Virus record (IMG/VR): IMGVR_UViG_3300029448_000208
Span: 1-32,067 of that record
Reading direction: 5' to 3' (one strand)
DNA length: 32,067 nucleotides
Origin: a virus
Below are positions 1 to 32,067 of this stretch, one piece after another. The notes beneath the pieces are model-generated. The model did no database searches. It had not been told where the DNA came from and saw nothing but the letters and a program-made list of their open reading frames with translations. Made by a program: the position numbers and the translations under genes. How positions within the stretch are numbered: the stretch's first letter is position 1; every line of letters starts with the position of its first letter.

Positions 1-1
1 A

Positions 2-103
2 GATGTAAATATATTGCAAGGTCATTATTCTAATCTTCTAAAAGCTGAACTTCCTAAAGATGAAGAAGTAAAAGAAGAAAAGGCAGAAGATAAAAAAGAC
101 TAA
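2..103 (+). CDS. C-terminal end of an unknown late protein (partial)
   Basis: The reading frame is open from the window edge to a TAA at 101-103 and encodes the last 33 residues of a protein whose start lies outside the window. The visible tail is very rich in Glu, Lys and Asp, as in many disordered phage protein ends. Its stop codon overlaps the ATG of the next gene (TAATG), so the two are probably translationally coupled. No family can be assigned. From its place upstream of the small membrane proteins and terminase it belongs to the late region, after the tail-fibre genes. Confidence 0.6.
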   Translation, partial: DVNILQGHYSNLLKAELPKDEEVKEEKAEDKKD

Positions 104-339
104 TGCCTAGAAAATCTACCCCAAAGCAACTAGCTGATATGGCTACTGGGGTAAGACTTTCTTCACATGAAAAATTATGTGCAGAAAGAATGAAACAATT
201 ACACGAAGCTATTAATGAATTAAAACAAGAAGTTAAATCTCTTAGAACTGATGTATCAAAAGGTAAAGGTATGGTTTCACTTCTTGTTTTTTTAGGAACA
301 ATAGTTGCAACAGTAATAGGTGTATTTCAGTTTAAGTGA
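103..339 (+). CDS. Small coiled-coil protein with C-terminal membrane segment (holin-like)
   Basis: This 78-residue protein has a charged N-terminal half, a helical stretch at about residues 28-52 (KQLHEAINELKQEVKSL) that looks like a coiled coil, and one hydrophobic segment at about 57-76 ending just before the C-terminal Lys. This soluble-helix-then-membrane-anchor layout resembles XhlA-like lysis accessory proteins and other small phage membrane proteins. Its place just before TerS/TerL is where T7 keeps its holin (17.5) and spanins (18.5/18.7). A lysis role is therefore likely but inferred from topology and position only. It overlaps its neighbours by a few bases on both sides. Confidence 0.6.
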   Translation: MPRKSTPKQLADMATGVRLSSHEKLCAERMKQLHEAINELKQEVKSLRTDVSKGKGMVSLLVFLGTIVATVIGVFQFK

Positions 340-554
340 AATATATTTTAATACTTTATCTTTGTTCTTTTGCAACTGAACCACAATGTTTCCAAGAGCA
401 AATAATAAGTCAAGAATTTTCAAATTACCATGAATGTATAACTCAAGGTTATATGCACTCTTATAATCATTTAAAAATGTTTGACCCAGATGAAATAAAT
501 GAAAAAAAATTAGCAATTAGATTTGCTTGTAAAGATATGAGTACGCCTACATGA
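336..554 (+). CDS. Small hypothetical protein with hydrophobic N-terminus and four cysteines
   Basis: This 72-residue protein starts with GTG at 336, overlapping the upstream stop codon (GTGA). The first ten or so residues after the start (YILILYLCSF) are hydrophobic, which suggests a short signal sequence or membrane anchor. Four Cys follow along the chain (around residues 10, 18, 34 and 64) and could form disulphides if the protein is exported. The stop overlaps the next ATG (ATGA), giving a tightly coupled string of small late genes. The position between a membrane protein and TerS would suit a spanin or lysis accessory role, but no lipobox or known family is evident. Confidence 0.5.
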   Translation: MKYILILYLCSFATEPQCFQEQIISQEFSNYHECITQGYMHSYNHLKMFDPDEINEKKLAIRFACKDMSTPT

Positions 555-706
555 TTGATAAAATAATTCTTAAATTTTGTGGTTGGATAGACGATTTATC
601 AGACAAAGTAGTTGAAGTTTTAACATTTGATTTCCCTAATTGTAAAAATAAAAAAACAAAAAATAAAAAGTCACCTGATAACAGAATGGATTTTCCATTA
701 GAGTAA
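551..706 (+). CDS. Small basic hypothetical protein
   Basis: A 51-residue frame begins with ATG at 551, overlapping the stop of the gene before, and ends at TAA 704-706, immediately before the next ATG at 707. The N-terminal half is amphipathic/hydrophobic and the middle is a Lys/Asn-rich basic patch (KNKKTKNKK). No family is recognised. The exact start-stop packing on both sides is the main support for its being a gene. Confidence 0.5.
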   Translation: MIDKIILKFCGWIDDLSDKVVEVLTFDFPNCKNKKTKNKKSPDNRMDFPLE

Positions 707-886
707 ATGAAAAATAACAAATGGATTTTACCTTTTCTTGGAACAATCCTAATGGGTTTATCTACTTATGTTTTAATTACTGTAGTAGAACTACAAGTAC
801 ATTTAGGCATGTTAAGTGAAGAAATAATGTCTATAGATAAACAAATAGGTAGAATATATGCCCACATGGACAGGTTAATGAAATAA
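707..886 (+). CDS. Small one-TM membrane protein, putative lysis accessory or holin
   Basis: This 59-residue frame starts directly after the previous stop and ends three bases before the TerS start. Residues about 6-28 (WILPFLGTILMGLSTYVLIT) form one clear membrane segment. The remainder is a mixed-charge amphipathic helix with several Met (SIDKQIGRIYAHMDRLMK). One N-terminal membrane helix followed by a soluble helix is typical of small phage holins and i-spanins, and T7 also places such genes next to TerS. The function is inferred only. Confidence 0.55.
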   Translation: MKNNKWILPFLGTILMGLSTYVLITVVELQVHLGMLSEEIMSIDKQIGRIYAHMDRLMK

Positions 887-888
887 TT

Positions 889-1104
889 ATGAGTGATAAA
901 TTAAAACAATTACATGAAGTTCTAGCAACTGAACTACTAAAGAGAGTAAGTGACCCTGATGCAAAGTCAGCAGATTTAAACGTAGCTAGACAGTTTCTTA
1001 AAGATAATAATATAGATGCTGTTCCTACAGAAGATAGTCCTTTACAAAAACTTATAGAAGAACTTCCATTTGATGAAAAAGAAAAACAAGTCGTCAAAAA
1101 TTAA
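889..1104 (+). CDS. Terminase small subunit (T7 gp18-like)
   Basis: This 71-residue protein resembles the TerS of T7-like phages: the N-terminal pattern SDKLKQLHEVLATELLKRV, then SADLNVARQFLKDNNID, is the usual helical core of that family. T7 gp18 is slightly longer at 89 residues. TerS recognises the concatemeric phage DNA and hands it to the large subunit. The gene directly precedes and overlaps TerL, as in T7, which supports the assignment. Its stop lies 32 bases inside the large-subunit gene, so the two are translationally coupled. Confidence 0.85.
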   Translation: MSDKLKQLHEVLATELLKRVSDPDAKSADLNVARQFLKDNNIDAVPTEDSPLQKLIEELPFDEKEKQVVKN

Positions 1105-2740
1105 CGATTTTAGAAATTTTTTATACCTAACTTGGAAGCATTTAAGATTACCTGAACCAACACCAGTACAATACGATATAGCTGATTATCTAGCTAATGG
1201 TTCAACAAGGTGTATTATTAGTGCTTTTAGAGGTGTTGGAAAGAGTTGGATTACAGCTTCTTATGTACTTTGGAGACTATTATTAGATAACAACTTAAAT
1301 ATATTAGTTGTATCAGCTTCTAAGAACAGAGCAGATGACTTTAGTACATTCTGTTTAAGACTTATGTCAGAAATGTCTATTCTTAAACACTTGTATCCTA
1401 GAGGTGACCAAAGACAATCTAAGATTAGTTTTGATGTGGCCACAGCACTAGCATCACAACAACCTAGTGTTAAATCTTTAGGTATTACATCTCAGCTTAC
1501 AGGAAGTAGAGCAGATATTATTATTGCTGATGACGTAGAAACTTCTGGTAACACTCAAACTCAATTTATGAGAGACAAGTTATCTGAAAGTATCAAAGAG
1601 TTTGAAGCTATAATTAAACCTAAAGAAAACAGTAGAATTGTATTTTTAGGTACACCACAAGTAGAACAATCAATCTATAATAAACTTCAAGAAAGAGGTT
1701 ATAAGATTAGATATTGGACAGCTAGATACCCAAGTGAGAAACAATTAATTTCTTATAATTCAAATCTAGCACCTATGATTAATAATACTTGGTCAGATGA
1801 AATGGTAGGGAAACCAACAGACCCTAGTAGATTTGATGAAAAAGATTTATTAGATAGAGAAGCAAGTTATGGCCGAATAGGTTTTAACATGCAATATCAA
1901 TTAGATAGTTCTTTATCTGATTTAAATAGATACCCATTAAAATTATCAGACTTGTCAGTTATGACATTAAATCCTGATGATGCACCTGAAAAGGTAGTAT
2001 GGGCTTCTAGTCCTGAACTTAAACATAATGATATACCATGTGTAGGACTTCAGGGTGATGCTTATTTTAGACCAATGCAGATACAAGGTAATTATTTACC
2101 TTATACTGGAATTGTAATGTCAATCGACCCTAGTGGAAAAGGTAAAGATGAGACAAGTTATTGTGTAACTAAATTTTTAAATGGAAATATTTTTCTTGCT
2201 GATATTGGCGGTTTCAATAGTGGGTATAGTGAACATACTTTATCCAAACTGGTGGAAGTAGCTAAAAAACATAAAGTTAGAAAGATATTGATTGAGGATA
2301 ACTTCGGTCAAGGTATGTTTACAGAATTACTTAAACCTTACCTTATAAGACAGTATCCATGTACTACAGAAGGTATTAGACAGCAATCTAACAAGCATAG
2401 ACGTATATTAGACACTCTAGAGCCTATTATAGCCCAACACAGGCTTATAGTCTGTCCTACGGTTATACGTAAGGATTATGAAGAAACTAACGCTATGTAT
2501 CCTGCTGAGACAGCTTTAAGATACCAATTATTCTACCAAATAAGTAGACTTCAAAAAGGTGCTAATACTTTAACCCATGATGACCGTATAGATGCACTAC
2601 AGATGTCATGTCATTATTGGATACAACAGTTGGCCAAAGACCAAGATTTAGCTTTTAAAGACAGAAAAGAAGAAATGTTTAGAGTAGAAGTAGAGAAGTA
2701 CTTTGGTGAACCTGACCCTCTAACATGGATTAAGATATAG
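1073..2740 (+). CDS. Terminase large subunit (T7 gp19-like packaging ATPase/nuclease)
   Basis: TerL pumps phage DNA into proheads and cuts concatemers. The 555-residue product is close to T7 gp19 (586). A Walker A motif SAFRGVGKS lies near residue 50-58, and a Walker B segment ADIIIADDVE near 147-156. The C-terminal nuclease has an acidic residue in VMSIDPSGKGKDE, a second in KILIEDNFGQG and a third in THDDRIDAL. I chose ATG at 1073; an in-frame TTG at 1070 is just upstream. The gene overlaps TerS by 32 bases and is followed by a 171-base non-coding junction, matching the right end of T7-type genomes. Confidence 0.95.
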   Translation: MKKKNKSSKINDFRNFLYLTWKHLRLPEPTPVQYDIADYLANGSTRCIISAFRGVGKSWITASYVLWRLLLDNNLNILVVSASKNRADDFSTFCLRLMSEMSILKHLYPRGDQRQSKISFDVATALASQQPSVKSLGITSQLTGSRADIIIADDVETSGNTQTQFMRDKLSESIKEFEAIIKPKENSRIVFLGTPQVEQSIYNKLQERGYKIRYWTARYPSEKQLISYNSNLAPMINNTWSDEMVGKPTDPSRFDEKDLLDREASYGRIGFNMQYQLDSSLSDLNRYPLKLSDLSVMTLNPDDAPEKVVWASSPELKHNDIPCVGLQGDAYFRPMQIQGNYLPYTGIVMSIDPSGKGKDETSYCVTKFLNGNIFLADIGGFNSGYSEHTLSKLVEVAKKHKVRKILIEDNFGQGMFTELLKPYLIRQYPCTTEGIRQQSNKHRRILDTLEPIIAQHRLIVCPTVIRKDYEETNAMYPAETALRYQLFYQISRLQKGANTLTHDDRIDALQMSCHYWIQQLAKDQDLAFKDRKEEMFRVEVEKYFGEPDPLTWIKI

Positions 2741-2743
2741 GTT

Positions 2744-2757
2744 TAAACTATAGTTTA
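2744..2757. repeat. 14-bp perfect palindrome just after terL
   Basis: The sequence TAAACTATAGTTTA is its own reverse complement. Related TATAGTT(T)A copies occur at 2815-2823 and 2826-2834, on the other side of the phage promoter. It lies four bases after the terL stop, in the presumed genome junction. It could be a regulator site, part of the terminal repeat or packaging signal, or a weak transcription signal; the sequence alone does not decide. Confidence 0.5.
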
Positions 2758-2786
2758 CTTGTTTTTGCACTTTTATAAGATAATCC

Positions 2787-2809
2787 AATTAAGTGCCACT
2801 ATAGGGAAT
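2787..2809 (+). promoter_or_regulatory. T7-type phage RNA polymerase promoter (left end)
   Basis: The -17 to -1 element AATTAAGTGCCACTATA is followed by GGGAATA, with predicted +1 at 2804. It matches the T7 consensus at 11 of 17 positions by eye, including the whole CACTATA initiation block and the GGGA start. Two further sites with the same AAGTKCCACT core lie at 9987 and 16990. The position between terL and the first early gene matches the left-end promoters of T7 relatives. Confidence 0.75.
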
Positions 2810-2911
2810 AACCTTATAGTTTAATCTATAGTTACCTTTGTAAAAGAGAAGAATAGAGATAAATATAAATCAATAACAAGTAAGTTATAATTAAAACAGA
2901 TAGTTAAACCT

Positions 2912-3154
2912 ATGGTAAACAAAGTGATATACTTAAAGAGTATCTTTAAAGGTCTAAAGCCTAACAAGAAAGTTACTAAACTTATTGATGATGCTATTGT
3001 TAAAAGTGAAGTACTTGCACCTGTTAAAAAGAAGAAGTCTATTATAGATAGTCGACAGTTTATCCTAAAGAATACTGAAGATTTTCTTTTCTATGCTGTT
3101 GATTATTCTCTACAGGAGAAGTTTGATAGCACCGTATGGTCACCAGAGGAATAA
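2912..3154 (+). CDS. Small basic early protein, unknown function
   Basis: An 80-residue Lys-rich protein with no recognised family. Basic residues dominate residues 9-45, including a KKKK run near residue 40, while the C-terminal third is more acidic and aromatic (ENTEDFLFYAVDYSL-like). It is the first gene downstream of the left-end phage promoter, the place where T7-like phages keep small host-takeover proteins. That context suggests an early host-interaction role, but nothing in the sequence shows its target. Confidence 0.55.
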   Translation: MVNKVIYLKSIFKGLKPNKKVTKLIDDAIVKSEVLAPVKKKKSIIDSRQFILKNTEDFLFYAVDYSLQEKFDSTVWSPEE

Positions 3155-3441
3155 TTTGGTATAAAAATCTGACAACCTTATCGTAGTACACATTTTACAA
3201 AATTCCCCATAGGCCACGCCTGTAATTTTACAGAGGGGCATGGGTACTATCTACAACAAATGCAACATGTGTTGCACAAAACATAAATAAAAACATTATG
3301 GAATAACAAAAAGCACTAGTCTCTTGAACTAATCAGATAGATTTTTGTGGATTTTATTGTTTGGAATGATTTTAATTAGCAAATCTTACAAATAAATAAT
3401 TTGCTTTCATCTCTCTCATTATCTGTTTTGAAACTTAAAGT
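3155..3441. other. Non-coding segment between early gene and repressor
   Basis: No gene of credible length is visible in these 287 bases. They contain a possible hairpin CTGTA-ATTT-TACAG near 3220-3233 within a C/G-rich patch, the inverted repeat TGCAACA-TG-TGTTGCA at 3261-3276, and an 18-base near-copy (3313-3330) of the attP-like core found at 7172-7189. The two flanking genes converge, so transcription from both sides should end here, but no classic hairpin with T-run is clear. Confidence 0.4.
3261..3276. repeat. Inverted repeat TGCAACA-TG-TGTTGCA
   Basis: Two 7-base arms are separated by 2 bases. The arm is the same TGTTGCA word that is repeated three times in each orientation at 7091-7129 and 7284-7312. 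It lies downstream of the repressor gene and 36 bases before a near-copy of the attP-like core. It may be a regulator site or an integrase arm-type site. Confidence 0.5.
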
Positions 3442-4161
3442 CTAGTCGTGTGATAAATGTTTGTTAAACTTATCTTCAATGCTTACAAGGTTGTCTTGAT
3501 ACTTAGGTTCTTTGTAGTTTTCCATTAATGAAAAAGGAATGAAAGCTACAAACTTAACCCAATTTATTTTGTTATCAAATGGTACTCTTTTTAAAACTTC
3601 ACGACTTCTAGGGTGTATCATAATGTACTCTGTTTTATTACGAAGTATCATACCATACAAAGGGTCTTCATTTTCAGGGTAAGCCATAATTAATCTATTT
3701 ACACAAGTATCATTTATTTGGTCTGTATTCGTAAGACCTTTACCAGAAAACACATAAACAAAACCACCATAAGCATTACCTGATACACAAAGATAACCAA
3801 ATACAGGCGACCAATCTTTTATAAAAAGTATAGGAACAGGTACATTTATTGGTTGGGTAGGGTTCAATGTACGAACATGTGTATTCTCTATTATTTGACC
3901 AAGAATAGGCAAATCTCTAATACCATCAGCTTGTTCTTTAGCTTGTATTTGATTAGTGTATGCTTTTTTGATTTTGTAATAATTATCTAATGTTATATTT
4001 TGAGAGTTACTAGCACGATATAAAACATTCTTATCTATACCTGCTGTATTAATAATAGTATCTCTACCATGCTCTTTAATTAGCTTATTAATAAAATCAG
4101 AAAATTCCTTTAACGAAGAAGGAGACGTACCCATAAAATCATCTATAGCTTTATTTATCAT
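3442..4161 (-). CDS. CI-like phage repressor with HTH domain
   Basis: A 239-residue protein, the only convincing minus-strand gene. Residues about 33-66 (IINTAGIDKNVLYRASNSQ and following helix) look like a helix-turn-helix of the CI/Cro type. The C-terminal part from about residue 85 (LPILGQI start) resembles the LexA/CI S24-like fold in layout, but I see neither the usual Ala-Gly cleavage pair nor a clear catalytic Ser/Lys pair. It is transcribed divergently from the gene at 4316 across a region with inverted repeats, as expected for a lysogeny switch. It probably represses lytic early genes and perhaps the phage RNA polymerase; this role is inferred from domain and context. Confidence 0.75.
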   Translation of the reverse strand: MINKAIDDFMGTSPSSLKEFSDFINKLIKEHGRDTIINTAGIDKNVLYRASNSQNITLDNYYKIKKAYTNQIQAKEQADGIRDLPILGQIIENTHVRTLNPTQPINVPVPILFIKDWSPVFGYLCVSGNAYGGFVYVFSGKGLTNTDQINDTCVNRLIMAYPENEDPLYGMILRNKTEYIMIHPRSREVLKRVPFDNKINWVKFVAFIPFSLMENYKEPKYQDNLVSIEDKFNKHLSHD

Positions 4162-4181
4162 TTTATCTACCTATAAATGGT

Positions 4182-4211
4182 AATATATTAAATTAAATTT
4201 TATATCAACAA
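4182..4211 (-). promoter_or_regulatory. Candidate host promoter for the repressor
   Basis: Read on the minus strand, TTGTTG (4211-4206) and TATATT (4187-4182) are 18 bases apart, a reasonable sigma-70 -35/-10 pair placed about 21 bases before the repressor ATG. The leader would be very short. The region is extremely A+T-rich, so chance matches are likely. Confidence 0.35.
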
Positions 4212-4241
4212 TTATTTTTATTTAAGGGTTGATTTCTTATT

Positions 4242-4300
4242 TATAATATGCACAAGATACATTACTGATTTGCGAGTAATTTATCTCATATATCAGTAGA
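4242..4300 (+). promoter_or_regulatory. Candidate rightward promoter and operator region opposite the repressor
   Basis: A perfect -10 hexamer TATAAT lies at 4242-4247 without a good -35. Downstream, ATTACT (4261-4266) and AGTAAT (4275-4280) form an inverted repeat with an 8-base spacer, and TACTGAT (4263-4269) pairs with ATCAGTA (4292-4298). These dyads sit between the divergent repressor and the gene at 4316, where a CI/Cro-type operator is expected. Confidence 0.4.
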
Positions 4301-4315
4301 AATGGATAGGTAAAT

Positions 4316-4585
4316 ATGAGTGTATATATAATACAAACACCATCAAATCGTATGGTGTGTAAGTGTGAATTTCTTTTCACAATTAAACTGCATAAGTCTG
4401 AGGATTTGTCTAATCAGATGAAAAAACAGGTGAGGAGATTAAAAGTTGGGGAAGCTGTTAAGTTTCCCAACGGTCTTAAAGTAAAGCATTTGTCTGACCA
4501 GATGGTCGACAATATGGTTACATATATAAAGAGACGTAATTTAAACAAGGATAGCAACAATGATAGTAGCACTTCCAGTTTATGA
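4316..4585 (+). CDS. Small protein divergent from the repressor (Cro position)
   Basis: An 89-residue protein with a basic middle (MKKQVRRLKVGEAVKFPNG, about residues 35-53) and a Ser/Asn-rich disordered tail. No family is recognised. It is the first gene of the rightward operon that ends with the integrase, and is divergent from the repressor across dyad-containing DNA, which is the position of cro in lambdoid phages. No clear helix-turn-helix is visible, so a Cro role is only a positional guess. A short AGG-containing ribosome site lies upstream (near 4308-4311). Confidence 0.55.
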   Translation: MSVYIIQTPSNRMVCKCEFLFTIKLHKSEDLSNQMKKQVRRLKVGEAVKFPNGLKVKHLSDQMVDNMVTYIKRRNLNKDSNNDSSTSSL

Positions 4586-4721
4586 CGATTGGGGTCACGC
4601 TTTAGATAAACTAGAGAAACCTAAGTTAGCGAAAGCCTTAGAGGAAACTAGAGATAATTTAAAGCCTAGTGAACCCAAAGTAGAAATACTGGTAATACAA
4701 CAACCTGAAGACATAATTTAG
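4560..4721 (+). CDS. Small hypothetical protein
   Basis: A 53-residue frame starts at ATG 4560, overlapping the previous gene by 26 bases, and ends at TAG 4719-4721. It is a mixed-charge protein with a Lys/Glu-rich helical middle (KLEKPKLAKALEETRDNLK) and a hydrophobic strand near the C-terminus. No family is recognised. The overlapping arrangement and non-random composition support its being translated. Confidence 0.45.
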   Translation: MIVALPVYDDWGHALDKLEKPKLAKALEETRDNLKPSEPKVEILVIQQPEDII

Positions 4722-4746
4722 GTAGTTGGAGTTGCAATTTAGCACA

Positions 4747-4947
4747 ATGGCTAAAGCTAGATATACAATGTTTTACCCAGTTAAATTAATTTGTAGTGTT
4801 CTATTGATGTTCTGTTGAATAATGATATTTATAGGCTATCTATTTAAAAATTCTAAATGTTGTAGGTTGAAAACATCACACACAATATGTAGTAAAAATA
4901 GGGTAGTGCAGTCATTAGTAGTTGCATTACTGCAAGTTAGGAGATAA
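4747..4947 (+). pseudogene. Stop-interrupted small membrane-protein frame
   Basis: A 23-codon frame from ATG 4747 ends at TGA 4816-4818, and the same frame continues from ATG 4822 for 41 codons to TAA 4945-4947. The residues on both sides of the TGA are hydrophobic (VKLICSVLLMFC, then IMIFIGYLF) and would form a single membrane helix if joined. It may be a decayed gene, two peptides, or chance. There is no strong ribosome site for either part. Confidence 0.2.
4922..4935. promoter_or_regulatory. Operator-like palindrome TTGCA-N4-TGCAA, copy 1
   Basis: TTGCA-TTAC-TGCAA lies immediately upstream of the ribosome site of the gene at 4953, at the head of the block leading to the integrase. The same 14-base pattern occurs at 7262, 7313 and 9974. 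A wider repeat TGCAGT...ACTGCA overlaps it. Confidence 0.55.
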
Positions 4948-4952
4948 AGTTT

Positions 4953-5336
4953 ATGAAGTTAGGAAGTAAAATAATAATGATGTTAGCTTACAGCTTTTGT
5001 TATGTTTGGCATAAGGTTCGTTGTAGAGCCTTTAGACGGATAGACGATTTTAATTATCACGTCTTTGCCATTGACGCTAACCCACAGTTACCTTTTTATA
5101 AAAAGATTGTTGAGATTAACAACGTCTTTGAAAAAACTGTATCTGTAAAAATCGCAGATGTTTGCATTAGATTTTCAATAGATAAAACATTGAAACATTC
5201 TGATGTTATCATTGAAGAAATACCTGAGTGGGCAGTCAAGAGAGCATTAACAAAATCTAACGAGCAACATCACAAAGCAACAGTTCATACATTGAACAGA
5301 GAGGGAAGTGATGTCAAAAGAAGCAGTCGTAGGTAA
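4953..5336 (+). CDS. Hypothetical lysogeny-region protein
   Basis: A 127-residue protein preceded by a good ribosome site (TTAGGAGA, about 8 bases before the ATG). Residues about 5-20 are hydrophobic with aromatic residues (KIIMMLAYSFCYVWHKV) and could be a membrane anchor or signal-like segment. The rest is soluble with a basic Arg/Ser tail. No family is recognised. An operator-like palindrome lies just upstream and it overlaps the winged-helix gene that precedes integrase, so it is likely co-regulated with integration functions. Confidence 0.6.
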   Translation: MKLGSKIIMMLAYSFCYVWHKVRCRAFRRIDDFNYHVFAIDANPQLPFYKKIVEINNVFEKTVSVKIADVCIRFSIDKTLKHSDVIIEEIPEWAVKRALTKSNEQHHKATVHTLNREGSDVKRSSRR

Positions 5337-5751
5337 CTTAACTTTTGATAGGGAGTTTCTTGCTAAAGTAAAAGCTGTAGAAACTGCTAGAAGAAAAACG
5401 CTACATACAAATGGTGTACCAATGCACTACATGTTAGCGTTTAAAATAATATGTATACTTGATGAACAAGATTTATCTATCGAGAATATATCTGTAAAGT
5501 ACAGAGATGTTTTTGGTAGAGGTATCAATGCTTCATCATTATCAAGAACACTTTTATATTTATCGGAAAAACCTAAAGGTGGAGTGTTAGGATTAATTAC
5601 TTATGTTGATAATCCTTTCGCACCTTCAGATGGTAGATTTAAAGGTGTTGGTTTAACTGCAAGTGGTATCAGATTAAAAAAGATATTGTTAGGCCAAAGT
5701 ATTACACCTGCAACTGAACATGTTAAATCAAAAATAAGGAGTGTTAGATAA
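5311..5751 (+). CDS. Winged-helix-like DNA-binding protein upstream of integrase
   Basis: A 146-residue protein starting at ATG 5311 (an in-frame GTG precedes it) with GAGGGAAG as ribosome site. Residues about 35-115 resemble a MarR-type winged helix: a helix with FKIICILDEQDLSIENI, a recognition-helix-like GINASSLSRTLLYLS, then a wing with DGRFKGVGLTASGIRLKK. The stop overlaps the integrase ATG (TAATG). Its position next to integrase suggests a role in controlling integration/excision or lysogeny, for example a directionality factor, but this is inferred. The family call is by fold pattern, not by a named match. Confidence 0.6.
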   Translation: MSKEAVVGNLTFDREFLAKVKAVETARRKTLHTNGVPMHYMLAFKIICILDEQDLSIENISVKYRDVFGRGINASSLSRTLLYLSEKPKGGVLGLITYVDNPFAPSDGRFKGVGLTASGIRLKKILLGQSITPATEHVKSKIRSVR

Positions 5752-6953
5752 TGGAAATACCAAAAGGTATATATCGTAGAGGTGACAGTCTACAAGTACT
5801 TACAAGAAAAAGAATTAAAGGTGAAAAGAAACCTTTATCTCTTTCTGCTTCAGTACAAATAGATGAGTATAACTCATTAGACGAAGCTATAGTTGAAGCT
5901 AAGAAACTAAAGAAACTACAAAAAGAAACTATATCTACAAATGGTTTTAACAATACATTAAAAAAGAAAGTTAGAACTGTAGGTATACTAGGTGAAGTAA
6001 TACAAGATGTGTTAAAAGAAAAAGAACCTTTAGCTTCTTATACTAATCATAAAATCTATGCGAAAGATATTCTTGAATATTTTCCAAGAGATATAAGATT
6101 AGATGAGATGCAGACACAGCAACATTACAAAAACTTTAAAATAAAAATGCAAGATTTAATTTTAGCAAGACCTAGAAATAATCTTGGTAGTTACAACACA
6201 AGAAGTTTAAATAAACGATTAGGTTTTCTTCGTGATATATTTAAACATGGATTGACTAATAGATTATTGTCAGCAGATAAATTATTAGACAATAGTCCTG
6301 ATGCTATAGCTAGACACATGGGTTGGAGAAATGAAGCTGTAATTGAAACTAAACAAAAGAATATAATTACACCGCAAGATGAACAAGACATTGTTGATGA
6401 AGCTACATTTGATGGTGAACAAGAATTTGTTGATGCCTTCAGGTGGTTATTAAATGGTTATGGTATGCGTATTGAGTTTGAGTTTCAGAAACTAACAGTT
6501 GATTTGATTAAGTTTCCAAGAGGTAAAGATACTAAATGTACAATCAATTTTTTCCGAAATAAAACTAAAAAGTGGTCAGGTGATTTACCAATGAATGAAG
6601 TAACTAAAGAGATTGCATTAAGATACAGGTCAGTAGCTTTTGCAAGAGCAGATAAAAAGTTATTTCCTACCATGACTAAACGTAGACTACGTACATTGTT
6701 TGAGAAATATTCTAAAAGATTAAAGTTAGATATTACACCTTACTGTACGAAGCATACGTTCATTACAAGATTAGCTGAAAATAAAAATCCTATAAAGACT
6801 ATATCTAAACTTGCAGGTATATCTCAGGACACAGCTTTAAAGTATTATAACCAAGTTACAGATGAAGGTATGGAAGAAGCTATGCAGTCATTAGAGAATG
6901 ATAGTAGTAAAGTAGTATCTATGTATGGTCATAATCGGAGATTGCAGAATTAA
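5751..6953 (+). CDS. int: Tyrosine-recombinase integrase
   Basis: A 400-residue phage integrase with an N-terminal arm-binding-like part (about 1-75), a core-binding SAM-like region (about 78-180) and a C-terminal catalytic domain. The first catalytic Arg is visible in NGYGMRIEFEFQKL (Arg240), and the nucleophile in DTALKYYNQV is Tyr365 or 366. The box that usually reads HxLRHT is here PYCTKHTFIT, with Tyr331 for His and Lys334 for Arg, and the usual GH before the Tyr is GI. The protein should recombine the phage attP with a host tRNA gene. It is followed 31 bases later by tRNA-Leu and an attP-like region, which supports this. Confidence 0.92.
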   Translation: MEIPKGIYRRGDSLQVLTRKRIKGEKKPLSLSASVQIDEYNSLDEAIVEAKKLKKLQKETISTNGFNNTLKKKVRTVGILGEVIQDVLKEKEPLASYTNHKIYAKDILEYFPRDIRLDEMQTQQHYKNFKIKMQDLILARPRNNLGSYNTRSLNKRLGFLRDIFKHGLTNRLLSADKLLDNSPDAIARHMGWRNEAVIETKQKNIITPQDEQDIVDEATFDGEQEFVDAFRWLLNGYGMRIEFEFQKLTVDLIKFPRGKDTKCTINFFRNKTKKWSGDLPMNEVTKEIALRYRSVAFARADKKLFPTMTKRRLRTLFEKYSKRLKLDITPYCTKHTFITRLAENKNPIKTISKLAGISQDTALKYYNQVTDEGMEEAMQSLENDSSKVVSMYGHNRRLQN

Positions 6954-6984
6954 ATGAAACCTGCTATTTACACTACAAAAATTT

Positions 6985-7068
6985 GGGCGAGTGGTGGAAT
7001 GGTAGACACGCCAGTCTTAGGAACTGGTCGAGCAATCGGTGAAGGTTCAAGTCCTTTCTCGCCTACCA
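6985..7068 (+). tRNA. tRNA-Leu (anticodon UAG), complete with CCA
   Basis: All arms can be folded: acceptor GGGCGAG/CTCGCCT (one G-T pair), D arm GTG/CAC with GG in the loop, anticodon stem CCAGT/ACTGG with loop CTTAGGA (anticodon TAG), a long class II variable arm with CGA/TCG stem, T stem GAAGG/CCTTT with loop TTCAAGT, discriminator A and encoded CCA. It reads CUA codons. It lies between int and the attP-like repeats. It may be a functional phage tRNA, part of the attachment site, or both. Confidence 0.92.
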
Positions 7069-7090
7069 GAAGCAACAACTGGAAAAAGTT

Positions 7091-7312
7091 TGTTGCACAG
7101 GGTGTTGCATTAATTAATCTTTGTTGCACAATAAATTGTGAAAAGGAGAGTTTTAAGGGAAAAAGCCTAAGGCACTAGTCTTAGGAACTCTTTCTCTTAA
7201 AATTATTTTCACAAGTGCAATTAGTTAGCTAATAGCAACACCTTTTTTTAAAAACTAATACTTGCACTACTGCAATAGTTACTGTGCAACGTGCAACAGA
7301 ACTAGTGCAACA
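7091..7312. other. attP: Probable phage attachment site (attP) with arm-type repeats
   Basis: Three direct TGTTGCA(C/T) copies (7091-7098, 7103-7110, 7122-7129) lie left of a core, and three GTGCAAC(A) copies in the opposite orientation (7284-7290, 7291-7298, 7305-7312) lie right of it. The core has CCTAAG (7166-7171) and CTTAGG (7180-7185) as inverted 6-base arms around 8 bases, and includes AGTCTTAGGAACT (7177-7189), a perfect 13-base copy of the tRNA-Leu anticodon stem-loop at 7013-7025. Arm-type repeats around an inverted core next to int is the standard lambda-family attP layout. The assignment is inferred from that layout. Confidence 0.55.
7262..7275. promoter_or_regulatory. Operator-like palindrome TTGCA-N4-TGCAA, copy 2
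   Basis: TTGCA-CTAC-TGCAA is about 77 bases before the RNA polymerase start. Its spacer resembles that of copy 1. It is within the region of arm-like repeats, so integrase binding is an alternative to repressor binding. Confidence 0.5.
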
Positions 7313-7326
7313 TTGCATTAGTGCAA
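7313..7326. promoter_or_regulatory. Operator-like palindrome TTGCA-N4-TGCAA, copy 3
   Basis: TTGCA-TTAG-TGCAA ends 25 bases before the RNA polymerase ATG and just before its ribosome site. A protein bound here would block transcription into, or translation start of, the polymerase gene. It touches the rightmost GTGCAACA repeat. Confidence 0.55.
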
Positions 7327-7351
7327 ACAATATAAGGAGAATGTTCACATT

Positions 7352-8329
7352 ATGTCTGATGAACCTAAAACATTGCTACAACAACAATTAGCCGAACTTA
7401 TTAAAGTTGGTGTTGGTGGTAAATTTAAAGATAGAAATGATTATGTAAGCCAAGTAACTAAAGAACTAGAGTTTGAGGAAGCTATGTTACGTGGTGGTAT
7501 TAATCGTTACAATAAAGCAGTAAATGACGCCAAAACTAAAGGCCAAGAAAGTACTACGATATATGGCCTAGTTTTACAGCAAAAGTACATCAATGAATTA
7601 TCTAATAAAATTAATGATGATGTTAAGATGATGGACAAAGGACAAGCAGGTAATTATCAAACTGCTCTTAAATTATTATGTCAATGTCTACCACCTACAG
7701 CTTTTGATAATGGTGTCTTTTTAGATAAGCGTATAAGCGTATGGGATACTTGTTCTCTGATTGCATTGAAGAATACTATTGATGGTATTTCAGATGAAAT
7801 AACAATGAACAAACTATCTATACAAATAGGTACTGGTTTAATGCACGAAGCAAGAATAACCAAGTTTAAGTATGACCATAAAGAACAATACAATAATGTA
7901 GCTAAAAAGTTATCAGGTAAAAACATACCCCAAAATACTAATAGGTATCAATACAAACAGAAGGTATGGACTTATTGTATGAATAAGCATGGTCTTGCTT
8001 TTAATGACTGGACTAAAGAACAAAGACTTCATTTAGGTGTAAAGATAATAGGATATATGGAACAGTTGGGTCTCATTAGACACCAACATAGAAAACTTAA
8101 TATAAAGAAAACTGTTATTTATATTGAAGCAACACCAAAGATTATTGAAGAAATAAAAAACTTTAATATTAAAAACGAAGCCTTGTTTCCAAAATTTTTA
8201 CCAATGAAAATGCCACCACGTGATTGGACTTCACCTTTTCTGGGTGGTTACTATGGTAAAAAATTCAACGATACAAATAACCCAGAGGAGATAGCACGTG
8301 CATTACAATCTAATAAAAGCGACAAATAG
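7352..8329 (+). CDS. T7-type RNA polymerase, N-terminal domain part
   Basis: This 325-residue protein matches the N-terminal domain of single-subunit phage RNA polymerases, which in T7 is about residues 1-325 and handles promoter melting, AT-rich recognition and early RNA. Recognisable segments are IGTGLMHEARITKFK, the block YKQKVWTYCMNKHGL, LHLGVKIIGYMEQLGL, and MPPRDWTSPFLGGYY near residues 285-301. The frame stops with TAG at 8327 just after this domain, and the catalytic domain is encoded in the +1 frame from 8298. The two may be a natural two-subunit polymerase, or one gene with a frameshift or sequence error. Repeats with operator character precede the gene. Confidence 0.85.
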   Translation: MSDEPKTLLQQQLAELIKVGVGGKFKDRNDYVSQVTKELEFEEAMLRGGINRYNKAVNDAKTKGQESTTIYGLVLQQKYINELSNKINDDVKMMDKGQAGNYQTALKLLCQCLPPTAFDNGVFLDKRISVWDTCSLIALKNTIDGISDEITMNKLSIQIGTGLMHEARITKFKYDHKEQYNNVAKKLSGKNIPQNTNRYQYKQKVWTYCMNKHGLAFNDWTKEQRLHLGVKIIGYMEQLGLIRHQHRKLNIKKTVIYIEATPKIIEEIKNFNIKNEALFPKFLPMKMPPRDWTSPFLGGYYGKKFNDTNNPEEIARALQSNKSDK

Positions 8330-9971
8330 AAGATACTTAGAAGAACTTAACAACAGATGGCATGAGTTTCCTGATGTTCCTAAATGTGTAAACATAATGC
8401 AAAAAACTGAATGGGTTATTAACTCACCAGTATTTGATGTATTAAACAAATGTTTAGAAGAAGATTTACCTTTAGGAAAATTACCGATTAATCCTCAAAG
8501 TATGGAACTTCCACCTAAACCTTTTGATATTGAAACTAATGTTGAAGCAAGACGTGAATGGAAAAGAAAAGCACAACGTGTCTATAAAAACAGAGCCAAG
8601 TCTAAATCTAAATACATTCAAGTAAAACAAATAATAGAAGAAGCAAAACATTTTGCAAATGAGGAAGGTTTCTTTTATCCATATCAACTTGACTTTAGAG
8701 GTCGTATATATCCAAAAAGTACACTCATGTCTCCACAGTCAGCAGACTACGCAAGAGCATTACTTAAATTTAAATTTGGTAGACCAATGACAGACAATGA
8801 AGCATTTGTAGATTTTGCTATTGCAGGTGCAGGATTATTTGGTGAAGTTGATAAAGAACAAATAGATATAAGAACTAAATGGGTAGAAGATAATAGTCAA
8901 AAATTTATTGACTGTGCTAACAAACCTTTTGAATACACATGGTGGACAGAAGCAGATAAACCATTTTGTTTTTTAGCTTGGTGTATTGAGTATCGAGATT
9001 TTGCTAATACTGATTTTGATGCAAAGTTTATTACAACTTTACCAATACAATCTGATTGTTCTAATTCAGGTCTACAACATTATTCAGCTATGATGAGAGA
9101 TGAAGTGGGCGGTAGTGCAACTAATCTTGTACCACAAAATAAACCTGCTGATGTTTATGGTCTAGTTGCTGATAAACTTATTATTAAATTAAAAGACAAT
9201 AATAAACCAATGGCTAAAAAATGGTTAGACTATGGAGTAGATAGAAAACTTTGTAAGAAACCTGTCATGTGTTTACCTTACAGTTTGACAATGTATTCTT
9301 GTAGACAATACTTACAAGACCATGTTGAAAAAGAATATGTTGAACGTAATAGACAGCATGAGTTTGGTGAAGATTTATTTCAAGCTACACAATGGTTGAC
9401 ACCTATTTTATGGAACGCAATTAATGAAGTTATTGTAGGTGCTAAAGAGATAATGAAATTTTTAAAAGATGTTTCAAAGTTAGTTGCTTCTGAAAATTTA
9501 CCTGTGGTATGGACTTCACCGCTTGGCTTACCAATTCAAATGCTATGTTATAAAAAAGAAAGTAAAAGAGTTAAGACACAAATGGGTGATAGTATAATTA
9601 AATTATCGTTACAATCAGATACAGATATAATTAATCGTAGAGCCGTAGCTCAAGCTATCTGCCCAAATTTTATTCATCACCTCGATAGTGCAACACTTAT
9701 GTTAGCTGTAGTTAAAGCTGAAGAAATGGGAGTTGATACTTTTAGTCTTATCCATGACAGCTTTGGTGTAGTAGCACCTGACAGTAGGAAAATGGCCACA
9801 GCATTACGTGATGCTTTTTGTGAGATATATAGCAAAGATGTACTGGCTAATTGGGCTATGGAAATGAAGCAAATGTTATCAGAAAAAAATCAAAAGAAGT
9901 TTCCTAATATACCAGAAAAAGGAAACCTTGATTTAGATTTAGTTAAACAAAGTGTGTTCTTTTGCGTATAA
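8298..9971 (+). CDS. T7-type RNA polymerase, catalytic (palm/fingers) part
   Basis: A 557-residue frame carries the whole polymerase domain of a T7-like RNA polymerase. Catalytic Asp253 lies in SDCSNSGLQHYSAMMRDEVGG (T7 Asp537), Lys321 in the O helix RKLCKKPVMCLPYS with Tyr328 (T7 Lys631, Tyr639), and Asp487 in LIHDSFG (T7 Asp812). The specificity-loop region is about 418-445. The GTG start at 8298 has AGAGGAG (8284-8290) seven bases upstream, a strong ribosome site, and overlaps the N-terminal part by 32 bases. Joined by a +1 shift the total would be about 872 residues, close to the 883 of T7. The product transcribes the phage middle and late genes. Confidence 0.92.
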   Translation: MHYNLIKATNRRYLEELNNRWHEFPDVPKCVNIMQKTEWVINSPVFDVLNKCLEEDLPLGKLPINPQSMELPPKPFDIETNVEARREWKRKAQRVYKNRAKSKSKYIQVKQIIEEAKHFANEEGFFYPYQLDFRGRIYPKSTLMSPQSADYARALLKFKFGRPMTDNEAFVDFAIAGAGLFGEVDKEQIDIRTKWVEDNSQKFIDCANKPFEYTWWTEADKPFCFLAWCIEYRDFANTDFDAKFITTLPIQSDCSNSGLQHYSAMMRDEVGGSATNLVPQNKPADVYGLVADKLIIKLKDNNKPMAKKWLDYGVDRKLCKKPVMCLPYSLTMYSCRQYLQDHVEKEYVERNRQHEFGEDLFQATQWLTPILWNAINEVIVGAKEIMKFLKDVSKLVASENLPVVWTSPLGLPIQMLCYKKESKRVKTQMGDSIIKLSLQSDTDIINRRAVAQAICPNFIHHLDSATLMLAVVKAEEMGVDTFSLIHDSFGVVAPDSRKMATALRDAFCEIYSKDVLANWAMEMKQMLSEKNQKKFPNIPEKGNLDLDLVKQSVFFCV

Positions 9972-9973
9972 AC

Positions 9974-9987
9974 TTGCACTTGTGCAA
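9974..9987. promoter_or_regulatory. Operator-like palindrome TTGCA-N4-TGCAA, copy 4
   Basis: TTGCA-CTTG-TGCAA starts two bases after the polymerase stop and abuts the first base of the phage promoter at 9987. With the outer bases the arms are TTGCAC and GTGCAA. It is far from int, which favours a transcriptional operator over an integrase arm site for this family. Confidence 0.55.
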
Positions 9988-10008
9988 ATAAAGTTCCACT
10001 TATGACTA
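9987..10008 (+). promoter_or_regulatory. Phage RNA polymerase promoter before the DNA-metabolism genes
   Basis: AATAAAGTTCCACTTAT is followed by GACTA, with predicted +1 at 10004. It shares the AAGTKCCACT core and the upstream A/T block with the promoters at 2787 and 16990. The initiation block TAT-GAC is less T7-like than in the left-end site. It stands directly before the gp2.5-like gene, where T7 has class II promoters. Confidence 0.55.
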
Positions 10009-10041
10009 GATTAACCTCTGGTCTAACAATAGGAGACAAAT

Positions 10042-10626
10042 ATGTCAGACAATGCAACAATAAGTGCTTTAGCTGAATTTGTTTATCCTCACCTTAACAA
10101 ACCTGATGTTCGTTTTAACGAAGCAGGAGAGTACAAAGTAAACTTAAAAGTACCGCAAAAACAAGCGTTGGAGATGGTCACATTAATTGACAAGAAACTC
10201 AACGAAGCTATTGCGGAAGCTGAAAAAGATAACAAAGGTAAGAAGATAAAACAAGCACCTAAACCTTATAAACTTGAAGATGGTTATTATCACTTCAAAT
10301 TTAAAATGAAAGCAACAGGTATAAACAGGAAGACTAAAGAAAGTTTTAGTCAAAGACCTGCATTATTTGATGCTAATAAAAACCCATTCCCACAATCTAC
10401 AAGTATTTGGGGTGGTACAAAAGGTAAAGTCGCTTTTGTAGCTAAAGGTTATTACGTACCTGCGTTGGGTGCAGGAGTAACTTTACAGCTTAGAGCAGTA
10501 CAAATCATTGACTTAGTTGAAGGTGGAAACAAACAAGGTGACCTCTTTAATAAAGAAGATGGCTATACAGTACAGGAAACGAATGAAGTACAATCGTCAG
10601 AAATTCAAACGAGTACAGATTTCTAG
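10042..10626 (+). CDS. Single-stranded DNA-binding protein (T7 gp2.5-like)
   Basis: A 194-residue protein (T7 gp2.5 is 232) that coats single-stranded DNA at the replication fork and contacts polymerase and primase-helicase. The family pattern is seen in EYKVNLKVP, GYYHFKFKMKA, PALFDANKNPF and the strand GVTLQLRAVQIIDL. As in gp2.5, the C-terminal tail is acidic and polar and ends in an aromatic residue (SSEIQTSTDF), the part that binds partner proteins. It starts with a good AGGAGA ribosome site and follows phage promoter 9987, then overlaps the endonuclease I gene, in the T7 order 2.5-3. Confidence 0.85.
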   Translation: MSDNATISALAEFVYPHLNKPDVRFNEAGEYKVNLKVPQKQALEMVTLIDKKLNEAIAEAEKDNKGKKIKQAPKPYKLEDGYYHFKFKMKATGINRKTKESFSQRPALFDANKNPFPQSTSIWGGTKGKVAFVAKGYYVPALGAGVTLQLRAVQIIDLVEGGNKQGDLFNKEDGYTVQETNEVQSSEIQTSTDF

Positions 10627-11017
10627 TACGCAAACCTTAAAATCAGGGTTGGAAGAATTAGTTTACAACTTTTTTAAAAAAGAAAAACTTTCTTTTACTT
10701 ATGAAGGTATGAAAATTACATACTTCCAACCTGCTATTAAGAAAACGTATACACCAGATTTTATAACTAAAAAAATCATTATCGAAACGAAGGGTGCATT
10801 TAATAGTGCAGATAGAAAAAAGATGAGACTTATTAAAAGTCAAAATCCTGAACTTGACATTCGTTTTGTGTTCTCCAACGCAAAAACCAAGATTGGTAAA
10901 AAATCAAAAACTACTTATGGCAAGTGGTGTGAGATGTTTAACTTCCCATATCATTGTGTCACTACAACAAAACAAACATTCCCAACAGAATGGATAAAAG
11001 AAATTAAGGAAAAATAA
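10583..11017 (+). CDS. Endonuclease I, Holliday-junction resolvase (T7 gp3-like)
   Basis: The product resolves branched phage DNA and degrades host DNA. Motifs match T7 gp3 in order: SGLEELV, TYTPDFITKKIIIETKG (catalytic Asp, Glu and Lys), DRKKMRLIKSQNPELDIRFVFS, TTYGKWCEMF and a terminal PTEWIKE. I chose ATG 10583 (144 residues; T7 gp3 is 149) because AGGA lies five bases upstream and homology begins just after it. The frame extends back to 10517 but would overlap the SSB gene more deeply. It overlaps SSB by 44 bases and ends one base before the lysozyme start. Confidence 0.92.
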   Translation: MKYNRQKFKRVQISSTQTLKSGLEELVYNFFKKEKLSFTYEGMKITYFQPAIKKTYTPDFITKKIIIETKGAFNSADRKKMRLIKSQNPELDIRFVFSNAKTKIGKKSKTTYGKWCEMFNFPYHCVTTTKQTFPTEWIKEIKEK

Positions 11018-11018
11018 A

Positions 11019-11534
11019 ATGGCAAGAGAAAAAACAAAATATATTGTAGTTCATTGTTCCCAGACAAGGCCAAGCCAAGACTGGGGTGCAAAGGAAATAG
11101 ACAGAGTACATAGAGAATTTGGGTGGCTTAAAATTGGCTACGGAAAAGTAATTAAAAGAAATGGCGAGGTTCAGCAAGGCCGAGCAGATGACGCAGTACA
11201 GGCTCATGTTAAAGGTTATAATCATTGTGCCTACGGATTATGTTTAATAGGTGGCGCACAAGAAGATGATTGGCGTAAAGGTGAAGACAATTACACCTCA
11301 GAGCAATGGGAAAGTTTAAAAAAAGTTTTAGAAGAATTAGTTGTTAAATATCCTGAAGCAAGAATTGTAGCGCACTATGAATTAGACGAAAGTAAAACAT
11401 GTCCTAACTTTAGCGTAAGAGATTATTTATTACATGAAGATGTAAAAGGTTATAAATTTCAAGATGGTCTAACTGATGATGCTGACTTAGCTGAATTAGA
11501 ACCTGATGACTTTCCTGAAATAGATGACGAATAA
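11019..11534 (+). CDS. N-acetylmuramoyl-L-alanine amidase / T7 lysozyme-like
   Basis: This amidase cuts the peptide-glycan bond in peptidoglycan; in T7 the same protein also binds and restrains the phage RNA polymerase. Zinc ligands are His12 (YIVVHCS), His119 (VAHYEL) and Cys128 (KTCPNF), with Tyr41 and Lys126 in the expected places; HAKGYNH-like HVKGYNH is also present. The length is 171 residues against 151 in T7, owing to an acidic tail of about 23 residues (DGLTDDADLAELEPDDFPE). Position after endonuclease I and before primase-helicase matches T7 3.5. It overlaps the next gene by 11 bases. Confidence 0.92.
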   Translation: MAREKTKYIVVHCSQTRPSQDWGAKEIDRVHREFGWLKIGYGKVIKRNGEVQQGRADDAVQAHVKGYNHCAYGLCLIGGAQEDDWRKGEDNYTSEQWESLKKVLEELVVKYPEARIVAHYELDESKTCPNFSVRDYLLHEDVKGYKFQDGLTDDADLAELEPDDFPEIDDE

Positions 11535-13098
11535 GTTTCTCCATCATAGCCCTTGTGAGAACTGTGGTAGCCGAGACAATCTAGGCGTATGGGAAGACCA
11601 TACATATTGTTTCGGTTGCCGACAGTACAAAACAACTAATGGAGACTTACCAAAAATAGAAAAGAAAAGGATAGATTTTAAGATGATTGAAGGAATTGTT
11701 GAAGCACTTCCTAGTAGAAAAATAGATAGTGATACTTGTAAAAAGTTTAATTACCAGACAGGTACTTACAAAGGTAAGCCTTGTCATATTGCAAACTACT
11801 ACGATAAAAATTTAAAAATTACAGCACAGCATTTAAGATTTGCTGACAAGTCATTTATATGGCTTGGTGATACAAATACCATATCTCTCTTTGGTCAAAA
11901 CTTATGGAGAGATGGCGGTAATAAATCTAAAGTTATTATAACTGAAGGTGAAATTGACTGTCTCTCCGTAAGTAAAATACAAAACAATAGATACCCAGTT
12001 GTCTCAGTACCTTCAGGTGCTACGTCAGCTAAAAAATATATTAAAAGAGAATTAGAATGGTTGTCTAAATTTGAGACTATTGTCTTAATGATGGATAATG
12101 ATGATGCAGGTAAAAAAGCAACTATTGAATGTGCTAATATATTACCTGTTAAAAAAGTTAAGATAGCATCTCTACCTGCAAAAGACCCAAATGAATTATT
12201 ACAAACTGGTCAATCAGGTAAATTATATGATGCTATATGGGAAGCCAAATCATATACACCACAAGGTATTATTGAAGGTGACCAAACAAAAGATTTATTG
12301 CTTAAAGATGATTATGTAGAAACTATTCCTTATCAATGGAATGGCCTAAATAAAAAACTTGGTGGTATTAGAAAAGGTGAACTTGTTTTATTAACAGCAG
12401 GTTCAGGTACAGGTAAGTCACAAGTCTGTAGAGAAATAGCACACCATTTAATCTGTAACAAACAGAAGGTTGGTTATATTGCTTTAGAAGAAAGTGTTAA
12501 GAGAAGTATTAGAGGTGTTGTTTCTGTAGGCTTAAATCAACTAATACATTTACCTGAAGTTAGACAAAAGATTTCTGACGAAAAAATTTTAGAGGAGTGG
12601 GAAAAAGTAAAAAACTATATTTGCTTTTATGAACACTTTGGTAGTTCAGACACAGATGATTTAATGAACCGTATTAGATATATGGTGCAGTCATTAGATT
12701 GTAAGACAATTATATTAGACCACATATCAATAGTAGTATCAGGTATTGGTGAAGGTGATGAAAGAAGATTAATAGATAACACTATGACACAACTAAGAAA
12801 GTTAGTTGAAGAATTAGGTTGTGCATTATTTTTAGTATCACATTTAAAAAGACCTGAAGGTAAAGGCCACGAAGAAGGTACACAAGTTTCTCTTTCTCAC
12901 CTCAGAGGTAGTCACAGTCTTGCAACTCTAGCAGACGAAGTGATTGCCTTTGAAAGAAACCAACAAGATGAAATTAATTCTAACATAATGAAAGTAAGAG
13001 TTTTAAAAAATAGATACTCAGGTGACACAGGTATTGCTTGTGATTTAGTTTACAATAAAGATACAGGTAGATTATCTGAAGGAAGTTTTGATGAATGA
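11524..13098 (+). CDS. DNA primase-helicase (T7 gp4-like)
   Basis: A bifunctional 524-residue protein (T7 gp4A is 566). The N-terminal zinc ribbon has Cys11, Cys14, Cys29 and Cys32 (CENC...CFGC). The TOPRIM primase part shows IITEGEIDCLSV near residue 140 and VLMMDNDDAGKKA near 188. The hexameric helicase has Walker A LLTAGSGTGKS near 289-299, TIILDHISIVVSG as Walker B, and the LFLVSHLKRP and HLRGSHSLATLADEV motifs. It unwinds DNA and makes primers at the phage fork with the neighbouring polymerase and SSB. The start overlaps the lysozyme end. Confidence 0.95.
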   Translation: MTNKFLHHSPCENCGSRDNLGVWEDHTYCFGCRQYKTTNGDLPKIEKKRIDFKMIEGIVEALPSRKIDSDTCKKFNYQTGTYKGKPCHIANYYDKNLKITAQHLRFADKSFIWLGDTNTISLFGQNLWRDGGNKSKVIITEGEIDCLSVSKIQNNRYPVVSVPSGATSAKKYIKRELEWLSKFETIVLMMDNDDAGKKATIECANILPVKKVKIASLPAKDPNELLQTGQSGKLYDAIWEAKSYTPQGIIEGDQTKDLLLKDDYVETIPYQWNGLNKKLGGIRKGELVLLTAGSGTGKSQVCREIAHHLICNKQKVGYIALEESVKRSIRGVVSVGLNQLIHLPEVRQKISDEKILEEWEKVKNYICFYEHFGSSDTDDLMNRIRYMVQSLDCKTIILDHISIVVSGIGEGDERRLIDNTMTQLRKLVEELGCALFLVSHLKRPEGKGHEEGTQVSLSHLRGSHSLATLADEVIAFERNQQDEINSNIMKVRVLKNRYSGDTGIACDLVYNKDTGRLSEGSFDE

Positions 13099-13360
13099 GA
13101 AACTTTTAACTAAATTTATTTTATCTTTCCTAATACAAAAAGAAGATTATTTAGAATTAAATAAGACACAGCAACAGGTGGTCTATCAAACATGTAAGAC
13201 TATTATGTTAGCTATTTATAATGCTATTAAATATGAAAATGTCTACCCAGTTATTATGTGTGGTGACATTGAAGCACAAAAAATAATAAGAACTGCACTT
13301 AAAAAAGTTGCAGAGTTTTTACCAAGTACAGAAAAAATTACAATCCATACAATCCAATAA
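13091..13360 (+). CDS. Hypothetical protein between helicase and DNA polymerase
   Basis: An 89-residue protein from ATG 13091 (a TTG in frame at 13088 is less likely), overlapping the helicase end by 8 bases. It is predominantly helical and hydrophobic/charged with no recognised domain; a central stretch (VVYQTCKTIMLAIYNAIKY) could be an amphipathic helix. T7 keeps small genes (4.3-4.7) of unclear function in this slot. Its stop overlaps the next small gene (TAATG). Confidence 0.6.
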   Translation: MNEKLLTKFILSFLIQKEDYLELNKTQQQVVYQTCKTIMLAIYNAIKYENVYPVIMCGDIEAQKIIRTALKKVAEFLPSTEKITIHTIQ

Positions 13361-13527
13361 TGCACAAATGTAAAGTTTGTAAGAAGACTGCACATGTAGT
13401 TGAGAATAAAGAATACTACTGTGCCAGTTGTTCCTTAAAAAAACAAAAAATATATGAAACTAATAATAGACTTAGAGACAAACAATCTCTTAGAAAAATT
13501 AGACAAAATTCATTGTATTGTCTGTAA
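13360..13527 (+). CDS. Small zinc-ribbon protein
   Basis: A 55-residue frame begins at ATG 13360, overlapping the previous stop, and ends inside the DNA polymerase gene. Two CxxC pairs (Cys4/Cys7 in HKCKVCKK, and Cys21/Cys24 in YYCASCSL) 14 residues apart form a classic zinc ribbon or knuckle. The C-terminal half is basic (RLRDKQSLRKIRQ), which would suit nucleic-acid binding. The 74-base overlap with the polymerase start is long, but the ordered cysteines argue that at least the first 30 codons are real. Confidence 0.55.
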   Translation: MHKCKVCKKTAHVVENKEYYCASCSLKKQKIYETNNRLRDKQSLRKIRQNSLYCL

Positions 13528-15220
13528 GGATATAGAGACTAATCAAGTCTATCAATATAATCCTGACAATCTCAAAGATAGTCTAGAGTTGCTAAACAAA
13601 GCTACAGTTTTAATAGGTCATAACATACAAGGTTTTGATTTACCTGTATTAGAAAAGATATTTAATTTTAAATTTGATGGTGAAGTTTATGATACATTAT
13701 TAGTATCAAGACTTATCTATACTAATTTATTAGATAGTGATTATAAACATAAAGAACTACCTGCAAAATTATACGGAAGACATTCATTAGAAAGTTGGGG
13801 TTACAGATTAGGTTTACGTAAAGGTGACTACCAAGAACATTCAGACTTTACAGAATATAATTTAGACATGATGGATTATTGTGAACGTGATGTAGAGGTT
13901 ACACATTTATTATTTCAAAAATTAATTAAAGAAAACTATTCATCACAATCTATAGAGTTAGAACATAACTTCGCACATTGGATTAGAAAACAAGAACAAC
14001 ATGGTATACTATTTGATGAGACGTCTGCTCAGACGCTTTTATCTATCCTAACAAAAAGAAGACTATCGCTAGAAGAAGAACTTTCGGTAGTCTTCCCAAG
14101 TTGGAGTAAGTCATTAGGTTTTAAAACTTATAAAAGAGATAATATAAAACGAGGTATAAAAGCAGGTATACCTGTTGAACAATTTAAAACAGAAATATTT
14201 AATCCTAATTCAAGGCAACATATTGCAGATAGATTAATTAATGTTTTAGGTTGGAAACCAAAATCATTTACTGCAACTGGTATACCAGAAGTAAATGAAA
14301 AAATTCTAAACGAACTACCATACCCAGAAGCTAAAAAGATTTCTGAATATTTAATGATACAGAAAAGATTAGGCCAACTGAGTGATGGTGAACAAGCATA
14401 TTTAAAATTAAATAACAAAGGGAAAATTTATGGAAAAGTTAATACATTGGGTACATACACAGGCAGGTGCAGTCACAATAGCCCCAACCTTGCACAATGT
14501 GTGGCGTCAGGTAGTCCTTATGGTAAAGAATTTCGTTCCTTATTTATTTCTCCTTCCGATATGGATTTCGTTGGTATTGATTTTAGCGGTTTGGAGTTGC
14601 GTGTGCTTTCTCATTACATGGCTTCATACGATAGTGGTGACTTTGGGAAAAGATTACTTGAAGATGATATACATACCCAGAACCAAAAAGCTACAGGACT
14701 TGCCACACGTAATAAAGCTAAAACTTTCATTTATGCTTACATATACGCTTGTGGAAATGCGACACTCAGTAAATTACTTGATGTCAGTTTGGAAGAAGCC
14801 AAAAGAGTAAGAGCAAAATTTGAAAAGGAATTACCTGCATTAAAAATATTAGCTGATGCAGTCAAAAATAAATATAGAAACTTTGGTTATCTAAAAGGTA
14901 TTGATGGTAGACGTCTTATACCTAAAGCAGAATATAGTTCATTAAATACTTTAATCCAAGCATGTGGCTCAACATTGGTAAAGATGGGTACAATATTTTT
15001 AAACCAAGAGTTACACAAATCAGGTTTTAAGTGGGGTGAAGATTATGTCATGGTACTACACGTACATGATGAAATGCAGTTTTACGTTAAAAAAGAAAAG
15101 ACAGAACAATTTAAAGAAATAGCAAAAACTATTTTTCAATTAACACAAGACTACTTTAAATTTAAGACACCTTTAGATGGTGAGATTAAAGTAGGAAATA
15201 CTTGGAGTGATACCCATTAA
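13454..15220 (+). CDS. Family A DNA polymerase (T7 gp5-like)
   Basis: A replicative polymerase of 588 residues. The 3'-5' exonuclease is intact: Asp6/Glu8 in IIDLETNN, GHNIQGFDLPVL, and DYCERDVEVT. The polymerase domain has motif A DFSGLELRVLSHYM (about residue 376), O-helix TRNKAKTFIYAYIYACG with Arg, Lys and Tyr positions as in T7 Arg518/Lys522/Tyr526, and motif C HVHDEMQF (about 536). T7 gp5 is 704 residues; much of the difference lies in the thumb, where the thioredoxin-binding insert is reduced to a few tens of residues. It may therefore use a different processivity mechanism. Confidence 0.95.
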   Translation: MKLIIDLETNNLLEKLDKIHCIVCKDIETNQVYQYNPDNLKDSLELLNKATVLIGHNIQGFDLPVLEKIFNFKFDGEVYDTLLVSRLIYTNLLDSDYKHKELPAKLYGRHSLESWGYRLGLRKGDYQEHSDFTEYNLDMMDYCERDVEVTHLLFQKLIKENYSSQSIELEHNFAHWIRKQEQHGILFDETSAQTLLSILTKRRLSLEEELSVVFPSWSKSLGFKTYKRDNIKRGIKAGIPVEQFKTEIFNPNSRQHIADRLINVLGWKPKSFTATGIPEVNEKILNELPYPEAKKISEYLMIQKRLGQLSDGEQAYLKLNNKGKIYGKVNTLGTYTGRCSHNSPNLAQCVASGSPYGKEFRSLFISPSDMDFVGIDFSGLELRVLSHYMASYDSGDFGKRLLEDDIHTQNQKATGLATRNKAKTFIYAYIYACGNATLSKLLDVSLEEAKRVRAKFEKELPALKILADAVKNKYRNFGYLKGIDGRRLIPKAEYSSLNTLIQACGSTLVKMGTIFLNQELHKSGFKWGEDYVMVLHVHDEMQFYVKKEKTEQFKEIAKTIFQLTQDYFKFKTPLDGEIKVGNTWSDTH

Positions 15221-15578
15221 TTCAAAAGCAAGACCTCATTTTGATAAGGATTTAAAATTCGGACAACAATATGAAAATGAACTTCAAGAAATGGTTGAAG
15301 GTAAAGTTGAAGTTAAGACAGATAGGTTATGTCAAAAGACAGGTAATGTATTTGTAGAGATAGAAGATAAAGGTAAACCTTCAGGAATAAATACAAGTAA
15401 GTCTCCTTACTATGCTTTTTGTTTATACAAAAGTGAAAGAGTAAAGCAGGTGTGGGTATTGATACCTACAAAAATTTTAAAAAAATTAATGAAGAAGTAT
15501 CCAATTAAAAAAGGTGGAGACCATTGGGAAGCTAGAGGTCACATTATACCTAAAGAGGATTTATTAAAATATGACTAG
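15207..15578 (+). CDS. Hypothetical protein, possible PD-(D/E)XK nuclease-like
   Basis: A 123-residue protein overlapping the polymerase end by 14 bases. It has FGQQYENELQEMVEG, then VEVKTDRL, then GNVFVEIEDKGKPSGI and SPYYAFCLY. A conserved Glu in the first helix, followed by acidic-x-Lys and E(I/V)E strands, is suggestive of the PD-(D/E)XK nuclease fold, and its location among replication nucleases fits. The motif spacing is judged by eye, so the assignment is tentative. It overlaps the next gene by 8 bases. Confidence 0.5.
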   Translation: MIPINSKARPHFDKDLKFGQQYENELQEMVEGKVEVKTDRLCQKTGNVFVEIEDKGKPSGINTSKSPYYAFCLYKSERVKQVWVLIPTKILKKLMKKYPIKKGGDHWEARGHIIPKEDLLKYD

Positions 15579-15864
15579 TAAAATAAAATTACCTGATGTT
15601 TATAAAAAAGATTTTCCTTACAAATTTTATAAGTGTTGGTGGAGTGATATAACCAGTTGCAGTTCGTGGAATACTATTTCAGATATTAAAAAATCTAAAA
15701 CAGCAGTCTGTATAACAATGGGTTGGTTAATCCATTCAAGTGAAGACAAGTTTGTTTTGATAGGTGACATTACATTTAATGATGATGGCACAGTCAATGA
15801 GGGTGGTAACTCAACAGTAATACCAAAATCAAATGTACTAAAAATGAAAGAGATAAAACTATGA
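15571..15864 (+). CDS. Hypothetical protein in the replication operon
   Basis: A 97-residue protein with an aromatic-rich N-terminus (FPYKFYKCWWSDITS) and several short beta-like segments (TAVCITMGWLIHS, FVLIGDITF). No function is evident. It sits between the putative nuclease and the 5' exonuclease with overlaps of 8 and 4 bases, so it is translated as part of the replication block. Confidence 0.6.
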   Translation: MTSKIKLPDVYKKDFPYKFYKCWWSDITSCSSWNTISDIKKSKTAVCITMGWLIHSSEDKFVLIGDITFNDDGTVNEGGNSTVIPKSNVLKMKEIKL

Positions 15865-16748
15865 CACAGTTAGATGAAAGACACTTTCTTATTCATAGTG
15901 CAAACAAAGCCAAAGCACATGAAAAGAAAAAAATGAGTAACATAAATGATTTCTACGACAATACAAACAAAGTGATGATAGTAGATGGTGACCTAATTAT
16001 ATATAAGATTACTTCTGCATTAGAAGAAGCTATTGATTGGGGTGATGATGTATGGACTTTACACGCAGATTTAGCTGTAGGTAAACAAGTATTTAAACAA
16101 AATATGGAATGGTATAAAAATTATACTAAGTCTAAAGAAATTATTGTTGCCTTTTCTGATAAGAAAAATTTTAGAAAAGAGTTTGATGATACTTATAAAT
16201 CACACAGAAAAAAAATTAGAAAGCCTGTTTGTTATCAAGCATTAAGAAAATGGGTAGAAAAACATTATCATTTTTATACTTTACCTAATTTAGAAGGTGA
16301 TGATGTAATAGGTATTCTAGCTACTCAACATTACAAAACTAATAACGTAATTATTAGTGGTGATAAAGATATGAGAACAATACCATCTTGGCATTGTTTT
16401 ATTGGTGATGACCAACTTGAATATGTTGATGAAGATAAAGCCAACTATAATTTCTTTACACAATGTTTAGTTGGTGATGCAAGTGATGGTTATAAAGGAT
16501 TAGTTGGTTGTGGAGCAGTAAAAGCATCAAGAGTTCTTTTAGATAAGAAAACTGTAGATGAACTATGGGAAGCTGTAATTAAAGAATATGAAAGAGCAGG
16601 TTTTACATTTGAAGACGCATATCATCAAGCAAGACTAGCAAGAATACTTAGAAAAGATGAATATGATTATGCAACAAACAAACCAACATTATGGAGTTAT
16701 AAATATGAACACTACAGAGATACTAGAAACTACAAAAAATCTAGTTAG
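15861..16748 (+). CDS. 5'-3' exonuclease / flap endonuclease (T7 gp6-like)
   Basis: A 295-residue FEN-family nuclease that removes RNA primers, degrades host DNA and assists recombination. Metal-binding acidic residues appear in VMIVDGDLIIY (Asp42, Asp44), NLEGDDVIG (Glu144, Asp146, Asp147) and SGDKDM (Asp167, Asp169). A helix-three-turn-helix-like segment follows (GDASDGYKGLVGCGAVKA). The ATG at 15861 overlaps the upstream stop; an internal Met25 could also serve, since conserved sequence begins near residue 36. Length and order (after DNA polymerase) agree with T7 gp6 (300 residues). Confidence 0.9.
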   Translation: MTQLDERHFLIHSANKAKAHEKKKMSNINDFYDNTNKVMIVDGDLIIYKITSALEEAIDWGDDVWTLHADLAVGKQVFKQNMEWYKNYTKSKEIIVAFSDKKNFRKEFDDTYKSHRKKIRKPVCYQALRKWVEKHYHFYTLPNLEGDDVIGILATQHYKTNNVIISGDKDMRTIPSWHCFIGDDQLEYVDEDKANYNFFTQCLVGDASDGYKGLVGCGAVKASRVLLDKKTVDELWEAVIKEYERAGFTFEDAYHQARLARILRKDEYDYATNKPTLWSYKYEHYRDTRNYKKSS

Positions 16749-16995
16749 TAACGATAGAAACGACAAGCATGGTGATAAGTTAGAAAACCATCAAAACATT
16801 GCTAGATTATGGACTAGCTACATACAAAATAAAACCTCTACAGATTTAATTATTCTTCCTGAAGATGTTGCTAATCTTATGGCCTTATTAAAGATAGCTA
16901 GAACACAAGCAGGACAGCATAACATTGATGACTACGTAGATGCTTGTGGTTACTCTGCAATAGCAGGTGAAATAGCACAGAGGAAAAGTGAATAA
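16705..16995 (+). CDS. DUF6378-like phage protein
   Basis: A 96-residue protein, taking ATG 16705 because GGAG lies nine bases before it and the conserved sequence begins there; the frame itself extends upstream to 16657. The pattern NDRNDKHGDKLENHQNIARLW, DVANLMALLKIART and DDYVDACGYSAIAGE matches a widespread small phage family named DUF6378. Its function is unknown; the conserved acidic/His pattern recalls MazG-like nucleotide hydrolases but this is not established. It overlaps the exonuclease gene by 44 bases. Confidence 0.7.
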   Translation: MNTTEILETTKNLVSNDRNDKHGDKLENHQNIARLWTSYIQNKTSTDLIILPEDVANLMALLKIARTQAGQHNIDDYVDACGYSAIAGEIAQRKSE

Positions 16996-17012
16996 GTTCC
17001 ACTTTAGGAGAA
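16990..17012 (+). promoter_or_regulatory. Phage RNA polymerase promoter before the virion genes
   Basis: GAATAAGTTCCACTTTA is followed by GGAGAAAA, with predicted +1 at 17007. It matches the left-end promoter (2787) at 13 of 17 positions. It overlaps the end of the DUF6378-like gene and stands before the structural block, where T7 has its class III promoters. Its GGAG also serves as the ribosome site of the gene at 17017, giving an almost leaderless-length 5' end of about 10 bases. Confidence 0.65.
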
Positions 17013-17016
17013 AACA

Positions 17017-17199
17017 ATGCCAAAAAACGTAGAAACACCAATTCTTAGTGAAGAACTAATTGATTATTTGGATACGCTTTTTCCAGAAAAATGTGCTGAC
17101 CTTCAGGATACTGAAAAAGAAATTTTTTATAAATCTGGCCAAAGGTCAGTCGTTAAACATTTAATAGAAAAACATAAATTACAAAAGGAGACGGATTAA
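17017..17199 (+). CDS. Small hypothetical protein heading the virion block
   Basis: A 60-residue acidic-then-basic helical protein (ELIDYLDTLFPEKCADL, then SVVKHLIEKHKLQKE) preceded by TAGGAG. No family can be named. It directly follows a phage promoter and overlaps the next gene by one base, occupying the slot of the small T7 genes 6.5-6.7. Confidence 0.6.
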   Translation: MPKNVETPILSEELIDYLDTLFPEKCADLQDTEKEIFYKSGQRSVVKHLIEKHKLQKETD

Positions 17200-17420
17200 T
17201 GTGCATAGCACCAAAAAAGCCAAGTCCACCACCTGCACCTGAGCCAATCCCTGAAACACCACCTACGATTTCTAATGCTACTACAAAGAAAGATGCACCT
17301 AAACTTGCAAAATCTACTTCTAGTACTGCACAAAGAAAAAGACGAGGTAGAGGTTCTTTAAGAATACCTCTAATTACTTCAGGATTAAGTCAGTCTGGTA
17401 TTAACTTTCCAACACCATAA
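17199..17420 (+). CDS. T7 gp7.3-like small virion/tail assembly protein
   Basis: A 73-residue protein with a Pro-rich N-terminus (PKKPSPPPAPEPIPETPP), a Ser/Thr/Lys linker, and a C-terminal block QRKRRGRGSLRIPL...SGINF. That end resembles the C-terminus of T7 gp7.3 (basic residues, GxxSLxI and GIN), a virion protein needed for tail assembly and adsorption. The position directly before the portal gene is the same as in T7. Cys2 could be lipidated only if exported, and there is no signal peptide. Confidence 0.6.
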   Translation: MCIAPKKPSPPPAPEPIPETPPTISNATTKKDAPKLAKSTSSTAQRKRRGRGSLRIPLITSGLSQSGINFPTP

Positions 17421-17423
17421 TAA

Positions 17424-19019
17424 ATGGATAAATACAATCTAGATACAGCTACAGTCGCTTTAGATAAATCTTTAGTCGAAAGTCAGTATGTAAAGATGGA
17501 AGTAGATAGAGAGCAGTATTTAGAAAGAGCAAGAGAAGTAGCTAGATTAACTATTCCACATTTATACCCACCAAAGGGCGCTAATGAAGCAACTGAATAT
17601 TCAACACCATATCAAAGTGTAGGTTCTAGAGGTGTAACAAATTTAGCTAGTAAATTAATGTTAGCTTTATTTCCACCACAAGCACCATTCTTTAGATTAG
17701 ATGTTGATGATTTAGTATATAAACAAATAGAAGGTGACCCACAGCAGAAGCAAACTATAGAACAAGGTTTAGCTAAAATAGAAAAAGCTGTGATGGACAG
17801 TATTGAAAGTAATAATGACAGAGTAGCAGTTTATGAAGCACTTAAACATTTAATTGTTTCAGGAAATGTATTACTTAAAATGTCAGAAGATGGATTAAGA
17901 ACATATCCACTAAATAACTATGTAGTCAAAAGAGACCCACAAGGTAAAATATTAAAAATTATAATTAAAGAAGGTATATCTCCAAATACTTTATCAGAAA
18001 AATTAAGAAGAAATATTGGTGACAAGATTAATGAAGAAAATAAATCATTAAATCTATACACTTGTATATATAGAGAAAAGAAAAGATTTTACGTTCATCA
18101 AGAAATAGCAAAACAAAAAGTTTTTGAAAAATATTACGATTTAGACAAACTTCCATTCATAGCACTTCGCTTCAATAGAATTGACGGTATGAATTACGGT
18201 AGAGGTCATTGCGAAACTTTTGAGGGAGACTTGAGGGCGTTAGAAGGATTGACCAGAGCAATCTTAGAAGGCAGTAGTGCGTCTTCTAAAATGCTCTTTA
18301 TGATTTCACCTAACGGTTCAACTAGAGCATCAAGTGTTGCTAAAGCACCTAATGGAGCAATTATAGAAGGTAATGCACAAGATGTTTCTGTATTACAAGC
18401 TAATAAATTTGCTGACTTTAGAGTTGGTTATGAAATGATGGGTAGAATAGAGCAAAGATTACAGTTTGCTTTTTTATTAAATGCTTCAGTACAAAGACAA
18501 GCAGAAAGAGTTACAGCTACAGAAGTACAATTAGTAGCTAATGAATTAAATGATGCACTCGGTGGAGTGTATGGAATATTAACAACAGAATTTCAGTTGC
18601 CTTACATAAACACTAAATTGGATATGCTAAGACAACAGAAACTACTTCCTGACTTACCTAAAGAATTAGTTAAAACTAAAATTATAGTAGGTATGGAAGC
18701 ATTAGGTAGAGCATCAGACAGATTAAGATTATTACAATTCATGTCTGACTTATCTAATACACTAGGTGCTGAAACTTTAGCACGATACATAAACCTTGAT
18801 GATGCAATTAAGAAATTTGCTGTGGCCAATGGTATTGACACAGGTGGATTAATTAAGTCATCAGAACAAATACAACAGGAAGCCCAAGCACAACAACAGC
18901 AACAGTTTACTAACCAAGCGTTAGCAGACCCAAGAGTAGCCATAGAAGCAGGAAAAAGCCTAGCTAACTCTGGTGCAGATGTAAATGCAGACGGTGAAAT
19001 AGAAATACCAGAGGAGTAA
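17424..19019 (+). CDS. Head-tail connector / portal protein (T7 gp8-like)
   Basis: A 531-residue portal, almost the length of T7 gp8 (536), forming the dodecameric ring through which DNA is packaged. Typical segments are ARLTIPHLYPP, SVGSRGVTNLASKLMLALFPP, the long central beta-rich part, and RVTATEVQLVANELNDALGGVYGIL in the crown-side helix. The C-terminal part has a Gln-rich stretch (QAQQQQQFTNQ). It is followed one base later by the scaffold gene. Confidence 0.93.
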   Translation: MDKYNLDTATVALDKSLVESQYVKMEVDREQYLERAREVARLTIPHLYPPKGANEATEYSTPYQSVGSRGVTNLASKLMLALFPPQAPFFRLDVDDLVYKQIEGDPQQKQTIEQGLAKIEKAVMDSIESNNDRVAVYEALKHLIVSGNVLLKMSEDGLRTYPLNNYVVKRDPQGKILKIIIKEGISPNTLSEKLRRNIGDKINEENKSLNLYTCIYREKKRFYVHQEIAKQKVFEKYYDLDKLPFIALRFNRIDGMNYGRGHCETFEGDLRALEGLTRAILEGSSASSKMLFMISPNGSTRASSVAKAPNGAIIEGNAQDVSVLQANKFADFRVGYEMMGRIEQRLQFAFLLNASVQRQAERVTATEVQLVANELNDALGGVYGILTTEFQLPYINTKLDMLRQQKLLPDLPKELVKTKIIVGMEALGRASDRLRLLQFMSDLSNTLGAETLARYINLDDAIKKFAVANGIDTGGLIKSSEQIQQEAQAQQQQQFTNQALADPRVAIEAGKSLANSGADVNADGEIEIPEE

Positions 19020-19020
19020 T

Positions 19021-19803
19021 ATGAGTACAGAAAAACAAGAACTTTCTTTAGATGCTACAAATCCATCTTTAGAAGAACAAGCAAAAACACAACCAGAAAC
19101 ACAAGCAGTTGTAGCTAATGATGAAACAAGAGTTTCAGTTAGTGAAGCTGATAATACAATAAGGTCTACAGATGATGTAAGACCTGAATGGTTACCAGAA
19201 AAATTTAAAAGTGCTGAAGATTTAGCAAAAGCATATTCAGAGTTAGAAAAGAAACAATCTGAACCAGTAGAACAACCTGCTGAAGATGCTACTTATGAAA
19301 ATGAAACAACACCACAACCTATGGATAAGTTTTATAATGAGTATCAAGAACAAGGTGCATTAAGTGAAAAATCTTATGAAGAACTAAATAAAATGGGTTT
19401 AAATAAAGATTTAGTAGATGGTTATATTAAAGGTCAAGAAGCTATTGCAAATACTGAAGTACAACAAGTTCATAATTTAGTTGGTGGTGAAGAAAATTAT
19501 TCTAAAGTAATTGAATTTGCTAAAACTAATTTAAACGAAGCAGAACAAAATGCTTTTAATCAAACTTTAGATACAGGAAGTATTGAACAAGTTAAATTTG
19601 CAGTTCAAGCTATTGCATCAAGAGCAGGTGTAACTTCAGAACAACCACAATCAATGATTAATGGAGACAGTATTGAAACTGCTTCAGATACATTTGAAAG
19701 TACTGCACAAATTATGGAAGCCATGAGTGATAAAAAATATCAAACTGACCCTGCTTACAGAAAAAAAGTAGAAGAAAAAATAGCGAGGTCTACAGCTATA
19801 TAA
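19021..19803 (+). CDS. Capsid assembly scaffold (T7 gp9-like)
   Basis: A 260-residue acidic, Gln/Glu-rich, low-complexity protein as expected of a scaffold. A conserved segment RPEWLPEKFKSAEDLAKAYSELEKK near residues 53-77 is shared by T7-like scaffolds. The C-terminal region is helical and ends in basic residues (YRKKVEEKIARSTAI), the kind of tail that contacts the capsid shell. It has an AGGAG ribosome site within the portal gene's end. Unlike in T7, the capsid gene does not follow at once: six small genes intervene. Confidence 0.88.
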   Translation: MSTEKQELSLDATNPSLEEQAKTQPETQAVVANDETRVSVSEADNTIRSTDDVRPEWLPEKFKSAEDLAKAYSELEKKQSEPVEQPAEDATYENETTPQPMDKFYNEYQEQGALSEKSYEELNKMGLNKDLVDGYIKGQEAIANTEVQQVHNLVGGEENYSKVIEFAKTNLNEAEQNAFNQTLDTGSIEQVKFAVQAIASRAGVTSEQPQSMINGDSIETASDTFESTAQIMEAMSDKKYQTDPAYRKKVEEKIARSTAI

Positions 19804-20027
19804 TGGCAGGTAGAGATTATAAGTCTGAATACCAGAATTATCATTCTCAACCACTTCAAAAGAAAAATAGAGCAAAACGAAATTTAGCAAGAAGACTAAT
19901 GAAAAAAAGACTGGGCAATGCCATAACAGGTAGAGATATTCACCATGTAGATGGCAACCCAAATAACAATAGTTCTTCTAATTTAAGAGTAGTTTCTAAA
20001 AGGTTTAATAGGTCAAGAAATGCTTAA
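19803..20027 (+). CDS. Small HNH endonuclease-like protein
   Basis: A 74-residue basic protein ending in an HNH motif: DIHHVDGNPNNNSSSNLRVVSKRFNRSRN, split here as DIHHVDGNPNNN and SNLRVVSKRFNRS. The paired His, the central Asn run and the closing Asn match phage HNH nucleases that act in packaging or as free-standing homing enzymes. The ATG overlaps the scaffold stop. Which of these roles applies cannot be told. Confidence 0.75.
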   Translation: MAGRDYKSEYQNYHSQPLQKKNRAKRNLARRLMKKRLGNAITGRDIHHVDGNPNNNSSSNLRVVSKRFNRSRNA

Positions 20028-20385
20028 TTTTGTATTACCATTATTAAAAAATCCATTAACTAGAATGATTGGTTCAAAGGTTATTGGTGGTATTCAGCAC
20101 AAAATGGAGAAAGACAAAATCATTAAAGCTAAAGAAATTGAAAGTATTAAACAGGTTTCAATAGAACAAATACGTTCTAGTAACAACAGTATTAAAGATG
20201 AGGTGCTAACAATTAAAATAGCACTTATCTTTTTATTCTGCTTCTTACCATACACACAACCTTATATGGAAAGAGGTTTTGAAATTTTATCAAACGCCAC
20301 AACTGAATTTTGGTACGCAGTTTTAATTGTATACTCAGGAAGTTTTGGCTTATCAACAATCAAAAATATAAGAGGTAAAAAATAA
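20020..20385 (+). CDS. Putative holin with two membrane segments
   Basis: A 121-residue protein with an N-terminal amphipathic stretch, a charged middle (KMEKDKIIKAKEIESIKQ), and two hydrophobic segments at about 66-80 (IALIFLFCFLPYTQP) and 95-112 (EFWYAVLIVYSGSFGL), ending in a Lys/Arg tail. The layout resembles the 3TM holin family of gene-transfer agents and some podoviruses. If so it would perforate the inner membrane for lysozyme release. Its place between scaffold and capsid is unusual for a holin, so the function is tentative. Confidence 0.55.
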   Translation: MLNFVLPLLKNPLTRMIGSKVIGGIQHKMEKDKIIKAKEIESIKQVSIEQIRSSNNSIKDEVLTIKIALIFLFCFLPYTQPYMERGFEILSNATTEFWYAVLIVYSGSFGLSTIKNIRGKK

Positions 20386-20507
20386 TGTCGCTCTATAAAA
20401 ATATTAACAGACGCAAAAAGCTCGGTATATCTAGAAAAAAGAAAGACACAACAATTTCTAAAAAAAGCTACGACAATATGAAAAAAGGTTTTCCTAAAAA
20501 AGCCTAA
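20385..20507 (+). CDS. Small very basic phage protein
   Basis: A 40-residue frame, ATG overlapping the upstream stop. It contains LYKNINRRKKLGISRKKKD and a second basic half with Gly/Pro. It recalls the short 'LYxNIxxxRKRI' proteins that marine T7-like phages carry near capsid genes. It is probably nucleic-acid or capsid-associated, but no function is known. Confidence 0.6.
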   Translation: MSLYKNINRRKKLGISRKKKDTTISKKSYDNMKKGFPKKA

Positions 20508-20663
20508 ATGGCTAAGAAGAAAAATAATCTTCTCAACGAAAGTATACACGAGACAAGAGCAAAGTTTAAAAAAACAAGTATTGGTAGAAGACCAAGTACA
20601 GCAATGATGAATAAATCAAAACGTAGGTCACATAAGAATTATGTCTCGCAAGGAAAAGTGTAA
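20508..20663 (+). CDS. Small basic phage protein
   Basis: A 51-residue frame begins directly after the previous stop. Its C-terminal part, IGRRPSTAMMNKSKRRSHKNYVSQGKV, here in pieces GRRPSTAMMNKSKRR and HKNYVSQGK, is a pattern I recognise from small proteins of marine podoviruses. It is strongly basic and probably binds nucleic acid or the capsid lining. No enzymatic motif is seen. Confidence 0.6.
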   Translation: MAKKKNNLLNESIHETRAKFKKTSIGRRPSTAMMNKSKRRSHKNYVSQGKV

Positions 20664-20805
20664 ACAATGTCATCACGAATGTCATTGTGACGAGGAATTA
20701 CATGGTGACGAGTATGGTCTTTGCACATGTGATGAATGTAAATGTAAAAAAGAATTTTCCAATAAAGATTTTTGGAAAGTAATGTCATCAAGATTTTACG
20801 AATAG
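20641..20805 (+). CDS. Cysteine-rich metallothionein/zinc-ribbon-like micro-protein
   Basis: A 54-residue frame from ATG 20641 to TAG 20803-20805, overlapping the upstream gene by 23 bases. The first 37 residues carry eight Cys (7, 10, 14, 16, 28, 30, 33, 35) in CxxC and CxC pairs, plus His11, 12, 15 and 21, with acidic spacers. This density suits a metal-binding protein, either a metallothionein-like sponge or a double zinc ribbon; the last 18 residues are ordinary (DFWKVMSSRF). The ribosome site is weak. It is the last gene before the capsid promoter/leader region. Confidence 0.6.
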   Translation: MSRKEKCKQCHHECHCDEELHGDEYGLCTCDECKCKKEFSNKDFWKVMSSRFYE

Positions 20806-20808
20806 TAC

Positions 20809-20828
20809 CATCTCTCATAAGAGAGGTG
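20809..20828 (+). other. RNA hairpin upstream of capsid gene
   Basis: CATCTCTC and GAGAGGTG form an 8-base-pair stem (one T-G pair) with an ATAA loop. There is no T-run after it, so it is not a standard terminator. Such hairpins in T7 are RNase III processing or mRNA-stability signals; that role is inferred. Confidence 0.5.
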
Positions 20829-20863
20829 CTAACCAAATTCAAAAAAGATTGCCAGTTACGACT

Positions 20864-20886
20864 GATAACCTTCTGACTATGAAAAG
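20864..20886 (+). promoter_or_regulatory. Weak candidate phage promoter before the capsid gene
   Basis: GATAACCTTCTGACTAT followed by GAAAAG agrees with the promoter at 9987 at about 10 of 17 positions, including ATAA, TTC and the TAT-GA start. It lacks the CCACT block. T7 has its strongest promoter before the capsid gene, which makes the position attractive, but the match is poor. Confidence 0.25.
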
Positions 20887-20934
20887 TAGTTTGTTAACAA
20901 TAACTAACCAAACATATTTAAGGAGAAAATTAAT

Positions 20935-21891
20935 ATGTCAAATGCAACAATATCAAGCATTGGTCAGGTAAACTCAGCGGGAACAGCTGACGCATTATTT
21001 TTAAAAATTTTCAGTAATGAGGTGTTAACTCAGTTCATTAGAGAAAATCAAATGCTAGGAATGTCAACTGTTAGAACTTTAGGTCAAGGAGCTAAGTCTT
21101 CTGCCTTCCCTGTAACTGGATTTGTAAATGCAAATTATCATACCGCAGGTAACGAGATAACTGGTCAAGCTATTAAACATAACGAAAAAGTCATTAACTT
21201 AGATAATATGCTACTAACAGATGTTTTTGTCGCTGAGGTAGAAGAATTAAAAAGTTCGTATGATGTTAGAGCAGAGTACAGTCGTCAAATGGCTTCTGCA
21301 CTTGCTAACAAAGTCGATAAACATCTTTTATCTTTAGCAATCTTAGCATCAAGAGTAACTACAGCTAATGTTACTGGCGGTAATGTAGGTTCTGAAATTA
21401 CAGATGCCGACTGCCACACTAATGCTACATCATTAATCGAAAGTGTATTTGAAGCAATTCAAAAACTAGACGAAAATAATGTACCAAGTGAAGGTAGAGT
21501 TTGTATCGTAAGACCAGACCAATACTACCAATTAGCTAACGTAGATAAACTTGTAAACAGAGACTTCTCTAGCGATAACGGTGACTTTGGAAAAGGTACT
21601 GTATTATCAATAGGTGGTGTGCCGATTGTAAAATCAAACACAGCACAAGAAGTATTTGCTACAGACTTATCTTCTGCAATCTCAGGTACTAACAACACTT
21701 ACAATGGTAACTTCGAGCATACTTTTGCGGTTGTCATGCACAATAGTGCTATTGGTACAATTAAGAGAAAAGATTTAGTTATGGAAAGTACTTATGACCC
21801 AAGAAGAATAGGTACTTTAATGACTGGTCGTATGCTTTTAGGACACGGAATTTTAAGGCCTGAAAGTTGCGTTTCAATTAAGAAAGCGTAA
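20935..21891 (+). CDS. Major capsid protein (T7 gp10-like)
   Basis: A 318-residue HK97-fold capsid protein (T7 gp10A is 345). Recognisable stretches are ALFLKIFSNEVLTQF, the QGAKSSAFPVTG segment, and the C-terminal block FAVVMHNSAIGTIKRKDL and RRIGTLMTGRMLLGHG typical of T7-like shells. It has an AAGGAGA ribosome site and sits alone between a 129-base leader and a strong terminator-like hairpin, matching the gene 10 transcription unit of T7. Codon use near the start is regular and high-expression-like (more GAC/AAC, less A/T bias than neighbours). Confidence 0.95.
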   Translation: MSNATISSIGQVNSAGTADALFLKIFSNEVLTQFIRENQMLGMSTVRTLGQGAKSSAFPVTGFVNANYHTAGNEITGQAIKHNEKVINLDNMLLTDVFVAEVEELKSSYDVRAEYSRQMASALANKVDKHLLSLAILASRVTTANVTGGNVGSEITDADCHTNATSLIESVFEAIQKLDENNVPSEGRVCIVRPDQYYQLANVDKLVNRDFSSDNGDFGKGTVLSIGGVPIVKSNTAQEVFATDLSSAISGTNNTYNGNFEHTFAVVMHNSAIGTIKRKDLVMESTYDPRRIGTLMTGRMLLGHGILRPESCVSIKKA

Positions 21892-21906
21892 TAACTAACA
21901 AATCAT

Positions 21907-21945
21907 AGGCGGAGAGATTAACACAGACAATCTCCGCCTGTGTTT
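21907..21945 (+). terminator. Transcription terminator after capsid gene (T-phi-like)
   Basis: AGGCGG-AG-AGATT pairs with AATCTCCGCCT to give an 11-base-pair stem with a 2-base bulge and an 8-to-9-base loop; the G+C-rich base is striking in this A+T-rich genome. It is followed by GTGTTT, a modest T-run. It lies 16 bases after the capsid stop, exactly where T7 has T-phi, and would limit transcription of the tail and core genes relative to capsid. Confidence 0.75.
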
Positions 21946-21953
21946 AAAATAAT

Positions 21954-22550
21954 ATGACAACACAAACAAGAACAACAGAACTAGAAGCTGTTAATACAAT
22001 TCTGAGTACTATTGGTGAAGCTCCATTAAATACATTAACTGGTTCTTTACCTGTAGATGGAACAATAGCTAAAAATGTTTTGTCTGAAGTTGCTAGAGAA
22101 GTTCAATCACAAGGTTGGCATTTTAATACTCATAATAAAGTAACTTTATCAAGAAACACAGATAACAAAATTCCTCTACCTAACAATGCTGTTAGAGTAG
22201 AATTAGACCCAACAAAATATACAAAGTATAGTTATGATATAGTCCAAAGAGATAACTTACTTTATAATTTAGCAAAGAATGAAGAAACTTTTGATACAGA
22301 CTTTGAAGATGTAACAATAGTTTACTTATTAAAATTTGATGAAATACCAGAACAAGCTAAAAGATATATTACAATAAGAAGTGCAAGAATATTTCACGAC
22401 AGAACTTTAGGTGCAAATACTATTCACAAATTTTCACAAGAAGACGAAGCAAAAGCATTAAGTATTTTAAAACAAGCTGAAAGTCTTACTGGTGATTATT
22501 CTATTTTCGACACACCAGAACAAGCATACACAATTAAAAGAGGTTATTAA
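21954..22550 (+). CDS. Tail tubular protein A (T7 gp11-like)
   Basis: A 198-residue protein, nearly equal to T7 gp11 (196), forming the dodecameric gatekeeper ring below the portal. The family N-terminus is clear: ELEAVNTILSTIGEAPLNTL, then EVAREVQSQGWHFNT. FEDVTIVYLLKFDEIPEQAKRYI and ARIFHDRTLG follow as in the family. The stop overlaps the gp12-like ATG. Confidence 0.93.
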   Translation: MTTQTRTTELEAVNTILSTIGEAPLNTLTGSLPVDGTIAKNVLSEVAREVQSQGWHFNTHNKVTLSRNTDNKIPLPNNAVRVELDPTKYTKYSYDIVQRDNLLYNLAKNEETFDTDFEDVTIVYLLKFDEIPEQAKRYITIRSARIFHDRTLGANTIHKFSQEDEAKALSILKQAESLTGDYSIFDTPEQAYTIKRGY

Positions 22551-24928
22551 TGGCTTTAGTAAGTCGTACAATTCCTAATTTAGTACAAGGAGTTTCACAA
22601 CAACCAGAAGTATTAAGATTAAATTCACAAGCAGGTGAACAAGTTAATGGTTTTTCTTCAGTAGTAGAAGGATTGAAAAAAAGACCACCAACTGAATATG
22701 TAGCAAAGCTATCTAATAGTGCATTTAACAACGCTTATATTCATACAATTAATAGAGATGCTAATGAACGATACAATGTGGTTATTACTAATGGCAGTAT
22801 TGCTGTGTATACTGTTGGGGGAGTTTCTAAAACAGTTGTAAATGCAACTAACGCTACCAATTATTTAGCAAGTTCAAATCCAAAGTCAGACTTTGTATGT
22901 ATGACTGTAGCTGATTTTACTTTTATTGTTAATAAAGAAAAAATTACTGCAATGGATACAACTCTAAGTACTGCTAAAGTAGAACAAGCAATTTATTCAG
23001 TATTACAGGGTGTAAACAGTACCAAATATTCAATAACTATTGATGGAAGTACCTTTAATTTTACCTCAGGTAACACAAGTACAGAAGACATTAGAAATGG
23101 TGTTAAATCAGCTTGTGGTTCTATATCAAATATAACCTTTGCTAATGTTGGTAATTCAAGTTTTTCAATAGTTAAATCTACTGGAACTCTCACAGTATCA
23201 GCGTCAGATGGTTTTGGTGATGATGCTTCACAAGTAGTAAAAGATAAAGTTTCTAACTTTTCTGATTTACCTGTACCTGCAATTAATAATCAAGTTGTTC
23301 AGGTTACTGGAGATAGTGATAATGGGTTTGATGATTATTATGTAAAATTTATTGGTGTTGACCAACTATGGCAAGAAACAATCGCACCTAGTCAATTTGT
23401 ATCATTTGACGTTTCTACAATGCCACATGTTTTAATTCGTACTGCTGATGGAAATTTTAGATTTTCACAGGTTGATGGTTCTGGTTATAGTATTAATTTA
23501 GGTGGTGGTCAGCTTTTAGCACAAAGTGTTCCTGATTGGGGAGATAGAATTTGTGGAGACTTAAATAGTGTACCTGACCCAACATTTATAGGAAGAAAAT
23601 TAAACGACATATTTTTTCATAGAAATAGATTAGGTTTTCTTGCTGATGAAAATGTTATTATGTCAAGAAGTGGGGAGTACTATGAGTTCTTTCCTGAAAC
23701 TATTACTCAAACATTAGATACAGACCCCATTGATGTAGCAAGTACGCACACCAAAGTCTCAATCCTTAGACACGCTATAAGTTTTGATGAACAATTACTT
23801 TTGTTTTCAGACCAAACACAGTTTATATTAAGTGGTGGTGCAACATTAACTTCAAAAAATATATCAATTAATGTTACAACAGAATTTGAAACAGATAAAA
23901 ACATAAAACCAGTTGGAGCAGGAAGTAATGTTTACTTCGGTTTTAATAAAGGAAATTTTACAGGTGTTAGGGAACTTTTTATTGCGTCTGACACAGATAC
24001 AAAACAAGCTGATGATATTACAGCTAATGTTCCTAAATATATACCTGCTAATGTTTTTAAATTTTCTAGTGCTACCAATGAAAATATTTTAGTAGCTTTA
24101 AGTTCAGATGAACCTAATGCTATGTATGTTTATCAATATTATGTAAGTCAAAATAGAAGATTACAAAGTGCATGGAGTAAATGGACTTTAGGAACATCTT
24201 CTACTGACAATATTTTAAATATTGATTTTATTGAAAATGAATTATTTATAATTAACCAAAGAAGTGATGGTGTTTATTTAGAAAAAATGGATATATCACC
24301 TGCACTTACAGATACAGGTGAAAGTTATTTAACTCATTTAGATAGAAAATTAAATAATACACAGATTACTGAAAATTATAATTCAGGAACTAATCAAACT
24401 ACAATTACAATTCCATACACTAAAACTAATACAATAAAGGTTGTAGGAAGAAGTGGTGCATCAAATAAAGCAGGACAAGAAATACCAACTGTATCTCAAT
24501 CTGGTACATCTATTGTTGTTTCAGGCGATATTACTGCACAGAATTATTTTGTAGGTGAACAATATGAGTTTTTATTTCAGTTTTCACAGCAATTTATACA
24601 AGTAGCAGATACACAAGGTTCAAGAATTTCAGTAAAAGAAGGAAGATTACAAATTAGAAACTGGAATGTTTCTTTTAATGATACTGGTTTTTTTACTACA
24701 GAAGTAATACCAGTAGGTAGAAATACTTCTACAACTACATACACAGGAACAATTACAGGTACAGGATTATTAGGCACAGTAAACCTTGAAGATGGAGATT
24801 ACACTTTCGCAGTTCAATCTGAAAATGACAAACTTACAATTAAATTAAAAAACGATAGTCATTTACCATCAAATTTTATCAACGCAAGTTGGCAAGGATA
24901 CTATGTTACCGCTTCATCAAGAGTTTAA
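22550..24928 (+). CDS. Tail tubular protein B (T7 gp12-like nozzle)
   Basis: A 792-residue protein with the same length as T7 gp12 (794). It forms the hexameric tail nozzle. Family segments include the N-terminal TIPNLVQGVSQQPEVLRL, GFSSVVEGLKKRPPTEYV, WQETIAPSQ, FHRNRLGFLADENVIMSRSGEYYEF and SFDEQLLLFSDQTQFIL. The C-terminal part is beta-rich. It overlaps the next gene by 26 bases. Confidence 0.95.
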   Translation: MALVSRTIPNLVQGVSQQPEVLRLNSQAGEQVNGFSSVVEGLKKRPPTEYVAKLSNSAFNNAYIHTINRDANERYNVVITNGSIAVYTVGGVSKTVVNATNATNYLASSNPKSDFVCMTVADFTFIVNKEKITAMDTTLSTAKVEQAIYSVLQGVNSTKYSITIDGSTFNFTSGNTSTEDIRNGVKSACGSISNITFANVGNSSFSIVKSTGTLTVSASDGFGDDASQVVKDKVSNFSDLPVPAINNQVVQVTGDSDNGFDDYYVKFIGVDQLWQETIAPSQFVSFDVSTMPHVLIRTADGNFRFSQVDGSGYSINLGGGQLLAQSVPDWGDRICGDLNSVPDPTFIGRKLNDIFFHRNRLGFLADENVIMSRSGEYYEFFPETITQTLDTDPIDVASTHTKVSILRHAISFDEQLLLFSDQTQFILSGGATLTSKNISINVTTEFETDKNIKPVGAGSNVYFGFNKGNFTGVRELFIASDTDTKQADDITANVPKYIPANVFKFSSATNENILVALSSDEPNAMYVYQYYVSQNRRLQSAWSKWTLGTSSTDNILNIDFIENELFIINQRSDGVYLEKMDISPALTDTGESYLTHLDRKLNNTQITENYNSGTNQTTITIPYTKTNTIKVVGRSGASNKAGQEIPTVSQSGTSIVVSGDITAQNYFVGEQYEFLFQFSQQFIQVADTQGSRISVKEGRLQIRNWNVSFNDTGFFTTEVIPVGRNTSTTTYTGTITGTGLLGTVNLEDGDYTFAVQSENDKLTIKLKNDSHLPSNFINASWQGYYVTASSRV

Positions 24929-25379
24929 TGGTATTAGAAAAACTATATTAAAAGATATAAATTATTTAGCACCAAGATTAAGGTTTGAAGATAAAAGAGA
25001 AATATTAGATAGTGTTGGATTAGCACCACACAAAGCATTAATAGAATGTTTTAATTGTTCAGACATATCTTTAACTATAGTTGATACTAAAAATATACCT
25101 GTAGGTATCTTTGGTGTTTCAAATGATGGTGCTATTTGGTTATTAGCTACACCTGAAATAAAAAGAATACGCTTCTCTTTTTTAAGAGAGAGTAGAAAAA
25201 TAGTTAATCTTTTAAATCACAAATATAAATTACTTTGGAACTTCGTAGATTGTAGAAATGAATTACATTTACGTTGGTTAAAATGGTGTGGTTTTAAATT
25301 TTTACGGAAAATCAATTATGGAGTTAATCAAAAACCTTTTTATGAGTTTATAAAATTATGTGCGTACCACCACAAATAG
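24903..25379 (+). CDS. T7 gp13-like protein with acetyltransferase-like fold
   Basis: A 158-residue protein related to T7 gp13 (138). The similar region is the end of the domain: LWNFVDCRNELHLRWLKWCGFKF matches the LWNYV...HIRFLKxxG pattern of gp13. The GNAT-like strand-helix layout (IPVGIFGVSNDGAIWLLAT) is also seen. In T7 the protein assists virion morphogenesis and is not needed in the final particle. The start lies inside the gp12-like gene. Confidence 0.8.
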   Translation: MLPLHQEFNGIRKTILKDINYLAPRLRFEDKREILDSVGLAPHKALIECFNCSDISLTIVDTKNIPVGIFGVSNDGAIWLLATPEIKRIRFSFLRESRKIVNLLNHKYKLLWNFVDCRNELHLRWLKWCGFKFLRKINYGVNQKPFYEFIKLCAYHHK

Positions 25380-25963
25380 CCTTAACTGCTTTAAGTGCAG
25401 GGTCATCTTTCTTACAATATAGACAACAGAAACAAGAGCAAAAAAATGCACAAGAAAGACAAAGACGACAAAATGAATTGGCAAGAAGAAATGCACTTCA
25501 AAGATATGCGTCTGAACAATTAAAAATTAGACAAGTAGCAAAACAATCAAGTCAAAAAGGTTTTGATGCTACATTAAAAGGTAGAAAAGCTAGAGCAGAA
25601 TTTAGAGCAAGTGCAAGTGGAGCAGGGGTAGCAATGACAGGTTCTACTAATGCTTTATTAGCAGATTTTTATAGAACTGAAGGAAATTACAAAGCATCAC
25701 TAGCTAGAAACTTAAATATTAATATTTCACAATTTGAAAGAAATTTAGAAGCCATTCAATTTGGTCAAGAAAGTCAATCAACTTACGTACAAGCACCCAA
25801 CCCTGCAATGCTATTTGCTTCAGCAGTAGGTAATGTTGCTAACACTTATTATGGAATGGAATTTCAAAAAGAACAGTCTGGCCTTTTAAGTAATAGACAA
25901 AAAAATAAATATGGTACTTCCAGTAGTTCTTCAGGACAAGGCTATAGTGATGGGTACATTTAA
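25358..25963 (+). CDS. Internal virion protein B (T7 gp14-like)
   Basis: A 201-residue protein (T7 gp14 is 196). It has the family's short hydrophobic N-terminus (ALTALSAGSSFLQY), then a long Gln/Arg-rich helix and the GVAMTGSTNALLADFYRTEGNY segment matching ...GSSMDRI...EGQF in gp14. In T7 it leaves the head to form an outer-membrane channel at infection. The stop overlaps the next gene. Confidence 0.9.
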   Translation: MCVPPQIALTALSAGSSFLQYRQQKQEQKNAQERQRRQNELARRNALQRYASEQLKIRQVAKQSSQKGFDATLKGRKARAEFRASASGAGVAMTGSTNALLADFYRTEGNYKASLARNLNINISQFERNLEAIQFGQESQSTYVQAPNPAMLFASAVGNVANTYYGMEFQKEQSGLLSNRQKNKYGTSSSSSGQGYSDGYI

Positions 25964-27810
25964 TGGCTAGAAAAGAAACAAAATTAAACCTTCAAGCAGA
26001 ATTACCTGAAGTAAGGTCTACAGATTTTAATTTATTTTATAGACCTGAACAAGCACCAGTAGATAAATCAGTAGCTATATTTACTAGGTCTATAGATAAT
26101 TTTGTAAATGGTGCAGGTACAGCAATGGTACTTTCTGCTGAAAAGAAAGAAAAAGAATTAAATGAAGCAGAAGCAATAGAGCAGTTTAATAAGAATAGAA
26201 GCGGTTTTAATGATGCTGTTAAAAGAGGTGAAATACCTAAAGAAGCTAACCCATACTTTCAAGAAAAATATAAAGAATTAACATTAAATAAAAAAGCTAA
26301 AGAATTTCAAGCAAATATTTATCAAAAATATGCTGAAATGAATGTGTTAGATAATCCTGACCCACAAGCATTTGATAAATTTTATAATGATGAATTAAAA
26401 AACTTTCTTACAGAAAACAATTTAGGTGCGTTTGATGCACTACAATTAGAAAAAGGTTTCTTTAGTGAAACATCTAAAACAAGAAACTCTTTATTTAATA
26501 CTCATGTTCAATCACAAATGTCTAAAATTGGTGAAGATTACAAAAGAGGTTTTAAAGAAAGTATTCAAGGTAAGTTTGATAAAAATAGAAGTAATGAAGA
26601 AATAGGTGCTGACATATCAGCGTTTGTTCAAGATGCTACTAAAAATGGATTATCAAATTCAACTGCACAAAAATATTTATTAGAAAGTTTAGAAGATTGG
26701 TCAAAAACTACAGGTGACTTAGAGTTTGCTGAAAGACTACTTAGAGATTTACCTAATTATTTAAAATTAGGAACAGACAGTTTATCTAATGTAAAAGGAT
26801 TACAGAATGATTTGGATATACTTAAAGAAAATATAGATACTAGAATTTTACAAAAAGAAAAAGACGAAATTACTAAATTAAATAATGAAAGAACTAGAGA
26901 TGTTTTAGAAGCAAGTGAATTTGCTAACAAGTATGATACTTTTTCTGAAGCAATACAAGACCCTGACTATCCTAAGTTTAGTAAAAATAAACAAGCAGAA
27001 ATATTCAAAGAGATAGAAAGTAGAGAACAAGGTTTTGATAGTCAAACAGACCCTAGAGTAGAAGAAGATTTTTATAGTTTATTAGAACAAAATAAAATTG
27101 TAGAAGCAAAAGAATTTCTTAGAAAAAATATTCCTAATATGACTTCTAATAAATATTCTAATCTTAATGAAGAATTAAAAGGTTTTGAATTTACAAAAAA
27201 AGATGGGTTGTTAGCTTCAGGTTATTTTAATTATTGGAAAGATGAAATTGAAAGTATTACCAAGTCAACTAACAAAGGTAAGTTTGCTTTATCTCAAATT
27301 GACCCATTAGAACATAAGAAGTTTGAAGCTAATATGAAAGTTTGGTTGAATGATAATCAATTAGAAAATTTTAAAAATAATACTGAAAGAAAAGAAGCAT
27401 TTGAAAAATATGTTAAGTCTGAATATGACAAGGTATTTGAAAGAGCAATAAATAGTGATGGAACTTCATTAACAGATGGTGATATTGATGTTGATGGAGA
27501 GAGTTCTACACCAGTTTTAAAAGATGGTAAGCAAAAGAAAATTAAAGCTAACATAGAAGAATTAACAGATAAAGTAGAAAAACCTAAAGTTAATAAAATT
27601 AAAAGTGGTAGAGGTGGTGCAAAACCAGAAAATAGAGCAGAAGACCCAGAACTTAAAATAGATTTAGCTAAAGTAAATATTATTCCAAATGGTTTAAGTA
27701 GAGGTGAAAGAGCAAAATTTCTTAGAGAAAATGATAATACTATTTCTCAAGACGAGTACGACAGAATTTTCAAAAAACAAAACGATATTAAATTAGCAAA
27801 AGGTAATTAA
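25963..27810 (+). CDS. Internal virion protein C (T7 gp15-like)
   Basis: A 615-residue, mostly helical and highly charged protein in the gp15 slot; T7 gp15 is 747. In T7 it forms the periplasmic tube of the ejected core with gp16. The N-terminal part (AELPEVRSTDFNLFYRPEQ) and helical repeats with Lys/Glu-rich spacers fit; recognition depends partly on order. The C-terminal 70 residues are basic and low-complexity. It is coupled by overlapping stop-start codons on both sides. Confidence 0.85.
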   Translation: MARKETKLNLQAELPEVRSTDFNLFYRPEQAPVDKSVAIFTRSIDNFVNGAGTAMVLSAEKKEKELNEAEAIEQFNKNRSGFNDAVKRGEIPKEANPYFQEKYKELTLNKKAKEFQANIYQKYAEMNVLDNPDPQAFDKFYNDELKNFLTENNLGAFDALQLEKGFFSETSKTRNSLFNTHVQSQMSKIGEDYKRGFKESIQGKFDKNRSNEEIGADISAFVQDATKNGLSNSTAQKYLLESLEDWSKTTGDLEFAERLLRDLPNYLKLGTDSLSNVKGLQNDLDILKENIDTRILQKEKDEITKLNNERTRDVLEASEFANKYDTFSEAIQDPDYPKFSKNKQAEIFKEIESREQGFDSQTDPRVEEDFYSLLEQNKIVEAKEFLRKNIPNMTSNKYSNLNEELKGFEFTKKDGLLASGYFNYWKDEIESITKSTNKGKFALSQIDPLEHKKFEANMKVWLNDNQLENFKNNTERKEAFEKYVKSEYDKVFERAINSDGTSLTDGDIDVDGESSTPVLKDGKQKKIKANIEELTDKVEKPKVNKIKSGRGGAKPENRAEDPELKIDLAKVNIIPNGLSRGERAKFLRENDNTISQDEYDRIFKKQNDIKLAKGN

Positions 27811-30800
27811 TGGCAATAATAGAGAAAACTGCACCTAATGGTCAGATTATAGAATTTGATACAAATGAATTTAGTGAAGAACAAATTCAACAATATTTAG
27901 CTTTACCTAAGTTTCAACAAGAACTACCACAGGCTAATCAACAACAAGAAGATACTAAAACAAGAAATATAGTAACTGATATTGGTTTATCCGCACTTGA
28001 TGGTGTTAGAGATGGTGTTCAGGCTTCGGTAGGACTTGTAGAACAATTTGGTGACACTTTAGGAGAAAAGACAGGTTTCTATGGTATTGGTTTTGGAAAT
28101 GGTGAAGAAGGATTTCAACTTTCTGATTTAAAACCTAATATTATTTCTTACAAAGAAGCACAAGATAAAGGTTTAATTGACGATAAATTAACCTTACCAG
28201 ATTTTGATAAAGACCCTGAAACTATTGCAGGTGGTATAACAAAAGGAGTTACACAATTCCTTACAGGTTGGTTCACAGGTGGTAGAGCATTAAAAGGTGT
28301 TAAAGCTGTAACAGGTACAGGACAGTTAGCTAAAAATGTAGCTAAAGGTGCTGTTGCAGATTTTCAGGCATTTGACCAAGATAGTGGAAGATTAGCTGAT
28401 ATGGTTAATGAGTTTGCACCTGAACTTGAAAACCCAATTATAGATTATTTAGAAAGTGACCAAGATGATACTTGGTATGAAGCAAGATTTAAAAATGCAC
28501 TAGAAGGCGCAGGAGTAGGTGGTGCTTTAGAAGGAGTGTTTAGAGGTTTTAGATGGTACAAAAATAAAAAAGCACAATCTAATGGTCAGACTTATAGTAA
28601 AGAACAACTAAAAGCTGATGAAAAATATTTAGAAGAAAACCCAGATTTAGAAATTGCAAAACCTACACAAGATTTAAAAGTAGATAAAGTAGGTAAAGCT
28701 AGAGCAGGTGAAGTTAAAGGAGATGAATTTGCAGATACTTATACTACTAATTTAAAAAGTTTAGAAGATGGTGTTTACAATTCATTCAAAACACTTCAAG
28801 ATGAAAACGTCAAGAATGGGATAAAGTCAAAAGACTTTGATGAACTATTAGATGATATGAATATATCTACTCAGTTCAATGTAAAACAATTAGTAGATTT
28901 AGATAAAGATGGATTAATTTCTGAAATAGCTTTTGCAAAAACATTTAAGAATTTAGTTAGAAGTAAAAAGATTGTTGTTTCAGATGAAATGATTGAAAGA
29001 CAAGCAAGAAAACTTTACGAAGGTCAACCTAATGTTCTAGAAAGTGATATTGCTAGATTAGTAAAAGAATTAAAAAATGCACCTGAAACTGTAGTAGGTA
29101 TGAACGCCTATAGAAGTTTTTTAAATGGTGCTTCAAAAAGATTAGCTAAGTTAGGCCAAAAAGACCCTAGAGCAAAAGAATTATTTAGAAAGACTGTATT
29201 TAAAAAATTACAGTTCGTTAATAGAGCAAAAGAATTTATTTCTGCACAAACAGCAAGAACTCAAAGATTACAAGCAAAGTCATTTGGAACTCAAATTAAT
29301 AAAGAGCAAGAAAACTTAATAAAAGAGTATGAATTGTATGGTGGTGACTTTGATGAGTTTATGAGAAAGTTTGCTTTAACAGGTGATGCTGATGTTACTA
29401 AAATATTAGACTACGCAGGTAAAAGCAGAACTTGGGATATAGCTAACGAAATATGGATTAATGCTCTTTTATCTAATCCCAAAACACACATTATTAACAT
29501 GACTTCAAACATGATTAATATGTTTTTGAGACCTTTAGAGAAAACTATTGGTTCATTTACAGGTTATTTAGGTAATTCAGCAAAAGCAAAAGCATTAAGA
29601 TTAGAGGGTACAAAAGCACTTAGTCAGTATGTATCTTTTGGTAGATACTTAAAAGATGCAGTTAAGTATGCAGGTTTAGCTTTAAAGAAAGAAGATGGAA
29701 TTTTAACTTCAAGAAATAAATTAGATACACCTAAAAAATCTATTCAAAAAAGAAAAATAGTTGATGGTAAAGAAGTTGAAGACGATAGTATTACAGGAGT
29801 ATTTGTAAATACTTTAGGTAAGATTGTTAGACAACCTAGTAGATTTCTTACTGCTGAAGATGAATTTTTTAAACAGATACAATACAGAACTCATTTAGAA
29901 AGATATGCTTTTGATAAAGCTATTAAAGATGGCAAGAGTTTCGACAAAATTGTTGGATATGAAATAAGAACTAAAAAACCTATTACAGAATTTCAACAAG
30001 CAGTAGATGAAAATTTTAAAAATGGTTTTGACCAATTTGGTAGAGCAAGAATTGATGAAGTACTTAAAATGGCAGAAGAAGGTACTTATACAAATGAATT
30101 AACAGGTATGTTTAAAAGAGTTGGAGATTTAACAAATGAATTTCCAATACTAAAACAAATTATTCCATTTACAAGAACACCAATGAACTTGATGTTAAAT
30201 GTTGTAGATAGAACACCTTTAGGTTTTTTAAGAAAAACTTATAGAGATGATTTCTTTGGTAGAGAGGGTGCTGAAAGAATGGCACAAGCTAGAGGTCAAT
30301 TAGCTACTGGATTTGCATTAACAATGTTAGCAAATAAATTAGTAGCAGAAGGACAGATTACAGGTAGTCAAGGTCAGATAAGAGGTGAAAAGACAACTAC
30401 TTCAAAAGAATTAAGAGATTTAAAAAAAGGTACAGGAATAATTCCTTACTCATTCAGATACTATGATGAAGAAACAGACACTTATAAATACAGAGAGTTT
30501 GGAAGGTTTGACCCATTTGGTGCTTTCTTAGGTCTTGTTGTTGATTTTCATACTTACAGAGACCAACTTGATGAAGAAACTTTAGCAAGAGCAGGTGCAA
30601 ACCTTATGTTATTACTTGCACAGCAAGGTGGCGGAGCAAGAGATTATTTAAGTGGTGGTCAAAAACTAGGTAATACTATTTCAGCTATTGGTTCTTCTGT
30701 ATCGAGAAATTTAGTATCTAAAACTTATTTAAAAGGTTTAGCAGATTTTATGGAAGTCTTCACAGATGACAGTCCTGATAAAGTAATGAGATATGCTAAA

Positions 30801-31505
30801 TCAAAAGCAGGTTCATTTATACCTAATATTTATACAAAATTAATTAACGACCCATTCTATAGAGATACAAAAAATATCTTTGATGAACTTAAAAAGAGAA
30901 GTGGTACTGCTGAAGTTGAGTTTAAATACGACTTTAGAGGTAATGCTTTAAAAATACAGGGTGATGAAGAAACAAGATTAGTCAATGGTGTTTTCAATCC
31001 TTTTGGTGCAACTTCAGAAAAGAAAGACCCAGTAGCAAAAGAAATGTTTAGACTTGGTGTTAATTTACCAAGTATGAAAACAAAACTTAAAGGTGATGTT
31101 GATTTAACATTATTTGTAAATAAAGAAGGCCAAACTTCATATAATAGACAACAAGAATTATTAAGAAAAGTTAGAATAGGTGGTTTATCATTAGACCAAA
31201 AATTACAACAAGCAATTAATTCTAGCGGATATAACCAATTAAGTGACCCAAGAGGAGTTGATGAAAACGTCAAAGATATTGGTGGTAAAGCAAAACTACT
31301 GAGACGAATTGTAAAAGATTATCATACTGCTGTTGAAGAACTTTTAATAAAGGAAGCTAACAACTTCAAAAGTACAAGAGATGATACTGGTAAGTTCACT
31401 TTGCTCAACTCTCTAAGAGCAGTTAATAACAATTTAGAGAAATTTAAGATGGGTATAACAGTTAATCCATCAGATTTAGAAACCCTTTACCAATTTAGTA
31501 AATAA
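27810..31505 (+). CDS. Internal virion protein D (T7 gp16-like)
   Basis: The largest gene, 1231 residues (T7 gp16 is 1318), forms the DNA-ejection channel in the inner membrane. It has Gly-rich and hydrophobic stretches (AGGITKGVTQFLTGWFTGG; GAGVGGALEGVFRGFRW) and a long C-terminal helical body including LLSNPKTHIINMTSNMINMFLRP and FPILKQIIPFTRTPMNLMLN, which recur in this family. I see no N-terminal lytic transglycosylase motif (Glu-Ser pair with GLMQ-type strand), whereas T7 gp16 has one. The N-terminus instead starts with a short TAPNGQIIEFDTNE-like segment. Confidence 0.9.
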   Translation: MAIIEKTAPNGQIIEFDTNEFSEEQIQQYLALPKFQQELPQANQQQEDTKTRNIVTDIGLSALDGVRDGVQASVGLVEQFGDTLGEKTGFYGIGFGNGEEGFQLSDLKPNIISYKEAQDKGLIDDKLTLPDFDKDPETIAGGITKGVTQFLTGWFTGGRALKGVKAVTGTGQLAKNVAKGAVADFQAFDQDSGRLADMVNEFAPELENPIIDYLESDQDDTWYEARFKNALEGAGVGGALEGVFRGFRWYKNKKAQSNGQTYSKEQLKADEKYLEENPDLEIAKPTQDLKVDKVGKARAGEVKGDEFADTYTTNLKSLEDGVYNSFKTLQDENVKNGIKSKDFDELLDDMNISTQFNVKQLVDLDKDGLISEIAFAKTFKNLVRSKKIVVSDEMIERQARKLYEGQPNVLESDIARLVKELKNAPETVVGMNAYRSFLNGASKRLAKLGQKDPRAKELFRKTVFKKLQFVNRAKEFISAQTARTQRLQAKSFGTQINKEQENLIKEYELYGGDFDEFMRKFALTGDADVTKILDYAGKSRTWDIANEIWINALLSNPKTHIINMTSNMINMFLRPLEKTIGSFTGYLGNSAKAKALRLEGTKALSQYVSFGRYLKDAVKYAGLALKKEDGILTSRNKLDTPKKSIQKRKIVDGKEVEDDSITGVFVNTLGKIVRQPSRFLTAEDEFFKQIQYRTHLERYAFDKAIKDGKSFDKIVGYEIRTKKPITEFQQAVDENFKNGFDQFGRARIDEVLKMAEEGTYTNELTGMFKRVGDLTNEFPILKQIIPFTRTPMNLMLNVVDRTPLGFLRKTYRDDFFGREGAERMAQARGQLATGFALTMLANKLVAEGQITGSQGQIRGEKTTTSKELRDLKKGTGIIPYSFRYYDEETDTYKYREFGRFDPFGAFLGLVVDFHTYRDQLDEETLARAGANLMLLLAQQGGGARDYLSGGQKLGNTISAIGSSVSRNLVSKTYLKGLADFMEVFTDDSPDKVMRYAKSKAGSFIPNIYTKLINDPFYRDTKNIFDELKKRSGTAEVEFKYDFRGNALKIQGDEETRLVNGVFNPFGATSEKKDPVAKEMFRLGVNLPSMKTKLKGDVDLTLFVNKEGQTSYNRQQELLRKVRIGGLSLDQKLQQAINSSGYNQLSDPRGVDENVKDIGGKAKLLRRIVKDYHTAVEELLIKEANNFKSTRDDTGKFTLLNSLRAVNNNLEKFKMGITVNPSDLETLYQFSK

Positions 31506-31510
31506 AATAT

Positions 31511-32067
31511 ATGTCATACTTAGCACAAGTTACCTACACAGGTAATGGTAGTACTACACAGTACTCAATCACTTTTCCTTATATAGATAGCACTCATATA
31601 AAAGCATTTATAAACGGAACACAAACTACAGCTTTTACTGTATCTTCATCAACATTAACTTTTACTTCTGCACCTGCTAATTCAAGTGTAATTAGGATTG
31701 AAAGACAAACACCTACAAATGCAAGAATAGTAGACTTTACAGATGGTTCAGTTTTAACAGAAGGTGACTTAGATAAATCTGCTGACCAAAACTTTTTCAT
31801 AGCACAAGAGATTACAGATAATAGTTTATCTAAACTTGGTCTAGATACAGATGATAAATTTGATGCTAATAATAAAGTAATTAAGAATTTAGCAAACCCA
31901 GTAAACAATCAAGATGCTGTTACTAAATACTATTTAGAAAACACTTGGTTATCACCAACTAACAAAACAGCTTTAACTACAGTAAACGCTAACATAGCTA
32001 ATATTAATGCTGTAAATAGTAACGCTACTAATATTAACTCAGCAGTATCTAACGCTACAAATATCAA
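31511..32067 (+). CDS. Tail fibre protein (T7 gp17-like), N-terminal part
   Basis: Open to the window end; 185 codons are visible. The first 150 residues match the tail-attachment domain of T7 gp17: MSYLAQVTYTGNGSTTQYSI at the start, FTFSAPANS-like strands, VDFTDGSVLTEGDLD, and NKVIKNLANPVNNQDAVTKYYL. It is followed by Asn/Ala/Ile repeats (NANIANINAVNSNATNINSAV), the beginning of a shaft. The fibre determines receptor choice through its missing C-terminus. It starts 6 bases after gp16-like, without a clear ribosome site. Confidence 0.88.
   Translation, partial: MSYLAQVTYTGNGSTTQYSITFPYIDSTHIKAFINGTQTTAFTVSSSTLTFTSAPANSSVIRIERQTPTNARIVDFTDGSVLTEGDLDKSADQNFFIAQEITDNSLSKLGLDTDDKFDANNKVIKNLANPVNNQDAVTKYYLENTWLSPTNKTALTTVNANIANINAVNSNATNINSAVSNATNI

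Follow-up and report, generated by a model that had tools for sequence, protein, structure and literature searches.

Predicted SP6-like promoters for a two-piece T7-type RNA polymerase in a pelagiphage genome, with a probable MarR-like repressor operator at one of them

Introduction

SAR11 phages are among the commonest marine viruses. In T7, the specificity loop of the phage RNA polymerase reads bases -12 to -8 of the promoter. The promoters of LUZ100, a phage related by gene order to the one described here, were mapped by ONT-cappable-seq and occupy the same three slots that we report below, and the LUZ100 authors proposed the polymerase gene's promoter as the place where a MarR protein acts (PMC10134795). 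Among phages of SAR11, the split polymerase of Group III pelagiphages was published in 2019 by Chen et al. in a text that nowhere mentions promoters or MarR (PMC6811365). The transcriptome of HTVC022P, from another pelagiphage group, was resolved into early, middle, and late classes, with MarR and polymerase early; promoters are nowhere mentioned in that paper (PMC12753301). Our literature search, in which subscription papers were thinly covered, including one on pelagiphage integration (Environ Microbiol 2019), found no published T7-type polymerase promoter from SAR11 phages.

Here, we analyze a virus record of 32,067 nt (the window) from a Stopavirus/Fussvirus-type pelagiphage. Terminase identity is 93–94% to HTVC041P and to MedDCM-OCT-S30-C28, a fosmid genome; HTVC011P, HTVC025P, Eyrgjafa, and Gjalp follow at 78–89%. 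The genes stand in a T7-like order, in which the polymerase is preceded by a MarR-like gene, an integrase, and a tRNA-Leu, and only 5% of the window is noncoding. The tRNA-Leu was the only match in an Rfam search, and scanning the early region for sigma-70 promoters and terminators was uninformative, with fewer promoter-like matches than in shuffles.

Results

Three sites share a motif in T7 promoter register

A first-pass annotation of this DNA had placed three sites with a common motif at 2787, 9987, and 16990, and we confirmed both the coordinates and the motif. Read from -17 to +1, site 1 is AATTAAGTGCCACTATAG (2787..2804, + strand, +1 G at 2804), and lies 64 nt past the terminase stop codon; site 2 is AATAAAGTTCCACTTATG (9987..10004, + strand, +1 G at 10004) and precedes the SSB gene; and site 3 is GAATAAGTTCCACTTTAG (16990..17007, + strand, +1 G at 17007) and precedes the virion block. 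All three run in the direction of the genes and share one layout in the T7 register of -17 to +1, with an AT-rich upstream block, a CACT core, and a G at the start position. Sites 1 and 2 are entirely noncoding, and just the first 6 bases of site 3, through the TAA stop, overlap the preceding gene.

The exact sequence AAGTKCCACT occurs three times in the window where 0.21 occurrences are expected, a count reached in none of 100 shuffles, and WAAGTKCCACTWWWG likewise occurs three times against an expectation of 0.00. The full T7 block that had been claimed for the first site, CACTATAGGGA, is complete there and found nowhere else in the window; allowing two mismatches, it is rarer than chance would have it. 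Because the motif with one mismatch showed no excess over chance in the window, our searches were either exact or based on a weight matrix, for which we used 26 distinct sites taken from relatives, excluding the window and its closest genomes. By this matrix, sites 1, 2, and 3 score 29.3, 23.8, and 25.5, respectively, compared to a best score in 60 random sequences averaging 11.2 and reaching 19.7 at most. The matrix did not support a promoter at CAATATAAGGA, which lies ahead of the polymerase gene at 7328, and found no site before the capsid gene, where T7 has phi10, or before the polymerase gene, where LUZ100 has phi1.

The three sites had been read as standing before the early, SSB/replication, and virion blocks, as in the class organization of T7. 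This placement holds for sites 2 and 3, which lie in the phi2.5 and phi6.5 slots, respectively, as do the mapped phi2/3 and phi6 promoters of LUZ100, but is too simple for site 1, which lies in the slot of phiOR. Equivalents of site 1 are phiOR itself in T7, T3, and K11, phi8 in LUZ100, and, in SP6, a promoter that overlaps the end of the terminase gene at its stop codon. Because the contig spans the terminase/early junction, site 1 is indeed directed toward the early region. Early transcription has to precede the appearance of the phage polymerase, however, and a promoter of that polymerase cannot set the early program going, so that an early-region promoter is not the best reading of site 1.

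Promoter recognition bases and polymerase specificity loop both resemble those of SP6

The window encodes a T7-type polymerase in two pieces, an N-terminal half (RPOL_N; 7352..8329, + strand) and a catalytic half bearing an SP6-like specificity loop (8298..9971, + strand), and the positions of D537, K631, Y639, and D812 are conserved in this polymerase. We compared the sites with promoters drawn from the T7, T3, K11, SP6, and LUZ100 records. Over bases -12 to -8, sites 1–3 match SP6 (GGTGA) at three to four of five positions and a probable fourth site, described below, matches at all five, while matches to T7 and T3 number one of five and zero to one of five, respectively. When the full stretch of 18 positions is scored, SP6 is clearly ahead for sites 1 and 4 (16/18) and ties with T3, K11, LUZ100, or T7 for sites 2 and 3.

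The polymerase gives independent agreement with the SP6-like promoter block. Its specificity loop (T7 residues 739–770) is identical to that of SP6 at 15 of 28 positions (binomial p about 0.008) and to those of T7, T3, K11, and LUZ100 at 4–7 of 30, while outside the loop the polymerase is 29–33% identical to all five alike. With LUZ100 set aside, these ranges are 4–6 of 30 for the loop and 29–31% outside it. Loop identity to SP6 is weaker in two relatives, at 10/28 in HTVC011P and 12/28 in Eyrgjafa. The sites had been described as diverged from T7 at -12 to -8; they do differ from T7 there, but at the level of sequence the recognition block appears SP6-like and the polymerase loop is SP6-like, which goes beyond simple divergence from T7.

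Relatives carry the motif at equivalent gene borders

Absence of these sites from relatives had been named as one observation that would count against them. The motif recurs at matching borders in dozens of IMG/VR contigs as well as in HTVC041P, HTVC025P, and Fussvirus genomes, and six full genomes (HTVC041P, HTVC025P, HTVC011P, S30-C28, Eyrgjafa, and Gjalp) have matrix matches at these borders. Using contig sets retrieved via other genes and defining a strong site as one scoring at least 20, we found a strong site past the terminase in 54 of 65 contigs, four of the remainder having no more than 364 bases of flank; contigs lacking one include L159, L162, L174, L184, L185, L188, and L194. Ahead of the portal cassette, 24 of 26 contigs have a strong site, and the two exceptions are distant (42–44% identical). 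In the SSB gap, whose loci partly fed the matrix, the best site was at the expected position in 38/38 contigs, with 33 scoring at least 22. Many contigs are near-copies of one another, such that neither these counts nor those of the following scan are independent.

An IMG/VR scan with AATWAAGTNCCACTNNNGG, unconditioned on genes, placed at least 69 of the 107 new loci listed in relatives, compared to 1 of 81 for the reversed pattern that served as control. Among the matches listed in relatives, 62 of 74 fall at the three borders. The other 12 come from a more distant group and lie within its polymerase gene; their bases can encode ELSATIG, and they are probably a coding coincidence.

A motif conserved at gene borders might instead be a replication origin, a packaging or recombination signal, or an RNA processing site. 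Site 1 sits at the likely concatemer junction, tandem motif copies are often present at its position in relatives, and its transcripts could form short hairpins, though these leader hairpins, while frequent, lack clear conservation. Against such a border element, the identical motif stands in the same orientation before unrelated gene blocks, keeps the T7-type register with a G start, and fits the specificity loop of the polymerase, leaving this alternative very improbable. It is also not exclusive of a promoter, since promoters can double as origins, as they do in T7. We conclude, in line with the first-pass annotation, that the encoded T7-type polymerase very probably uses these sites as its promoters, a prediction that border conservation in relatives upholds.

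A probable fourth promoter lies within a virion gene

The initial list of three sites was sound but incomplete, missing a fourth candidate at 28045..28062 (+ strand; AATTTGGTGACACTTTAG, +1 G at 28062) within the gene for internal virion protein D. This site contains GGTGACACT, exactly the SP6 sequence from -12 to -4, and was at the same place in all 17 of the sequences listed. Its matrix score of 15.1 is below the highest random maximum of 19.7, and it lies in frame within a conserved peptide, GDTLGE, so that a peptide spelled by chance like an SP6 promoter has to be weighed. Codon usage argues otherwise. The 7-codon windows over site 4 have the highest synonymous conservation among the first 250 codons, and across nine diverged genomes the codons GGT, GAC, ACT, and GGA at the site are invariant while all other invariant Asp and Gly codons vary (hypergeometric p about 5e-4). 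In addition, HTVC011P has GGTGACACT in place of the standard motif at its virion border, as does contig L143 at its terminase border, which supports promoter function of site 4. Coding coincidence thus seems an unlikely account of site 4, and the phage is predicted to carry at least three promoters for its own polymerase, and probably four.

An inverted repeat at the SSB promoter co-varies with a MarR-like regulator

Directly upstream of the integrase, the window encodes a MarR-like winged-helix regulator (5311..5751, + strand), a probable repressor. Its family assignment rests on weak profile matches, fold, and gene order. Searches of Pfam and PHROGs with the regulator alone gave no match; its PDB profile match is to TcaR and weak (E 0.0037), and the NCBIfam TcaR model matches one member of the regulator family (2e-05). 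The regulator was modeled from alignment rows of the window and IMG/VR only as a winged helix (pLDDT 81), for which the top Foldseek matches are MepR, MarR, and MexR with E above 0.03; structure comparison gave Z of 8–9, and other winged-helix families score alike. It is also related to the MarR protein of LUZ100 (hhalign 93%).

Two features in the window, neither assigned to a strand, are candidate targets for this regulator. The inverted repeat TTGCACTTGTGCAA (9974..9987) spans -30 to -17 of promoter 2 and is probably a repressor operator, and a cluster of TGCAC/GTGCA half-sites (7215..7326) upstream of the polymerase gene is a probable operator array. A comparable repeat starts 16–19 bases before AAGT in 24 of 24 tabulated genomes, in two main types, TTGCAC/GTGCAA and CGACAC/GTGTTG, with TTGCACTTGTGCAA and CGACACCTGTGTTG as the putative operator sequences for the corresponding types of MarR-like protein. 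The putative recognition helix of the regulator switches with the repeat type (SSLSRTLxYL versus TTSTVRNMxRL), a co-variation of inverted repeats near promoters with the helix that is drawn from clades not fully independent of one another.

The two repeat locations also agree with each other within genomes. Compared with the polymerase-upstream DNA of its own genome, the SSB repeat differs from its best match by a mean of 1.3 mismatches for type A and 3.0 for type B; this rises to 2.7 (A) and 3.2 (B) in other genomes of the same type and to 5.3 (A) and 5.0 (B) in genomes of the other type, against 5.0 for random 14-mers. The repeat could alternatively be an RNA hairpin that ends the polymerase transcript, or a part of the promoter: TTGCACTTGTGCAA lies immediately after the stop codon of the polymerase gene and its arms could pair in a transcript, and because the A and B types track clades, common descent may explain part of the co-switch. 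No U-run follows the repeat at the SSB promoter, however, and the same repeat sequence recurs 2.6 kb away before the polymerase gene yet is absent from the other promoters. Taken with the likeness of the two places within but not across types and the accompanying switch in recognition helix, these observations make the hairpin or promoter-part explanation doubtful. The favored operator reading suggests that the SSB promoter is a second MarR target besides the polymerase gene, with the MarR-like protein predicted to bind the repeats at both.

Discussion

With the sites, their register, their conservation, and a matching polymerase loop all evident on sequence grounds, we infer that the sites direct transcription. 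We hold with high confidence that they are promoters of the phage’s own two-piece T7-type polymerase, with the SSB promoter and the polymerase gene probably under MarR control. Each promoter would combine an AT-rich block (-17 to -13) with an SP6-like recognition block (-12 to -5), which reads AGTKCCAC in sites 1–3 and GGTGACAC in site 4; a melting region (-4 to -1) and the +1 G would follow. Site 1 would drive transcription of the terminase-proximal concatemer junction, as phiOR does; site 2 would serve the SSB/replication block, like phi2.5; site 3 would serve the virion block, like phi6.5; and site 4 probably the internal-virion/tail end. The MarR-like regulator would probably control the SSB promoter and the polymerase gene via the inverted repeats. 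Since the repeat at the SSB promoter covers -30 to -17, a bound dimer should obstruct the upstream contacts of the polymerase, and in a prophage both the polymerase gene and the replication-gene promoter would be held back.

A broader model, for which we see the case as evenly balanced, is that a MarR-like repressor both blocks the T7-type polymerase at the SSB promoter and represses the polymerase gene, forming a double lock on lysogeny in SAR11 phages with at least two types of repressor and operator that would not cross-react, akin to immunity groups. Such groups might then be predicted from sequence through the repressor and operator types, and the coupling of promoter and repressor site makes the silence of temperate T7-like phages directly testable. 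The consensus should also make it possible to delimit transcription units in a large number of metagenomic contigs, and the polymerase/promoter pair should be orthogonal to T7 and possibly cross-reacting with SP6.

Compared to known systems, these promoters resemble those of SP6 (Zindervirus SP6, AY288927) in having GT(G/T) at -11 to -9 and the CACT core, alongside the exact match in site 4 and the shared loop residues. They differ from SP6 in the C at -8 and A at -12 of sites 1–3, with -9 variable, and the polymerase here is in two pieces and, outside its loop, shows no greater similarity to SP6 than to T7 (30%). With T7, T3, and K11 the phage shares promoter slots behind the terminase and ahead of both SSB and the virion block, the promoter register, and CACTATAGGGA in site 1, but the recognition block and specificity loop are different, three to four promoters take the place of 13–17, and counterparts of phi10 or the phi1.x promoters are absent. 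LUZ100 has an integrase and a related MarR gene before its polymerase as well; its motif (AATTACCACACAGTTATGG) and loop are unlike those found here, its polymerase gene is preceded by a promoter that has no counterpart in this phage, and an operator at the SSB promoter is not part of the model proposed for it. What appears new relative to these systems is that a two-piece polymerase of T7 type is paired with SP6-like recognition and that a repressor apparently controls one of the promoters directly. The promoters themselves still belong to a known kind, and the operator link is more novel than they are.

Arrangement of probable promoters in the window and its relatives

Several relatives carry tandem duplicates of the probable terminase-proximal promoter at a spacing of ~49-73 bp, as in the compared loci L005 (36366-36540), L008 (5434-5512) and L019 (2223-2320). 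At site 3, the predicted promoter before the virion block, the predicted transcript would start with GGAGAAAACAATG (window 17007-17019), placing a Shine-Dalgarno-like GGAG at its extreme 5′ end within a leader of 10 nt, and this GGAG-first, short-leader arrangement is kept in relatives. In a more distant phage group, represented by loci L224 and L301, whose polymerase is ~40% identical, a full promoter-like pattern lies within the polymerase gene at its N/C border (L224 5275-5293, minus strand); the pattern also reads as the peptide ELSATIG, and may be either a coding coincidence or an internal promoter.

Lysogeny region and polymerase

The sole clear leftward gene, a 239-aa ORF (3442-4161, minus strand), has 40-68% relatives in HTVC041P, HTVC011P, L010 and L038, found no match in Pfam or PHROG, and is possibly a second lysogeny regulator. 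Downstream of the integrase, a tRNA-Leu (6985-7068) is the likely attachment site, and it is followed, ahead of the probable operator cluster, by a terminator-like hairpin, CCTAAGGCACTAGTCTTAGG (7166-7185, both strands).

The T7-type RNA polymerase occupies two overlapping frames (7352-8329 and 8298-9971) that divide near T7 residue 300, which places the AT-rich-contact half on one polypeptide and the specificity-loop half on another. This split is already known (PMC6811365). The polymerases of HTVC041P, S30-C28, Eyrgjafa and Gjalp are divided as in the window; in HTVC025P the halves are separated by two additional ORFs, and HTVC011P has a fused polymerase.

Follow-up and report, generated by a model that had tools for sequence, protein, structure and literature searches.

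Integration into tRNA-Leu(TAG) has been described for uv-Fonsiphage-EPL, HTVC011P and HTVC025P, whose prophages are flanked by tig (PMC6811365, in the passages covered here). The core of uv-Fonsiphage-EPL measures 11 bp, and the phage tRNA is said in these passages to replace the lost host function. The term tRNA-dependent lysogeny comes from work in which this dependence was genetically proved in mycobacteriophages; in the excerpts of PMC10865867 considered here, the authors ask about its prevalence beyond actinobacteriophages, the sole group with proof. According to parts of PMC10533544, tRNA integration hotspots of marine proviruses, Leu included, match the tRNAs that these viruses encode.

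The window, i.e. the whole stretch of 32,067 nt analysed here, is a linear 32-kb virus record from IMG/VR. Its nearest phage is Pelagibacter phage HTVC041P (87% DNA identity, 99% of positions 5700-9000 covered). The gene order of Stopavirus (HTVC019Pvirus group III) is found, namely int, tRNA-Leu, split RNA polymerase gene and T7-like replication and head genes, as indicated by similarity to HTVC041P and by PHROG matches. The latter comprise T7-like terminase, primase-helicase, DNA polymerase, head-tail and tail genes. Judged by its sequence, the window phage is a Stopavirus-like pelagiphage, a marine virus of SAR11 bacteria. Features of the locus are as follows (positions in the window):

5751..6953, + strand: tyrosine integrase, 400 aa (phrog_1, E 1e-19; Pfam PF00589, E 2e-6)
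6942..6970, + strand: putative tRNA promoter of sigma-70-like type, TTGCAG-17-TATTTA (by-eye comparison of upstream sequences)
6985..7068, + strand: intact tRNA-Leu(UAG) with encoded CCA (ARAGORN; Rfam RF00005, 57 bits)
7091..7130, + strand: putative left (P) arm with repeated GTTGCA arm-type sites (direct repeats, columns conserved in relatives)
7136..7215, + strand: hairpin-forming sequence over the attP core (RNA fold -31.6 kcal/mol, z -5.7, 0/200 shuffles as stable)
7177..7189, + strand: attP core AGTCTTAGGAACT, a 13-mer shared with the tRNA anticodon arm
7235..7249, + strand: terminator-like segment GCAACACC + T7 past the core and ahead of the RNA polymerase gene (almost unchanged across nine aligned relatives; function putative)
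7262..7326, + strand: putative right (P') arm with TGCAAC/TGCAAT repeats (inverted repeats I2, I3)
7352..9971, + strand: phage RNA polymerase in two overlapping ORFs, 7352-8329 and 8298-9971 (phrog_414 in both)

Integrase, tRNA and attachment core of the window

The integrase is 86% identical to that of HTVC041P and 45% identical to that of HTVC011P. Its gene adjoins attP, and both PF00589 and phrog_1 identify the product as a tyrosine integrase, the type found in tRNA-dependent lysogeny. Tyrosine recombinases usually carry an HxxRH motif; residues 331-335 of the window integrase read YCTKH at this position (Y..K for HxxR), and HTVC025P and Eyrgjafa-type integrases have YxTRH there.

A single tRNA is called by ARAGORN and RF00005, starting 31 nt past the end of the integrase gene. 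Nothing but this tRNA passes in Rfam, where weak miRNA-like matches merely mirror the attP hairpin. Compared with SAR11 tRNA-Leu(UAG) genes, it is most similar to that of genome G185 (79/84 positions, 94%), followed by L048 (78/84). The putative promoter TTGCAG-17-TATTTA was not flagged by a strict consensus promoter scan; many relatives have similar TTGAAA/TTGATT-16/17-TAxxxA sequences ahead of their tRNA.

The sequence AGTCTTAGGAACT occurs in the tRNA anticodon arm (7013-7025) and again at 7177-7189, 164 nt apart from start to start, with 108 bases separating the tRNA end from the second copy. The longest match of the tRNA to other sampled 282-nt stretches of the window is 10 nt, versus 13 at the core. 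The anticodon loop, CTTAGGA, lies within the core at 7180-7186. Sequence past 7189 is not tRNA-like, i.e. attP does not carry the tRNA 3' half known from classical integration. Three claims of the initial annotation are thereby confirmed: an intact tRNA-Leu(UAG) with CCA, a 13-base copy of its anticodon arm downstream (at a spacing of 108 bases), and post-core sequence that does not rebuild the 3' half. The complement of the GCAACACC + T7 segment, GGTGTTGC, is located at 7101-7108.

The proper comparison for the core is the host tRNA rather than the phage's own. Depending on SAR11 lineage, core and host anticodon arm agree over 11 nt (GTCTTAGGAAC), 13 nt, 15 nt (CTAGTCTTAGGAACT) or, in a CTTAGAA host, 7 nt. 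The window core matches host arm GCTAGTCTTAGGAACTAG over 15 nt (genomes G006, G012, G305, G221 and G393), host arm CCAGTCTTAGGAACTGG over 13 nt, and most other hosts over 11.

In all relatives that keep the intergenic region, tRNA-Leu follows int at a distance of about 30-340 nt, and the separate core lies about 83-190 nt beyond the tRNA. A lone 13-nt copy could in principle come from local duplication, so that the core would be a chance match or a remnant of the phage tRNA and no attachment site at all. We give this next to no credence, because HTVC025P, Eyrgjafa, L199 and L201 retain a host-like core despite a quite different anticodon stem in their own tRNA. The core therefore follows the host gene and, as HTVC025P and Eyrgjafa demonstrate, is not merely a duplicated piece of phage tRNA; moreover, natural lysogen junctions map to it (see below). 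In phage L179 the tRNA is tRNA-Leu(UAA) instead, and its core GACTTAAAA equals the sequence around the anticodon loop in SAR11 tRNA-Leu(UAA). Here, tRNA and core have switched isoacceptor together. The attPs of L213 and L224 contain tandem cores, CTTAGGA and CTTAGAA, equal to the two anticodon-loop variants of SAR11 hosts, possibly reflecting dual target specificity.

We propose that the window tRNA replaces a disrupted host tRNA. Many lytic phages carry tRNAs, some of them for codon compensation or for replacing nuclease-cleaved host tRNAs (general knowledge; also PMC10865867, in the excerpts considered), and the window tRNA might likewise serve lytic translation, its proximity to attP being incidental. 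Lytic and lysogenic roles could also coexist. As the full explanation, a lytic role is very unlikely. CUN codons account for 2.64% of codons in the phage versus 3.01% of sampled host codons, with no rise in CUN or CUA, which leaves codon compensation unsupported. Further arguments against a lytic role are that a single tRNA is carried, always the same isoacceptor as the core, that L179 switched both to Leu(UAA), and that tRNA and attP are jointly absent: L181-183, L185 and L197 lack tRNA as well as core, with int directly adjoining the RNA polymerase gene.

Host tRNA-Leu(UAG) in lysogens of related phages

Profile searches of SAR11 genomes with integrase alignments identified natural lysogens of related phages in ten draft genomes (G252, G110, G187, G182, G322, G423, G444, G530, G686 and G688). 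No lysogen of the exact window phage, or with a close integrase, was found in the genomes searched this way, and a peptide-pattern scan of genome contigs for the integrase yielded no relative. Prophages and window are syntenic, with about 50-80% identity for most structural and replication proteins and only about 26-38% for the five lysogen integrases compared. The tRNA-Leu(UAG) is present in window, relatives and lysogens alike.

In 10/10 lysogens the order is int, intact phage tRNA-Leu(UAG), about 95-150 nt, core, and 3' half of host tRNA-Leu(UAG). The latter is directly followed by tig (trigger factor) in nine of the ten, and in G530 tig comes after a further remnant. At the other end, where the phage RNA polymerase gene adjoins attR, the host 5' half was recovered in 3/10 lysogens, which are all three with enough contig. 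There, attR lies about 37 kb from attL (77,681 vs 40,787 in G187; 57,695 vs 21,021 in G182; about 287,297 vs 250,233 in G110) and contains the host 5' half, which runs as far as GTCTTAGGA (GTCTTAGAA in G110) before phage sequence GATACCGACAC takes over. From attP GTTAGTCTTAGGAGATACC and attB GTTGGTCTTAGGAACCAAT of G187 and G182 it follows that exchange took place inside GTCTTAGGA. Crossover is thus confined to about 9 bp of the anticodon loop and rebuilds no tRNA. A short core with unreconstructed tRNA, as in tRNA-dependent lysogeny, is seen in ten lysogens of relatives (at both junctions in three), while the window displays the core match only. With bounds taken from attL and attR of G187, G182 and G110, crossover in the window would fall within GTCTTAGGA (7178-7186).

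As an alternative, the complete phage tRNA might itself be attP and crossover inside it would rebuild the gene, as in classical tRNA integration. Many elements integrate in this manner, the phage tRNA is 94% identical to that of G185, and in G393 an element of 0.96 kb that uses the same host gene rebuilds the tRNA. Nevertheless, this is very improbable for the window phage, and for the relatives it is excluded: all ten lysogens keep the phage tRNA intact inside the prophage, about 150-180 nt from the junction (anticodon to anticodon), and the host half joins the separate downstream core.

The initial annotation had guessed that the target is single-copy, and this holds up. A pattern specific for host tRNA-Leu(UAG) matches 281/397 Pelagibacterales genomes and none of them more than once; the 116 unmatched genomes have variants or gaps, so that single copy holds for the matched genomes. 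In each lysogen, CTTAGRA-N18-28-GTTCRA has tRNA-like matches only at the split host half and at the phage tRNA. Apart from one fused-junction tRNA in G686, ARAGORN called no further tRNA-Leu(UAG) in the sequence inspected around the prophages. We judged this call spurious, as phage sequence makes up its 5' part and GTGTTGG forms no proper acceptor stem with host TTGCCCA. In natural lysogens of relatives, the host gene is cut, its junctions lie at the core, and the phage copy is the sole intact tRNA-Leu(UAG) found. The prediction that the host gene is disrupted and replaced by the phage copy is accordingly very probably right.

We therefore regard the locus, with high confidence, as a module for tRNA-dependent lysogeny in which host tRNA-Leu(UAG) is split and the phage tRNA substitutes for it. 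At the attP core (7177-7189), the integrase would recombine phage DNA with the anticodon loop of the single host tRNA-Leu(UAG), just upstream of tig. With no more than about 9-15 bp shared between attP and attB, integration would halve the host gene without rebuilding a tRNA at either junction. The phage tRNA-Leu(UAG), sited between integrase and attP and probably transcribed from its own promoter, would decode CUN (above all CUA) codons and so allow the lysogen to survive. An anticodon UAG is expected to read CUA. As CUN codons are in use (about 3.0% of sampled host codons, about 2.6% in the phage), loss of the host gene should be lethal unless the phage tRNA works. We infer that the window phage acts like its relatives, with its tRNA expressed and charged and the host tRNA essential. 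Points that tell against this reading are the lack of a lysogen with a close integrase among the genomes searched, the draft state of the lysogen genomes with attR recovered in three of ten, the ARAGORN call at the G686 junction, and the Y..K residues of the window integrase.

The start of tig is located about 8-20 nt past the CCA of the host tRNA in the attL sequences L141-L145. Being so close, tig is also severed by integration from promoters upstream of the tRNA. The putative promoter of the phage tRNA has the same direction as tig and might drive it.

Up to the core, the prophages of G182 and G686 align over 3,047 positions with 99.3% identity. Host DNA beyond the core is only 73-75% identical in its alignable part, with strongly different tRNA 3' halves. 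With nothing but a 3' half, a phage could restore a well-paired tRNA in just one of the two hosts, whereas a complete tRNA suits both. This single pair suggests that a complete tRNA may be advantageous across hosts.

Several other traces are found at host tRNA-Leu genes. In G530 (L267), further P'-arm-like repeats GATCGTATCAA and a second remnant separate the split host tRNA from tig, which suggests repeated integrations at one site. The G393 element (G393:C9:32357-33315, L257; about 0.96 kb, one 195-aa ORF) lies between an intact tRNA-Leu(UAG) and an exact 3'-half repeat before tig; it uses the same site yet rebuilds the tRNA. In G185, the genome tRNA-Leu(UAG) (L256, G185:C5:5029-5227) is 96.5% identical to a phage tRNA, and a 115-bp gap before tig holds an inverted piece resembling the host tRNA 5' half (GGAATTGGTAGACGCG); this tRNA is possibly a phage tRNA retained after prophage loss. 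G185 and G393, whose tRNA is not directly before tig, were considered as lysogens and rejected, since there is no such prophage at this place. Finally, L264 (G001:C2:197906) and L263 (G162:C1:12118) each hold a tRNA-Leu(UAA) 5' half that breaks off after GACTTAAAA and continues into unrelated sequence. Both genomes have an intact tRNA-Leu(UAA) elsewhere (1.6 kb off in G001), and the cut halves are signs of elements targeting the tRNA-Leu(UAA) anticodon loop.

Potential hairpin across the core

The core is located on the 3' side of the loop or in the upper stem of a long potential hairpin. Comparable z-scores were obtained for attPs of L179 (-5.5), HTVC025P (-4.5) and L176 (-4.2). When arms were swapped among 36 attPs, the mean pairing energy was -22.3 kcal/mol for arms from the same phage versus -14.3 for swaps between phages. 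Pairing of the arms is kept in relatives despite widely diverged arm sequences, with G-U pairs being common. RNAalifold detected no pair changed on both sides among nine Stopavirus-type attPs, so that z-scores of single sequences and the arm-swap test, rather than alignment covariation, support the hairpin. It is not unique, as folding windows near 11,541-11,566 are more stable. The segment 11541-11645, at the start of the primase-helicase ORF, contains the most stable 80-nt RNA fold of the + strand (-35.3 kcal/mol).

Since the right arm starts beside the crossover, integration sends the two arms to opposite prophage ends. In lambda, sib retroregulation depends on a hairpin beside attP, downstream of int, which is parted from int upon integration. 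By analogy, the attP hairpin may keep int-tRNA transcripts in check as long as the phage is free, a limit lifted in the prophage, where they would extend into tig. Its function is the least certain part of our analysis, and the arms might be protein-binding sites instead. As a tentative reading, to which we would not give even chances, the hairpin would be an integration-sensitive RNA switch, and short core together with carried tRNA would widen the lysogenic host range. In free phage, the hairpin would end or destabilise the int-tRNA transcript. After integration, with the arms 37 kb apart, the transcript would proceed through attL into tig, whose own promoter region is cut off. One attP could in this way serve SAR11 lineages with divergent tRNA-Leu genes.

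Comparison with known systems

The hairpin resembles lambda sib in that, lying downstream of int, it would be separated from int by integration. Unlike sib, it spans the core itself, and RNase III processing or an effect on int is not known for it.

In gene order, tRNA-Leu target beside tig, short core and own tRNA-Leu, the window is like HTVC011P, HTVC025P and uv-Fonsiphage-EPL (PMC6811365, in the passages covered), and differs from these three as another member of the group, nearest to HTVC041P. As the mechanism has been published for the same group, the window represents a new member with an already known mechanism. It shares a tyrosine integrase and a tRNA gene as attB with classical integration at tRNA sites. 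In Omega and Ximenita, however, attP includes the 3' half of the tRNA (33-52 bp) and integration restores the gene (PMC10865867, in the excerpts considered), which is not the case for the window attP. The same excerpts describe Fionnbharth, LeBron and Gaia among mycobacteriophages and Gordonia phages, with which the window has in common a tyrosine integrase, a core within a host tRNA (8-17 bp in theirs) that is left unreconstructed, and a tRNA of the same isotype. Phages and hosts are unrelated, and the requirement for the tRNA was proved there by mutants and is inferred here.

Within a large group of pelagiphages, tRNA-dependent lysogeny looks common, accompanied by natural lysogens, a single-copy target and the joint isoacceptor switch. 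The G182/G686 pair suggests why a whole tRNA is carried: it frees the phage from matching the host tRNA sequence. Neither isoacceptor switch nor attP hairpin is reported in the passages of PMC6811365 covered. Together with the pair of one phage in two hosts, these are what the present analysis adds to PMC6811365, PMC10865867 and PMC10533544, as far as the parts considered extend.

Follow-up and report, generated by a model that had tools for sequence, protein, structure and literature searches.

T7-type RNA polymerases are the textbook one-chain RNA polymerases, with RNAPII of phage N4 as the well-known natural exception. The virus record analysed here (32,067 bases; "the window" is this whole stretch) contains a polymerase of this type in two overlapping open reading frames, which raises the question of how the enzyme is made. 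An earlier note on the sequence had offered three options: a natural two-subunit polymerase, +1 frameshifting near an AAAA run, or an artefact of one base. The comparison with related phages strongly favours the first option, with 73 split junctions, separate starts and selection on both halves, and a heterodimeric T7-family polymerase is very probably the best explanation of the two genes.

Two genes for one polymerase

The first ORF starts with ATG at 7352 and ends with TAG at 8327-8329, the second starts with GTG at 8298 and ends with TAA at 9969-9971 (Table 1). All coordinates given in the earlier note could be confirmed in the sequence: both ORFs with their 32-base overlap and +1 offset, the AGAGGAG seven bases ahead of the GTG, the in-frame stop of the second frame (TAG 8292-8294) and the AAAA run (8315-8318). 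Pfam matches were RPOL_N (PF14700, 4e-12) in the first ORF and RNA_pol (PF00940, 9e-95) in the second. In a comparison with PHROG 414, the profile of the whole T7-like polymerase with 816 positions, the ORFs covered positions 4-259 and 264-814, respectively, thus almost no polymerase sequence is missing at the join. Judged by sequence, both ORFs combined are a complete, full-length T7-type polymerase of 882 amino acids.

The large subunit contains the catalytic domain of the T7-like family with DxxGR (DFRGR), motif A (D253, QSDCSNSGLQ), motif B (K320..Y328, KKPVMCLPY) and motif C (HDSFG). The RPOL_N domain with promoter-side elements is present as well, the intercalating-hairpin region being visible in the structure model and the promoter contacts being predicted. 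What differs from the family is the single polypeptide, since two ORFs with their own starts were found in 73 of 73 junctions.

Table 1. Polymerase genes, their junction and promoter-like sites in the window
Feature	Position	Strand	Basis
RNA polymerase small subunit (N-terminal domain), 325 aa	7352..8329	+	ORF, RPOL_N, PHROG 414, T7 alignment, AlphaFold/Foldseek
RNA polymerase large subunit (thumb, palm, fingers), 557 aa	8298..9971	+	ORF, RNA_pol, PHROG 414, motifs, AlphaFold
Shine-Dalgarno AGAGGAG of the large subunit	8284..8290	+	direct reading; Shine-Dalgarno kept among relatives
Gene overlap, 32 bases, +1 frame	8298..8329	+	length and frame differ between relatives
Promoter-like site AAGTTCCACTTA between polymerase and SSB genes	9991..10002	+	position conserved across many relatives from several subgroups; role inferred
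Promoter-like site AAGTGCCACTATAGGGA, head of early region	2791..2807	+	exact in HTVC041P (L113) and L001
Promoter-like site AAGTTCCACTTTAGG before ORF 17017	16994..17008	+	motif match

Phage affiliation and gene neighbourhood

Among named relatives, Pelagibacter phage HTVC041P is the nearest (87% DNA identity), and the window agrees with it in gene order, the integrase gene and a tRNA-Leu being located upstream of the polymerase and the SSB gene downstream. Endonuclease I, lysozyme and primase, also downstream, were assigned by position and synteny with HTVC041P. The window therefore has the arrangement of Group III (Stopavirus/Fussvirus) phages with a split polymerase: adjacent RNAP ORFs, integrase upstream, and SSB, endonuclease I, lysozyme and primase downstream.

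The tRNA-Leu (6985-7068) adjoins the integrase gene; for related phages, integration at the host tRNA-Leu is described in PMC6811365. A leftward ORF on the minus strand (3442-4161, 239 amino acids) has no Pfam match and is a candidate for the repressor. In HTVC041P and HTVC011P, too, a gene of comparable length runs leftward at roughly this position.

Conservation of the split

Related loci were collected from marine viral contigs, isolate records and SAR11 genomes. Comparison of the relatives' polymerases, a kind of check proposed in the earlier note, revealed a split polymerase in 73 of the 74 related phage sequences compared, the HTVC011P record being the only continuous one. The 73 junctions are the loci that are readable on both sides of the junction, and they comprise 55 distinct 80-base junctions. 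Among the split members are the isolates HTVC041P, HTVC025P and Eyrgjafa, the fosmid genome S30C28 and prophages in SAR11 single-cell genomes and MAGs.

The gene is divided at the same point in all 73 junctions, while the layout of the junction drifts. Relative to the first base of the start of the large-subunit (C) gene, the stop of the small-subunit (N) gene was found at +29 (18 loci), +26 (21), +17 (2), +8 (3), -2 (17), -4 (10) and -12 (1), and all three frame relations of N and C occur: +1 (in the +29, +26, +17, +8 and -4 junctions), +2 and 0. In HTVC025P the two genes are 497 bases apart, with the N stop 500 bases ahead of the C start. Two small ORFs of 48 and 85 amino acids are located between them (L044:2646-3046), and a search for a group I intron or another RNA element between the HTVC025P halves gave no Rfam match.

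The start codon of the C gene is kept in all junctions (64 ATG, 9 GTG), and in 72 of the 73 it is preceded at proper spacing by a Shine-Dalgarno sequence of at least five bases, compared to a background of 64 of 6119 internal ATG/GTG codons (1.0%) in the same loci. Both elements are retained even where the tail sequence of the small subunit is quite unrelated, and their conservation fits the need of two separately started proteins. The overlapping and the TAATG junctions suggest that translation of both genes is coupled. In several pairs dN/dS (NG86) was about 0.04-0.21 for either gene, which indicates purifying selection on both halves. Outside this group, a spread sample of 60 matching phage records contained no other split annotated at the same place, although a split elsewhere could escape annotation.

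The HTVC011P record and motif variants

The HTVC011P record (L046, KC465900) has a joined frame with one base fewer at the junction. Five contigs with a protein about 99% identical to that of HTVC011P (L050-L053, L068) are split and read AGTAACAGAAG where HTVC011P reads AGTACAGAAG. HTVC011P is an exception in the literature because of this one-base difference, and its annotation with a single-chain RNA polymerase probably rests on that base. Either a record error or an isolated mutation appears to be behind the join. Since the record would encode one chain, a fused form may be viable. HTVC011P was also considered as a fused relative or possible re-fusion; this was dropped because the contigs with nearly identical protein carry the extra base.

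In HTVC011P-like polymerases (L050-L058, L062-L064, L071 and L046) the DxxGR motif reads DFRFR or DFRAR instead of DFRGR, and DFRSR was found in other members, which is unusual for a motif regarded as fixed. A sequencing error as the source of DFRFR in HTVC011P was ruled out, as this variant is common to many contigs.

Position of the break and structure models

Alignment with T7 RNA polymerase assigns the small subunit to T7 residues 112-288 and the large subunit to residues 312-881. One-chain relatives have a loop of 8-10 residues that links GGYx to LVK, and the new start of the split forms is located inside that loop. The break thus maps to this loop, which corresponds to T7 residues ~288-295 and lies there between GGYW and LVR. 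The earlier note had proposed a split at the boundary of N-terminal domain and core, which was borne out, but its placement at T7 residue 325 was not, since the alignment puts the break at ~288-295; the 325 amino acids of the first ORF reflect its own numbering together with a short, variable stretch that follows GGYY. Across the relatives the end of the small subunit beyond GGYYG is variable, and the large subunit opens with a near-invariant MHYN.

AlphaFold models were computed from alignments of proteins from the window and related loci only. The model of the large subunit (pLDDT 89) matched T7 RNAP with a TMq of 0.86-0.87. The small-subunit model (m7019a61bd5b7) has modest confidence (pLDDT 69) with residues 274-325 unordered when modelled alone, and its best matches were T7 RNAP structures (Foldseek E 1e-7). 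In this model a strand pair (residues 242-260) aligns with the intercalating-hairpin region of T7, therefore promoter recognition would be shared by both chains. The lone small-subunit model is, at low confidence, closer to the elongation conformation of T7 (TMq up to 0.60) than to the promoter-bound one (0.36).

Promoter-like and palindromic sites

The promoter-like motif AAGTKCCACTWTNRG, which is similar to the CACTATAGG core in T7 and SP6 promoters, has copies at positions 2791 and 16994 of the window and a weaker one at 9991. In six relatives the pattern yielded 16 sites, all of them on the coding strand and on one strand per record, and the reversed control pattern yielded 0 sites in the same six relatives. 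In the window alone a looser form of the motif was not above chance, thus the weight for the promoter-like sites lies on their conservation in relatives. When the entire window was searched for direct repeats that might mark promoters, mostly coding repeats were returned, with one family leading to the promoter-like motif.

Palindromic sites of the type TTGCACTAGTGCAA are located at 4922-4935, 7207-7220, 7262-7275, 7297-7310, 7313-7326 and 9974-9987. They are found ahead of both the integrase operon and the polymerase genes, and beside the promoter-like site that follows the latter. Their number (6 versus 2.1 expected) was reached in 0 of 100 shuffles. They are possible operators of a lysogeny repressor.

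Alternative explanations

A programmed +1 frameshift within the overlapping bases, such as one at AAA TAG A yielding ...SDK-RRYLEE, would generate one chain and make the two ORFs by-products. Such a shift agrees with the +1 relation of the junctions listed above, and a +1 slip at the stop of the window would result in nearly the protein of the HTVC011P record. However, 17 junctions, in which the stop overlaps the start (TAATG), would require a -1 slip and locus L007, with frame 0, stop read-through, while the halves of HTVC025P cannot be joined by a slip at all. A programmed shift would go along with a constant frame relation and a slip site, but frames and stop contexts varied, the codons ahead of the stop differ (AAA, CAA, AAG, TAT), and Shine-Dalgarno sequence and start are kept although frameshifting requires neither. 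The +2 and 0 frames, the stop-then-start junctions and the 497-base separation in relatives exclude +1 frameshifting near the AAAA run as a clade-wide mechanism, and we consider a frameshift very unlikely. An assembly or sequencing error that added one base to a continuous gene would also explain the two frames, since a single-base change would join them and the HTVC011P record is joined by exactly one absent base. Yet 73 separate junctions with several architectures are all split, the junction of the window is common to relatives with 87-99% identity, and the fused HTVC011P record stands alone against the five contigs with ~99% identical protein. Finding the same split with varied junctions in separately assembled or sequenced loci excludes the one-base artefact, which has next to no probability.

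Decay of the polymerase into a two-piece pseudogene could be read from the HTVC011P group, in which the normally fixed G of DxxGR is changed to F or A. This explanation is highly improbable given the low dN/dS in both halves, the lack of internal stops, the intact motifs A-C, the retained translation start and the promoter-like sites kept downstream. The N subunit could also be an initiation factor of the separable kind, comparable to sigma or yeast Mtf1, that joins for promoter recognition, is released or replaced during elongation and is recycled or exchanged between polymerase cores. In T7 the N domain contacts the promoter and changes its fold at the transition to elongation, and the break is located precisely where the N domain meets the core, both of which would suit such a factor. 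However, the N fragment is required for elongation in nicked T7 RNAP (reviewed in PMC4299499), the similarity of the lone N model to the T7 elongation form hints that N stays on, and a second N gene was not seen among the annotated ORFs of the window. A dissociable sigma-like small subunit is therefore unlikely; if true, it would constitute a T7-type enzyme whose promoter recognition can be separated from elongation.

Discussion

The reading we prefer is a heterodimer: the window phage would be a temperate SAR11-type autographivirus with a two-subunit T7-family RNA polymerase. Both polymerase genes would be located on one mRNA, from which the N-terminal-domain subunit would be translated first, and ribosomes would re-start or start independently at the GTG behind AGAGGAG to make the catalytic subunit. 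The 32-base overlap would couple translation of both subunits, keeping their amounts similar, and the two chains would assemble without a covalent link across the loop. The heterodimer would then transcribe from the phage's own promoters. The sequence directly shows the split, its conservation, separate start signals, selection acting on both halves and a complete enzyme once the parts are joined; translation coupling, assembly, activity and promoter use are what we infer from it.

The split probably goes back to a single event, in which a one-chain polymerase was divided in an ancestor shared by the Stopavirus/Fussvirus and Chosvirus groups, which have about 42% identity. In a quick maximum-likelihood tree of the catalytic part (long branches; SH-aLRT support without bootstrap) all split forms are one clade (SH-aLRT 97), with the one-chain enzymes outside and the HTVC011P record nested inside. 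This clade, the common break point and the MHYN start make a single origin likely, and the two-subunit design appears to be old and to have been maintained.

A natural heterodimer of the T7 family has been shown biochemically with RNAPII of N4 (gp15 and gp16; Schitoviridae), which is truncated (673 amino acids) and recruited by gp2 (PMC4496689). The window enzyme is similar in its two adjacent genes of the T7 family, but it is full length. In addition, the N4 break is located between DxxGR and motif A, gp15 carrying DKRGR and gp16 starting at about position 168 of the large subunit, whereas in the window DFRGR and motif A are both part of the large subunit and the break is ~160 residues earlier. 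Since the two splits are at different sites and in different families, they would be of independent origin. The one-chain polymerases of T7 and Pelagivirus (HTVC019P, HTVC031P, Eistla) have domains and motifs in common with the split form, and the Pelagivirus genes have the equal genome place before SSB, endonuclease I and lysozyme; they differ in being one chain with an unbroken GGYxx...LVK loop. Engineered split T7 RNAP works as fragments, with five seams described by Segall-Shapiro et al. 2014 (PMC4299498), and a split RNAP is also carried by a deposited T7 phage (MG833025). Thus, T7 RNAP functions as fragments and a phage can carry such an RNAP, but these splits are artificial and the break in MG833025, at 601, is elsewhere than the pelagiphage one.

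The fact of fragmentation is already known, having been published in 2019 for HTVC019Pvirus group III pelagiphages and uv-Fonsiphage-EPL (Chen et al. 2019, PMC6811365). In the available part of that paper it is mentioned briefly, in one sentence or short paragraph, as an interrupted gene, with subunits, ribosome sites, frames, mechanism and a comparison with N4 not given there. Within a partial coverage of the literature, the present analysis interprets the two genes as an enzyme of two independently translated subunits with a distinct break point. It also removes the only exception, HTVC011P, by tracing it to one base, and extends the split to the Chosvirus group.

A second lineage, the SAR11 ocean phages, would thus have fixed a different break in a T7-type polymerase, exactly between N-terminal domain and core, while the junction drifted freely. 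This would be a clear example of gene fission with a definable position on a phylogenetic tree, and it would provide synthetic biology with a natural parts list for split polymerases. It would also be a test case for whether the switch from initiation to elongation is affected by covalent attachment of the N domain.
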